From assembly GCA_022495995.1 (NCBI GenBank), contig JAFEMH010000337.1:186001-250000 (forward strand): a DNA stretch of 64,000 nt. Reading direction: 5' to 3'. A program made the translations under genes and the position numbers. Each line of letters starts with the position of its first letter. Position 1 is the first letter of the stretch. Source of the stretch: Adenophora triphylla var. japonica (Eukaryota > Streptophyta > Magnoliopsida > Asterales > Campanulaceae). Below the pieces are notes generated by a model. It searched no databases and had not been told where the DNA came from. It saw only the letters and a list, made by a program, of their open reading frames with translations. Positions 1-64,000 of this stretch are shown here, in pieces.

Positions 1-320
1 TACGTTTGACTGCCGGAGATTGATTTTTGATGAAAGATACGGGATCTCGTTATCTTTCTCAGGGAGATCGGTCTTACGTTTGACTGTCGGAGATTGATTT
101 TTGATGAAAGATACGGGATCCGTTATCTTTCTCGGGGAGATTGGTCTTACGTTTGACTGCCGGGGATTGATTTTTGATGAAAGATACGGGATCTCGTTAT
201 CTTTCTCAGGGAGATCGGTCTTACGTTTGACTGCCGGGAAGGATTTTGATGAAAGATACGAGATTTCGTTATCTTTCTCGGGGCACTCGGTCTTACGTTT
301 TACTGCCGGGAAGGATTTCC
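1..320. repeat. Tandem repeat, about 73-bp unit, 4 full copies plus a partial
   Basis: Units start at 1, 75, 148, 222 and 294, each opening TACGTTTGACTGCCGG and containing TTTTTGATGAAAGATACG. Spacing is 72-74 bp; the last unit is cut short near 320. It lies between the PMD promoter and the expected 3' LTR of Element 1, the place where the other elements here carry unrelated arrays. The array may extend beyond the window. Confidence 0.9.
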
Positions 321-420
321 TTGACAAGGGGCTGACTTTGGTTAACTCTGTCAAGTTGGGGACTGAATTGCAGAGTCCTGGAATTTTAAGGGGCAAAAGG
401 GTCATTTTGACCCTGACAAT

Positions 421-460
421 CCTATCCGCGCGGATAGGAGCGTGTTCCAGGGTTTTAAAT
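421..460 (+). promoter_or_regulatory. Promoter of antisense PMD gene: perfect 18-bp palindrome plus TATA-like box
   Basis: CCTATCCGCGCGGATAGG at 421-438 is a perfect palindrome, followed by TTTTAAAT at 453-460. A GA-rich leader (511-530) leads to the ATG at 600. The 12-bp core ATCCGCGCGGAT recurs before the DUF7745-like gene and in the LTR of the same element. Promoter function is inferred from position. Confidence 0.65.
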
Positions 461-599
461 GAGGGCCAACGCCCTTCCTCTTCCCTTGTCTGTTTTTACA
501 GAAAATTACGAGAGAGAGAGAGAGAGAAAAGTCAGAAAAAACCGCCATTGTTGGGCAAAAAAGCTTCGAAATCTTCCGATTTTTTTTGATTTTCGAGCA

Positions 600-3433
600 A
601 TGGAACACGGGGAAGGCGCTTTTCAAGGCCAAGGACGTGGCCCGGTGGCGGAGAGACGATTGGAGCTCGTCCGGATGAGGAGGCATTATACTCTTTCGCA
701 ATCGATTGCGGAGGAGCCATACCCCGATGCTTGGCAACATTGGGCCACCGATCCGAGTCTCCGAACGGTATACTTCGAATCTTTTCATTCCCTTTGTTGA
801 TTTCTTGTTTGAAATTTTGAATTTTGGGTGATTTTTGAATTTTTTTTTTTTTTGAAAATTCGAATGATTGATGTTCATTGTCTTGGATCTTGATTTTGAT
901 GCTTTGCATGTTATGAGTATATGAGTAACCCAAAATGTGCATTTTGCTTGGAGAAAGAATTGGCCTTTTCGCCATTTTTTTTTTGTAAATTCGAAAATTA
1001 TGAATTGTGACTTTGATTTTTTTTTTGAAATTGAATATTGATATTGATGAATGATGCAATGCATGCATTTTGTTTGGAAAGAATGGGCATTTTGCCAATA
1101 TGAGATGTATGTATGTTTAGGATTATTTTTTTTGAAAAGTGGGACGGATTTTTCCTTCCGTTGCATGTAAGATGGATGATATGCATGTATGCATTTTTTT
1201 TTTGAAAATGGGACGGAGTTTTATTTTCGTCGACTTCTTGTAGGATATGCATGTATGCATTTTTTTTTATTGAAAATTGTTGAATGGGATTTGCTGAAAA
1301 CTGTCTTTTCTGTGAGAAAAATGGGGCTATGTCTATTGCATGCCGTTATGCTGCTGAAATTTTTTTTTTAATGCATGTGAATGTTTTTTTTTTTGTGCAA
1401 ATGCAAATGCAATTTTTTTTTGACATTTTCTCTCTTTTTTTTTTTTGCAGGGCGGAAACCGTTTTGTGACGGAGCAGCTGAACAAAATGAAGACTCGAGG
1501 ATCAGTGGAGTCCGTAGTTGACCTGTGGGATCGGCTTCCGGATGTGGGCCGAGGAGCTTTGCCGAGTCCGAGACAGATTGTTGTTGAGACGGGGCTTTGG
1601 GAGTTCGTTGAGTGCTTGAGGGGGCTGGTCAAGTTCCCTAAGAGCAAGGGCCTGATGTTTGCTTTGGCGCAGCATTGGTGGGACGCGACCCACACCTTTC
1701 ACTTCTTCTGGGGCGAGGCTACGGTTACGCCCTCCGATTACGCTGCGATCACGGGCCTGTCCTTCAATGGACGCAGCATTGAGTGGCGGGATGGCTACAG
1801 CGATGCGGATCTACAGGCTCTTCTGGGATTTTCCCCTATTCCCAAAAAGGGGATGGGGATGGAGTATGCCGTGGTCTACGGTAAGATTGTGGAGACCATC
1901 GTGAGCTACGAGGCCGAGGAGGAGAGGATAGGCGCTGAGCAGATCGCTAGGGCCTTCTTGTGGTTTGCTTTTTCGAGCACCCTCTTTGGGCATGCTGAGG
2001 GGACGGCAGTCTTTGCCTTGCTGAGGTCCTTGGAGGACATGGAGACGGTCGGAGATGTCTCGTGGGGAGAGGCCGGGCTGGCAGAGCTTTACTTTGCTCT
2101 TGATAGGTACAGCCGGAAGGCTGTGAGCTCCTTGTCCTGCTTTGAGTTTGCCCTGGAGGTATAAGCTCTCTTTTTGCTTTCCCTCTTTTTTTGAGCACGC
2201 ACTTTCCTTTTGCATGGATTGATTGGATTTTTACCTTTCGCAGGTATGGGCGTTGGAGTTTTTCCACGTCAGGATGTGGCGGCACGGCGGAGTACGTCGG
2301 GCGTATCCGGCCATGCAGTCTTGGTCCAAGCATGCCCGGGAGAAGATAAGCTCCAGGGGGCGTACGACTCTCAGGTACGCGGATTGCCTTCCTTTGACGG
2401 AGGCCGAGACGGATGAGGGGATGATATTCTTCCCCCGGGATCGCTTCGAGGTGGCGCACTGAAGGGCGCCGAGATTTGGACTGTGCAGCGGAGGATTATG
2501 AGAGGTCTGACCTGCGATGCATATTATCTGGGAGAGAGGGTGACGCGCCAGCATGGCGTGAATTCGCCTTTGAGGACACCGGTGGAGCCTCCCGCCGATA
2601 TGATGCACCCGAGCGATCGGTCCGTGACCTGGGATGATTACCGAGCCGGCCAGCACTTCTCGGATTTCGTGGCGATTGAGCCATATGCGAAATTCGTCTT
2701 GAGGAGGCTGAGGATGCCTCAGGTTCTGGATAGAGAGGGGCTTGGGATCCCGCGGTACCCTCGGACGGATTTTTCATATATCCAGGATGGGGTCCGATTG
2801 AGGGTGCAGATCCCTCAGCCTGAGCGGCTTCCACGAGCTTTCCGGCCTCGTCCGGGTATGAAGGTATGGCTTCACCTTTCTTTTTTTTTTCTTTTGTTTC
2901 ATCATCTTTAGCATCACTTCCTTTTTTGACGCTTTTGCTTTTGTGCAGTTTTCGGAGGTGGTCGTCGAGAAGCTGACGAAGCAAGTGATCGGAGCCAAGA
3001 GATTCATCAGGAGGATGGTCGCTTGCGGGGCTCCTCAGGCTAGAGCGAGGCGACCACGGCCGGCGCCTGTCAGATGGGAGGCTTCCCCTATTCGCTCAGA
3101 GACTTCTTCAGAGACTCCTCTGTCTCCTCTCCTTGATCCCCGCGCGGTGCTGCCTTCGGATCACGTCATTCTCGGGGATCCACACGGGCAGGGACACGTA
3201 TGGCAGCATGGCGGGTCGTCTTCGTACGTCCAGGAGTCCGACGCCTTCACCTTCGGATACGATTTTTCGCAGATCTCGGCTTGCCCTATCAGAGCGTACC
3301 GGTTGGTCCTGATGAGCCTCTTTCTGGAGACGAGGACGATTCTGAGCCCGAGATTTACAGGGCTCCTGAGGAGGCGGGCCCGAGTCGCAAGAGGGGCCGG
3401 GGCGGTACATCGGGCGCTAGAGACTCCGATTGA
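600..3433 (+). CDS. Plant mobile domain (PMD/MAIN-like) protein, four exons, antisense gene of Element 1
   Basis: Exons 600-767, 1451-2158, 2244-2863 and 2949-3433 join in phase 0 with GT...AG borders and T-rich acceptors (TTTTTGCAG, TTTCGCAG, TTGTGCAG). Exon 2 carries the PMD core: HWWDATHTFHF near 1672-1704, then GEATVTPSDYAAITGL, and a FLWFAFSSTLFGH segment. PMD proteins are plant proteins related to MAIN and to the aminotransferase-like domain, often found in transposons and linked to silencing; no reaction is established. The tail is acidic then basic (GPSRKRGRGG), which would suit a nuclear protein. Two frame breaks are seen, near 2460 (stop at 2460-2462, reading resumes as EIWTVQRR) and near 3280, so this copy may be recently dead or contain sequence errors. 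Intron 1 (683 bp) is T-rich with repeated ATGCATGTATGCAT. Elements 2 and 3 carry the same gene in the same place. Confidence 0.7.
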
Positions 3434-3779
3434 TTTTTTTTTTCTTTTGAGATTTGAGATTGAGATTGAGATTGAGATTTGTACAGCTTATGCACATTTT
3501 TTTCCTCCTTTTTTTGGGATGTAATAATTTAGGATTTTATTAATGTTTGTTTGTTCTTTTTTTTGGAATGTAATAATTTAGGATTTTATTTTATGAATGC
3601 AATGCAGTATGAATGCAGTGTTGCATGAGCCTTGGTTTTTTTTTTTTTTGCAAGGGTGTTTGGTATATGGACTGGTTTGGGGAGGTTTTTGCACAGGTTT
3701 CGAGCAACCGGGACGGAATATTCCTCTTTTGGTGTAGCAGCTTGGACTGTTGCAGATTTTTCTGATGGAAAACAAACAT
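3434..3779 (+). other. Non-coding stretch between PMD gene and DUF7745-like promoter
   Basis: Holds GAGATT repeats (3450-3478), poly-T runs and a near-exact duplication of a 24-bp AT-rich block (3518-3541 and 3567-3590). It probably contains the PMD 3' UTR and polyadenylation region. No gene seen. Confidence 0.5.
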
Positions 3780-3791
3780 ATCCGCGCGGAT
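3780..3791 (+). promoter_or_regulatory. Palindrome ATCCGCGCGGAT upstream of the DUF7745-like gene (Element 1)
   Basis: A perfect 12-bp palindrome 127 bp before the ATG at 3918. It has the same core as at 421-438 and 31627-31638, the other two promoters of this element. A TATA box is not clear; TTTAATTTT near 3820 is the best candidate. Confidence 0.6.
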
Positions 3792-3917
3792 GGGGTCCTG
3801 CATCTGACATTGTCCTTTAATTTTGCTTCAGATCTGGTCTCACTTTATTTCAAATTCAAATATCCTCTTCAACCTCCAGTCCAAACAGCCATTTTCGGGG
3901 AGAAAGAGAGAAAAACC

Positions 3918-5420
3918 ATGGAAAACTTTAGAAAAGCTCCATCAAAATTGTCCCAAGAATCCCAAATGTCATTCTTCGACAAGTTCAAGGATTGGTCTCG
4001 GGAGATTATGCATGAGAGGAGGTCCTTCTTTGAAGAAAGGTACAAGGTGAAGTGCTTATGGTCTCTCAAGGAATTGATTCCGGATTACAGTCTTTTGAGG
4101 GCTTCTTCCTCATTTTGGGATACTAGGAGGCATGTCTTTTGCCTTTCCTTCAACGAGATTGTTCCGACTGTCGAAGAGTTTCGGGCCTTGCTTGGTGGTC
4201 CGGAGGTGGAAGAGATAGCGGTTCCTTTGCCCGGAGGGGCTTCTTTTGTTGACAGATTGTGCGTCCTCCTTCATCTTTCCCCGGAGGAAGCGCAAGGTAT
4301 GATCCGCGGTCCCGATCATTTCGATATTTCCGGTCTTCCCGACAGATTTAGGGGCCTAGGCTTGGATGATGCCTATTGGGATGCCTTTGCACTTTGTATG
4401 TTTGGCACCCTGTTCATGGTCTATTCCTTTGGGATTTGCCATCGGTCTTTGCTGGATGTTGTCGTTCACTGTCGCCTGGGCAGAGATGTCGTTCCTTTGA
4501 TTTTGGGAGAGACTTTTCATGCTCTCGATAGGCTGGCTACCGGAAGACGGTATATGCACGGGGGCAGCCCGTTCCTCTTGACCCTGTGGCTGATGGAGCG
4601 TTTGGGGATTCTTCGGGAAACTCCCGACATGATCAAGCCTTGGACATTTGCCAGGAGGGGGGTTGCTGTGGATTTCGATGATCAGGGCTCATGGGAGCGT
4701 TGGATGGCTGGTCTCCGGACAGAAGATATCAGATGGTCAGTGCCTTGTTGGCGGGTGGAGACTCGCAGAGTGCTTCAGGATGGGTCTCATGTGGTCATGC
4801 TTCCGGGGCTTTCTCAGTCCAGCTTCTATATTCCGGCTTTAGTTCTGAGACAGTTTGGCCTGGAGCAGGTTCCTTTGGGGGACTTTGATGATATAGCCAC
4901 CAGGGTGGTGGCTCCTGTTTCTATGGATGATCCCTCAGTGTTTCCATTTCTTTCCCGAGCATGGAGGTATGATGCCTTTCCTCCTCGGGTCATTCTCAGG
5001 CGTCCGAGACCGGTGTTCCTGACCACTTGGTACCTGGATTGGTATGAGAGGCATTTAGGAGAGACTCAGATGGCTATTTTGAGACGGCGTGAGGCCATTG
5101 TGGGTGCGGAGGACCCGAATGTTTCTGAGAGGAGGAGGGCCGAGGCGAGGGCCAACCCTCATGATAGGAGTGGAGACGCTGTGACCGATTATGAGGCTTA
5201 CGTCAAGAGACAGGAGAGGAGGGCTCCTATGCTACCAGCTAGGCTACAGGAGATGAGAGATGACGCTAGGGCTACTAAGGCCCTGACAGAGGCTGGTTTG
5301 ATAGATCCTGTTCCTATACCAGAGCTTGGTAGGAGAAACACTGACATTTTTCCTGTTCAGAAAAAGAAGACTCGAAGGGGGAAGAAGAGGGGAGAGGCCA
5401 GTACGAGTGGCTTGGAGTGA
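3918..5420 (+). CDS. DUF7745-like retrotransposon accessory protein, intact, antisense gene of Element 1
   Basis: An uninterrupted 500-residue frame from ATG 3918 (context AAAAACCATGG) to TGA 5420. Upstream in-frame codons exist, but MENFRKAP is chosen because the Element 2 and 4 copies also begin near here. Key conserved blocks: SSFWDTRRHVF, then NEIVPTVEEFRALLGGPEVE (residues ~80-100), VVPLILGETFHALDRLA mid-protein, and LTTWYLDWYERH in the C-terminal third. The tail KKKTRRGKKRGE resembles a nuclear localisation signal. The FxxxxxVPTxEEFxxLLG pattern recalls the plant family DUF7745, which has no known function; the assignment is from memory of the family. The gene converges on pol, the two stops lying 480 bp apart. 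It is the only fully open copy of four in the window, although the pol beside it is broken. Confidence 0.75.
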   Translation: MENFRKAPSKLSQESQMSFFDKFKDWSREIMHERRSFFEERYKVKCLWSLKELIPDYSLLRASSSFWDTRRHVFCLSFNEIVPTVEEFRALLGGPEVEEIAVPLPGGASFVDRLCVLLHLSPEEAQGMIRGPDHFDISGLPDRFRGLGLDDAYWDAFALCMFGTLFMVYSFGICHRSLLDVVVHCRLGRDVVPLILGETFHALDRLATGRRYMHGGSPFLLTLWLMERLGILRETPDMIKPWTFARRGVAVDFDDQGSWERWMAGLRTEDIRWSVPCWRVETRRVLQDGSHVVMLPGLSQSSFYIPALVLRQFGLEQVPLGDFDDIATRVVAPVSMDDPSVFPFLSRAWRYDAFPPRVILRRPRPVFLTTWYLDWYERHLGETQMAILRRREAIVGAEDPNVSERRRAEARANPHDRSGDAVTDYEAYVKRQERRAPMLPARLQEMRDDARATKALTEAGLIDPVPIPELGRRNTDIFPVQKKKTRRGKKRGEASTSGLE

Positions 5421-5897
5421 CTCTGAGGTTTCCGAGTATCCCTTTCTTGTCATGGCAGACACATTAATTTGATTATGTATCTTAATTTTCTTTTAGCAGG
5501 TTGCCAGTTGTAGGAATGAATCGGGCTTAGACTCATCAAAGAGCTTTTAATTTGTAATGAATATTTGAATTGCTTTAAAGTTTTTCGAGACGCTTTCATG
5601 GTCTGATCAATTGTACTGATGCCAAAGTATGGCTTTTATTTGTGTTTTAGACCGAACCATTTCCGGCTGCCTACGTTCCCCTCATTTTGAGGAGCTCAGG
5701 TCTTCGTAGTTCAACCTGATTTTTTTTTTGTTGTTGTTTTTTTTTTTTTTTTTGTTGTTTTTTTTTTTTTGTGTTTTTTTTTTGTTTTTTTGTGCAACCC
5801 TGTTTTTTACCTAGGCCGCCCTTCTTGGGTTTTCAACCTAGTTGGGTATTACTCTTTTAGCACTCTTTTTTTTTTGACTTCTTCTTTTTTTTTTGTT
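5421..5897. other. Convergent intergenic spacer between DUF7745-like gene and pol
   Basis: Contains long T runs (5720-5780, 5866-5895) that would serve as A-rich 3' ends for the minus-strand pol transcript. It also holds the conserved post-pol motif listed separately. No gene seen. Confidence 0.5.
5649..5718 (-). other. Conserved post-pol motif (GAACTACG ... AACGTAGGC), Element 1 copy
   Basis: On the minus strand: TTGAACTACGAAGACCTGAG, then AGGGGAACGTAGGCAGCC about 20 bp on, then GGTTCGGTCT. The arms CTACG and CGTAG can pair. The same block follows pol in Elements 2, 3 and 4. Confidence 0.6.
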
Positions 5898-8800
5898 TTA
5901 CGCGTAGTATCTGCGCAGCTTGTCACCATTCACTGGGTGTACAAAGGGATTCCCGTCGAGGTCTGCAAGTTGCATGGCTCCTCCGGAGAAGATCTTCTGG
6001 ACGACGTATGACCCGACCCATACAGGCTCCCATTTGCCGAGGGGGTTGATACGGACTGGGGGCTTTTCTTTCAAAACGAGATCACCTTCTCGGATCTCCC
6101 GATGCTTTACTTTCTTGTCGAAGGCTCTGGCCATTCTTCCCTGGTAGGCTCGGATGTGTTCCATGGCCTTCAGTCGGCGTTCATCTAGTAGGGCCAGTTC
6201 ATCATGGCGACTCTGGAGCCATTCGACCTCGTTGATCTGGCTTTCCAACAGTATACGGAGCGAGGGTATTTCCAGCTCGATTGGGAGTACGGCTTCCATT
6301 CCGTATGTGAGGGCAAACGGTGTTTCCCCAGTTGCCGTTCGACCGATGTTACGTAGCCCCAGAGTGCCAGGTGTAACTTCTCGGGCCAATCTCTGCCTTG
6401 GACAGCCATTTTCCGGATGATATTTTCCAGAGTCTTGTTTGCCGCTTCGACGGCTCCGTTGGTTTGGGGCCTGTAAGGAGATGACTTGTGACGGGTTATT
6501 CGGAATTCTGCGGCACTGTCGCATTCCCCTTCGAAGTGGGATCCATTATCTCGAAATGATTTCGGCCGGCAACCCATATCTGCACATGATGTTCTCTTTG
6601 ATGAAGAGGACAACTTTCTTTGGGTTGAGGATTTTGTAGGACTTGGCTTCAACCCACTTGGTGAAATAATCCACAGCTACCAGGGACGAACTCGTGGCCG
6701 TTCTTGCTGATGGTGTGATTTTTCCTATGACATCAATTCCCCAAGTGACGAAAGGCCAAGGGGTTGTCATGCGGTATAACTCGTGAGGAGGCAAGTGATT
6801 AAGATTTGAGTATCGGCCGACATTTGTCGCAGCTTTTGACGAACCGGATGCGGTCGGCTTCCATGGAGATCCAAAATACCCCATTCTCGGCATGATTTGC
6901 ATCGAGCTCGAGCATTCATGTGAGGGCCGCAGTACCACCATGTATTTCTTTCATGAGTTCGGTAGCCTCTTGTTTGCCGATACATCGCAGGAGGGGGCCT
7001 TGATAACGCTTTTTGTATAACATGTTTCCCAAAAGAACATAATGGGAGGCGAGCCGCTTCAGTGGCGAGAGACTTTTCGCTTTGATTCCTTCTTTATATT
7101 CCCCATCTTCATTTTTGAAAGAGGCCTCGCCATCCTTCGAGTACCGGTAGATCTGAGTGTACCGGGGATCATTGGCGGTTCGGCTTACGCTTTGATTTCA
7201 AAGCAATAAGCGGGATTTTCTCTTCTACCGACTACGAATGGTTTGACGGACTTCCCTTCGGGTATTTCAACGAGGGAGGCCAGCGTTGCGCAGCATCTGC
7301 AATCTGCTGCGATCTCTGGGCAAGTAATGAAAGCCGATCTCTTTGAATTGAGTTACTAACTCTTCCATGTAAGTGGGATATTTCGTAGACCCGGGTCCAC
7401 GGTCTTCCATTTGTTAGAGACCTGATTGATGATGAGTGCGAGTCACCATACACCTCCAATTCCTTGATATTTCTTTCAAGGGCGGCTTCCAACCCGGCTA
7501 TGCAAGCTTCATATTCAAGCGGCGTTGTTGGTGACTTCGAAGTTCGGCCTTACTGCTATGGGGGTGTGTTCGTCGGCAGGATCGACCGAAGCATTCCTAT
7601 CCCGTTCCCCTTTTGTTTGACGCCCCGTCGAAGAAGAGTTGACAGCGATTTTCTCCTTCTAGAGCGAAGATTCCATCATCGGGAAATTGAGGTTCAGTGT
7701 CCTCGGGACTCATCACTTGGGAAATCGGCCGATGTTCTGCCATTATGCATCCTTTTACGGATTTCCTTGAAACATAAGTGATGTCATATTCGGCCAAAAA
7801 GAACGACCATTTTGCCAACCTCATGGAGATGGAAGGCTTGTCGAACGGATATTTGATGGGGTCTATTCTTGAGACAAGATGTATCGGGTGAGGCGCATGT
7901 AGTGTTTCAACTTTCCCACTACCCGAGACCAAACTGCGCAAGTCTTCTCGCAAGCGAGTAATTGAGTTCGCTTCCTTGGAGCTTTACGCTACGAAATAGA
8001 TGGCATTTTCGACTTTGGAATCTTTCTTCTCTTGAGCTAGCATAGCCCCAATTCTTTGTATCCGTGATAGTTAGATATAGCAAGAGTAGCTTTTGCCGAT
8101 GTGGTGGCCAGAGAATTGGGGGATTCACAAGGTATGCCTTGATCTGTTCAAAGGCAAGCTGACATTCTGGGGTCCATTCTGTGTAGGCATTTTTCTTCAT
8201 CAACTTGAAGATCGGCTCGCAGATCGAGGTCAGCTGATTTACAAAGCGGCTTATGTATTGCGATCTTCCCATAAAGGATTTCACTTGTCGGTGTCCGTGG
8301 CGGCTTCATTTCAACTATCGCCTTGATTTTACGGGGATCTACTTCGATTCCCCGTTCTGTCACCATGTATCCTAGCACCTTACCTCGTCTTACACCGAAA
8401 GTGCACTTGGCTGGATTCAGTCTCATGTTGTGATCTCGGAGGCGGCCGAAGAATTTTCTCAAATCAACAAAGTGCTGGCCATCTGATCCTCTGGAATGTA
8501 TTATCATGTCGTCCACATAGACCTCAATTTCTTTATGGATCATGTCATGGAACAGGGCTGTAGCTACCCTTTGGTACGTAGCCCCAGCATTCTTTATTCC
8601 GAATGGCATGACCGTGTAGCAGTATGTGCCCCAAGGGGTTGTGAAGGCTGTTTTGGGTTGATCTTCTTCTGCCATTTTGATTTGGTTGTAGCCGGCAAAA
8701 CCGTCGACGAAGGATTTGACTTCATGGTTGGCCGTGGAATCTACCAAAATGTCGATGTTTGGCGGGAAATCGTCTTTTGACTGGCTTTGTTCAAGTCTCT

Positions 8801-9776
8801 GAAGTCTACGCAAAGACACCGGATCTTTCCGTTGGCCTTGGTCACCGTTACTATGTTGGAAAGCCATGTAGGGTATTCAATGACCACGATGAATCCCGCC
8901 CGAGCATCTTTTCTATCTCCTCTTTCACTTGTAGGGACCATTCGGGCTTAATTCTTCTTAGCTTCGTTTCTTGGCTTGACTTAAGGTCGAGCGGTATTCG
9001 GTGCTCAACTATGGAAGGATCGAGGCCTGGCATATCTTTATAGGACCATGCGAACACATCCACAAATTCTTTTAGCAGCTCGATTAGGGCATCCCTTTCA
9101 GTCCCTTCGAAGAAACTACCAATCTGCGTCTCTTTAGGCTCTTCCGCAGTTCCCAGATTCACACTCGTCAAAATCTCTTCGGCAGCTTGGGCTCGATTTT
9201 CCTCTTTCCGGACAACCTGCTTAAAGATTTCTTTGATATATTGTTCATTTAATGTGTCTGCTTCTTCATCTAGTGAATCGTTATTAACTGTTTTTAGATT
9301 ATTAGTTAATTCATCATTAGTTAAAGTGGCAATTAAGGGATACTCAGAAAGGTTCATCATTTCATTGAAGACGAAAGGGAATACAACGTTCGCTACAGAC
9401 TCGTAGTCTTCAGGCGTAAGGCCATTGGACGACTCGAGAGACTCGAACTCAACAATGAGAGACTCGGAGGACTTTACAAAGGTTGACACGAAAGGACGGG
9501 GGACCAATCCAAGCTTGGTGATCATTTCCTCTTTGGTCGCGGACGGGCCTGAGAGAGTTTCCCAATTCTTTAGCGGCATCGCTGTCGGTGGCTTCACAAC
9601 TCGGGAAAGGCATGGTCTCTGTGCTCCCTCCTCAGTCGTTGCTATCATCTCTTTGTCTGAACCAGAATCAATTGTGTTTGGCGCCTGAAAGCTGAGCATG
9701 TGGATGTAGGGACCTTCCTCAATCCTGGGGATTTCCATTTCGTCACAATCTGACCGCTCAATCCAGATGTAAGGAC
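5898..9776 (-). pseudogene. pol: pol of Element 1 (RT, two RNase H domains, integrase), frame-broken
   Basis: Minus strand, read from 9776 down. A pre-RT region (GTERDALIELLKEFVDVFAW, 9795-8851) leads to RT with FTTPWGTYCYTVMPFG and the catalytic YVDDM near 8520. A Ty3-type RNase H (8284-7600) and an archaeal-type RNase H (LFFDGASNKRG near 7640; AALERNIKELEVYGDS near 7480) follow. The integrase zinc domain and core (WGIDVIGK, YFTKWVEAKSY; 6941-6546) and C-terminus (6524-5898) complete it. Two RNase H domains mark the Tat lineage. At least six frame changes break it, several where a former CAG/CTG seems altered (for example the DDFPPNID site near 8765, where LPNID is expected). The N-terminal side continues at 26580 beyond Element 2. 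Confidence 0.85.
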
Positions 9777-9781
9777 GTATT
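9777..9781. repeat. Target-site duplication GTATT, left copy (Element 2)
   Basis: GTATT directly before the LTR start TGTAAGTACC at 9782; the same five bases follow the right LTR at 26575-26579. Confidence 0.9.
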
Positions 9782-9976
9782 TGTAAGTACCCCAATCTGG
9801 ATCACACCCTTTCAAACACACGGGAAACACCGCAGACTCATCAACACAGTCTCGACGACCCCTCTCACTCAAAACCCTCTCTAAACCCCCAACCAAACCA
9901 AGGGAGGAGCCTTCCTGGGATAAAAAGGGACAAAAGGACCTTTCGGGAATTTTCAGGAAATTGGGAAAGCAATATT

Positions 9977-10255
9977 GGTCCGTACGGACCTCTTTATTGT
10001 CATAATTACTGAATCTTCTTAAAGTCCACAATATTCCCTCAAATCCCGGAAGAAATGATTACCCACATGCTTAGTTGGTCCGTACGGACCTCTTTGCATG
10101 CAAGATGGTCCGTACGGACCTTGTTGCTCAGGGGACACCATAATTGCAAATATTCCTCCATCATCACAGATTCCCTCAAATCGAGGAAAACCAAAATACT
10201 GGATTACTGTGAGGTCCGTACGGACCTCTTTGCACCTAATCGGGCACTATAAATA
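9977..10255 (+). promoter_or_regulatory. U3 promoter of Element 2 left LTR: four palindromes and TATAAATA
   Basis: GGTCCGTACGGACC at 9977-9990, 10077-10090, 10107-10120 and 10213-10226; three are followed by TCTTT and two by TCTTTGCA. TATAAATA at 10248-10255 lies 21 bp after the last site. All four are perfect 14-bp palindromes. Confidence 0.8.
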
Positions 10256-10777
10256 GAGGGCTCCCCTCCTCATTTTCACACACCTCCCACTTCTCTCTTC
10301 CTCCCTAGGCCTTCCGGCTTCCCTCTAAGTCCTTCCGAGGCATTCCCGCCCTTTCGGATCCTTCCGAGGCCTTCCGAGCCCCCTCGTGGTGCTCCGAAGC
10401 CTCCCCGAGCGCTCCCGAGACGCTCCCGCGCTGCCCCGAGGCACTCTCGAGGTACTCGAGGCCCCTCGTGGTACTCCGAGGCCTCGCTCGGTCTTTCCAC
10501 GGTGTCCCGCTCTTTCCGAGTCAAACCGGCGATCCCAAACCACGCCGAAACTCGCCCGAGTGACTCCCGCCACCACAACGCACGCCGAACCTCTCGCCCG
10601 AGTGATCCCGACGATCCCCACGCACGCCGAACCTCTCGCCCGAACGCAGCCACAACCTCAACTCACGCCGAAACTCCGTCCGCGTACAACCGGCATCTCC
10701 CGAAGCAATCCCGATCCGCACCGAACGCTACTCCGACCTCAAACACTATTCCCCGGCGGAAGACGTACACGAACCAA

Positions 10778-10790
10778 CATTGGTAAGGCT
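10778..10790 (+). other. Putative 5' splice donor in LTR leader (Element 2)
   Basis: CAACATTG|GTAAGGC with GT at 10783-10784, about 500 bp after the TATA box. The same context occurs in the right LTR (about 26160) and in Element 5 (minus strand, about 57948). Elements 1, 3 and 4 have GTAA donors at a similar place. Splicing is inferred only. Confidence 0.35.
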
Positions 10791-11198
10791 TCCTTCCATT
10801 ACTATTTCAATACATTTCCATACATAGCATACAATGTAGACATCCGATACAAAGATGCATTTTTAAAAAGCACACACACACACACACAACATTTAAAGGA
10901 TATTAGGGTATCCGAAAGACTCGTTTACGAGGCTACTCGGGTGAGCTCTAATATTCTAATATTCTCTTCCCGAGGAGTCATCTCGACCTCCGAACTCAAA
11001 ATCTCATCACACAAAAACAGCTTTAAAATTATCTTTAAACCGATGCCCTTTTTCAATGTTTTGGGCTTAATAAAAACGGCGTGGCGACTCTACAAATGCG
11101 AAAACAAACGGCGAGACACCTCCAACGCGAAAAACGCCGCAAAGCGGGAAATGCCAGATGCCGGGCCGCGAAGCCCGCTCGGATCCGGGCTATTTCGC

Positions 11199-11216
11199 TT
11201 GGCGACTCACTGGGAA
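11199..11216 (+). other. Primer binding site of Element 2
   Basis: TTGGCGACTCACTGGGA begins two bases after the LTR end. The related sites in Elements 1 and 5 read TGGCGACTCCGCTGGGGAC and TGGCGACTCTGCTGGGGAC. Tat/Ogre elements commonly use a tRNA-Arg type primer of this form (family knowledge). Confidence 0.75.
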
Positions 11217-12572
11217 TTTTTTGTTTTAAAATCTTTTAAACAAAACAAAAGATTTTTAAACAATGATGAGGGTCAAACTTTCATTTTACCCCTTCCTTTA
11301 ATCTGTTGTGTGTGTGTGCACGTGCTTTACTTTTTATTTTACAAAAAATAAAAATACAAAAAAAAAAATGCATCAATATACATCTCGTGCATACATTTAA
11401 AATTCTTCAAAAACTTCGTTTTACTCGTAAAAGAATTTTAGAGACCGCACACTACGCGCACCGCCGCTCGGTTACACCGCACACTACTCACACACCGTCG
11501 CTTACACCGCACGCTACGCGCACCGCCGCTCGGATACACCGCACACTACAACCCTCAACCCGGAGTGGTCTCGCTTGCCCCGTTAGGTCTTCCTAGGCCT
11601 CTTGGACGCGCACGGGATCATTCCAAACATCCCATCCTAGCCAAGCGTCAACCCCGCACGTTTGAGTCTTGAGTCACACTCGTCCGCACTCGGTTGGTTT
11701 TTACCCAGTCCGTGTCATACACTGGATACATATACCATGCCGGCCATTTTTCGAGTCAAGGCTCGGAACTCAAGATCCCTTGCGCAAGCAAAGCGATGAA
11801 AGGTCATGCTAAAATCTTGACTCGATCTTGATTTCCGGCTACACCTGCACGATGTTCCGTCCCGATATACATCCATGCTCACATGACACCATGTCATCAC
11901 GCCTTTGATACGTCGCCCATGACAATATGACCCACCAACGCCTAACGTCACGCATCCCTTGCGCAAGCAAGGTAAAGAGAGGTCATGCCGAACTCTTGAC
12001 CCGATCTTGACTCGGGCCGGCTCGGTTCACTATTCACATGGCTAACGCATCAAAACGAACATGACAGGCTCGGTCCTTAGGTTCGATTTTTCTTTAGGCC
12101 GGTGGAAACCGCTTGCACTATAGGACCCTCGCCCGGGGCCGTCCACCCCGGGATGTCGAAATACAGGTGCAAAACGAGGGCTTATAGCCGCACGTATGGT
12201 CTCCATCGACCCAGATCTAGCATAGTTGCGAAAAACAAGAGCAATCTTTTCCAACCTACCTAGGATTCTGAGAAAACATGTTTTAAGTAAATTAAAACAA
12301 CAAAAAATAAAAATAAAAGAAACGGAAACCGCATGCCACGTGAGCTTTCCCCTTTTATCCCGTTAGGCCATTCCCGTGTCTAAACCTTGCCCGTCACCCT
12401 CCAAATAACCGAGAGTGGTTGAGAATCCCCGGAAGCCGCCTTTTCGCATCGAGGTCACAAGGTCCGATAGCCCTTCCAGCTTCAACGGTCCGCACCGTCC
12501 GATACTCCCCATGACGGATCAACAGATAACAGTGAGGGAAACGGAACCCCGCCACTAAGGAATCTCCGCATA
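11217..12572 (+). other. Untranslated leader of Element 2
   Basis: No gene. It contains ACACCGCACACTAC-type short repeats (11446-11550), paired CCCTTGCGCAAGCAA blocks (11779 and 11955 regions), and a conserved block around 12060-12300 shared with Element 5 (56360-56600, minus) and partly with Element 1 (28930-29130, minus). That block includes a GAAAAACAAGAGCAATCTTT stretch ending AAACATGTTTTAA. Confidence 0.55.
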
Positions 12573-14580
12573 ATGGAGGAGGTGCTGCGAGCCTTCGAAA
12601 CCATCAAGAAGCGCCAAGAGGAACAGCAAGCTCGGATCGCCGACACCTTGCGTCTTCGAGGAACAAGCTGCAGCTTCCCAACCCGACGGAACCTTTGTTC
12701 TCATAGAGGACGAAGATATACCGGCTCCCCGGTTTCTCAAAGCTATCAAGCAGGTCCCGCCTCCGCCAAGCTACGAGATCCCATCAACGCAAAGCAGCTC
12801 TCGCTCAAAGCTCCTCAAAGCGCTGGGCCAAGGTGTCCGACATGCCCGCCAAGACAACGCTTCCCGCCCGCACATCAAGCTCAAGCACCAACAAAGACAC
12901 ATACGTGCTCGCTCCGCGTATCCCAATGCATCTCGGTATCCCCAGATTCAATCCTTTGCCTCTATACGAGCCTCGCAATCACAATCAAAAGTCCCCATGC
13001 TTGCTGTGGATAGGCATCCCGAGCGGATATCCCGACATCTCAAGCTTGCCACCCGCTAGTCCGCCAATTGGGGCTAACGAATCATTTCCCAGCTTCCCAA
13101 ACACAACCCTTAGCGGACCCGGCAATCACGCCTCAACTTCAACACCCCTGTGGTATGGGTTGGTATACACTCAACTACCTCCCCAAGACTCCCGAATGGC
13201 AATCCCATCACCAATCCACCTCCATCTTCGGTTTTCCGTCCCCGAAACGGTAACTCCACCTCGCATACTCGATCCCCACATGGCCCGGCCGATTGAACAA
13301 ATGAAAGACATGCAAGGCAAGCTAGCTAGTTCTCTAAGGACTCCCTCCCGCCACCGATCCGAACAAAGTGGTCCCTCTCCTCCAAAGTTCAGATGCCGAA
13401 ATGGAAAAGTTTGACGCACGGAATGCCCAAAAACCCACATCGACACCTACGTCCCGGGTATGAGAGCCAAAGGGGCAACCCTCAACAGATGGCGCATCAT
13501 TTTCAGCATTCCTCAAATCCACAAAGCACTAAGGTGGTTCCTCAACGTGAAGGCGTAAAACCGCTCCACATGGGATCGATCGTTGAAATCTTCCCCGGAG
13601 AAGTACCGCGCCAATCTTGAATGGGAAACAAACCGCCATGACTCCGCAAGCCACCGAACAAAAGGATGACGAACCAAATGGGCGAGTTCTACAAAAGATG
13701 GAACTGAAGCTAAGCGAGATAATGGATCCACTTTCCAAAGAAGAGCAGATGGACATCTTCCATTCCCGCCTCAAACCATCTTTGAGGACCTTGATCGCCC
13801 ACCATTTCTATCCGGATCTCCGTGCCATGGTCAACGCCGGACAAAGTTTGAAAAGACCTCGAGTCTTCAAAAGGCAACAAAGAACCCCGCCTCATCTTAC
13901 CGCTATCGAACAAACTCCGGCAACTTCAACTCCCGCCCGACCAAAGGAAAGGAAGCAAATGAACAAGGCACTACATTCGTAACGGAGCTCAAGTAAACCG
14001 CGATCAAGCGCCCCAAAGAATAACAACCCCCTCGCTTCCCACAGCCCAAAGATTTAGATAACCCGGAAATGCCCTTGGGTCAAGTATTTGAAGCTTTGGT
14101 GAAACGAAATCTTCTCAAACCACTCGAGAATTTCCAACCGAAGACCTCTCAAACCCAACATGGATATGAGCAAACACCGCGCCTTCCACAACTACCCCGG
14201 CCACACCACCGACAATTGCTTCGTGCTCAAGCAGTGGTCCAGGCTCATTGAGGAGGGAAAATTGGAACGCCCTCGTGGTCCCAATACCATCGGAAATCCA
14301 TTCCCCCGAACGACAGGTAAACTCAATAGCCTTTGACGAAACTCCAAGCGAGAGCAGCACTCGCAATTTCCGAAACCGTCGCATGCCGTCCCGCTACGAC
14401 TCGGGAGCGTGAAACCGTAGTCAAGAGATCTCGTGACCGGGAATTCCGACAAGAACGCCCAAGGGCCACCGTCTCCCTACGATCTTTGCCCCACCCAAGG
14501 CATACAAATGGATGGATCGAACGTTCCCGTAAGAGACCGAGTCCAACGGTAGCACGGGAAGCGGTTTAGCCTTCACGTAC
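12573..14580 (+). pseudogene. gag: gag remnant of Element 2
   Basis: The first frame opens MEEVLRAFETIKKRQEEQQA, a coiled-coil-like N-terminus, then breaks. Near 13700-13900 a capsid-like segment reads SRLKPSLRTLIAHHFYPDLR followed by AMVNAGQSLKRP, resembling the C-terminal half of retrotransposon capsid. At least five frame changes occur in 2 kb. No CCHC knuckle is visible. Many breaks sit at sites where CAG/CTG would restore the expected wording, so part of the damage may be technical. It is followed directly by the protease region. Confidence 0.6.
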
Positions 14581-15050
14581 GATGACTTGCCAATATGTGA
14601 GAATCGGCACAACGAAGCCCTCCTCATCCTCATAAAAATAGAGATGTTCTTCCTCCCGAACGTCTTGATTGATAACGGCTCCGCAGCCAACATCATCGCT
14701 TGAGCACACCGAAACGACTCCGCATCGACCGTTCTCGATAAGGCCTTCACCTCGGGTAATCCGAGCCTACGATTCCACCGCACGACCAATCGTAGGAGTC
14801 ATCAATCCGAGGATCCAATTCGACGTACAACCGGAGCTCGGTAGAGTTCCAAGTCGTGGAAATCAAACCAACCTTCTCTCGCTTTGTTGGGACGACCTTG
14901 GATACATCGATGAAAGCAAGATCATCTACTCTTCACCAATGCGTGAAATTCATCAATGCCAATGGAGCGATCGAAGTGATCCGCGGAAGCAAGCAGTAAT
15001 GGCAAGTGCTTGGCCGCAAGCTATGACCTGTAAGAAGGTCCCGACATGAC
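14581..15050 (+). pseudogene. Aspartic protease remnant of Element 2
   Basis: LIDNGSAANI at about 14666-14695 is the retropepsin active-site motif in its Tat form (DNGS in place of DTGS). It is followed in other frames by SLSTxKRLRID- and IRAYDSTAR-like pieces (about 14760-14790) that match the proteases of Elements 4 and 5 (TIKAYDSTSR). The frame is broken at least twice. Confidence 0.65.
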
Positions 15051-16056
15051 CGAATACTCTTCCCGCATGATTCTCCTACCCCGTCCCGCTACGAAGTGGA
15101 TCCTCACATCCACGCTCTAAGCCGCGACGAGCCGGAAATTGAAGAACTCATGGGTCGATGACAACTCGATATATGCGATCGTGAAGAATGCTTGAGAGAG
15201 GATCAAGAGATGGATGCCCTAATGGAGATTGATCGAGGAGTAGACCCTTACTTCGCCGAAAACCCTCTTGCAACCGGCTCATCACCGATCCCCGCACAAG
15301 ACAACCCTCTAGCCGACACTCTCTGATCTTATGGGGACAGCCATCACAGCCTAGTTCAATTCAACATTCCTGTCCGACTGACGAACAATGGCGCAACCTC
15401 CTCCAAGGCTTAATCGTGGAAGGAGATATAGCATGCCCTCGAATCGACATTGTAAATGTCGTCCAAGCAAAGATCCTGCATAAAGAGGCAGATTCTATGA
15501 AAGTGATCAACATCGCAAGAATCAACTCCGACCGCCGAATGCTTCGCCCTCCTAGAAGTAGCCCTCGCCGACTTCTATCATCAAAAACCCCCAAGGACTG
15601 GTGGCAACACTAATGGAGGGACATCATCGTGGGAGCAGCCAAAAACCTCCGCGATCCGGTTTGAAATCGAACCGCATGCAAGCTACTTTCCGGACTCATG
15701 CCAAGGGAAGATTGGCCACCCGAACCAAAGACCACTCCCTCTAGAGCTACAGCCCATCCGAGAGTAATGAAGCTCGGTCCAATCCCTCGTCGCCTATAGT
15801 CTAGCTTCGAGTCTTGTTGTCTCGTGTATTCACATCTTTTGAGTCTTTTGACGGCTTTACGCCCGACGATTGTGAATCTTTGATCAACAATGTACAGCCT
15901 TCACGCTTTCAATAAAAGGTCCGACCTTCCTAAAAATCATTTCATTGCATCTTTAACAAATGATGATATTAACTAATCAAAACAAGTTAATAACAATTCA
16001 TCTATACAAAAGGCAAACACATTAATTAAATAAATGCATCAAGCAAACATTTAAGC
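15051..16056 (+). other. Unidentified stretch where RT/RNase H would be expected (Element 2)
   Basis: Broken short frames only. None contains the RT signatures seen in the other elements (TPWGTYCY, YxDDM) or RNase H motifs. 15840-16050 becomes AT-rich and non-coding. The likely history is an internal deletion or replacement. Confidence 0.5.
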
Positions 16057-17423
16057 ATGTTGTCAAACGAGAGAAAACCGGGCCCAAGCCGCCGAGAAGG
16101 TTTTAATCACAACGATTTGCAAGATTGTCGAAGAGCCAAAGAGACGCAAGTCCGACGCCATTTCCAAAGACAAACCGCATCTTCCAATACCTCAAGAACG
16201 GGAAACCACCTTCATGAACAAGGAAGACCCACACACGTAAGGGGTCAAAACCAAGAGCATCATGGCCCTAAAACGCCTGCCTCTCACTTCGTCATCCTCG
16301 GGGACATGCTATACAAGAAACGCTACCACGGGCCACTCCTACGCCGCATCGCCCAAGAAGAAGCAAACAAGTTCATGAACGAAGTCCACAATGGGGCTTG
16401 CGGTCCCCACATGAACGCTGAGCCCCGATGCAAATCATTCTCGTGGATGGGCTACTACCGGATCTCCATGGAGGCAGATTGCATCCACTTTGTCCGAAGC
16501 CGCGACAAGTGCCAACGATTCTCCAACCTCAATCATCTACCTCCCCACGATCTCTACCGCATGACTACACCTTGGCCCTTTGCCACTGGGAATTGACGTC
16601 ATCGGGAAAATCGCTCCGCCAGCAAAGAATCTGGTCACGAGTTCATCTTAGTAGCCATCGACTACTTCACCAAATGGGTCGAAGCCAAGTCCTACAAGGT
16701 ACTCACCTCCAAGAAGGTCGCGCATTTCCTCAAGGAAAACATCATCTCGCCGATACGGCATCCCAAATGAGGTCATATCGTACAATGGTTCACACTTCGA
16801 AGGGGAATTCGACTGCATCAGGCTGAATTCAAGATCACACGCCACAAATCTTCTCCCTACCGGCCACAAACAAACGGCGCCGTGGAAGCAAAGAAACAAA
16901 ACCTCGAACGGATCATCCGAAAATGACCACCCGAGGACGAGATTGGCCCGAGAAGCCGCACCTTGCACTTTGGGGCTACCGCACATCACCGAATGCCCAC
17001 GGAGAAACCCCATTTGCCCCGACATACGGGATGGAAGCAGCCCTTCCCATCGAGCCGGAAATTCCCTCACTCCGAGCCGCTGAAAATGACATCAACGAAG
17101 TCGAATGGCTCCGGCCGACACGACGAATTGGCTCGCTAGACGAGCGACGACTAAAGGCCATGGAACACGTCCGAGCCTATCAAAGCAGATGGCTAGAGCT
17201 TTCGACAAGAAAGTCAAATCCCGAGACATCGTGGAAGGTGACCTTGTACTCAAAGAAAAGCCTCCCACTCGAACCAACCCACTGGGAAAATGGGAACCCA
17301 CATGGATCGGCCCTTTCGTGGTTCAAAAGATCTTCTCCGGAGGCGCCATGAAGCCGATGCACCTAGACGGCAATCCCTTCATGAATCCAATAACTAAGCA
17401 AACTTCGCAGATACTTCGCCTAA
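16057..17423 (+). pseudogene. Integrase remnant of Element 2
   Basis: HHCC zinc domain pieces at 16390-16510 (EVHNGACGPHMNA, then the C-x2-C region DKCQRF), catalytic core pieces (FTKWVEAKSYKVL near 16670) and the NGAVEA-type segment near 16875 follow in order. The C-terminal part reads RAFDKKVKSRDIVEGDLVLK (about 17200-17260) and ends at TAA 17421-17423. Frames change near 16600, 16740, 16900 and 17140; at 16741 ATCTCGCCGATACGG stands where homologues have ATCTGCCGATACGG. It lacks upstream RT. Confidence 0.75.
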
Positions 17424-17462
17424 AGAAGAACAACCGTGCATCTCTTGGCACTCCATGTAGTG

Positions 17463-17510
17463 TCGAACTACGCACTCCGAGCCCTCTAGTCCTGGGGAAC
17501 GTAGGCAACC
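17463..17510 (+). other. Conserved post-pol motif, Element 2 copy
   Basis: CGAACTACGCACTCCGAGCC, then GGGGAACGTAGGCAACC. Same arms and order as after pol in Elements 1, 3 and 4. Confidence 0.6.
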
Positions 17511-17739
17511 TTAATTGGTCCTGGTCTAAAAATACACAAAAAGTCAAAAGTTTGAATGTCAATCAAGACCTCCATCAAGCTACGCACTTTTCAAGAACAC
17601 GCCCAACAGCCACCTTGACCAAGTCAAACGACGGCGGCAACATCAAAGGACATCCGAGGGTCACTCAAAGATCAAACGACCGACTCATGTCCGCTTTCCA
17701 AGCCAGGGCTTGTCTTCGCCTCACGCGCTTCAAAAAAAA

Positions 17740-17830
17740 AAAAAGAGAGCTCGAGCAAGGGCTCACAAAAAAAAAACAAAAAAGAGAGCTCGAGCAAGGG
17801 CTCACAAAAAAACAATAAATAAAAGAAGCT
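17740..17830 (+). repeat. Short A-rich tandem repeat with GAGCTCGAGC
   Basis: Two clear copies and one decayed copy of an A run plus GAGAGCTCGAGCAAGGGCTC, about 36 bp apart. It lies in the convergent spacer between pol and the DUF7745-like gene. Confidence 0.6.
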
Positions 17831-18235
17831 CAAGCGTAAGCCGCAAAAGAGGTCAAGAGCCCGACGCCAACAAGAGGCAAGGAAGCTACGAAAAGACCGT
17901 CAAAACGACTTGTCAAGGGAGCATTCAACCTCTCGCCCAAGCACAAAGCCTCAAGAAAAGGGATTGCCGTCATGGCCTGCATCGCTTCACCCGCAAATGC
18001 AATGTAAAAGTCCAAAGATGGACGCCGACAAAGTGCACAAAAGAAACAAAGGCAAACAAGAGATCTTGCGTCTCGACAAAGCTTTAAAAGTAAATCACAA
18101 ATCACTAACGGTTACAACATTTCTTGATGAGTTCAAGCACGGTCTACTCTCAAGTTCACAACATGCTAAAAGACAAATTTTTAATACATTTAACTAATAA
18201 TGTGTTTGCAATGCAATGAATGGATACCTAGGAGG

Positions 18236-19740
18236 TCATTCCGCGCCATCTCGCGCTTGTCCCTCGCCATTCTTTCCTTTCTTCCCTCGTCCCCGCGAGT
18301 CTTCTTTCGCTCCACGTGAACCAACTCGCGTCTCTCGCCCGAGATCGTGGGTCCTCCCCGTAGAGTCAAACAATCCAAGAGCTCTCGTGGCTTCATTCGC
18401 CCGTGCTTCGGCTCGGATCTCCTCCCCGCGAGTCCGTAAAGAGGACCTCTCCCCGTCGCCGGTCAACTCTAGTCTCGTAGTCAAACAAAGTGTCTCCCGT
18501 CACATCCAAAGGGTCGACTGTGCTTCGGCACTCCTAAGGCAATAGCTACTACGGCAACCGGTCCTGCACCGCTACACGCCCGCTCTCCAAGACCACTTGG
18601 GATCGCCCAACACGCCGCTCATACCAAAGCCAGGTACCGAGTCGTCAACACGACACTCTCCCGACGTCTAAGGAGTACCACAGAGGGAAAGCGGAATACT
18701 TCCATACCCTCGTAAAATACAAGAAGGCACTTGAAGCCGCCATACAAAGAGGAACTACCTCCGCAGAGCAAGGTCATCCTGCACCAACAAAGGCTCTCGC
18801 TTCATCCCAAACCGCCGGAAACAAGCGACGGAATATAGAAGGAGGACCAAGACAAACCCGGAACTCGACAACGTAGGACCCTTCCCGCAAGATCCTCCTA
18901 GTCTCAATCCTCCAAAGGAACCCACCACGGATCTCGATGCGTACCAAGCCGTGCCATCCATCTCTCCCAAAGTGACCGATCCATATCCAACACAAGAGGT
19001 CGCCGAGCAAATGACCACGGGCTAAACGACGCCGGAGCCTCGGGCATGGCCTCGAAGTCTCTCTCGCAGCCACAAGGTGAGCAAAGCGGGCTTCCCTCTC
19101 ATAAAACGATCCCCACGCCGCACGATCGATACCATGAAGAGTCTCCCCAAAGACCAACGGGACAATATCCTCTCCACTGCAGCTGCCCTACCACATCTAG
19201 CAAAGCCCCATCACAAATGCCAAGGGAGCTGACCATGAAAAGCGTCGCCATCACGAACAAGGCAAAGGCATCCCAAGAGACGTCACTCATCATCAACCAT
19301 GAACCGCTCCGGCAGCCTCGTAAATGTCGATATGACCCGAATCAAGGATCATGCCCCGCACTTCTTCCAACGAAGTACGAAGAAAGCCTCGCAAGCTTCA
19401 CGCTCACCGCAAAGACCACCAATCAAAGGAAGCGAGATGGCCTCCACCTCCGGTCCTCCAATCAAAGCCCGAAAATCCTCAAAAGTGGGCACCATTTCAT
19501 TGTAGGAGAAACAAGACACATGCCTCCTAACATCCTGTAACTTCGCGGCAGCCCGCAACAAATCCCAATCAGAACCAACTCCTTAAAAGACCAAATCGAG
19601 CAAAGACGAAACCTTACCTCGAAAGCCCGTCTCCGATGCCTCATACGGCGCCGCATCCACGTTTTCAACCGCTCAAGGAAGTGTGCTTGCCTCTCCCGCG
19701 AAAGCCTCGGCAAAATTCTAGGAACATACGAAGAATCCAT
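18236..19740 (-). pseudogene. DUF7745-like gene of Element 2, decayed, antisense
   Basis: The start is ATG at 19740-19738 (MDSSYVPRIL). Ordered matches to the intact Element 1 protein: YNEMVPTFEDFRALIGGPEV (about 19500-19440), WDAFALFVMATLFMVSSLGI (about 19280-19220), VFGETLHGID (about 19155), and the C-terminal tail with THDLGRETRVGSRGAKE and a basic GRGKKGKNG end (18400-18240). These sit in different frames. The protein class is secure by alignment to Elements 1, 3 and 4; its function is unknown. Confidence 0.75.
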
Positions 19741-19831
19741 GGCAAAAATGGAGGTTCCTAGAGAAAATGGGGAAGAAAGCTCGAAAATGGCCGCAAATGG
19801 GGAAATGAGGAAGAACCGTACACCGGAAAGC

Positions 19832-19901
19832 ATTTATCTCCTTCCCAAAGCAAGGTTGGTCCGTACGACCTCTTTGCATGCTAAGTATGTCCGTACGGAC
19901 C
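19832..19901 (-). promoter_or_regulatory. Promoter of antisense DUF7745-like gene, Element 2: two damaged GGTCCGTACGGACC sites
   Basis: GGTCCGTACGACC (one G lost) at 19858-19870 and TGTCCGTACGGACC at 19888-19901. A TATA-like GATAAATG (minus) lies near 19832-19838, about 92 bp before the ATG at 19740. These are the same palindromes as in the LTRs of this element. Confidence 0.65.
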
Positions 19902-20221
19902 TCCTTGCAAAAAGAACCCATTTCCCCAAAGAAACAAGCACAACAACCACTGTCCTCGCAGACCTTGCTCCAAACCGCCCAAACACGGCCAAAGCCATTC
20001 CCGCAAACATACACTACCCACAAACGCACTCTCACCACGTGGCATGTACAAAATATAATAATAATAGCAACCATTTCTAGGACAAATCCCTGAATCACAA
20101 AAATGACATTACATCTTAAAATAAAATACTGTTTGCCGTGCAAATACGAGTGTTTTATTACAGTACATCAAATGTCTCGTTGCTAAACAAAAAAAAAAAG
20201 AGGGAAAGCAAATGAATACTA

Positions 20222-23190
20222 ATCGACTCTCAAGATCATCATCCTCGCCGAGGTCCTCCAGAGAGAAGTCGGGCATCCCCGTGAACTCGCCCGTCACGTC
20301 CTCGTCATCGAGTACCGAGCCCGCCGGAGGCCGCCACTCAAAATAATCCGAAGGATCAAATCCGCGAAAGGATCAAAGAAAGGAAGGCTCGACGAACCCT
20401 CACCCCGCGCATCCCGCCGAGGGAAGAACCGGTAAAGGGTCTCGCGGCCCCTGAGCTCCCGAAGATGTCCCCGCATCCATGCTATGCCGCCCTCGAAGGT
20501 CCCTCCCGCTGCGGCTCCGGCTCGGCTCTAGGCGGAGGAACGCTCCACGTAATGCCTCAAGGCATAGGCTCGTACGCCGGCACGCGTCGCGAAGACCGGC
20601 AAGATATCTTCGAAGCCATCTTCTTCGCAAACGACCTCATCGCCACGTAACGGCGAGTCAAGATATCATAGGCTCTCCCCTGACTCCGCACCAACAAGCG
20701 CCCAAGGAAACGCTCAAGAATACAAGCTTATACTCAACAACAAAAAGAGAAAAATACGTAAAGATGCCAAGATGGAAAAGAGTCAAGACACTCACCGATC
20801 TATCGGGATCCACTCAGATGCAAGCAGAGCTCGCCAGAACGGCATGCATACCCTCCTCTCGATCCGTCCCCACGGACATACGTGAAATCCGGCCCCGCAT
20901 CGAACCTCTGGGAGCTCGCGGGCGCCTCTCTCCTCGCGCGCACTGCGGCGCCCTCGCCTTCCTCCTCACGAAGGCCCCGTACTCCTCTCCATACAAAATG
21001 AACTCCTCGGCGCCGACACCGCCAAGGTACCTCTCGAAATCAAGCACATCCATGTCCCGGGAATCAAGCATCCCAAAGGGAGGGTCCTCTGAGCCACGGG
21101 AAGCACACCGGCCATGCCGCGAAGACCCGCTCCCTGTGTACATGACGCCGCAGTCAAGCCCCGCAAAGATCTTCCGTCGCGCCGTCACTCCTGGAGCCCT
21201 CAAACTCATCCCCTCATACCGAGCCCACGGGAACAAGACGAACCCTCCGGCTACTCCCTCTCTAGACGCTCCCGCACATCCCCGTAGGCGATGGTGAGCT
21301 TCCCCGCCGGGTCCTCCTCTTCCTCGCCGTACGAGCCTGCCAAATTTCAAAGATAGCAGATACGCAAAGAACAGCCCCGGATCTCTATCCCACGGAAGCA
21401 CCGAAAAACCTCATAGAACCACACCGTGACAAAAACAGAAGGCTCAAGCAAAAGAAAAACGGAGAAACGACAAGTTGCTAAATCAAAAACAAGCAATAAA
21501 CTCATACCTCCAAAGCAAAGTCAAAACAGCCAACGAATCGCCACACCCCGGCTAAACCGGTCCAAGGAGAAGTAGAGCTCGCCAAGCCTCGCTCGCCCCA
21601 AGCAATATCACTGCACTTATCCAGTCAATCAAGCTCTCCAACAGAGCAAAGGGAGCCGCGGTCGCGTGGTTCGAGAACAAAGTCTCTGACAAGGCATACC
21701 ACAAAAAGGAGCGCGCCAACCGCTCCGCCGTCACCCGGCCGGTCCCCGAACATAGGCCCCAATACGGCCGTGATCTTCAGCCTCCACGTCACTATACAAC
21801 ATGCCTGTGCCCCCGCGAGGACGAGGCTCAAAGCCCAGCAGCTCGGTCAACACCACATCGTAGATCATATCTTCCACCGTACCGGCCCTCCTTTCAAGGA
21901 AAGCCCGTGATCGCAAAGAAAGTCTGGCCGGCGTCACCGTCACCTCTCCCACTCGATGGAAGGTGTGGGTGGTATCCCACCGCACTCGTAAAGGCCAAGG
22001 AAGACGCTCTTGTTCTTCCTCGTGTCGAAACCCCGGCCTGTGTTCTCGACGAACACCCCTGTGCCGTAAGCGTAAACCAGCCTCCCGGGACTCGGCCTAC
22101 CGTCCACGGAAATATCGTGCATCCGCCGCCATTAGCCAACAACAAATTTCGAGCGATCCCCGAAGTCTTCATCCTCTTGGCCTTCCCGCCATAAGCTCCC
22201 GCATCCCGCAGTAAACACAAAGAAAGGTACGTCAATCACAAGATTTTAATATAAAACAAAAGGCACAAAAGTCCGTCCCAACACGGAAAGCCATGAAAAT
22301 AACCCGTCACAAAACACGGCACACATTGCACATATTTTTCACATATAACCCGTCACAAAACACGGCATATGTCGCACATAATTTTCACATACATTATACA
22401 TATAATTTTTCCCATGCAAACCCGTCACAAAACACGGCACACACCGTACACATTTTCTCAAAAGAAAAAAAAAGGGGATTAAGCCCTACACGACACATTT
22501 TCAAAAAAGTCCGTCCCAACACGGCAAAGGCACATATAACCCGTCACAAAAACACGGCACATATTGCACATATTTTCCCCACAAAGTCCGTCACCCAAGA
22601 ACATGGCACACACGGCACGACACATACGCATAACACATTTTTCAAAAAAATCCGTCCCTACACGGCACACACTTTCAGACAAAACCCGTCACAAAACACG
22701 GCACATGTCACATTTTTTTCACAAAAATTATCACTACACGATAATTTTTCTCATAATGTACATACATAAATAGCATACGGTACAAAACACCAAAGCATGC
22801 ATTTCATTAGAGAGGCACTTTATTTTCACAAATAAGAGCTAATCTACACATTTCTGCACAAAATACACATACCCACAATTTTTACATGTCCATTTTCAAC
22901 AATTCATCAAGAATTTCACAAAAAGGCATAAAAAATAACAAAAATTCAAAAATGCGAAAAACTAAAACCTAGTTCTAGCATTCAAAAATTCGAGCAGGGA
23001 ATCAAAACGGAACGGATTTCTTACCTCCCCGACGTTCATAGAGCGACGATTGTGCACCTCCGGATTCGGATACAATACATACCGGTTCTTCGAAGATGGA
23101 ACGAACGAGATCCAATTTCTTTGAAGCTCCATCCGTTGCTCGACCACCTCGATCAAGGCTGACGACGACTCCTTCGAGATCCTTCACCCA
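20222..23190 (-). pseudogene. PMD gene of Element 2, decayed, antisense, intron-containing
   Basis: Probable exon 1 starts at ATG 23190 (MGEGSRRSRRQP, then a frame break) and ends at a CCG|GTATGT donor near 23083. Exon 2 pieces include RWDTTHTFHRVGEVTVTPA (about 21980-21925) and LARSFLWYALSETLFSNHAT (about 21720-21660), the PMD core. Exon 3 pieces lie at 21400-20810 and exon 4 pieces about 20640-20222. Order and spacing match the genes of Elements 1 and 3. Frame breaks are frequent, as elsewhere in this element. Confidence 0.7.
22290..22705. repeat. Irregular repeat field in PMD intron 1 (Element 2)
   Basis: Eight or so copies of CCCGTCACAAAACACGGCAC or variants (CCGTCCCAACACGG, CCGTCACCCAAGAACATGGC), 38-80 bp apart, each followed by CACATAxxGCACAT-like text. 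Every copy can fold as CCGT...ACGG. It lies within the first intron of the antisense PMD gene. Confidence 0.7.
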
Positions 23191-23303
23191 TGGCAAGCAA
23201 TTCAAGCAAAAATTGTTGATTTTGGTTAACAATGGAGGATTTTTCTCTTTCTCTCTCTCTCGGTTCACGCACGGAAGAAGAAGGAATGGGGAAGGGCTCG
23301 GCA

Positions 23304-23387
23304 TTTAAACCTCGGTCAAAACCTGGAACCGTAAAACCAAGGTGGTCCGTACGGACCTCTTTGCAACTGTGTTGGTCCGTACGGACC
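23304..23387 (-). promoter_or_regulatory. Promoter of antisense PMD gene, Element 2: two perfect GGTCCGTACGGACC sites and TTTAAA
   Basis: Perfect palindromes at 23344-23357 and 23374-23387, 30 bp apart, both followed on the + strand by TCTTTGCAA. TTTAAAT-type box at 23304-23309 (minus). A GAGAGAGA-rich leader (23240-23262) then leads to the ATG at 23190. Layout matches 421-600 of Element 1. Confidence 0.75.
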
Positions 23388-23479
23388 TCTTTGCAAGGGG
23401 TGGCCAAATTACTTTCCCGCCCTTATAATCTTTGCCCCTGGCTGTCCTAAGGCCTTTTCCAGCAAATCCAAGTGCAGAA

Positions 23480-24160
23480 TGGTCCCTAACCCTTCAATTC
23501 AATCCCCGGCCGTCAACGTAAGACCGGTTCTCGCCCACTCCAACGGCAATTCAATCCCCGGCCGTCAACGTAAGCCCGGACATCGCCCACTTCAACGGCA
23601 ATTCAACTACCACCCGCTCAACGGCAATTCAAGAAGGAGCCAACACCTCCCAGTACGAATATCAAGGCACGAGATGCCTCCAAAACGCCCGATGGCAATT
23701 CAAGAAGGAGCTAACACCTCCCAGCACGAATATCAAGGCACAAGACGCCTCCAAACGCTCAACGACAACTCAACCACTGGCCCTCAAAGGAGGTCCGAAG
23801 TCATCTTCCCAACAGAAAAGGGCCTCTACAAGGTCATGCATCCCCAGCAATTCAAGCACCGGGCCGTTGTAAGCCCGAACCTAGCCCACTTCAACGGCAA
23901 CGCAAGCACCGGCCATCAAAGTAAGCCCGAGCTCCTCCCCAACAAGTCAAAGGGAAGTCGTACAAGACTGCATATCCCCAGCACCGACCAACATCCTTGC
24001 CCACTCAACGGCAAAACAAGCACAAGAAGGAGCCAACACCTCCGAGCATAAGTCCCAAGGCACGAAGCGCCTCCAAAATGCCAAATGGTGAAGCAATCAC
24101 CGGCCGTCATCCTCGCCCACTTCAACGGCAACGCAAGCACCGACAGTCATCGTAAGTCCA
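23480..24160. repeat. Degenerate repeats upstream of PMD promoter (Element 2)
   Basis: Recurring blocks CGGCCGTCAACGTAAGCCCG, CCCACTTCAACGGCAA and AAGGAGCCAACACCTCCCAG, shuffled at 50-110 bp spacing. No coding signal accepted. Confidence 0.55.
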
Positions 24161-24227
24161 ACCTTCTACTCAACATGCAAAAACACGAAGGCATCTACGC
24201 CTCTCGCAATCAAAGCACAAGGCAGCC

Positions 24228-24615
24228 ATGCCTCCACAAATGCGGCTAGAAGACGATTCAAAGTCCTCGCGCATAACATCAACTGCGGCTAGAAGACGAT
24301 TCAAAGTCCTCGCGCATAACATCAATCAAGCGGCTAGAAGACGATTCAAAGTCCTCGCGCATAACATCAATCGCGGCTAGAAGACGATTCAAAGTCCTCG
24401 CGCATAACATCAATCGCGGCTAGAAGACGATTCAAAGTCTCGCGCATAACATCAATCGCGGCTAGAAGACGATTCAAAGTCCTCGCGCATAACATCAATC
24501 GCGGCTAGAAGACGATTCAAAGTCCTCGCACATAACACCAACATGCCGCCAGAAGACGATTCAAAGTCCTCCAGCGTGGCACCAACCGCAATCAGAAGAC
24601 GATTCAAGTCCTCAC
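24228..24615. repeat. Tandem repeat, 43-bp unit, about nine copies (Element 2)
   Basis: The unit begins GCGGCTAGAAGACGATTCAA and continues AGTCCTCGCGCATAACATCA. Central copies are nearly identical; the last two diverge (CCGCCAGAAGACG, CAATCAGAAGACG). It lies between the antisense genes and the 3' LTR. Confidence 0.88.
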
Positions 24616-24676
24616 AACTATCTCCGGCCCGGAAGGCCTTAAACCACCCGATTAGGAAAATCATAAAATTTCCATC

Positions 24677-25060
24677 CCAGACACCACCACGTCCTCACAA
24701 TTGACCTTGGCGGTCACCACACTTCAGTGGCACCACCACGCCCGCACTCACGCATTTCACGACCTCCGAACTACGACTGTGCTTGATTCCCGCCGTGGAT
24801 ACGTAGGAATCCTATCACAGTGGTCCACCCATCGACCTATGCGGTCACCCAGACACCACCACGTCCTTACCACCGACCTCGACGGTCACACGACACTTCA
24901 GTGGCACCACCACGCCCACATTCACAAAACACTCACCCCACACCCGAACTACGACTGTGCTTGATTCCCGCTGTGGATACGTAGGAATCCTATCACAGGT
25001 CCAAAGCCTACCGACCTATGCGGTCACACAAAAGGACACCACCACGTCCTCACACCGACC
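24677..25060 (+). repeat. About 175-bp tandem duplication carrying the conserved pre-LTR motif (Element 2)
   Basis: Two long copies (24677-24850, 24850-25030) and a partial third. Each full copy contains ACACCACCACGTCCT, AGTGGCACCACCACGCCC and the motif CGAACTACGACTGTGCTTGA ... GTGGATACGTAGGAATCC (about 24767-24815 and 24945-24992). The same motif stands before the 3' LTRs of Elements 3 and 4. Confidence 0.8.
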
Positions 25061-25121
25061 TCCACGGTCACTTCCTCTCCCAAAGACGCGATCCACATTA
25101 GGACCCTTATCTTATCGGCGA

Positions 25122-25159
25122 CCCCACTTCTTTCATAAGTGACGCCGTCGAGGGGCTTC
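25122..25159 (+). other. Pre-LTR hairpin and polypurine tract of Element 2
   Basis: CACTTCTTTCATAAGTG (25124-25140) can form an ACTT/AAGT stem. GAGGGGCTTC (25150-25159) is the polypurine tract directly before the LTR. Elements 3 and 4 show the same arrangement. Confidence 0.7.
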
Positions 25160-26574
25160 GTAAGTACCCCAACTGGATCACACCCTTTCAAACACACGGA
25201 AACACCGCAGACTCATCAACACAGCCTCGACGACCCCTCTCACTCAAAACCCTCTCTAAACCCCCAACCAAACCAAGGGAGGAGCCTTCCGGGATAAAAA
25301 GGGACAAAAGGACCTTACGGGAATTTTCAGGAAATTGGGAAAGCAATATTGGTCCGTACGGACCTCTTTGTTGCCATAATTACTGAATCATCTTAAAGTC
25401 CACAATATTCCCTCAAATCCCGGAAGAAATGATTACCCACATGCTTAGTTGGTCCGTACGGACCTCTTTGCATGCAAGATGGTCCGTACGGACCTTATTG
25501 CTCAGGGGACACCATAATTGCAAATATTCCTCCATCATCACGCATTCCCTCAAATCGAGGAAAACCAAAATACCGGATTACTGTGGAGGTCCGTACGGAC
25601 CTCTTTGCACCTAATCTCGGCACTATAAATAGAGGGCTCCCCCTCCTCATTTTCACACACCTCCCACTTCTCTCTTCCTCCCTAGGCCTTCCGGCTTCCC
25701 CTCTAAGTCCTTCTCGAGGCATTCCCGCCCCTTCGGATCCTTCCGAGGCCTTCCGAGCCCCCTCGTGGTGCTCCGAAGCCTCCCCGAGCGCTCCCGAGAC
25801 GCTCCCGCGCTGCCCCGAGGCACTCTCGAGGTACTCTGAGGCCCCTCGTGGTACTCCGAGGCCTTGCCTGGTCTTTCCACGGTGTCCCGGCTCTTTCCGA
25901 GTCAAACCGGCGATCCCAAACCACGCCGAAACTCTGCCCGAGTGACTCCTGCCACCACAACGCACGCCGAACCTCTGCCCGAGTGATCCCGACGATCCCC
26001 ACGCACGCCGAACCTTTGCCCGAACGCAGCCTGCCACCTCAACTCACGCCGAAACTCTATCCGCAAACAACCGGCATCTCCCAAAGCAATCCTGATCCGC
26101 ACCGGAACGCTACTCCGACCTCAAACACTATTCCCCAGCGGAAGACAGACACGAACCAACATTGGTAAGGCTTCCTTCCATTACTATTTCAATACATTTC
26201 CATACATAGCATACAATGTAGACATCCGATACAGCATGCATTTTTAAAAAGCACACACACACACAACATTTAAAGGATATTAGGGGTATCCGAAAGACTC
26301 ATTTTACGAGGCTACTCGGGTGAGCTCTAATATTCTAATATTCTCTTCCCGAGGAGTCATCTGACCTCCGAACTCAAAATCTCATCACACAAAAACAGTT
26401 TAAAATTATCTTTAAACTGATGCCCTTTTTCAATGTTTTGGGCTTAATAAAAACGGCGTGGCGACTCTACAAATGCGAAAACAAACGGCGAGACACCTCC
26501 AACCTGAAAACGCTGCAAAGTGGGAAATGCCAGATGCCGGGGCTGCGAAGCCTGCTCGGATCCGGGCTATTTCA
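25160..26574 (+). repeat. 3' LTR of Element 2
   Basis: Aligns to 9782-11197 over its full length and ends TATTTCA followed by the target duplication. The first T of TG seems lost (CTTCGTAAG where CTTCTGTAAG is expected). Palindromes at 25351-25364, 25451-25464, 25481-25494 and 25588-25601; TATAAATA at 25624-25631. Confidence 0.92.
25351..25631 (+). promoter_or_regulatory. U3 promoter of Element 2 right LTR
   Basis: Four perfect GGTCCGTACGGACC palindromes and TATAAATA, same spacing as in the left LTR. Transcription from here would read into Element 1's gag region in antisense. Confidence 0.75.
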
Positions 26575-26579
26575 GTATT
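26575..26579. repeat. Target-site duplication GTATT, right copy (Element 2)
   Basis: GTATT immediately after the LTR end, identical to 9777-9781. Confidence 0.9.
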
Positions 26580-28660
26580 GCGTCTCGGTGTGCTGCTAGA
26601 AAAATCTCATGTCCCATACTCGAGCGGAAAGGCTTGGCAGGTAGTTCAGCAAGGAGGACGTCCCACACGACGTTCATAGATTCGAGCCGAGTCTGTCGGT
26701 GTTTGTCGACTTTTATCATGAAAATCTCCTCGCTCGGCGAGGCCAAAGAATGGGTTTGCGAGAATGCGACAAATCTGTGATTGAGGACCGGAGACTTGTG
26801 TGCCTGTATCATGGCGGTGTTCAGCGTTTCCTTCCAGTACGCCTCCAAGTGTTGGAAATAACAATTAAATTTGATGAATCGAACTTCTTCGGAGTCTGCT
26901 CGCTTGAGTGTGTTGACATAGTTGGCATCGCTGGATTCCAAAGGATGCTGGCGAGACTTGCCTCTTGAAGGATGTAGCCCCGGTGTTTGACTGTGGGCAT
27001 TCTTGGCTATTGTTTCAGCCTTCGTTCCCTATGAGGAAACCGTCACCCCTTATGACTTCAAGGTCTCCCCGCCGGTTGATGAATTTGACGCATTGGTGGA
27101 GAGTGGAGGCTATGGCTTTCATGTGATGCAACCAAGGGCGCCCTAGTAGGGCCGTGAACTCGGAGGATATCCATTACATGGAACTTTGCGGGCACCATTT
27201 GGGTTTCGTACCGAGTTCCAGATTCACCGTCCCCTGAATGGGACGAGACGAACCGTCGTAGGCCTTGGCGATCCGGGTAGATGGGATCATACGCCTTTCA
27301 TTTATGCGGAGGGCCCTCATCATGCCGAGGGGAAGGACGTTTACCGATGATCCATTGTCCACTAATACCCTGTGGAGTGATATGGTGTTGAGCCGAATAG
27401 TGATGTACAAAGCTTCATTGTGTTGGGAGACATCTCTTGGCAAATCTTCATCGCAGAAGGTGATCATACTCCCATATAGGTGAGGATCATAGATTTGGTC
27501 CTTGTCTCGGGATAGAGAGTCATCAAGCCGGCCACTTCGTGCTTTTTCTTGCGAGGTAGAGCCTTTGCCGAAGCCCCCGGGTTATACCGATGCCTTTTGT
27601 GGCGGTTGCCATCTCCAATAACATGTTGATTTAGTGGGAGCGCCAGATGGCGTCGGTTTTTCTTCATCGGTGTATACTCGGGAGCTGGACAAACCGAACC
27701 TTGGGCTGACCCCGAGGGGGTTGGACTTACGTTACTGCGGTACTCGGTATCCGAAGGTCTCAATTACGTCGTTGGCAAGGCTTTTCTCGCTCTTTTACCC
27801 CTTTTTGCTTTGGGAAGACCGACCGGAGTAGAGTACATAATAATCAAATCCCCAGATGGCTCCCCGAGCGTTCCCACACCGTTATCACCGGCCTCAAATC
27901 TCTCCTTCAATTTTTGCCGGGAGGAAATTTTCTTTTTCTTAGGAGGGCGGTCCTCGTGTATCCAAATTCCGATAATCCCTTTCAAGGCAATCGGGACAAG
28001 CCACAAATATCCCACCAAATGTGTTCTACTACTGTGGCGGATTTGGGACCTCGGGTTGAGCGGTCTTGGAATGACTTTGGGTGGAACTGGTTCGGGATCT
28101 CGCCGGGCTCATCTCGTAGCGAGTGATTGGACTCCGCCGGATAATGAGATATATTGAGGTCCCGGGGAACAGGCATATGTTTGTCCTTCAAGGTAGCCCC
28201 GCCGGTTGGGATATTGTTAAGGTCCCGAAGTGGCGTGTGGCCTCTTCAATCCAGTGCTCGCCGTCCGTTTCCGGCGTTCTTTCGTGGCTTTGATGGCTGA
28301 CCATATTTCTTCAATTGTTCCCTGATTTTCATCACTCAGCCGATATTTGTGGGATCATCACTTTGAGAGGGGACAACCGACGGTATACCGAACTCTTTCG
28401 TCCCCGATCGCTGTTGGGGGCCGCTTGCCCCGTAAGTCGACGGGCAGGAGTCCCGGCGGTGGAAACATAGGAATCTTGGGGTAGCATCTTGATGTATCCG
28501 GACGATTAAGAAGAGGAGGAGAACCCTCTTCCTTCTTTGCGGTAAAAGTGCCATCGGAATTGAGACTGATAGTCAAACCATGACTTGCGACAACCCCTGT
28601 AAGGTCGCTAATTTGAGCCTCATGTCGAAGTCTCATCTGTTTCTACCTACCGGATCCAAT
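26580..28660 (-). pseudogene. gag and protease region of Element 1
   Basis: Minus strand. The gag-position part (28660-27464) includes DRPPKKKKISSRQKLKERFE (about 27950-27890), shared with Element 5. Protease: HRVLVDNGSSVNVLP near 27360, with the catalytic Asp intact, then RIAKAYDGSSRPIQGTVNLE. From about 26940 down is a linker toward pol that breaks at Element 2. Several frame changes. I do not recognise a capsid domain or a zinc knuckle, so the gag assignment is by position. 8-10 kb of reading continues at 9776. Confidence 0.65.
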
Positions 28661-30183
28661 CGGGTCTGTTCGAGGGATTTTGGAGGACGGAGCAACGTGG
28701 TCCCCATCATTACCGGGCCGATGCGTACATTCTCAAACCCGGAGTCGGAACAAACGGCGAAGCCGATGACGCGCTTGACTCTTCCCAACTAATCAATCGA
28801 TGACCCGGTGCCCGAAACCAAGCTTTGTGAGGAGTCATGGGAAAGGACACGAAGGTTCGATGTCTGGGAATGGAAGGAGGGTAGGTGTTTGGGCTTTTGG
28901 CTCATGCAACATGCAGCTATTTGTTCATGTTTACTTAAAACATGTTTTATTATCCTAATCGGTTGGAAAAGATTGCTCTTCTTTTTCGCAAACTACTCGG
29001 ATCTGGATCGGTGGGCCCCGTCACTACGTCTATAAGCCCCTCGTATTCCACCTCGTATTTCGACCTCCCAGGGTGGACATGCCCGGGCGAGGGTCCTATA
29101 GGGCAAGCGGGTCCCACCGACCGAAAGAAAAACGATCCTAAAAGCTCCGGCGGGTAATCGAGTCTTAACGAGCATTCGATGTAAATTACGGACAAAGCCG
29201 ACGTCAAAAGTCAAGATCATGTCCGAGGGCTCGACGAAAAGTCGGCATGATTTGGACCGATAAATGTCCACGATTGATCTTGACTTGTCGTCGCTAAGCC
29301 GTAATTAGGCATGGAATATTCATTAATCCTTGATGACTCGGTGTCAATGCCGGGAGTCGTTGTATAATTTGTGCCGCCGCTGCCGAAGTCAAGGCGCCGG
29401 TCAATATCTTGGTCAAAGTCTGCGGCGGAAAACCGGCAGACTTCGACTGATTAGGGTCCCCGAAAGATATTGAGTCAGTATGCCGACAAAGGCTTGAAAG
29501 GTAAGGTCTATACACAGACAGGGCATGACACAGACCAGACTAAAAACCAACCGGGTCTCGGACAAAGTGTGTCACGGACAAGTGCATGGTCGACACGAGG
29601 CTCCATGGGATGTTTGGGTAGTCCTGTGCTCATCCGAGAGGCGTAATAAGACCAAACGGACCGCGACAAGGATTTCCCCGGGTTAGGGACGTAGTGTGCA
29701 GTGTACGGTCACGTGCGCGTAGTGTGCAAGCAGTCTATCTTCTTTTTCTGAGTAAAATAGGAATTTTTCATGTGTCTTAAAAATATGATGCATGATTTTT
29801 TTTTGAAAATTTTCTTTTTTTTTTTTTGAAATTTTTTTTTTTGAAATTTTTTTTTTTGAAATTTAATGAGCACATAAGCGCGTAAGCACGAAAATTCCGA
29901 CAGTTAGGGACATTATTCTGACAGTCAAAATTTTGACTTTCTTCGAGGCGGCCAAAACAACACGAAAACTGTGCAAAAATCAACACACACACACAAATGA
30001 TTTTCAAAGTCGGGACGGAAGCTTGACCCTCAAAAGCTCTTTTTTTTTTGAAAACGGTGATACCGGTACGTGGGATTGTTAAACCACAATTTATCCCCGA
30101 CTCGTGTTAGGAGGCGATAACGGGAAGTTTAATGGTTTCCACCAATATACCAAATACCATTTTTTTTTAAAAAAAAAAGCTTA
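28661..30183 (-). other. Untranslated leader of Element 1
   Basis: No gene. 28930-29130 (minus) matches the conserved leader block of Elements 2 and 5 (GGGGCTTATAG, GCGAAAAAGAAGAGCAATC). 29780-29870 is T/A-rich with three AAATTTTTTTTTTTGAAATT-like units. CCGAGACCCGG-type segments at 29540-29700 match the leader of Element 5. Confidence 0.5.
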
Positions 30184-30202
30184 GTCCCCAGCGGAGTCGC
30201 CA
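30184..30202 (-). other. Primer binding site of Element 1
   Basis: Minus strand TGGCGACTCCGCTGGGGAC, one base after the LTR end ...CATCACA. The best-preserved Tat-type primer site in the window. Confidence 0.85.
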
Positions 30203-30203
30203 C

Positions 30204-31936
30204 TGTGATGATGTGTATCCGAAAATTTTCCCATTTTTATTTGAAAAAATCAACGAAACGGAGTCGCCACGCCATTTTTATTTTAAGGGCCAAAACTTTG
30301 AAAAAAGCCCGAGATCAGAGATTTAGGTTCGGAGGTCATGTTACACGCCGGGAAGGACGTTAGTGTGCACCCGGAATGCCTCGTAAAACGAGTCTTCCAA
30401 GCTGAAAATCATTTGTGTGTGTGTGTGTGTGTTTTGGCCAAAATACTTTGAAACTCAGGAAAGTAAAAATTGGGATATCTTTTTAAGACTTTAAACTGAT
30501 CCCATGATTTTTTGGAAGATTTTTGGATTGAGATTTAGTACTCAAAAGACCTTTTGAAGTTGAGAGTCATTTCTGCCAGAATGAAAAAGGCAGTGGACCT
30601 TTGATTTTGAAATGGATTCAAGGGTCTTAAAACTTAATAATCTGGATAAACTCAGAGAATGAAAGTTGTTCCAGACACCTTAAATAAGATTTGTGCAAAG
30701 GAATTTTCCATTTAGGAGAAGATTTAAGGGGTCAAAACCTTCTGGAAATCTCAGATATGAGATCTGGATTCCCAGAAGCTGATGAACTAGCCTCTGAAAG
30801 AAAATTTGAAAAGAGGAGTTTTACTCACCCAAAAAATAAAGTAAAAATATGTATGGAAAGATATGGATGTTGGCTACAAAAAGTGTTTTGTAGTCAACAC
30901 CAAATTCCAAGTTCATCTGTGTCCAAAAATTAATACAATGGACTGAGGTCTGGGAAAATTGCTACTGGACAGCAACTTCCCAAGAGAGAAAATATGATTT
31001 TAAGGGGGGTTTTGCATCCATGCTTGTCCCCATTTCCCTAGGTTTTGGTTAGTGATCACTAGACATTTTAGTGGTGAATCAACTATACCAAACCATCCTT
31101 GGGGTACATTAGGACTAAGCATTTCATTTGCTTGGGGAGGGGGATTTTACCCTTTGAAAATGAGATTTGATGCTTGAAAATGGTTTTTAGGGTTTTGAAA
31201 ATGAGTTTTCTTTGCAAGAAAGTAAGAGAACTTGAAAATAATTTTGATCTTTGTAGAAGATCATCCATGGAGATGGTCTTCCATGGTGATCTTCTTAGAT
31301 CTAAAGCAAGAAGATGAAAGAACTACATTTTGTAGTTTGCAAATGCATGCATGGTTGGAGTTTAGGGTAAGGAGAAGGAGGGTTTACCAATCTTCCTTGT
31401 GTTCTTGAGTTTTTGGCTTGAGTGTATGAGTGTTTAAGGCTTAAGTATGAGAGTGAGTGGATGAGTGTGAGTTGGGAAAGATTGGAGAGAAAATGGTGAC
31501 AATTCTTGAAGAATTCTCACTGTTTTCTCTCTATATTTCGCCAGAGGTTCGGTGCAATTGGTGTTGTTCCTCCTCATTTTTGTGACTGGAGGGCTCAATT
31601 TATAGCCCTCTGAAAGATGCAAACCTATCCGCGCGGATGGGATCCTTCAGCGTGCACTGTTCATTAAATGCAGCTCCAGCTTTGGACAAGAGGAATATTT
31701 CTTTTTGAAATTTCAAATTAACAGCCAGTTTATTGTTCCCAGCCATTTCTATTTGTGGTTTTATTCCTTTTGTTTTACTTTTTGAGATTCCTTTTGAGGT
31801 TTAACCTTAAATAACAATGCCCATTTTACCCTCACTTTGTTAGAAAAGTTAGGATTGTTAGGAATTGTTAGAAATGTTATAACTTTCGTTAATTTTCTAA
31901 CGAAAATTCTAACAAGCTCAAATTGGAGCACTTACA
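30204..31936 (-). repeat. 5' LTR of Element 1
   Basis: On the minus strand starts TGTAAGTGCTCC at 31936 and ends CATCACA at 30204, about 1.73 kb. It contains the palindrome at 31627-31638, a TATA box at 31604-31597, a GTAA donor near 31390, a TG/CA microsatellite (30415-30432) and an internal GTGGCGACTC near 30260. Right flank is ATGAT, inside the RT gene of Element 3. Confidence 0.88.
31597..31638 (-). promoter_or_regulatory. U3 promoter of Element 1 LTR: ATCCGCGCGGAT and TATAAATT
   Basis: Palindrome 31627-31638, then on the minus strand AGGTTTGCATC and TATAAATT at 31604-31597. Only one palindrome is seen in this LTR. TTTGCAT after the palindrome recalls the TCTTTGCAT that follows the Element 2 sites. 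Confidence 0.75.
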
Positions 31937-34604
31937 ATGATCCACAAAGAAATAGAGGTATACGTGGACGACATGATTGTTCACTCAAAGGGGACAGATG
32001 GTCAGCATTTCAGAGATCTCAGAAAATTCTTCAATCGACTGAGACAGCACAAGATGAGACTCAACCCCGCCAAATGCTCATTCGGAGTGGTCAAAGGGAA
32101 GGTCTTAGGGTATATGGTCACAGAGCGTGGCATAGAAGGAGACCCCGCCAAGATAAAAGCCATCATAGACATGCCTCCACCCAGAACATAGAAAGAAGTA
32201 AAGGGATTCATGGGCAGACTCCAGTATATCAGTCGATTCATCAATCAACTGACTACAATGTGCGATCCCATCTTCAAGCTACTCAAGAAAAACGCACCTC
32301 AAGAGTGGACCGAAGAATGTCAAGAAGCATTCGAGGAAGTTAAGCATTACTTAACCTCCCCACCTATCCTGGTTCCACCGCACAAAGAAAAGCCCCTGAA
32401 GATGTACCTCACGGTTACTGACAATGCACTAGGGGCTATGCTCGCTCAAGAACAGCCTGCCTCACACACAGAGAATGCCATCTATTTTGTCAGCCGCAGA
32501 TTCCAAGGCAGCAAAATCAACTACTCTCCACTTGACAAATCATGCGCTGCTCTCGTTTGGGTTTCACAAAGGCTAAAGCACTATATGGAAGCCTTCCCGG
32601 TTCGTCTAATTGCAAGAATGGATCCATTGAAATATATCCTAGACAAATCAAATTTGTCTTCGAGACTGGCCAAATGGTACTTCATGCTCGCGGGGTATGA
32701 TATCACTTACGTCACTCAGAAATCCGTCAGGGGGAGTATATTCGCAGATCAGTTGGCCGAATTTCCTTGTGACGAAGTGAAGGGGGAAGACCCGCGTTTC
32801 CCTGATGAGGACATCATGAGTATAGAAGAAGAAAATAAGTGGCAATTATTTTTCGATGACGCAGCCAACAAGAGAGGGTTCGGCATCAGAATGTTGTTAG
32901 TAGACCCTAACGACATCTATACTCCACTGGCAGTACGTCTTGACTTTGATGCCACCAACAACACCACAGAATACGAAGCTTGCATAGCGGGGCTTGAGGC
33001 AGCCCTAGAACGCAACGTGACTGAACTCGAGGTATTCGGGGATTCCCAATTGATCATCAATCAGACATTGAAGAAGTGGAGGTTCCAAGATCCAACCCTT
33101 CAAAAATACAGTGCCCACCTCCAAGAGTTGGCGCAACAATTTCAAGATGTCTCATTCCACTACCTCCCCAGAGACAAAAATTGGTTTGCTGACGCATTGG
33201 CCACACTCGCTTCTTTGGTCGAGATCCCTAAAGGAAAAGCAGTTAAACCCTTCAAAATAACACGGTGTTCAACTCCCGCCTACTGCGCCGTTATAGATCT
33301 CCATGACTGCAAAGACAAATGGTTGTCCGAATGTACCATTGTTGAGAACTCCAAAGAGAAACCGTGGTACCATGACATTTGGCATTTCATCCTAGATGGA
33401 ACCATCCCACCTGAGATAGACCAGAAGACTCAGATCGCCCTTAAGAGGTTGGTCGCTAATTACGTCATCACTGCTGGCCGTCTATTCAAGAAACATTCCC
33501 AAGGAAACCTCCTTTGTGCCATCGAGGAAGAGGCCCGAGAAATAATGGACCATGTTCATCAAGGCATATGTGGAATCCACATGAGCGGAAACATGCTCGC
33601 CAAAAAGATCATCAGACAAGGGTACTTTTGGCTAACCATGGAAGCCGACTGTACCAAAATGGTAAAGAAGTACCATAAGTGTCAGATACACGCCAACCTT
33701 CAGCACGCACCACCTTCCTTGCTGTACCCTATGAATTTTCCTTGACCGTTCTCGATATGGGGGATAGACGTGATTGGAAAGGTCACACCCACAGGAGCCA
33801 ACGGGCACTGCTATGTTCTAGTAGCCATCGACTATTTCACTAAATGGGTCGAGGCCGCCTCCTACAAGGTTTTGAATGCTAGAAAGGTCGCGGAATTCAT
33901 CAAGCACAACATCATCTGCCGATACGGGATCCCGCAAGAGATGATATCCGATAATGGCTCGCACTTCGAGAAAGAAACCGATCGCCTCCTAACCGAGTAC
34001 AAAATCACAAGGCATAAGTCATCTCCTTATAGGCCTCAAACGAATGGAGCAGTCGAAGCCGCAAATAAAACAATCGAGACCATCATAAGAAAATGGCAGT
34101 CACTGGAAAAGACTGGCCCGACAAGTTACCTTTCGCACTATGGGGATACCACACTTCGGTCCGGGCAGCTACAGGAGAGACTCCCTACGCCCTCACATTC
34201 GGAATGGAGGCTGTCTTGCCAATAGAATTGGAAATACCATCACTTAGGGTTCTCCTGGAAAACCAAGTGAACGAGGTCGACTGGCTAGAAAGCAGATACG
34301 AAGAGTTGGCCCTGTTAGACGAAAGAAGGTTGAAAGCAGCCGAACACACTCAAGCTTACCAAAGAAGAATGGCAAGAGCTTTCAACAAGAAGGTCAAGAC
34401 AAGGAACATCAGAGTAGGTGACCTGGTTCTCCGTGAGCACCGTCCTGGACCTTCAACCCGTTAGGCAAGTAGGGACCAAGATGGATAGGACCCTACATTG
34501 TGAAGAAGATATTCTCTGGGGGAGCCCTTCAGCTCGTGGACTTAGACGGAGATCAACTACCGAAGCCGGTCAACATGGACAAGCTCAAGAAGTACTTCGC
34601 GTGA
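31937..34604 (+). pseudogene. pol: pol of Element 3 (RT 3' part, two RNase H domains, integrase), nearly intact
   Basis: Opens MIHKEIEVYVDDM with the RT catalytic DD. The reading changes frame near 32190-32210 (stop in PPRT*KEVKGF), then runs 32210-33745. Ty3 RNase H: MYLTVTDNALGAMLAQE. Archaeal-type RNase H: LFFDDAANKRG, then NTTEYEACIAGLEAAL, FGDSQLIINQ and YLPRDKNWFADALATLASL. Integrase zinc domain: HQGICGIHMSG with C-x2-C CHKCQ. A single TGA at 33743-33745 replaces a Trp codon; the core continues at 33770 (DYFTKWVEAAS, PYRPQTNGAVEAANK). Frameshifts follow near 34095 and 34435. End at TGA 34602-34604 (KLKKYFA). In LFFDDAANK a Gly is Asp in comparison with the other copies. Confidence 0.85.
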
Positions 34605-34767
34605 CTTGGCCTCCTAAAAAGAAATCGCTTGATAGGTTGAAAATCCCAAAAAGAATGACCTAGGCAAAAATTAGAGCTTGCACAAGAAAAGAAGCCCGCT
34701 AGATCGAAAACCCGAAGGGGCAGTCTAGGCAAAAGAAAGGGTGTGCATAAAAAAAAAAGGGGCCTTG

Positions 34768-34779
34768 TCTCGCGCGAGA
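34768..34779. promoter_or_regulatory. Extra TCTCGCGCGAGA palindrome between pol and DUF7745-like gene (Element 3)
   Basis: A perfect 12-bp palindrome 164 bp after the pol stop and 300 bp from the DUF7745-like stop, so near two convergent 3' ends and not near an obvious TATA box. Role unclear. Confidence 0.5.
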
Positions 34780-34827
34780 TTACCCCTCGGCATGACGCCG
34801 TATTTTGTCCTTTTTTTTCTCTCAAAA

Positions 34828-34905
34828 ATGAACTACGTTAGACCTGAGCCTCTTATTTAATTGTTGTAAAAGAGGAACGTAGGCAGCCTTCGGGTTCGGT
34901 CTAAT
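34828..34905 (+). other. Conserved post-pol motif, Element 3 copy
   Basis: GAACTACGTTAGACCTGAGC, then AGAGGAACGTAGGCAGCC and GGTTCGGTCTAA. The CTACG/CGTAG arms and the AGACC/GGTCT outer pairing are intact. Confidence 0.65.
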
Positions 34906-35077
34906 CAAATAAATAAATCTACTTTTGTCCTTTTATTAATCGAATGCATTTTATTAATGGAAAAAGGGAAATCCTAACCACAACGACTAATTTGCTAAGC
35001 TAATAACATTGAAAAAAAATACTAATAAAAGCAAAACTATTGATCTATCAAAGCAATCTCTTGGTACCCCTTATGAT

Positions 35078-36574
35078 CTAGCCTTTCATTGACTTGGTGG
35101 GCCGGCGGACATGGTCACCACCATCTTCGCGATCCTTCTTGTGCTTTGAGCCTCTCAAAGCAGAGCGTCCCTCAAGATGATCAAAGACAGACTCCGAAAG
35201 CCTCTTGAAGACACTGGGCCTATCCAAAGCTTGCGTCTTTCCAGGCATCCCTTTGCCTCGCCTTTCGTACCAATCCCCATCAAGAAAATCCTGGGTTGGA
35301 TCGGTTCGCACATTAGCGGGATCAGACTGAGCCTCGCTCCTTCGCAAAATATTGCTAGCCACAAAAGAATCCCCTAGCAATGAAAGCCGCAGATCATCAA
35401 TCTTCTCCGCACTAGGGTGGCCGGTATGAAGAAACCAATCCAAATACTTGTCAGACAAGAAGATGCTTGCATTAAAAGTTCGAAGGTTCGACCAGCGGTC
35501 CCGACTATTTCCTTCACCCCATGCTTGAGCTAGCGCCTGCGCAAACTCCACACCAATATAAGACACATCACGAGAAGCTCCTTAAAAAAGATAAGTGTCC
35601 TGCTGCTGACCAAACTGACGGAGCACCCGCTTGGGAAAATAAAAGGAGGAATCTCGCAAACCCGGAAGAACAACCCTGTCAAAACGCTTGGTATTGGCAA
35701 CATACTTGTTCAACCTCCAATAAGGCGGACACCAAAGAATGTCAGCAGTTTCAATCTTCGCAATCGACTCAGCCCATTCATCCGCTGAAAGATCCTTGAT
35801 CAACAACTTTCGCGTATGATAGGTGAAAGGGGAATATTCCAATGGGGGACCTACCAACTTGAGATGCTCCCTAAGCCAAATGGTCAACAAAAGAGGACTC
35901 CCTTGAGTCATGGCACCGGTCCTATGCAGCTCGTCAAGACCATGCAAAGTTTCACCCAAGATAAGCGGGACAATGTTCCTAAAACGCTTCCTAGCCTGCA
36001 GAACAATTTCCACCAATTGGGAATCAACCAAGCCATCCCTGCACGTGAATAAAACATCTCGGAAAAGAGAAAGGGCCAGAAAGTTCCGTTTATAGACATG
36101 AAAGGCATCATCATCCGAGTCTCCGCTGAATCGCTCAGGAAAAGAAGAGCAATCCACCCACTTGCGATGAACCAACTCGTAGAAAGTATCAAGGGGGATC
36201 CCTAGCAATTCATTCAAAGCCTCCGAATGATTCATATGGTACTTAGGAACAGCGATCTCACCAGTCAAAGGCATATCCAAGATAATGGCAAATTCCTCCA
36301 TGGTAGGCACCATCTCATTCAAGGAAAAATTGAAAAGATGAATAGAGGGATCCCAAAATCTAGCAGCACCCTGCAACAGATTCCAATCCGGTTGGAGGTT
36401 CTTCAAAGTGAAAAGGATTCTGAATCCGAATTTTGCTATGAACCTATTGCGAGATCGATTGCGAAACGACCTCACAAAATCTCTTGATGCTTGCTTGAAG
36501 GCTTCAACCGCTTCAGACGACAAAGAAAAATCATCAACAATCATGGAAGTTGGGGCAATCTCCTTGGAAGCCAT
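35078..36574 (-). CDS. DUF7745-like protein of Element 3, antisense, one in-frame stop
   Basis: ATG at 36574 (MASKEIAPTSM); the same frame runs to TGA near 35078, broken only by TAA at 35584-35582. Blocks match the intact Element 1 protein: NEMVPTMEEFAIILDMPLTG, NIVPLILGETLHGLDELH, SSFYFPKRVLRQFGQQQ and, after the stop, LSDKYLDWFLHTGHPS. The C-terminus is basic (RGSKHKKDREDGG), as in the other copies. Without the stop the product would be about 498 residues, near the 500 of Element 1. Either a near-intact pseudogene or a readthrough; the former is simpler. Function unknown. Confidence 0.7.
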
Positions 36575-36667
36575 GGATCGTAGGGTTGGAAAAGAAGACA
36601 AGAGTTTCGCCCTAACAGAATATCTCTTGAAAGGCTAGAATGAGTTGTCTGGCCGGACTACAGGGTG

Positions 36668-36747
36668 TTTTTATAGGGAAAACTGACAAAATCCCATTCA
36701 AAGAAGGAAGAGGATTCTGCCTGGGTAGCGTGTCTCGTGCGAGACAC
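36668..36747 (-). promoter_or_regulatory. Promoter of DUF7745-like gene, Element 3
   Basis: GTGTCTCGTGCGAGACAC (36730-36747) is an 18-bp palindrome with one mismatched pair at the centre. TATAAAAA (minus) at 36675-36668 lies about 95 bp before the ATG. A second CG-rich inverted pair, GCGATATATCGC, is beside it at 36757-36768. Confidence 0.7.
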
Positions 36748-37105
36748 CTTGTCCCACGCGATATATCGCCTCGGCAAAACAGCAATAGTTCTGCTCAAAC
36801 AGCAATCTAGCCCTGACTTGACGAAGCAAGTCTCAAAAAACCTGCGCATACAGTTCATAACATGCAGTGCAACACTAAATCTAAGCTCAAAATTGTGGCC
36901 TAGACGGCCATTCCATTTCCAAAACATGGAAAGTCGAGAAAGTCAATAAACTAGCTAATTAGACCTAGGTTTAGGGGTTAAGAAAATCATGTTTTTGTGC
37001 CACCTACTTGTTCTAACAGGTACCAAAGAAAAAGATAAATTGTTTGGGCCCACACGGCCAATATATACGGATCATCAGAAATCAGATAAAGAGAAAAGGA
37101 GGGGA

Positions 37106-39370
37106 TCACGCCATCAAGTCGCTCGAGCCGCCGGCACCTCCGCCATCACCGCCACGGGGGCTACCATCCCTCCTCGACCTCTTGGCTCCGCAAGTAGGAG
37201 TCACCACCGATGCCACTGTCGAGGCCGCCAAAGAAGCCTTATGGACCAGCCTCTCGGACAGGTCCGACACCAGGGCCATCAGTCCCACCATCTTGGTCGC
37301 TCCACGGTTGTAATCGGCTGCAGACAGAGTGACTTGACAACAAAGGAAAACAAATGCTCAGATGAAGTCGGACATATACACTTATATGGACGAATACGAG
37401 AGATAAATACAAACAGAAACATACCGAGGAGACATCCGGCGGAAGGCGGTAACCCTCAGGAATATGATCCAGAGTCGGGATGTGGCCCATCATCGGCATA
37501 ATCCCCATCATGTACGTGTAGCTCAGAGGACCGAAGTCTGGGGCAAAAGGCAGAGAACCAGCAGACTGGGAGGAAGTGCTAGGGGCTGATGAACCTGAGG
37601 CAGAAGCAGAGGCGGAGCCACGAGCGTGCGATCATCTATCACCCACCAAGAGGGGACCCATCAAGCGAGGCAGGAACTCCGCATAAGAGGCCCTGAGGAT
37701 AACACAAGCCGTCGCCACATCACCCACCAAAAGACCTGCATAATCATCATCTGGAATGGAGTAGGTGGGATACATCGCCCTCGGTGGATCCACCGGCACA
37801 TTATATGACAGTCTACCCCGGCCATGCTGTGGGAAGACCCGCTCACTAAGGTACATGGTGTCCCCCTCCAGAGATGCCAACATCCTCTGCATCCCAGTGG
37901 CATCACAAGCACGGTGCACCTCCTGCTCTAACAGGGTCCATGGATAAAGGCCCAACCGCTCATACTCAAAAGTGTCCAGCATGGTCCTCGCCTCTGCCAC
38001 TGTCAGGGTCCACTCCTGATCCTCATCCTCATCAACACTCCGATTGGGGTGGCTCCACCTCCTGATATTCGGGAACAAAGGGGTCCGGCTCTCCAACTCA
38101 AACTTGTACAGCCCAAGGACAGTATAGCCCCATATCTGCACAAGAAAATAGAACGGATTCGGTACAAAATAAAGACAAAGCATACAAGCAAAGAACAGAG
38201 ACAAAGTCAAGAGCATACCTCCCAGGCATAAGAATACCCCGACAGGGTATCCTTAGTGTGCCTACACGCCTCATCCATGGCGTGATAGCAGAAGTCCAGC
38301 CCCGCTGAGCCCCAATCATATCCACTCACCTCATCCAGATTCACCAACAAACCTAACAGAGAAAGACGGGCCATAGAAGAGTGGTTCGCAAAGATGGTCT
38401 CAGAAAGGATATACCAGAGGGCACCCCTCACCAATCGATCAGTGACTGCATTTGGCTTAAGAGCATACTCCTCAATTTGACGCCGGAGGGGTGTTAGCTC
38501 AGCAGCAAATCCCTTAACCTTGTTAGGGACGAAACCGATCAACTGCCTCCACACAGCTGGACCCGCAGGCTTATAACCCGAAGTCTTCGGCAAGGGGTCA
38601 CCAATGAACTCTAGCCTCGTGATAGCAAGGAAATCAGTCGGAGTCATAGTCGTTTCCCCGGAGCGCAAATGCATGGTGTGGGTAGTATCCCACCACCTCT
38701 CCCGGATTGCCTGAAGAACTTGGGGAGTCCGCCTTATCCCCCGAAGATTATCAACAAAGGTCAATAGCCCCATTTGGGCCACCCTATCTCTAACCCCTTC
38801 AAGGTCCTTGATCTTGTCCCACAAAGCTCTCACCAATTTTGGGCTCCCTCGGCAATTCTTCGTTGGCCTATATGACTGCAAAAACAGAAGAAAAACAAAA
38901 GGGGCAATGTTAGAAATCATTCCATGGCAAAAACTCAATGAAATAGAAGAAAATTTTTATTGAGGCATTTCATCGAACACTTGGTGTGTGTATAGGAAAA
39001 GCTTGCCCAAGGATACAATGGATAATCCGAATCAACCTCTCCTACAATCCATGATGTGTAGGAGGCTTATACGCACACAATGCAACAACAATCATCCAAC
39101 GAAATGCACAAAATCAGAGCATGCAAGAAGGAACCTAGTTCTAGACCAAAAGCAATAAAAGAATGGCCATTGATGGAATTTGGATTCAAAAAAGCATGGA
39201 TTCAAGCTCAATGCAATACAAGGATCAAGAGTTGAGGGAAAAGCTCTTACCAAGCCTTCCCGAACAGCGGTGGAGATGTACGCGTGCCTATCGAAGGTGA
39301 GGTCATCGCGGGGATAATCCTTCCCTAGTAAATAACTCCCCAAAATAGGATTCCTTTGTTCTTGAGCCAT
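37106..39370 (-). CDS. Plant mobile domain protein of Element 3, four exons, antisense
   Basis: Exon 1: 39370 (MAQEQRNPILGSYLL) to a CTTG|GTAAGAG donor near 39249. Exon 2: 38875 to about 38220, after TTTTTGCAG, with RWWDTTHTMHLRSGETTMTP and LVRGALWYILSETIFANHSS, the PMD core. Exon 3: 38135 to about 37428, after TTGTGCAG; an in-frame TGA at 37634-37632 interrupts it, with the same frame continuing SHARGSASASASGSS. Exon 4: about 37320-37106, ending GAKRSRRDGSPRGGDGGG, basic and Gly-rich. Exon-intron structure equals that of Element 1. One nonsense codon is the only clear lesion. PMD proteins have no defined chemistry; a role in chromatin or transposon control is family-level knowledge. Confidence 0.72.
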
Positions 39371-39515
39371 TGATTATGGAGGGAGAGAGGATTGAGAATT
39401 GATTGGGAGGAGAATCACCAAGCAATCCACGAAAAATTGTAGAAAAAAATGACCTTGGCTTGAGCTAGGGAGGGAAATTTGAAAAGGATGTTTTCAAATT
39501 AAAAGAGGAGCTGCT

Positions 39516-39573
39516 GTTATATTAGCCCCGACAGTTCAAGTCTTGCACGGTATACCTTATCTCGCGCGAGATA
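39516..39573 (-). promoter_or_regulatory. Promoter of PMD gene, Element 3
   Basis: TATCTCGCGCGAGATA (39558-39573), a perfect 16-bp palindrome. TAATATAA (minus) near 39524-39516 serves as TATA-like box, with ATG 39370 about 145 bp on. Confidence 0.7.
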
Positions 39574-39804
39574 TTCCTTCGGGAAATTGACAAAATTGTC
39601 CCCGACAATAAGTGTCTACGCAACATCAAAATTCAAAATTTTGACACATTTACCGTTGGAAATGATAAACTAGCAAGGAAACGTGGAGAAATCGGCACCG
39701 CAAGTCACGGAACGAAGGCAAACGTGACATACGCACGATCGCCCGATATGGCCCCAGTCGCCCGAAAGCCGAGTGGTCCAAAGATCAACTCAATCCACAT
39801 GATT

Positions 39805-40310
39805 TAGAGCCCAGAAAGGTGAATCATCAAAATTAAAAGCTCGGTTCAATGCCCAGACAGGTGGATCATCATCATAAAAGCCCGGTCCAACGCCCAGACA
39901 GGTGGATCGTCATCATAAAAGCCCGGTCCAACGCCCAGACAGGTGGATCGTCATCATAAAAGCCCGATCCAATGCCCAGACAGGTGGATCGTCAAAAGAA
40001 AAGCTCGGTCCAACGCCCAGACAGGTGGATTGTCATCATAAAAGCCAGGTCCAACACCCAGACAGGTGAATCATTAACAAAAGAAAAGCTCGATCCAATG
40101 CCCAGATAGGTGGATCATCGAACCAAAAGCCCGATTCAACGCCCAAACAGGTGAATCGTCATCCTCAACAACAAAAGGCCCGATTCGGAGCCCAGAAAGG
40201 CGAATCGTCACAAAACCGACAGGACTCAAAGGACCGGAAAAGTAAGACTTTGTTTTCTAACATATTTCCCCGTAGGTTCGAAGCTCAAACAGGCGAATCT
40301 TCAAACAGAC
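39805..40310. repeat. Tandem array, about 41-bp unit, ten or so copies with covarying hairpin (Element 3)
   Basis: The unit reads like CGGTCCAACGCCCAGACAGG then TGGATCGTCATCATAAAAGC. Each unit can pair its two ends around CGCCCAGACAGG. Paired arms change together: CGATCCA/TGGATCG (39965-39991), CGATTCA/TGAATCG (40132-40158), CGATTCG/CGAATCG (40181-40207), and a TTCG/CGAA form near 40276-40298. Confidence 0.88.
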
Positions 40311-40431
40311 AGGTATATTCAGAATTGGGTCTTGATTTGATTCCTCAGTATGAATTTATATTTCAAAACAAAATCTCCTCGATTTTCAAATAATTTTCAA
40401 AATACCTAAAGCAGCCTTTTCGTGTTTTGGA

Positions 40432-40480
40432 GTCGAACTACATTATGGTCTGATTCTCCGATAGAGATACGTAGAAAGCC
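40432..40480 (+). other. Conserved pre-LTR motif, Element 3
   Basis: CGAACTACATTATGGTCTGA then GATAGAGATACGTAGAAAGC. Counterpart of 24767-24815 and of 42845-42892 (minus). Confidence 0.6.
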
Positions 40481-40528
40481 GTGCAGCCCGACCATCCCGA
40501 TGTTCAGAATGATGTATTTTCTATCGAC

Positions 40529-40567
40529 AACATGACTTCTTTCATAAGTCTTGTCGCCGAGGGGCTC
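40529..40567 (+). other. Pre-LTR hairpin and polypurine tract of Element 3
   Basis: GACTTCTTTCATAAGTC is an inverted repeat, then TTGTCGCCGAGGGGCTC ends directly at the LTR start TGTAGACACC (40568). Confidence 0.75.
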
Positions 40568-41540
40568 TGTAGACACCCCATTCTGAACACATCGGATTAT
40601 ATTTATACCACTCTAAGTCTCACTTTGAGTCAAGAAGTAGAAATCCCCCATTTCGTCATGTTTTGTTAAGTTTTAACTAACCACCGTTAGTTCGGGACTA
40701 GACTGCATACGAGATAACGAGGAAAGGACGGAATTGTCCACAGGAATAATATCTCGCCGCAAGATGGCGTGTCTCGCACGAGATATCGTCCCTCTGCAGA
40801 ATGCAAATGACAGTTTCCTCGTCGATTTCAACCTCTTTTTGGGATAAATCTTCATCCATCCGGCCAACCAATAGAGTTTGGAGTCTGGAACCATCTTAAA
40901 GTGTTTGATCTCATCTTCAACACTTCTCCAACCCCTATAAATACTTGGTGACTTCCAAGGATCAAGGAGGACGAATTTTCATAACACACACATATTTTGT
41001 TGGTTTCTTTCCTTGAAGGATTCCTGCAAAATCACTCTTAAATCACCTCAAAGTTTGTTTGTCAACCTTGTTGATAAACAAGCATCAAGATTCGAGTCAA
41101 GGACTGAGGCGAAGCTCTGTCCGTATCAAGAGTCGATTCTAAACTTGAGTCGAAACTCTGCCCAAATCACCTCACGCAAGGTAACCCCTAAATCCCTTTC
41201 TAATTGATTATTAGAGTGGTATAAGTCCATAGAATCTAGGATCGGCCTAGAGCCTCTCCAAAACATGGAGACGGTCTCGAAGCAATCGATCCTACACTCC
41301 GTTTAACCCCATTTAATGGACCTTTTACTTGTATTATTTGAAATCTTTTTCTTTCTTCTCTGAAAACCTCTCTTTTCTTTAGCAAGACCAATCTCCGGAT
41401 TGGGTGGAATGGATGCTCCTTGACCTACCCATTCCATAACCTAAGCCCCGAATCCAATCTCTTTCAAAATGGTTTTTCTATGTTTTCCAAATGAATAATA
41501 TAGGTGGCGACTCAAAAAGATAAAATTCACAACAACGCTA
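40568..41540 (+). repeat. 3' LTR of Element 3 (right end approximate)
   Basis: Starts TGTAGACACCCC after the polypurine tract; TATAAATA at 40936-40943; a GCAAG|GTAACCC donor-like site near 41180; GGTGGCGACTC near 41505, as seen inside the other LTRs just before their ends. The exact end cannot be fixed without the partner LTR. Confidence 0.75.
40772..40943 (+). promoter_or_regulatory. U3 promoter of Element 3 LTR
   Basis: TCTCGCACGAGA (40772-40783), one central mismatch from the palindrome used by the antisense genes of this element, and TATAAATA at 40936-40943. A weaker ATCTCGCCGCAAGAT lies just upstream. Confidence 0.65.
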
Positions 41541-41611
41541 CAGGGCCACATCCCAATTACAAAACTATGAACAAATTACAATTGAAAAAGTGGCTTCTGC
41601 AGAGTGGCAAA

Positions 41612-41695
41612 CTGTGTCGCGTGACACAGGATCTACTTGGCTAGTTGTGTCGTGTGACACAGGACTCAGCCTGGCAGGTTGTGTCGCGTGACACA
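41612..41695. repeat. Three spaced copies of TGTGTCGCGTGACACA-type inverted repeat
   Basis: CTGTGTCGCGTGACACAG at 41612-41629 (one mismatched pair), TGTGTCGTGTGACACA near 41646-41661, and TGTGTCGCGTGACACA at 41680-41695. The core TGTCGCGTGACA is the reverse complement of the TGTCACGCGACA repeated in the copia leader at 61074-61186. Confidence 0.75.
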
Positions 41696-42318
41696 GGACG
41701 CCAATATGTAGAAACCTTACAGACAGAAACGCAGAATGAACTGAGATCTATCCAAATCGAATTATAACATCAATTCACTTCAGAAAACACATGAATCAGC
41801 AGCAATCATTCAAGTGGGTGTGGATATGGGGTGATCCACACTTCCTTTATGAACAAGCCACAATTATACCAAAATTAACCCATAAACATGAAGTAATTAT
41901 GGAACAATGAGATTTAAACAGAGAGATTGCAATTGTAACTTAATAATTAGAGCAGATAGAGCCTAATTATCAAATCAATGAATTGAAATTGTAGATGAAT
42001 TATGAAAAATAGCAAATAAAGGAGAGATAAGGAGGGAGGGAGGGAGTTTGTTACCCTTGTAGATCCATAATCCTTATACCAAGTCAGGTATAAGGATCTT
42101 CAATTATCAGCTATAGAATCGGATTGAGCTTAGGAAGGATGGTGGATTAAGGATCTAGATGATGGTGTATGAATTGGATTGAATGGTGAGAGAAAAGGAG
42201 AGAGTTGTATGTGAGAGAGAGAGAGGGTTGTGAGTGTTTTGCTATGTGTGTTACGCCAATATTTGGGCAGAGTAACAGTAAGTCAAAAAGGGATCCAGAA
42301 ATGAGAGGGGGAGGGTCT

Positions 42319-42400
42319 TATTTATAACCTGTTGGTGAGTGGCTAGTTGCGTCGTACGACTTAACGCTTGTGCTTTCCATGGCTCGTTGTGTCGCACGAC
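42319..42400 (-). promoter_or_regulatory. U3 promoter of Element 4 LTR: GTCGTACGAC and GTCGCACGAC
   Basis: Perfect GTCGTACGAC at 42351-42360 and one-mismatch GTCGCACGAC at 42391-42400, upstream on the minus strand of TTATAAATAAG (42327-42317). Confidence 0.65.
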
Positions 42401-42662
42401 TAGACGAGCCAATAACCGTTTCTGGCGCCAAAAACCTGTTCTGAAACATTTCGGGATAATTCCTCCTAGGTCTAAAATGAATAATTCTCTATAGGTCCTT
42501 TTGCATGGAAAAAAGACTTAAAAGTACTTCTTTCGCAAGAAACTTATAAAAAGTTTCCGAAAGTCTCGGAATGGACCGGAAATTTACCAAAATGCCCCTA
42601 GTGCAATTTTATTATATTATAAGGCACTTATAAAGGTTGCAAATTGGATTGGGGTACTCACA

Positions 42663-42705
42663 GATTCCCTTGGCAACATCACTTATGGAAGAAGTGAGGT
42701 TGTCG
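42663..42705 (-). other. Pre-LTR hairpin and polypurine tract of Element 4
   Basis: Minus strand CACTTCTTCCATAAGTG, then ATGTTGCCAAGGGAATC directly before TGTGAGTAC. Matches the arrangement of Elements 2 and 3. Confidence 0.65.
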
Positions 42706-42844
42706 ATAAGAAGGATCCCAATCCTAATGAGCGGCCGGCGGGAAAGACAGACCAGAGTGGTCAAATTGCCGGACCTGCTAGGGATATGGCAGATGAAGGA
42801 AAATTATTGATGTGGACGGATGGCTGGACCTTTTTGGAGAAGGA

Positions 42845-42892
42845 TTCCTACGTATCCCTAGGAGGGAATCAAGCCATATCGTAGTTCGAACA
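42845..42892 (-). other. Conserved pre-LTR motif, Element 4
   Basis: Minus strand TTCGAACTACGATATGGCTT, then CTAGGGATACGTAGGAATCC; CTACG and CGTAG arms are intact. Confidence 0.6.
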
Positions 42893-42994
42893 TTGACTAT
42901 TTGGTTGTCAATCGGGGTTTTGGGTAAAATATACTCAAAGATGATCTACAACTACTTGAGATATGTTTTAATACATGCGGTGTGCTTACCTGCA

Positions 42995-43390
42995 GCTTTG
43001 ATGAAGACTTGTCGTGTGGAATGGGATTGGATGAAGATTTGCCGTGGAACCGGGCTTTGATGAAGATCTGCCATGCAAACGGGCTTTGGTGAAGATGTGC
43101 CGTGTGAAATGGGCTTTGATGAAGACTTTTTGTGCAAACGGGCTTTGCTGAAGACTTACCGTGCAAACGGGCTTTGGTAAAGATTTGTCGTGGAACCGGG
43201 CTTTGATGAAGATCTGCCGTGCAAACGGGCTTTGGTGAAGATGTGCCATTCGAAACGGGCTTTGATGAAGACTTGCCGTGCAAACGGGCTTTGATGAAGA
43301 CTTGCCGTGCAAACGGGCTTTAATGAAGACATGCCGTGCAAATGGACTTTGGGGAAGACGTGACGTGCAAACGGGCTTTGATGAAGATGA
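42995..43390. repeat. Tandem array, 29-32 bp unit, about 13 copies (Element 4)
   Basis: Unit like CGGGCTTTGATGAAGACTTG followed by CCGTGCAAA, with variants at several positions. It occupies the same place as the arrays of Elements 1-3 but is unrelated in sequence. Long frames across it are repeat translations, not genes. Confidence 0.88.
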
Positions 43391-43908
43391 GATGAGGCAG
43401 AAAACACCACCTGCAGGGTTTGAATTCTTTTGTCCGAAATTTTGGTTTGAGGGACAGTCCTCATGATCCAATTGTGCTCATTTGATTATTGTGCCCTGCG
43501 GGGGGAAACACAACACTCCAGGCACTTTATTTTACTATGCTACTTTGTTAGCACATTTTATACAAGATTAAACTTGGTTATTTGTTAGCTTGATTGCACA
43601 AGTCCATCCGCTTTAAAAAAAATGGGATGATGATTGTATGAAGAAGAAGGAAAGATGATGATTGTATTAGATGATCGGCTTTGCCGGATTTGTATATGAG
43701 ATGATGTGTTGAATCTGTATCGGGTGAGTGTGTACAGGGATATATGTGGTGGAGTGAACCCTCTCCCATGCATTTACATTTTGGTATATGGGATGAATAT
43801 GTGTGAGTATGTGTGTATGGGAGGTGTATTGCAGCAACAGCGAGTCGAGGAGTGCCCTGGGAAGACAGGCTTGCATCAACTTTGCTGATGTCTGATGTTG
43901 GCCAGATG
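43391..43908. other. No gene seen between repeat array and DUF7745-like promoter (Element 4)
   Basis: AT-rich with GATGATGATTGTAT-like short repeats (43620-43670) and TGTGTGAGTATGTGTG (43800-43820). A PMD gene would be expected about here by comparison with Elements 1-3; none is present. Confidence 0.5.
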
Positions 43909-43954
43909 TGTCGCCCGGCATGCCTTGCCAGCATGGCAAGTTATGTTGCACGAC
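43909..43954 (+). promoter_or_regulatory. Degenerate palindromes before DUF7745-like gene, Element 4
   Basis: GTCGCCCGGC (43909-43918) and GTTGCACGAC (43945-43954) resemble the LTR sites GTCGCACGAC and GTCGTACGAC; the second differs from the first LTR form by one C-to-T. The flank GACTAAATG also resembles GACTAGACG of the LTR site. Confidence 0.45.
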
Positions 43955-44092
43955 TAAATGAAGCTCGTAACAGGCCTTTTTAACCCAGCTCCGAATTCAT
44001 TTGAAGACACTGCCTTTTCAAGAAAAAAAACCAACAACCCCAGTTTGAGTGATAAGCGATTTCTTTGACAAAGATTGAAACTTTCGACCGTA

Positions 44093-45663
44093 ATGGAGCA
44101 TTACAACAGGGAAGTAGCTTCCCGGGAGTATCAATTTCACCAAGACTTCGTTGAAATTTTGCATTTTCACCAAAAGCAACATAGGAAACTCATTGATAGG
44201 AGATATAGCATGCCCTGCATTTTGTCTTTGAAAGATTCGAGGATTGATTGGGATCTGCTCCGAGCTGCTTCCTGCTTTTGGGATTCGGAGCGACATGTGT
44301 TCACCTTGTTGTACAATGACTTGACGTCGACAATGGAAGATTTGAGAGCATTGACAGGCCTGAGTGAGATGAAGACCGTAGCATTTCCTCGAGAAGGACG
44401 GTCGATTATGGAGCAGTTATCAGACTTCTTGAGCTTACCAAGAGATCAGGTAGCACCCATGATTCTTGATGATAGGATTATAGTTTTAACCCGGATGGCC
44501 AGATTGTGTCTATCCAGTCCTGAGCTATTTGATCTTTCTACATCTCTGGATATATTTACACTGCTTACCCTATCAGCCCATTATTTCTGTGGGTATATCG
44601 GAGTCTGCCCGGGTACATTACTGGAGATTGTTAGACAACTCAGGGGTGATTGAGGTGTGGACCTTTGTCAAATCTAGTCTGGACAGGGAGAGATGGATAT
44701 TGTACCACTGCTGGTGGCTGAGACATATCATGGCATTGATAGGCTGGCGGGAGGATCTGGGTTCATGGGTGCAGGCAGCCCCAGTTTATTATCCTTATGG
44801 CTTTCTGAGAGGTTGCGCTTGATCATGCCACTACCAGAGGGGCAGACAGAAATGCCTTGGGTGATAGGGCAACGCAGGATGTTGAGAGATGCAGCTGTTG
44901 ATAGCTGGCAGATGAGATTGACGCGATATGGGACTGCTGATCTGAGCTTTTGGATTCTGGCTGGAGGCTACAGACCATGAGGGACATTCAGGATGGGTCG
45001 ATGGTAGTCAGGCTGCCAGGGTTGCATGTATCCTCTTTTTGTATCCCATCATTAGTGAGCAGACAATACGGGTACCCGCAGCAGATTATCAAGACTTTGG
45101 GAGAGAGACTGATGACTGATACTGCTCCGATGAGTATGACTGAGCCCCAGACTATGCAGTTCTTTGGCAGATCTTTTCTAGAGGGTTTTCTGCCTACAGG
45201 AACACTTCTTTGCCAGACCCGAGGTATTACATTCTTGACTACAGAATATCTGATCTGGTATGAGGAGCAATGGGGTCCAATGCAATTGACGTTAGAGGCT
45301 CGTCATTGAGAATACCTCGGGGCAGACTATCCGACCAGTCGATCTTTCAGAGATGTGGAGGCCCAGGGGAACTCGGATGATTTCACTGGTGATGTTGCAG
45401 AGGACTATCGGAGGCAAGAGCTTCGGAGAGCTTCTATGAGAGATGATCCTGAGGTGATAGCTCGTAGAGAGGCCTTAAGGCAAGAGAGGACTGCTAGGGC
45501 AGCTTTGAGAGAGACTGGGCTGATCGATCGACCGACTCACATTTTACCTGAGCTAGGACGAGCTCAAATTAACCTTTTCGACATTCCTAGGCCAAAGACC
45601 TCTCGGGGACCGAGGAAGAGGAAGAGTAGAGACTCAAGTTCGAGAGCGGGAAGGAACTCCTAA
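44093..45663 (+). pseudogene. DUF7745-like gene of Element 4, about three frame breaks
   Basis: ATG 44093 (MEHYNREVASREY). FWDSERHVFTLLYNDLTSTM corresponds to the FWDxxxHVFxLSFNEIVPTx block. The first stop is at 44653. Reading resumes in a second frame with MDIVPLLVAETYHGIDRLAG (44693), then in a third with LPGLHVSSFCIPSLVSRQYG (44950-45309). After a stop at 45307-45309 it ends RPKTSRGPRKRKSRD (45660), a basic tail like those of the other copies. Decayed, but colinear along the full length. Confidence 0.75.
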
Positions 45664-45972
45664 ATGCTTTATTGAGAGATAGGAGACACTTTTGTTTATG
45701 TATATTTTTATTTTTGAGAAAGAGATTATTGTATGGAACATGAGTATCCCAATTGCTTATTGCAGACACAAATAGATGTTAAGATTTTGAAAATTTTCAT
45801 TATTTTTTATTCGCAGCAGGTTATATGAGTCGAGAGCAGGCCGTGCTTGAACTCATCAAAAAGAATATTAACTTGTAATGAATCTTTGAATAGCTTTGGA
45901 GTTGTAATCAAAACACATTTTGGCAGTTTGAAAGCACCATTTGTTTGACAAGATTTGGGATTTTGCAGTATT

Positions 45973-46045
45973 TTAGACCGAACCACAAGTGGTTGCCTAC
46001 GTTCCCCTTTTACAAAGAGAACTAATAGGCTCAGGTCTCCGTAGT
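45973..46045 (-). other. Conserved post-pol motif, Element 4 copy
   Basis: Minus strand AAACTACGGAGACCTGAGCC, then AAGGGGAACGTAGGCAACC and GGTTCGGTCT. Confidence 0.6.
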
Positions 46046-46293
46046 TTGACTCAATTAACATTGGTGTTTAAGAAAGGGGAGATAGAAGAGGGACATGGTG
46101 CAACCCTATTTTTTACCTAAACTGCCCATTTTTAGGGTTTTCAGTCTAGTTGGGTATATTCTTTTAGCACCGGGCGCGTCCCTTATTTTTGCATGGACTG
46201 CCTTTTAGGAGTTTTTCAGTCTCATCTGGGACAATTTTTATTGCGCCTTTTATTCATCATATTTTTTTTATTTTCACAGAGGGGAATACTCGA

Positions 46294-49200
46294 TCAGATA
46301 TAGTAGCGCCACAGCTTGTCGCCGTTGATCGGGTGCATGAACGGATTCCCATCCAAATCTGTTAATTGCATAGCTCCTCCGGAGAAGATCTTCTTTACCA
46401 AGAACGGCCCAACCCAGACAGGTGCCCACTTGCCCAACGAACTGCTCTGATTTAATGGCTTCATTTTGAGGACTAAGTCACCAACCTTAATATCCCGAGG
46501 TTTCACCTTCTTGTCGAAGGCACGAGCCATTCTCTTCTGATACGCTCGATTATGCTTCATAGCCTTTAATCTGCGCTCATCACGCAATGCCAACTCATTG
46601 TATCGACTTTGAAGCCAGTCGATCTCATTGACTTCATTCTCCAATAATACTCTGAGAGATGGAATTTCTAGCTCAATTGGCATAAGAGCTTCCATTCCAT
46701 AAGTTAAGGCGTATGGAGTTGCCCCAGTAGCAGTCCAAAGTGAAGTGCGGTAGCCCCACAATGCTATGTGAAGTTTCTTTGGCCAATCCCGTCCTCGCTC
46801 GGCCATTTTCTTGATAATCCGCTCAAGGTTTTTGTTGGCAGCCTCTACAGCACCGTTGGTCTGCGGTCTATACGGCGATGACTTATGGCATTTAACCCTG
46901 TACTCTGTGAGCAGCCGATCGGCCTCTCCTTCAAAATGAGATGCGTTATCAGAGATGATCTCATTCGGGACTCCATATCGGCAGAAGATCTACTCTTTTA
47001 TGAAACGAGAAACCTTCTTGGCCGTAAGCACTTTGTAAGACGCAACTTCAACCCATTTTGTGAAGGAATCTACTGTGACTAAAACAAATGAATGTCCGTT
47101 GCTTCCTGATAGAGTTATCTTCCCAATAACATCAATTCCCCAAGTTACAAAGGGCCAGGGAGTCGTCATGCAATACAGATCATGAGGAGGGATATGGTTC
47201 ATGTTGGAGAAACGCTGACACTTGTCACAAGTCCGCACAAATTGGATGCAATCTGTCTCCATTGTAATCCAGAAGTATCCCAATCTGATGATGCTGTGCA
47301 TTAAGGAGCGAGCATTCATATGTGGTCCGCAGGCACCATTATGAACATCTTCCATCACCCTTTGAGCTTTCTCTTTACTAATGCAGAGCAGTAGTGGGCA
47401 ACCTTCCCTTTTTTTCCACAACTCGTCACCGAGTATGACATACTGTGTCGATAGTCTTTTCAGAGCTTGCAGACTCTTGGCTCGAACACCTTTTAGGTTA
47501 CCCTCTTCATCAACAGGGAAGGATGCTTCACCATGCTTGAGAAACTGGAAAATTTGACTATACCAAGGCTCATTGAAGGTTTCAAGCTCGATTTCGCAAC
47601 AATAGGCCGGATTCTCTCATCTCCCAACTCTGAACGGATTGATCGACTTACCTTCTGGTATTTCCACCAAAAAAGCCAAGGTAGCTAATGCATCAGCGAA
47701 TATGTTCTTATCCCACGACAGGAACTGAAATGACACTTCTTTAAACTGACCAACGAGATCTGCGATATAAGAATGGTACTTCTGGAGACAAGGATCCATC
47801 GTCTTCCATCTATTGGCAGCTTGGTTGATTATCAGCTGAGAATTGCCAAACACTTCTAGCTCATCAATGTTTCGCTCAAGAGCAGCCTCAAGACCAGCTA
47901 TACAGGCTTCATATTCGGCCGCATTGTTGGTAACTGAGAAGTTCAGTTTGATGGCGATAGGAGTGTGCATGTCGTTCGGATCCACCAAAACCATGCCAAT
48001 GCCATTACCTCTCTTATTTACTGCACCATCGAAGAATAACTGCCATCGGTTGCCATTTTCCACCATAAAGATTCCCTCATCAGGAAATTGAAGATCTGGC
48101 CCTCAAATTTATGTACTAGGAGAGTCAGCCAACTGATCAGCCAAAGCCTGCCCCTTGATTGCTTTTTGGGTCACATACTTGATATAGAATTCTGCTAGGA
48201 AGAAAGTCCATTTTGAGAGCCTAGAGGATATATTGCCTCTGTCGCTTTGAAACAAGTATTTGATCGGGTCCATTTTGGAGACCAGATGCACTGTATGAGA
48301 CAGCATGTAACGCTTCAACTTTCCAACCACCCAAACCAAAGCTGCACACGTCTTCTCCTTAGCGGAATAGTTCAACTCGCTTCCCTGGAGTTTACGGCTG
48401 ACAAAATAGATAGCATTTTCTACCCTCGAGTCTTTCTTTTCCTGCGCTAGCATGGCTCCAACGACTGTATCTGTTACTGTCAAGTATAAAAGTAGAGGCT
48501 TGCTCCCATACGGTGGACAGAGGATGGGGGGATTGACAAGATAAGCTTTGATCTTTTCGAAGGCTAATATGCACTCTTCATTCCAAACCGCCTCCTGGTT
48601 CTTTTTCAGAAACTTGAATATCGGCTCGCACATTGAGGTCAACTAGTTGACAAATCGACTGATATATCGCAGACGGCCCATAAAACCATTTACCTCAGAC
48701 ACGGTTCTCGGCGGGTTCATCTCAACGATGGCTTTGATCTTACTTGGATCAACCTAGATACCACGCTCGGTTACCATGTACCCCAGGACCTTTCTACGGA
48801 TAACCCCAAATGTGCACTTTCCTGGAATCAATCTCTTAGAATGCTCTCGTAGTCTGTTGAAGAATTTCCTCAGATCAATAAAGTGCTGCCCATCTGACCC
48901 CTTGGAATGGATGATCATGTCGTCCACATATATCTCAATTTCCTTGTGGATCATATCATATCATGAAAAAGAGTGGTGACAGCTCTTTGGTAGGTAGCCC
49001 CAGCATTCTTCAACCCGAACGGCATCACTGTATAACAGTAAGTACCCCAAGGAGTAGTAAACGCTGTCTTTTCTTGATCTGCTTCAGCCATCTTGATCTG
49101 ATTATACCTAGCAAAACCATCAACAAAAGACTTGACTTCATAATTCGCCATTGCATCCACGAGCATGTCTATGTTTGGCAGAGGGAAATCATCCTTGGGA

Positions 49201-51224
49201 CTGGCCTTGTTAAGATCTCGGAAATCCACACAAACCCGCAACTTTCCATTTGCCTTGGTGACTGTCACAATATTTGCAAGCCAGATTGGGTATTCAATCA
49301 CCTTAATGAAGCCCACTCGGAGGAGTTTCTCGATTTCCTCCTTAACCTGCAAAGACCATTCGGGCTTAATCCGTCGTAGCTTTTGTTTGATCGGCTTGGC
49401 ATCTGCATCTAGGGGTATTCGGTGCTCCACAATAGATGTGTCCAATCCCGGCATATCCTTGTAGGACCAAGCAAAAAAATCTATGAATTCTTTGAGCAGC
49501 TCAACCAGGGTATCGCGTTCAGCTCCGGAGAAGAAACTACCAATTTGTGTCTCTTTGTGCTCCTCGACTGTTCCCAGATTCATCGTAGTCAATACCTCAT
49601 CGGCAGCTTGGGCCCGGCATTCCTTTCGGTCACAAACCTGCTTTGAATTATTATCTAAAAATTGTTCATCTATTGTGTCAGCATTATTTTCGATTGAAGC
49701 TTGCTTAATTACTTTTAAGTCTTTATGCTCATTTTTAGTTAAGCGTTCAATCGTTAAATTGGCAATTAAGAGATACTCGGAAAGATCGATTATTTCATTA
49801 AGAGCAAACGGGAAAACAACATCGACAACACAACGATGGTCTTTAGTCGTGAGGACATCAGACCTATCACTAGACTCAAACTCAATTACAAGAGACTCAG
49901 AAGACTGACTCAAGACATGAGGAGCAAATTTGGACACAGAAGGACCGGGATGAGGTTTCAATCCTAGCTTCTCGATCATAGTCTCTTTGCTGGCAACGGG
50001 TCCTTTGAAGGAAGTCCAATTCTTCAAGGGCATCTCTGCAACTGTCACAAAAGTACGCGGGTAAACCACTGCATCATCTTCGAATTCAATCACAGCCACA
50101 GTCTCATTATCAGAGGAGAAATCAATCAGGTCAGGCGGACCTCCAGCAACAACATTCTCCTTCACTGGCGCCTGTACTGCTTCAGATTCTGACAACTCCA
50201 GAGCTCGAAACAAGCTTGCTAGGTCACCGTCTACATCCACGGGAGCAGCACCGCGGATCTTTCCAATCATCGGCTCATCCAAAGAAAGCTTCCCAAACTG
50301 ATCAACCCAGTCATGTCCCAAGAAGTGGTAACTGTGCTCATAAGTTTTAACCGTGCCTGGCCCCATTGGCATGCTGACAATCATCCCGCGAAGGGAATCC
50401 TAATTGGAGGTGAGACTCTTCATGACATCAACTCGCTCTTTCAATTGCTCCAATCTCATTTTTGGGAATATAAACCTCTTGCCACCTTCCTCGACAAAGT
50501 ATCTATTCAAAGATAAACTGTAGGGACGCATATCCGGCTTCTTGTACTTCTTTCCTGCGGCCAGGGCCATTCGTGCTTTAAGAGCCTCAGCTTTGTCATA
50601 GGCTTTGTCTTTCTCAGTTAACATATATCCCAAACCTTCCCTGTTCTTATTGGGTTTCGGGTATTCGAAACTGGACCTCCCTTGTTGATGCCTGCCTAAC
50701 CCCAAACCAGGGATGTAGTTCATATTTTGCATCATTTTTAATACAGGAGGGATCTGATCAGAAGACGTTGTCAAATCAATAGTACACACCTGTCCCTTCA
50801 GGTATTCCATCGTAAATCCACTAAGCATAAGATTGTCCTGATCCAACTTGATTTCCATAACTGGCATTGTGCTGGAACTGGTTCCTCCCACTGTAACGTT
50901 GTCTCCGTATATGGTTGTTAGCACCCCATCTTGAACAAACTTAATGTACTGATGTAACGTAGAAGCTACTCCACCAATCTTATGGATCCACGGCCTGCCC
51001 AACAGAGCTGAGAAAGTAATCGGGATGTCAATCACTTGAAACTCTACAACCATGTTCTTTCCACCAAAGGTCAAATTCAAAGCAGCTACGCCCAAGACAA
51101 CCCTAGAAGTAGAGTCGTAAGCTTTAATGGTCTGATTGGAAGGCTTCAAACTTGTAGCATCAATATCTAGCATACTCATCATCATAGAGGGTAGCACATT
51201 CATTGCTGACCCGTTGTCTACCAA
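46294..51224 (-). pseudogene. pol: Protease and pol of Element 4
   Basis: Minus strand. Protease from 51224 (VDNGSAMNVLP, catalytic Asp present; TIKAYDSTSR). A G-patch-like NYIPGLGLGRHQQG near 50710 follows, then the pre-RT linker and RT (50384-48754) with FTTPWGTYCYTVMPFG and YVDDM. RNase H runs 48642-48109, archaeal RNase H 48066-47617 (NNAAEYEACIAGLEAAL), integrase 47421-46294 (HNGACGPHMNA; DSFTKWVEVASY). Lesions: a 5-bp duplication at 48949-48960 splitting HDM-IHKE, TAG at the ERGI/VDP position near 48756, CAG-to-TAG near 48643, and TAG at about 46991. Most lesions are point changes. Confidence 0.85.
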
Positions 51225-51259
51225 TACATAGAGGCTTCAAACAAGTGATTGGATGTCAA
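51225..51259. other. Junction between Element 4 and Element 5
   Basis: Element 4 starts inside its protease and Element 5 stops after the archaeal RNase H (PWYNQIFQYFK), lacking integrase. The junction contains AAGTGATTG GATGT CAATCACTT, a 9-bp inverted repeat around 5 bases. Probably a deletion by recombination between tandem related elements. Confidence 0.65.
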
Positions 51260-54220
51260 TCACTTGAAGTATTGGAAGATCTGGTTGTACCATGGCTCAT
51301 TGATGGGCTTGGCCTCTGGTTCGATCTCGCAGCAGTAGGCAGGAATTTCCTTTCGTCCGACTTTGAAGGGCTTGATTGCTTTTCCCTCGGGGATTTCCAC
51401 AAGTGAATCCAAAGTGGCTAAGGCGTCTGCAAACCGATTTCGGTCTCTTGGCAAGTAGTGGAAGGTGACCTCCTTGAATTGTGTGATGAGGTCCTCCATG
51501 CAGGCGTGGTACTTTTGCATGCCTGGGTCTATTGTTTTCCACTTGTTGGAAACTTGGTTGATGATCAGGGCTGAGTCCCCATAGACCTCGAGTTTCTGGA
51601 TGTTCCTTTTGAGTGCGGCCTCTAGTCCGGCGGCGCAGGCTTCGTATTCGGCAGCATTGTTGGTTACCTCAAAATTTAGCTTTATGGCGATTGGGTTATG
51701 CTCGTCCTTGGGGTCGACCAAGAGCATACCGATGCCATTTCCCTTTTTGTTGGCTGCTCCATCGAAGAACAGTTGCCATCGATTTTTGCCTTCGAGTGCA
51801 AAGATTCCTTCGTCTGGAAATTGTGGTTCAGGGCCTCGAGCCTCGTCGGTTGGGAAGTCAGCCAGCTGTTCGGCCATTGCCCGTCCCTTGATTGACTTTT
51901 GGTTCACGTACTTGATGTCAAATTCCGCTAGGAAGAAAGACCATTTGGCGAGCCTCATTGACAGAGATGGTTTGTCGAAGAGGTATTTGACTGGGTCCAT
52001 TTTGGAGACCAAGTGCACCATGTGTGACTGCATGTAGTGTCGTAATTTTCCGATGACCCATACTAGAGCTGCGCAGGTTTTCTCGAGGGCTGAGTAGTTG
52101 AGTTCGCTGTCTTGAAACTTTCGACTAACGAAGTAGATGGATTTCTCGACTCGTGACTCTTTCTTTTCTTGACAGAGCATGGCTCCAACTGCGGCGTCGG
52201 TCACAGTTAGGTATAGCAATAGTGGCTTCTCCTCGTGAGGAGGACAGAGAATCGGAGGACTCACAAGGTATACCTTTATTTTTTCAAAGGCATCTTGGCA
52301 TTCTGAGTTCCATTCGACGTCGGCATTTTTCTTCATCAGTTTGAAAATTGGCTCGCACATGGAGGTCAACTGATTGACGAAGCGGCCGATATACTGCAGG
52401 CGGCCCATGAAGCTTTTCACCTCTGTTTGAGTTTGCGGTGGTCTCATTTCGATGATGGCCTTGATCTTTTTAGGATCAACCTCGATGCCTTGCTCAGTGA
52501 CCATGTATCCTAAGACTTTGCCTCGACTGACCCCAAATGTGCATTTGGCAGGGTTTAACCTCATTGAGTGTTTCCGAAGGCGGACGAAGAACTTTCTCAG
52601 GTCCATGAGGTGTTGTCCATTTGATCCCTTTGAGTGGATGATCATGTCATCGATGTACACTTCGATCTCTTTGTGGATCATGTCGTGGAAGAGGGCGGTT
52701 GCTGCTCGTTGATAGGTAGCCCCGGCGTTCTTTAGTCCGAACGGCATCACTGTGTAGCAGTAGGTTCCCCAGGGGGTTGTGAAGGCTATTTTTTCTTGAT
52801 CTTCTTCGGCCATCTTGATTTGATTGTAGCCGGCAAACCCGTCCATGAAGGACTTGACCTCGAAATTGGTTGTAGTGTCTACCAACATGTCGATGTTTGG
52901 TAGTGGAAAATCGTCCTTGGGACTTGCTTTGTTGAGATCTCGGAAGTCCACGGAGCAGCGCACTTTTCCGTTGGCCTTGGTGACCGTGACTATGTTGGAG
53001 AGCCATGTAGGGTACTCGATCACCCTGATGAAGTCGACGCGGAGCATCTTCTCGATCTCTTCCTTGACTTGTAAAGACCATTCTGGCTTGATTCGGCGTA
53101 GCTTTTGCTTGATGGGCTTAGCCTCGGGATTCAAGGGGATTCGATGTTCTACAATGTTTGGATCTAATCCGGGCATGTCTCGATAAGACCAAGCGAACAC
53201 GACCACGAACTCTTTAAGCAGTGCAGTCAATGCGTCTTGCTCTGTGCCGGTGAAGAAACTTCCGATTTGCGTCTCCTTTGGCTCTTCAGCAGTTCCCAAA
53301 TTCACTTTGGTTAAAACCTCTTCGGCATCTTGGGCCCACTTTTTCTCTCGTTTGACAACATGCTTAAAGATGTGCTTAATATATTGTTCGTTTAATGTGT
53401 CTGCTTCTTTTTCAAGTGAATCGTTATTAACTTTTTGTGTGTTAGTTAATTTATCAGTTGTTAAAGATGCAATGAGAGGATACTCGGAAAGATCGAAGCA
53501 TTCATTAAGAGCATATGGGAATACATTATTGGCAATGAGTTCATAATCTTCTGGCGTGAGGCCATTAGATGACTCGAGAGACTCGAATTCAAAGATAATG
53601 GACTCAGGATGGGTTTTGACACTGGACTCTAGGACTCGAGGGGTCAGACCAAGTTGTTCGATCATGTCCTTTTTACTGGCGGTGGGTCCGGAGAAGGTGG
53701 CCCAATTATTGAGTGGCAATGGGTTTGATAGGAGGCGGGGGTTGAAAGGCTTTGTGTCGCCGTTCCCGATCATGGCTATCAGAGAGTTATCAGAAACAAA
53801 ATCGATTAGGTCCGGCACCTCGATTTCTTCATTGAAGAGCAAGTGGAGCAGGGGCTCATTCCAAGCATTGTATGCGGAGTCTTCCGCTCTTGTCTTGGGC
53901 ATTGCTAGCTCGAATGCAGACTCGTCCCGCTTGTTGGGGGCAGGGGTGTTGACAGAGAGTTTTTCGAGTTCTTCTGCCAAATAGGGGGTTTTTCCGAACC
54001 ATAATTCATTGTGAATAGTGGTGGTCGTAGGTCCCGGCAGAGGTGGTGCGTCGAGAAATGCTCTTCTGACAGGATTTGGCTTGAGGCCTCTGAATCTCGC
54101 CAGGTTCCGCTGGAGCTTGTCGATGGTTGTCGGCCAGCTTTGTTTGGCGTTGATCAGCTTTGTTCCCTTTTCTATATCTTCGTTCAAACTGTCGGCTTTC
54201 TTCGTGAAGTACCTGGTCAT
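51260..54220 (-). CDS. pol: pol of Element 5 (RT and two RNase H domains), open frame, integrase lost
   Basis: A 986-residue open frame. N-terminal linker; FTGTEQDALTALLKEFVVVF; RT with VDFRDLNKASPKDDFPLPN, FTTPWGTYCYTVMPFGLKNA and YIDDM. RNase H: LYLTVTDAAVGAMLCQE. Archaeal-type RNase H: LFFDGAANKKGNGIGMLL, NNAAEYEACAAGLEAAL, YGDSALIINQ, YLPRDRNRFADALATLDSL. The frame ends NQIFQYFK at the junction with Element 4, so integrase is absent. This is the longest open pol frame of the window and the reference against which the broken copies are judged. It cannot integrate by itself. Confidence 0.85.
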   Translation of the reverse strand: MTRYFTKKADSLNEDIEKGTKLINAKQSWPTTIDKLQRNLARFRGLKPNPVRRAFLDAPPLPGPTTTTIHNELWFGKTPYLAEELEKLSVNTPAPNKRDESAFELAMPKTRAEDSAYNAWNEPLLHLLFNEEIEVPDLIDFVSDNSLIAMIGNGDTKPFNPRLLSNPLPLNNWATFSGPTASKKDMIEQLGLTPRVLESSVKTHPESIIFEFESLESSNGLTPEDYELIANNVFPYALNECFDLSEYPLIASLTTDKLTNTQKVNNDSLEKEADTLNEQYIKHIFKHVVKREKKWAQDAEEVLTKVNLGTAEEPKETQIGSFFTGTEQDALTALLKEFVVVFAWSYRDMPGLDPNIVEHRIPLNPEAKPIKQKLRRIKPEWSLQVKEEIEKMLRVDFIRVIEYPTWLSNIVTVTKANGKVRCSVDFRDLNKASPKDDFPLPNIDMLVDTTTNFEVKSFMDGFAGYNQIKMAEEDQEKIAFTTPWGTYCYTVMPFGLKNAGATYQRAATALFHDMIHKEIEVYIDDMIIHSKGSNGQHLMDLRKFFVRLRKHSMRLNPAKCTFGVSRGKVLGYMVTEQGIEVDPKKIKAIIEMRPPQTQTEVKSFMGRLQYIGRFVNQLTSMCEPIFKLMKKNADVEWNSECQDAFEKIKVYLVSPPILCPPHEEKPLLLYLTVTDAAVGAMLCQEKKESRVEKSIYFVSRKFQDSELNYSALEKTCAALVWVIGKLRHYMQSHMVHLVSKMDPVKYLFDKPSLSMRLAKWSFFLAEFDIKYVNQKSIKGRAMAEQLADFPTDEARGPEPQFPDEGIFALEGKNRWQLFFDGAANKKGNGIGMLLVDPKDEHNPIAIKLNFEVTNNAAEYEACAAGLEAALKRNIQKLEVYGDSALIINQVSNKWKTIDPGMQKYHACMEDLITQFKEVTFHYLPRDRNRFADALATLDSLVEIPEGKAIKPFKVGRKEIPAYCCEIEPEAKPINEPWYNQIFQYFK

Positions 54221-54268
54221 GTCGAAGCTGTAAGGGCGGAGATCAAAATTGCGTGCAAGCCTCTTTTG

Positions 54269-55489
54269 CTATTGGCAGAGCGTCCGCGCAGCTCTTCTGT
54301 CTTCTGCAGCGTCTTCAGGAGTAGGAAGGTATCCCAAGCCATGGAGGGTATTCTGTTCTTTGATCTCGATGATTTGTTGGGTACCCTGATGGCGTTTTCC
54401 CAAACCAAGCCCCGAGATGTAGTTCATGTGCTTCATCATTTTCATCGGGGGAGGGATCTGGTCCCAAATCAAAGGCAGGTCTATGTGGTACACCTGGGAC
54501 TTTGGGCTTTCGATGGTGAACCCTGTCAGCATCATGTCGTCATTGTCATGTTTGATCTCTAGGACCGGGATGCCGTTTGTGTCGGTCCCTTCGGTGACTA
54601 TGCTATCACCGTAGATGATGGTAAGATTTGTTCCTTGGACAAACTTTACGCACTGATGGAGGGTGGATGCCACCCCATTGATCTGGTGTAGCCAAGGGCG
54701 TCCCAAGATGGCAGTGAATGTGATCGGAATGTCGATGACTTGGAAGTCGGTCGGGACCATCTGCTTTCCGAACCACAGGTTCAAGGTGGCTATTCCCAAG
54801 ACTGGGCGAGACGTTGAGTCATATGCCTTGATTGCCTGAGTTGAGGGTTTCAGATCAGTTGTTTTGATCCCTATCAAATCTATCATTTTGGATGGAAGGA
54901 CGTTCATGGATGATCCCCCATTTACCAAGACCCGAGGGAGACGGCGCTCGTCAAGTTGAACTGTTATGTAGAGAGGCTCATTGTGGTCAGCCCCAAATTT
55001 TGGGAGGTCGAGCTCCGTGAAAGTGATGATGTTGCTATAATGAACATTGCCGATCATCTGAACCACTTCATCAGGTGTCACGGTGATGGGAACCATGGTC
55101 TGGGCCAGGCTTTCTTCCAGCTTGAGTTTGTGTGGGTAAGAGGAAGTGAGTAAGGACCAGAGTGAGATGTTAGCCTGAGTATGCTTGAGCTGAGTTAAGA
55201 CAGGATCTTCAGCCTTCGGGTCAAGGGTTTTAGCTTCTTTTGCGTAGGGCCCCTTTTCAGTTCGTGGCTCAGGTATGGCTGGCCTTTTGTCTGCCCGTGG
55301 AGGATTCATCGGGATTTGACCGGAACGTGTCAGAACGTTCACCTCTGGCTTTGCTGCTTTGCTCGCCTCTCCTATTTCTGTAATGAGAGGGCCTTGGTTG
55401 GCGAAGGGCCATACTGCGTATTTCAGTTCGTTTACCGTCATTGCTTTTGTTGAAGCGTCAACTGTGGCTTTGAGATCTTCCCAAGACAT
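54269..55489 (-). CDS. Protease-containing gag/pol segment of Element 5
   Basis: 406-residue frame. The N-terminal part is undefined; then LTQLKHTQANISLWSLLTSS, a segment also present in Element 6. A conserved ITFTELDLPKFGADHNEPLY precedes the protease motif RVLVNGGSSMNVLP. Elements 1, 4 and 6 have VDNGS or VDGGS, so the catalytic Asp is Asn here and the protease is probably dead. C-terminal NYISGLGLGKRHQG resembles a G-patch. It overlaps the upstream frame by 52 bp in another frame. Confidence 0.75.
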   Translation of the reverse strand: MSWEDLKATVDASTKAMTVNELKYAVWPFANQGPLITEIGEASKAAKPEVNVLTRSGQIPMNPPRADKRPAIPEPRTEKGPYAKEAKTLDPKAEDPVLTQLKHTQANISLWSLLTSSYPHKLKLEESLAQTMVPITVTPDEVVQMIGNVHYSNIITFTELDLPKFGADHNEPLYITVQLDERRLPRVLVNGGSSMNVLPSKMIDLIGIKTTDLKPSTQAIKAYDSTSRPVLGIATLNLWFGKQMVPTDFQVIDIPITFTAILGRPWLHQINGVASTLHQCVKFVQGTNLTIIYGDSIVTEGTDTNGIPVLEIKHDNDDMMLTGFTIESPKSQVYHIDLPLIWDQIPPPMKMMKHMNYISGLGLGKRHQGTQQIIEIKEQNTLHGLGYLPTPEDAAEDRRAARTLCQ

Positions 55490-56154
55490 GGGTTGAGGTA
55501 TCTGGACCCTCGGCCGTTGGTGGCGGTGCGGAGCTCGTCCCAGCTGATCATGGAGCAGATGTTGTCGCGGCCTTGTGCAGAGCTAGGCTGAGGAGGTTTG
55601 CTGGAGTAGATGATGTAGTAGTCAAACTTTCCTGATGGTTCTTCGAGGGTTCCGACTGTGGGGTCACCGGATTCGTATCTCTTCTTCAGTTTTTGTTGAG
55701 AAGAGGGTTTCTTCTTTCTTCGATGGCGATCCTCATTCATTTCATCTTGGAAATCCCTTTCCAGACAAGCAGTGCAGTCACAGACATCCCACCAAATGTG
55801 TTCGTTGTTCGGCGGTGGTATCGGGACCTCAGGATGTTGACCGGACACGTCTTCCCCCAGGGGGTCTTGTGGCTTTATGTCATAACTGCAAGGCTCGTAC
55901 GAGGGCAACAGATTGACTTCCAGGAGACCATGAGAGACGTTAGAAGCTGCAGGAGCAGGCATGTCTTTGGAAGCCCCAGGTGGTTGGGGGGTGGCTAATG
56001 TTCCGAAGTGGTGCATGGCACCTTCGATCCAGGCTTGTTGTTTGCCTTGGCATTTCTCAAGAGCCATGATGACTTGCCAAACTTCCTCCAATGTTGGGAA
56101 ATTTCCCGGGGGTAAGGTCCCGTTTTCAACGCTGTTATCCACTGACTTGGCCAT
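55438..56154 (-). CDS. gag-position protein of Element 5
   Basis: 238 residues from MAKSVDNSVENG. Pro-rich middle; then NEHIWWDVCDCTACLERDFQ and KKPSSQQKLKKRYESGDPTV, the latter shared with Element 1 (SSRQKLKERFEAGDNGV). I do not recognise a capsid or a CCHC knuckle. It sits where gag should start, 1.3 kb after the primer site. Role unknown; a gag N-terminal fragment after loss of capsid is possible. Confidence 0.55.
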   Translation of the reverse strand: MAKSVDNSVENGTLPPGNFPTLEEVWQVIMALEKCQGKQQAWIEGAMHHFGTLATPQPPGASKDMPAPAASNVSHGLLEVNLLPSYEPCSYDIKPQDPLGEDVSGQHPEVPIPPPNNEHIWWDVCDCTACLERDFQDEMNEDRHRRKKKPSSQQKLKKRYESGDPTVGTLEEPSGKFDYYIIYSSKPPQPSSAQGRDNICSMISWDELRTATNGRGSRYLNPCLGKISKPQLTLQQKQ

Positions 56155-57475
56155 GGGGAGTTGACGGACTGCCCTAGTGACTACGCTGGGAAGGATGTTG
56201 GACCTTGCGGCTTTGACACAGGGAGAGTAGTTCCCGGGTATTCTCGATCACTCTTGGTTCACTGGAGGAGGTGACGGGTAAGGTTTAGACACAGGAAGGC
56301 CGTTCGGGATAAAAGGGGGAAAGCTCACGTGACATGCGGTTTTCGCTTTTATTTATTTTTTTTGTTGTTTTAATTTACTTAAAACAGTGTTTTCTCAGAG
56401 TCCTAGGTAGGTTGGAAAAGATTGCTCTTCTTTTTCGCAACTATGCTAGATCCTAGTTCAGTGGAGACTGTCTGTGCGGCTATAAGCCCCTCATTTTGCA
56501 CCTGTATTTCGACATCCCGGGGTGGACAGCCCCGAGCGAGGGTCCTATAGGAAAAGCGGTTTCCACTGGCCTAAAAGAAAAACCGAACCTAAGGACCGAG
56601 CCTGTCATGTTCGTTTTAATGCGTTAGCTATGTGAATAGTGAACGGAGTCGGCCACTGAGTCAAGATCGGGTCAAGAGTTCTGCATGACCTCTCTTTACC
56701 TTGCTTGCGCAAGGGATCTGTGACGTTAGGCGTTGGCTGGGTCATATTGTCATGGCTGACGTATTAAAGGCTTGATGACATGGTGTCATGTGAGCATGGA
56801 TGTATATCCGGGAAGGAACATCGTCTGGGTGTAGCTTCGGAAATCAAGATCAGGTCAAGATTTTAGCATGACCTTTCATCGCTTTGCTTGCGCAAGGGAT
56901 CTTGAGTTTTGAGCTTCGACTCAGAAAATGGCCGGCATGGGATATGTATCCAGGCTGTATGACACGGACTGGGTAAAAACCAACCGAGTCTGGACAGAGT
57001 GTGACTCAAGACTCAAACGTGCAGGGTTGACGCTTGGCTAGGATGGGATGTTTGGAATGATCCCGTGCGTATCCAAGAGGCCTAGGAAGACCAAACGGAC
57101 TGCAACTGAGACCACTTCGGGTTAAGGGTTGTATTGTACAGTGTATCCGAGGCAGCAGTGTGGGTAGCGTGCGGTGTAACCGAGGCAGCAGTGCGAGTAG
57201 CGTGCGGTGTAACCGAGGCAGCAGTGCGAGAAGTGTGCGGTCTCTAAAATTCTTTTTCTGAGTAAAACAAAAGTTTTTTGAAGAATTTTAAATATATGTA
57301 CACAGATGTATATTGATGCATTTTTTGTATTTTTATTTTTTTTTGTAAATAAAAAAAAAGTAAAGCACATGCACACACACACGACAGTTAAAGAAAAGGG
57401 GTAGAATGAAAGTTTGACCCTCATCATTATTTTAAAAATCTTTTGTTTTTTTTTTAAAGTTTTTTAAAATAAAAT
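56155..57475 (-). other. Untranslated leader of Element 5
   Basis: No gene. Near-identical blocks to the leader of Element 2, including paired CTTGCGCAAGGGAT sites (56705 and 56885 regions) and the conserved block at 56360-56600. Near 57140-57235 there are three copies of a 33-bp repeat containing GTAACCGAGGCAGCAGTG. Confidence 0.6.
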
Positions 57476-57494
57476 GTCCCCAGCAGAGTCGCCA
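57476..57494 (-). other. Primer binding site of Element 5
   Basis: Minus strand TGGCGACTCTGCTGGGGAC directly after the LTR; one base different from that of Element 1. Confidence 0.85.
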
Positions 57495-57495
57495 A

Positions 57496-58929
57496 CAGAA
57501 ATTACCCGAATCCGGCTCGCGCGCGGGCCCCTGCATCTCGTATTTGTCGCTTTTGGAAATTGCCCGGATCCGAGAGGCAGCGCAATCGCGCCCCGGCATC
57601 TGGCTATTCCGTTTGCGTTGGAGGTGTCTCGCTGTGTGTTTGCTTTGTAGAGTCGCCACGCCATTTTTATTAATCCCAAAACATTGAAAAAGGGCATCAG
57701 TTTAAAAATAAACTGTTTTTGTGTGATGAGATTTTGGGTTCGGAAGTCAGATGACTCCTCGGGAAGAGAATATTAGAATATTAGAGCTCACCCGAGTCGC
57801 CTTGTAAAAACGAGTCTTTCGGTACCCCTTATATTCTTTAACTGTTGTGTGTGTGTGTGCTTTTTAAAAATGCATGCTGTATCGGATGTCTACATTGTAC
57901 ACTACTTTATTGAAATGTATTGAAATAGTGTAGGAAGGAAGCCTTACCAATGTTGGTTCGTGTCTGTCTTCCGCTGGGGAATAGTGTTTGAGGATGGAAT
58001 AGTGCTTTGGGATGAGCCGGTTGTCTGCGGACAGAGTTTCGGCGTGCGTTGGGATCGCAGGGATCATTCGGGCAGAGGTTCGACGTGCGTTGGGATCGCA
58101 GGGATCACTCGAGCAGAGGTTCGGCGTGCGTTGGGATCGCAGGGGTCATTCAGGCAGAGGTTCAGTGTGGGCCGGAATTGCCGGTTTGACTCGGAAAGAG
58201 CCGGGACGCCTCGAGAAAGACCAGGCAAGGCCTCGGAGTACCACGATGGGCCTTAAAGTACCTCGAGAGTGCCTCGGGGCAGCGCGGGAGCATCGCAGGA
58301 GCGCTCGGAGAGGCTTCGGAGCACCGCATGGGAGCTCAAAAGGCCTCGGAAGGATTTGAATGGGGTCGAGATTGCCTCGAAGGGTCTTATAGGGATGCCT
58401 GAAGGCTGAGGGGAGAGGAGAGAAGAGGGAGATGTGTGAAATGAGGGAGGGGGAGCCCTCTATTTATAGTCCTCATATTTTTGCAGGAAGGTTCGTACGG
58501 ACCTTCCAGGTAATCCAAGATTTTGGTTTTCCTCGATTTGAGGGAATAAGTGGACTTTAAGAAGATTCAGCAATGATGGTGTCTGGTAACAAGAAGGTCC
58601 GTACGGACCAACTTGCATGCATAAAGATCCGTACGAACCTCCCATGAAGTTCAGTAATGATGCTTCCCGGAATTTGAGGGAATAAGTTGGACTTCAAGAG
58701 GATTCAGTAATTATGACAATAAAGAGGTCCATACGGACCATTTCTGCTTTTTTACATAATTCCTCAAAGGTCCTTTTGTCCTTTTTTGTTCCATAAAGGT
58801 CCCCCCCCCTTGGTTTGGTTGGTGGTTTTGTGGTTTTTGAGGGTTATAGGTATTTGAGACTGCGTTTGTGTGAGTCTGCGGTGTTTCCCGTGTGCTCGGA
58901 AGAGGGTCATCCAGATTGGGGTACTTACA
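57496..58929 (-). repeat. 5' LTR of Element 5
   Basis: Minus strand start TGTAAGTACCCC at 58929; similar to the Element 2 LTRs along its length, including the GAAC-CAACATTG|GTAAGG donor context, the CA microsatellite and CCGAG-rich leader. The end before the primer site reads AATTTCTG, so the usual CA end is not exact. Confidence 0.85.
58461..58739 (-). promoter_or_regulatory. U3 promoter of Element 5 LTR: four GGTCCGTACGGACC-type sites
   Basis: 58500-58513 (GGTTCGTACGGACC), 58596-58609 (perfect), 58626-58639 (GATCCGTACGAACC), 58726-58739 (GGTCCATACGGACC). TATAAATA on the minus strand at 58468-58461. Three of four have decayed, mostly by CG to TG/CA. Confidence 0.75.
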
Positions 58930-59466
58930 GGTAGCAACCCCGAGAACTGCGCGGGAAGTAGAATCATAAGCTTTGTCAGTGTGGACTGAAGGCTTCAAGT
59001 ATGTAGGCTTGATGTCAAGCAAGTCCATCATCTTGGAGAGCAAGACATTCATTCCTGAGCCCCCATCAACAAGCACGCGGGGAAGGCGGTGCTCATCCAA
59101 CTGGACAGTGGTGTAGAGCGGCTCATTGTGATCAGCCCCAAATTTTGGCAGATCCAAATCTGTGAAGGTGATAATGTTTCCATAGTGGATATTTCCGATC
59201 ATCTGGATTACTTCTTCGGGAGTTGCATCCACAGGGACCATTGTACGGGCTAGACTTTCCTCCAACTTGAGCTTATGAAGGTATGAAGATGTGAGCAGAG
59301 ACCAAAGAGAAATGTTCGCCTGGGTCTGCTTGAGATGGGTAAGGATTGGGTCTTCCTTTCCGAAACTTGCTTCTTCGAGTGCGGGCGGACTGGGTTGCGG
59401 CTCTGTTGGCTTTTTGCTGGCCTTGGGTGGTAGCACATGAATTTGACCAGATGGGGACAAACATTA
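58930..59466 (-). pseudogene. Element 6: gag/protease fragment of another Tat element
   Basis: One open frame on the minus strand with LTHLKQTQANISLWSLLTSS, ITFTDLDLPKFGADHNEPLY and RVLVDGGSGMNVLLSKMMDL, colinear with the Element 5 protease segment but with the Asp present. It is cut on the left by the Element 5 LTR and on the right by the copia LTR. Confidence 0.8.
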
Positions 59467-60836
59467 TGTTGGTGTAATGCCCTAGGCTTTAGTTATGTTT
59501 AACTTAAAACCGTTATGTATCATCTTTATCATTTAAGTTTATTATTTGATTATTATATATTTTGCATATTTATTGTAATAATCTCCGTCCCTAATTATTA
59601 AGAGAATAATTAGTATAATTGTCAATGGATAATCATATGATGATTATATGTATAGAGATGCACATTGAAATTATGGGTACTTGTTAGTGAACAAGTGACT
59701 GGACTTGACCCGTATGAGATTTATGTCATGGTCAAATGTCATAATTAAATCTCATATGGTCACTTCATTTAGTCCCTAGACCTGAGATTATCATGACCTT
59801 ACATATGATGAAAGTCATGTTTGATTTTAGTCAAACGATATCTTAACACGATATTTATAAAGGCTATCTTTGGCATGATCGGATTCATGATGGGAAGGAT
59901 GATAAGTCAAGATGGAATTTTTCCCTCGAAAGAGAGATGTTTTGCTTGGGCCCCTCGAAGAGTGATAATGATAGAAAGAGTGTGGCCACACCCCAATGCG
60001 ATTGGATTATCATTATACTCAAGATCGAGAAAGAATTGAACAAGTACAAGTTGACGTGGACCATGACTTGTGTTCAATATAACATCGTGAGACAAAGGGA
60101 GAAATGGAAGTGTACCATTGGAAACGTGAACTCTTATGTTATATTATTTGGATAGACATAATGGCTTGCTAGAGTCCGCTTATGTCTTATGAGGGTCGAT
60201 ATGATCGAGCTCATTGCCAACATAATATAATCCTATTGGGTCACACACATCTAGAATGAATTGGTTAAACCAAAGAAAGAATGATTGAGAAAGTCCTGAT
60301 GAGGCTTGTTACATCGCGCGACACAACTTGCCCATGGGTTGTATATGGTTGTGCGACATAACAAGTCTGATGCGGTTTGACAGACAAGTTTCCTAATACG
60401 ATTAGGAAACTAATACCAATACTAAGGTAGTATAAATATGCAGTCTGTAAACCCTAATAAAGGTAGCCGAATTTTCCAAGGTAAAATTCTCACCAAAAAG
60501 GTTTCTCAATATTCTTCCATAGGTTTAAGAATCTAGCAATTCACAAGAACTGTTCTTGGTTCATTCTAACGTATGGATACTACTAGAGGGTCTTCGCTCG
60601 TATGACGATCAAGGCCTAGAGTTCCAATCCGAAGCTTCAAAGGGTTTTGAAGATCGAAGATTGTGATTCAAATCACACCGACAAATTGTTCGATAGCTCA
60701 AGACCGGAAAGCAACTAAGGTTGGTAAATTCTATCTCATAGGAATTCAATTTAATTGTATAGAACGGATCTTAGGGCTTGGGTTTTGTGTTATTTATATG
60801 CTTATTCCGTTGCGCATGGACCCATAAAACCCAACA
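59467..60836 (+). repeat. 5' LTR of Element 7 (copia)
   Basis: Starts TGTTGGTGTAATGCCC and ends ATAAAACCCAACA; the termini TGTTGG/CCAACA are inverted. TATAAATA at 60431-60438. Confidence 0.88.
60314..60438 (+). promoter_or_regulatory. U3 promoter of copia LTR: TCGCGCGA half-palindromes and TATAAATA
   Basis: TCGCGCGACACAAC at 60314-60327 (left arm decayed: GTTACA) and GTTGTGCGACATAAC near 60349-60363, then TATAAATA at 60431-60438. Same layout as the gypsy LTRs here. Confidence 0.55.
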
Positions 60837-60837
60837 G

Positions 60838-60850
60838 TGGTATCAGAGCC
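60838..60850 (+). other. Primer binding site of Element 7
   Basis: TGGTATCAGAGCC, the standard complement to the 3' end of initiator tRNA-Met used by plant copia elements, one base after the LTR. Confidence 0.93.
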
Positions 60851-61640
60851 CCGTTCGTATGGTTAAGTTTGAATTAACATGCTAGAATTAAGATATAAAT
60901 TTTTTATATGCTTATTGCATGTTATTGTATGCGATAGTTTTATTGTTTATGAAGTAATATGTAAATTGTTTTCTGATTATGATGAATTAAATCTGCAAAA
61001 GGGTTGTTTTATTGATTTAATTGCTTTGTGATTAGAATTGATTGAATCTGAAAATCTGCAAGCTGGCAACTCATGTCACGCGACAGAGTTGGTCTCTGTC
61101 ACGCGACAGAGTTGGTCTTGGGTTGTCTGATGGCTTCGATGGGTCGTGCGACAGATCAAGACTCTGGGAGTCTCTGTCACGCGACAAAACATGCCTGATC
61201 TGGGCAGTATCAGTTTTGCTGAATTTTCATGCTAATTTGTGAATATGTTTAGAATCTGATATGTTCCTGTCTTAATCTGGATGCTATAAATTTCTGGAAA
61301 GTGAATTTATAGGGCTATGCTAGATTAATTCATTGTTTATGCATGCTTAATTAATTTAAATAAGATTTTGTTAATTGTTGCGATGCATGAATTATATGTT
61401 CTTAAGTGTTAAGAATTTTGTTAGATGTTTAGTTGAAACATTGAATTGTAATTTCCTAAATGTTTAGTTGAAACATTAAAATTTTGATTTTTCTGATTGT
61501 TTATGAGAAACACTCAGTTTACGCAAAATTTGAAGGAATCTGATTGTTTATGAGAAACAAGTCAGTTTACGAGTCTGATTGTTTATGAGAAACAAGTCAG
61601 TATACAAAGTTTTGATTATGTTGCATTCAAATTGATATTA
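60851..61640 (+). other. Leader of Element 7 with four TGTCACGCGACA-type inverted repeats
   Basis: TGTCACGCGACA at 61074-61085, 61097-61108 and 61175-61186, and GTCGTGCGACAG near 61143-61154. Further on, TTAGTTGAAACATT and TGTTTATGAGAAACAAGTCAG short repeats (61428-61600). No clear coding. Confidence 0.65.
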
Positions 61641-62870
61641 TAATTGTGCATGACTAGGAGAGTTCTGTCGAAGGAAGATTTGGTACTTAAGCAGTCCTTG
61701 AAGCTCACCTACTTTCTTGGGAACTTACCTGGTGTACATTATGATTATCTTTGTAGATATGCTTATAATCTACTTTAAAGAACCTTCATTTAACTTTTAA
61801 GTTCTTTATGCCAATCCATGATTAAAACACTTGAGACCACTCGGATAGTTTTGGGTGGGCTTGCCATAGCAAGGTGCTTTGATTCTATTCCGTTTGCGAG
61901 CAAGATGAGGAAATGGTGGTTCCTATACGTTTAAAGTGGATGAACTTAATTGGGTTATCAAAATGGTTTTGGACCCAAGGCATAAGATGAGATTAAAATA
62001 TGCTTAGACATATGATGTCTTAAATGAATCTCATAAAAGATCTAAGAATCATATACGATATGATTGATGTTTTCTACCTAATTAATTTAATTTTAAGCGG
62101 TGCGCCATAGCGTACTTGAGATTAAATTAAAGTTGGATCTTAGCTCATTAAATGCATATTATGCTTATTTGCATTAGACGGTGTATGATTTAGTGGGAGT
62201 ATTTATAAAATACATTATTTGCTCTTAGATGATAAATGTGTTGATATTGATATGTGTTCATATAATTTGTATATTTTGTTGTAGAAGTAGCATTACATAA
62301 TGATAATTGTGATTCGTCCTTATGAAGGACAAAGTTCAAAAGGAACGATACAGATAATTCTGATTGGATCAGAAGCCTAAAGAATGGTTCTTAGGTAAAT
62401 GTGTACGTTCTTGACGAATCCGTTCCTGCTGAACCCACTGCAAATGTTGCAAAGGGCATGTAAGGAGCAATATTAGAGACATGTTGATGATTCTAATAGT
62501 ATTGCTTGCCTTATACTTGCCACCATGTTTGAAAGGCTTTTATGAAGAACCTTGAACACATGGAAGTTACTTTTGTTCTAGCACAACGCAAAAGGAAATG
62601 TTCCAAATGCGAACTAGGCAAAAGATGTATGTTGTGGTGAAGCTCTTAATTTATGAGACGAAAAAAGGAGCAATCCGCAAATGTGTTAATGGTTAACACA
62701 AGAAAGGGGTTCAAAAGGAAGGAAAAGTAGGTAAAGAAAAGGTTTCTAAACCTTGGACAAAAGTTGTCAAAGCCGAAGAGGCTAAACTCAAAGTGTCTCA
62801 AAAGGATGCATTTTGCTACCATTGCAATGAGATTGCTCATTGGAAGCAAAGTTGCAAGGCTTATTAGGAA
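61641..62870 (+). pseudogene. gag: copia gag remnant with zinc knuckle
   Basis: Many frame breaks. A CCHC knuckle C-x2-C-x4-H-x4-C is seen at 62815-62856 (CYHCNEIAHWKQSC) after a Lys-rich stretch. Upstream, pieces typical of the UBN2-type gag cannot be placed with certainty. Confidence 0.65.
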
Positions 62871-63460
62871 GGCCTAAAAGGTGAAGAATGGAAATATGAT
62901 TGCTACTACTTCAAATATCTATATGATAGATATTTTCTTTTCGACTTCTTATTCTTGGGTATATGATACCGGATTGGATCCCACATTTGTTTAAATGTGC
63001 AAGGAATAAAGAATAGAAAGCTACTCAAAGAATGTGAATTAAACCTATGCGTGGGAATGAAGCAAGAGTTGCTACATTAACAACCATAGGGACTTATGAA
63101 GTCACTTTACCTTGTGAAGTAGTACTTGTTTTGAACAAGTATGACTACATTTCGGATTTGAGTAGGAATGTTATTTCCGTTTATTATATGGATGATGAAG
63201 GATATAATTTTCTTATTGAAACTAAGAAGTTTTATATTCATTCAATAATATGCCTTATTGTATTGCATATGTCATTGAATGGTCTTCATATCCTTGATAT
63301 TAAGAAGCAAAATAATATTGAAGATATCTATAATATAAATAGGAGATCTAAACCGAATAATATGAACAACGCGTTCATATGGCATTGCTGGCTTGGTCAG
63401 ATAAATAAGAAACATAGATCTAAACTCCTTTAACATGGACTTTTAGACTCATATGACGAT
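62871..63460 (+). pseudogene. copia protease and GAG-pre-integrase remnant
   Basis: Protease: WVYDTG with the catalytic DTG at 62965-62973. From 63047 an open 128-residue piece resembles the protease-to-integrase linker: LPCEVVLVLNKYDYISDLSR, NVISV, and IWHCWLGQINKKHRSKL, corresponding to the LWHxRLGHIxxxR motif of GAG-pre-integrase. Confidence 0.75.
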
Positions 63461-63589
63461 GAATCATTTGAGGAATATGGATCTTGTTTATTGGGATTAT
63501 TGACCAAACCACCCTACACTAAGAGTAGTGGGAGGGCTAGTGACTTATTAGTCATTATACATGAGATGTATGTGGACTATTAAGCAGCA

Positions 63590-64000
63590 TTGCTAGGGGA
63601 GGATTTTGGTGTTTCGTCACATTCACCGACGACTTATCTAGATATGACTATGTCTATCTAATGAAGTCCAAAGGTGAATCAATTAAGACGTTTCGAACAC
63701 TTCAAGATGAAATACAAAACAACTTGGTAAAACTATTAAGCACTTTGATCGAATCGAGGTGGTGAATATTTGAGCCAAGAGTTTGACAATCATCTCAAAA
63801 CTATGAAATCGTTTCAGAGTTGACTCCAACCGGAACACCATATTTTATGATGTGTCTGAGAGGAGGAATTGAACCTTGTAGGACATGGTTCGTTCGATGA
63901 TGTGTCAATTAGACTTTTCTATTTCCTATTTCCTTTTGAGGATATGCATTAGAAATGATGTGGTTACACTGAATCGAGTCCCTACTAAATCGGTTCCTAA
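63590..64000 (+). pseudogene. copia integrase remnant, runs off the window
   Basis: FVTFTDDLSRYDYVYLMKSK at about 63614-63673 matches the integrase core (FxTFTDDxSRYGYVYLMKxK). Further pieces are frame-broken; the QNG-type segment is not clear. Confidence 0.7.

Follow-up and report, generated by a model that had tools for sequence, protein, structure and literature searches.

Elements of the window

The locus raises the question whether homologous retrotransposons, lying nested in one stretch of DNA, each mark their own promoters with a sequence of their own. A sequence-only reading had proposed this, namely that every element has its own palindrome, shared between its LTR and the promoters of its antisense genes. 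The analysed stretch of plant DNA, 64,000 nt in length and hereafter called the window, contains nested Tat/Ogre-type Ty3 elements, E1 to E5, and one Ty1/copia-like element, E6. Domain models matched RVT_1, RT_RNaseH_2, RT_RNaseH and RVT_3 in an E5 ORF at 51260-54220, and the RNase H models of E5 together with Integrase_H2C2 in an E3 ORF at 32210-33745. RVT_3 we take to be the additional RNase H (aRH), and the Tat/Ogre combination of RT, RNaseH and aRH in pol is thus present in E5, and its RNase H part in E3 as well. An aRH in pol is named as a mark of the Tat lineage (PMC6317226). The second Tat/Ogre trait, PMD accessory ORFs between pol and the 3' LTR, was found as antisense PMD sequences in E1, E2 and E3; E5 ends before the accessory region, and the accessory gene of E4 is DUF7745-like only. 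PBS-like sequences were examined in E5 and E2, where TGGCGACTCTGCTGGGGAC follows the E5 LTR and TGGCGACTCACTGGGAA the E2 5' LTR, both presumably of the tRNA-Arg type. No name was kept for the 59-kb piece of E4 gag; it resembles that part of E5 which matched protease weakly (E 0.14), and itself matches nothing in Pfam.

Palindromes at LTR and antisense promoters

The following sites and genes were recorded in E1.

420-439: perfect 20-bp palindrome TCCTATCCGCGCGGATAGGA in the antisense PMD promoter, containing ATCCGCGCGGAT at 424; ATG at 600
1445-2164, + strand: antisense PMD piece (PF10536, E 1.8e-23)
3780-3791: palindrome ATCCGCGCGGAT in the antisense DUF7745 promoter, read from the sequence
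3918-5420, + strand: antisense DUF7745 gene, an intact 500-aa ORF with basic C-terminus (PF24924, E 6.7e-11)
31627-31638: LTR palindrome ATCCGCGCGGAT; E1 lies on the - strand, with its LTR start near 31936

Exact copies of ATCCGCGCGGAT occur in the window at 424, 3780 and 31627 only, and the core of the LTR copy is 25 nt upstream of TATAAA at 31604 (- strand). E2 and E5 proved to be two copies of one family, with the LTR of E5 retaining the E2 code.

9782-11196, + strand: E2 5' LTR of Tat/Ogre-type Ty3, delimited by self-BLAST and sequence, with the PBS-like TGGCGACTCACTGGGAA directly after
9977-10228: four GGTCCGTACGGACC palindromes of the E2 5' LTR, at 9977, 10077, 10107 and 10213
18456-19740, - strand: broken antisense DUF7745-like gene of E2, found by tblastn with the E1 protein; ATG at 19740
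19857-19900: its promoter, with GTCCGTACGGAC at 19889 and a copy short of one base at 19857
21548-22143, - strand: antisense PMD remnant of E2 (tblastn, E 2.6e-9 and 0.008)
23344-23387: antisense PMD promoter of E2, with GGTCCGTACGGACC at 23344 and 23374
25351-25603: four GGTCCGTACGGACC palindromes of the E2 3' LTR, at 25351, 25451, 25481 and 25588
58485-58740, - strand: E5 LTR sites, a perfect GGTCCGTACGGACC at 58596 and three decayed copies; LTR start at 58929

The E2 3' LTR (approximately 25157-26573) is 95.5% identical to the 5' LTR by self-BLAST. The core of the last palindrome lies 25 nt upstream of TATAAA at 10248 in the 5' LTR, and 26 nt upstream of TATAAA at 25624 in the 3' LTR. E3 carries sites at the same three kinds of promoter and one site elsewhere.

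34768-34779: perfect palindrome TCTCGCGCGAGA just downstream of the integrase, in no promoter window
35582-36574, - strand: antisense DUF7745 gene piece
36730-36747: palindrome GTGTCTCGTGCGAGACAC (TCTCGTGCGAGA) in the antisense DUF7745 promoter, central pair not self-complementary
38207-38938, - strand: antisense PMD piece (PF10536, E 7.2e-17)
39558-39573: perfect palindrome TATCTCGCGCGAGATA in the antisense PMD promoter; ATG at 39370 (- strand)
40770-40785: palindrome TGTCTCGCACGAGATA of the 3' LTR; LTR start near 40568, TATAAA at 40936

The inner form of the last site, TCTCGCACGAGA at 40772-40783, has a central base pair that is not self-complementary either, and the distance from this site to TATA is 155 nt, unlike in E1, E2, E4 and E5. 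All palindromes named by the sequence-only reading exist; its wording of "forms" for E3 was well chosen because of the central pairs at 36730-36747 and 40772-40783, while the E1 palindrome placed at 421-438 is real with a true extent of 420-439.

For a census, a strict site was defined as a 12-bp palindrome with the core CGYRCG and three symmetric bases on each side, and fourteen promoter windows of 300 bp each, together 6.6% of the sequence, were delimited. The window contains 19 strict sites against a mean of 0.4 after shuffling (maximum 3 in 200 shuffles), and 18 of them fall into promoter windows. Eleven of the 14 promoter windows hold a strict site, compared with a mean of 0.019 windows in local shuffles (maximum 1 in 1000); the exceptions are the E4 LTR, the E4 DUF7745 promoter and the E6 LTR. 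When one flank mismatch was allowed, the E4 LTR window was matched too (12/14). A chance origin is rejected by the shuffles of the whole window and the local ones. So is a general excess of palindromes at promoters, since only three of the 21 perfect palindromes of at least 12 bp without a CGNNCG core were in promoter windows. The core YCGYRCGR, common to the codes, has 31 matches in the window where 7.3 are expected. The observation is hence confirmed, and it is stronger than first reported.

One code per element

The half-sites share the shape NNYCGY, and read ATCCGC in E1, GTCCGT in E2/E5, TCTCGY in E3, and TGTCGY or AGTCGT in E4. In each of E1, E2 and E3 the LTR, DUF7745 and PMD promoters carry one common code. 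Out of 12 positions, the mean number of mismatches is 0.22 within an element and 6.0 between elements, and none of the other partitions, 280 in all, does as well as grouping by element; a division by promoter type was rejected, with a mean of 6.0 mismatches within the group. Agreement within an element and difference between elements, despite their homology, was what the earlier reading had described, and the comparison bears it out. The LTR promoters of E1 and E2/E5 can be aligned through TGCA and TATAAAT, with cores 25-26 nt from TATA, and in these otherwise alignable promoters two symmetric base-pair changes set the palindromes apart. The chance of four changes falling symmetrically in this manner is 15/495 x 1/9, approximately 0.003.

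Such uniformity could also arise without any reader, if template switching or gene conversion had made further copies of one short unit within each element. E2 sites have approximately 10 nt in common beyond the palindrome, the E1 LTR and DUF7745 sites are alike at 21/40 nt on one side, and some E4 and E6 sites sit in tandem units. The flanks of the other site pairs are, however, about as alike as random sequence (7-16/40), and copying leaves unexplained the confinement of 18/19 strict sites to promoters, the symmetric change, and the like TATA distance in E1, E2, E4 and E5. We consider short-range copying quite improbable as the explanation.

Outside the palindromes there is a second regularity. 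The motif YTTGC is found exactly 6 nt outside the core on 8 of 46 sides, and at no other spacing between 3 and 20 on more than one side; 30 non-symmetric control cores, with 60 sides, show it once at spacing 6 and no more than twice at any other. Six of the eight exact flanks belong to E2, so that the number of independent events is small, and E1 and E5 contribute one each. The E1 flank has 4/5 letters at the DUF7745 site and 3/5 at the PMD site. The flank is common to four families and is not clear in E3, where the best is CTTGT at 36736 with 4/5 letters.

A fourth code in E4 and the copia-like E6

The E4 code and its presence in E6 appear in the following features.

41606-41696, - strand: E4 sites downstream of TATA, TGTGTCACRCGACACA three times, each followed by GCC
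42341-42404, - strand: E4 LTR sites AGTCGTACGACGCAACTAGCC and AGTCGTGCGACACAACGAGCC; LTR start near 42662
43900-43958, - strand: antisense DUF7745-like promoter of E4, with the E4 code twice in decayed form, at 43900 and 43935
44093-45651, + strand: broken antisense DUF7745-like gene of E4 (tblastn E 1e-58; Pfam DUF7745 below cut-off, E 0.0017)
59467-60836, + strand: Ty1/copia-like LTR of E6, TGTTGG to CCAACA, followed by the PBS-like TGGTATCAGAGC at 60838
60309-60367, + strand: E6 LTR sites with the E4 code, at 60309 and a weaker one at 60344
61065-61195, + strand: four E6 sites with the E4 code downstream of the PBS

The sequence-only reading mentioned neither the E4 code nor E5 nor the copia-like E6. 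The proximal core of the E4 LTR lies 26 nt upstream of TATAAA at 42326. A matrix was built from five E4 LTR sites, excluding the copies in the DUF7745 promoter from training, and in the whole window this promoter ranked 8th, with only the five sites used for training and two sites of E6 above it. E4 is thereby supported as an out-of-sample instance of the rule that LTR and antisense promoter share a code. A PMD gene was not found in E4 by tblastn, and the code is kept in an element without a detected PMD gene.

In E6 the site at 60309 has its core 110 nt upstream of TATAAA at 60431, and we assume TGGTATCAGAGC to be of the initiator-Met type. Pol_BBD (E 0.028) and zf-CCHC (E 0.088) were both below the Pfam cut-off, the integrase-like pieces were recognised by eye, and for one further piece the domain search gave a chance match only. 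Neither DUF7745 nor PMD is known to be encoded by E6, the later part of which falls outside the window. The best single match between an E4 and an E6 site is 21/24, a value also reached in 1 of 200 shuffle pairs, and the resemblance exceeds chance by the number of matching pairs, not by the best pair.

Copies downstream of TATA or PBS, as in E4 and E6, would be transcribed, and in retroviruses dimer initiation takes place at short GC palindromes, so a role as dimer-linkage or packaging sites in genomic RNA has to be weighed. All strict sites except 34768, though, precede a TATA box or a start, in part that of an antisense gene read from the other strand, and the like TATA spacing in four elements points to DNA. 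We regard an RNA-level function as highly improbable.

The occurrence in E6 bears on the earlier description of the codes as self-specific: the code is private to each family in E1-E3, but that of E4 is also present in a copia-like element, so it can either be stolen or is read by a host factor. Many plant LTRs use host factors, and the main rival explanation is that Ty3 and copia families alike are driven by different factors of this kind, or by a single factor family that tolerates varied outer bases around CGYRCG. The copia-like LTR with the E4 code, the YCGYRCGR core common to the codes and the YTTGC flank in four families all agree with it. Yet within the same host homologous promoters carry different, internally uniform codes, and all sites of an element, accessory promoters included, differ from those of its neighbour together and symmetrically; nor was a host motif of such form found in the open-licence literature searched. 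On balance a host reader seems somewhat unlikely to us.

Candidate readers and a proposed mechanism

An antisense DUF7745-like gene is present in E1-E4 and PMD in E1-E3 only, so DUF7745 tracks the code best. The Pfam models for PMD and DUF7745 both match the E3 protein, and comparison of the two profiles gave a weak resemblance (hhalign probability 4.5%, E 0.0091). The AlphaFold model of E1 DUF7745 had a mean pLDDT of 35.7 and was unusable for the fold; a single-protein search for solved relatives gave none at E<=1, with one profile match at chance level (E 0.92). In the protein database E1 DUF7745 has three relatives (P0001, P0005 and P0006), E3 DUF7745 has P0001 only, and E3 PMD has none. 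E3 DUF7745 and E5 pol gave no match among the viral contigs, and the DUF7745 alignment none among genome contigs or viral contigs. The GGTCCGTACGGACC pattern occurred in 27 stretches of the viral contigs, a collection which we take to be mostly phage.

We propose that a dyad-symmetric operator, different for every Tat/Ogre family, stands upstream of the LTR and the antisense accessory promoters. The reader would be a DNA-binding protein made by the element, presumably dimeric; the best candidate is the antisense DUF7745-like product, alone or with a PMD partner, and the protein may contact both the core palindrome and the YTTGC 6 nt outside. We see about an even chance that the DUF7745-like protein of an element, with or without PMD, reads the palindromes of its family and controls the LTR and accessory promoters. 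Once bound, the reader might switch its own LTR or relieve it of silencing, and autoregulate the gene that encodes it, and drift of protein and sites together would insulate each family from the others. The complete scheme, in which such coevolution forms a self/non-self switch and the copia-like E6 copied one code and rides on its neighbour's regulator, is somewhat less likely than not and is put forward tentatively. Against an own-protein reader stand the E4 code in E6, the few independent YTTGC events, the flank and the 155-nt TATA distance of E3, and the palindrome at 34768 outside promoters.

A variant overlapping with this proposal is that the reader acts on methylation of the CpG-rich sites, removing or blocking it in a VANC-like manner, instead of working as a classical activator. 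Every strict site contains two or three CpGs, without exception. Between the two E2 LTRs 22 of 183 CpG positions differ, compared with 16 of 1161 other positions, and none of the 16 palindrome CpGs, although this apparent protection is not significant (p = 0.23). Anti-silencing of this kind we judge unlikely.

Relation to known systems

VANDALs are DNA transposons. In Arabidopsis, short family-specific motifs within VANDAL elements are bound by the VANC proteins that these elements encode (PMC5735166), and here, too, the regulatory DNA of an element repeats a motif specific to its family. The motifs described there are likewise short, in non-coding parts of the element and often tandem, and the VANC6 motif also occurs in the unrelated element AT9TSD1 (PMC5735166), comparable to the E4 code in E6. 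In both systems an element-encoded protein would have related but different targets; VANC binding is known, whereas here the reader is proposed from the sites and the candidates are DUF7745 and PMD. The VANC21 motif as given, YAGTATTAY, is non-palindromic and arranged in same-orientation arrays, unlike the 12-20 bp palindromes at Ty3 promoters.

Antisense accessory genes like those described here are reported for Retand, where genes with TRP28 lie between pol and the 3' LTR (PMC11963269); for Ogre, with extra ORFs containing PMD in 57% of elements (PMC6317226); and for Grande, whose gene23 has its own antisense promoter (PMC7264820). A regulatory role has been proposed for such genes. The available portions of these papers describe no palindromic code shared by LTR and antisense promoters, and a literature search restricted to open-licence texts, a weak negative, found no description of one. 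New here are also the fourth code in E4, its presence in E6, the YTTGC motif as a putative second contact, and the E4 code kept where PMD was not detected.

Host PMD proteins, too, are linked with a promoter motif and with the silencing of transposons: MAIN/MAIL1 are needed for the expression of certain genes, and the promoters of 25/26 of these contain the 'DOWN' motif (PMC7156037, PMC9899485). In contrast to the PMD of the elements these are host genes of clade PMD-C, direct binding to the DOWN motif is not established in the available text, and the example given, CATGCAGTTT, has no CG palindrome, unlike the present codes.

Many Tat-type elements carry antisense accessory genes, for which the available portions of the literature report no established role. 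The code shared by LTR and antisense promoters turns this into a testable hypothesis, that the regulator binding an element's promoters is the product of its own antisense gene. If true, element-encoded, family-specific self-recognition, so far represented by VANC in DNA transposons, would extend to large LTR retrotransposons; distinct palindromes would form an alphabet for which candidate readers are at hand, and the match between E4 and E6 would represent one element exploiting the regulator of another. The finding may also be relevant to the role of host PMD proteins.

Element layout and antisense genes

The window is plant-type DNA, built of nested LTR retrotransposons. Self-comparison of the window indicates the following probable nesting of five Tat/Ogre-type elements (E1 to E5) and one copia-like element (E6).

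LTRs 9782-11196 and about 25157-26573 (95.5% identical), plus strand: E2, inserted in E1
LTR start near 31936, pol 9578 to 5897, minus strand: E1, inserted in the pol gene of E3
pol 31937-34549, 3' LTR from about 40568, plus strand: E3, host of E1
protease-like piece near 59 kb, pol 49.9 to 46.3 kb, 3' LTR from about 42662, minus strand: E4
LTR from 58929, minus strand: E5, of the E2 family (82% identity), in or beside E4
LTR 59467-60836, PBS-like TGGTATCAGAGC at 60838, plus strand: E6, copia-like, in or beside E4

E6 (59467-64000) is inserted in or beside the protease-like piece of E4, and its copia-like character is suggested by the LTR ends, the PBS and weak domain matches under the cut-off. 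Similarity to E5 pol ends near 51268 and E4 pol comes next, with no recognisable E5 3' LTR between them (about 50400-51300), which suggests a deletion or recombination between E5 and E4.

Antisense accessory genes were found in E1 to E4, positioned between pol and the 3' LTR. A DUF7745-like gene is present in all four, while PMD is present in E1, E2 and E3, and a tblastn search gave no PMD match in E4. The DUF7745 ORF of E1 is intact (3918-5420, 500 aa), with a basic stretch at the protein end that could be a nuclear signal; those of E2 and E4 are broken. Each of the four elements also carries one tandem array (1-310, 24242-24613, 39809-40163 and 42995-43387), on the 3' LTR side of the antisense genes, with units of 74, 43, 41 and 29 bp for E1 to E4, respectively, and unit sequences that differ between elements.

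Promoter palindromes

A sequence-only reading had claimed palindromes common to the LTR and antisense promoters of each element, and every palindrome it named is present in the sequence. The strict sites share a 12-bp palindromic form built on the half-site NNYCGY, hence a core CGYRCG, an asymmetric central pair being tolerated. The window holds 19 such sites with symmetric outer bases, while dinucleotide shuffles gave a mean of 0.4 and a maximum of 3 in 200. All but one fall within fourteen promoter windows (18 of 19, in 6.6% of the sequence), each taken as the 300 bp preceding an LTR TATA box or an antisense start. These windows were set after the sites had been seen, but were anchored on features independent of them, namely TATA boxes and ATGs; the E2 PMD window was anchored on a TTTAAAT box, and the two E2 LTRs were counted separately. 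Eleven of the fourteen were matched, against a mean of 0.019 when each was shuffled on its own; the strict palindrome is absent from the E4 LTR, E4 DUF7745 and E6 LTR windows. The sole strict site outside, 34768-34779, has the E3 code, i.e., the palindrome proper to that element. It lies directly downstream of the E3 integrase end, beside an A-rich/GGGG stretch.

Element specificity

One site each from the LTR, DUF7745 and PMD promoters of E1, E2 and E3 was compared. The 12-mers differed at 0.22 positions within an element versus 6.0 between elements, and the true element grouping was the single best among 280 possible partitions; grouping by promoter type instead gave 6.0 differences within a group. 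The 40-bp flanks were approximately at random level (7-16 of 40 alike), with the exception of one side of the E1 LTR/DUF7745 pair (21 of 40). Taken together, we consider it very probable that the cis code is real.

When the LTR promoters of E1 and E2/E5 were aligned, they had TGCA, TATAAAT and the core-to-TATA distance in common (25 nt; 26 in the E2 3' LTR and in E4), and amid these otherwise matching features the palindromes differed at two symmetric pairs. A dimer-bound site that shifts its specificity would be expected to show such a change. The distance is not kept in the LTR sites of E3 (155 nt) and E6 (110 nt).

For 23 cores with at least 2 of 3 symmetric flank bases, E2 3' LTR copies removed, 8 of 46 sides carried an exact YTTGC at a distance of 6 nt outward from the core; no other spacing between 3 and 20 gave more than 1 of 46. 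The eight cases are not independent, since six are E2 sites with a common flank and the others are one E1 LTR and one E5 site. Among the 60 sides of 30 non-symmetric cores, one had YTTGC at spacing 6, and no other spacing had more than 2. Outside the 23-core set, YTTGC at spacing 6 also occurs at an E4 site downstream of TATA, in the E4 DUF7745 promoter and in the E6 LTR; E3 has no clear YTTGC, the best being four of five letters at 36736.

The E4 code and its presence in E6

Five E4 sites, two in the LTR ahead of TATA and three beyond TATA, were used to train a weight matrix, with which both strands were scanned. After the training sites came the E6 LTR (60309), an E6 site past the PBS (61172) and the antisense DUF7745 promoter of E4 (43935, 141 nt ahead of the ATG). 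With 43935 ranking next after the E6 sites, the code rule predicted a site in E4, an element absent from the earlier finding; decayed copies in this promoter had been spotted by eye ahead of the scan. Among the 16 matches listed, ranks 9, 10, 13 and 16 were additional E6 sites, rank 11 was the E3 DUF7745 promoter, rank 12 a second site in that of E4, rank 14 lay in the E4 tandem array and rank 15 in E5. In E4, E5 and E6, several departures from the palindrome show CG replaced by TG or CA, as is usual where methylated CpG decays; others are of a different kind.

E6 carries the E4 code both within the LTR and past the PBS. Self-BLAST of the window gave no match between E4 and E6 in these parts. 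At 24-mer level, 15 diagonals were alike at 18 or more positions (shuffle mean 1.6, maximum 6 in 200), ten of them connecting motif sites in both elements; the best diagonal matched at 21 of 24 positions, a value that 1 of 200 shuffles also reached. A host factor that recognises CGYRCG, with outer bases depending on the family, is the main rival explanation and would account for this sharing as well. It fits less easily with the finding that the promoters within one element have one code in common, whereas the homologous promoters of the neighbouring element in the same genome have a different one in common.

Proposed reader of the code

We favour an element-supplied dimeric DNA-binding protein, which would read its own palindromes at the LTR and accessory promoters, because of the placement at both promoter types, the dyad symmetry, the uniformity within elements and the concerted symmetric difference between them. 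Such a self-encoded reader is the most likely explanation of the code, and our confidence in it is evenly divided. The DUF7745-like protein is a better candidate than PMD, since E4 keeps the code without a detectable PMD gene.

Between the E2 LTRs (9782-11196 versus 25157-26573), 22 of 183 CpG positions differ versus 16 of 1161 others, a roughly ninefold excess of the kind that methylated DNA would show; a test for CpG protection between the two leaned to protection and was not significant.

Passages in the literature report PMD in extra ORFs of 57% of Ogre elements (PMC6317226), PMD-A clades that occur in Gypsy elements alone (PMC5418596), antisense ORFs for which a role in regulation is suspected (PMC11963269, PMC7264820) and a promoter motif linked to PMD proteins (PMC7156037, PMC9899485). 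Open-licence papers searched for the palindromes, for DUF7745 or for palindromic codes of LTR elements yielded no account of the code. Two viral contigs of metagenome 3300032782 (L013, L014, L027 and L017, L026) hold several copies of GGTCCGTACGGACC each. Our working parallel is VANC, the anti-silencing proteins of VANDAL transposons; the VANC6 motif is described as also occurring in an unrelated element (PMC5735166), comparable to the E4 code in E6. Reading of the code could result in activation, autoregulation or anti-silencing.
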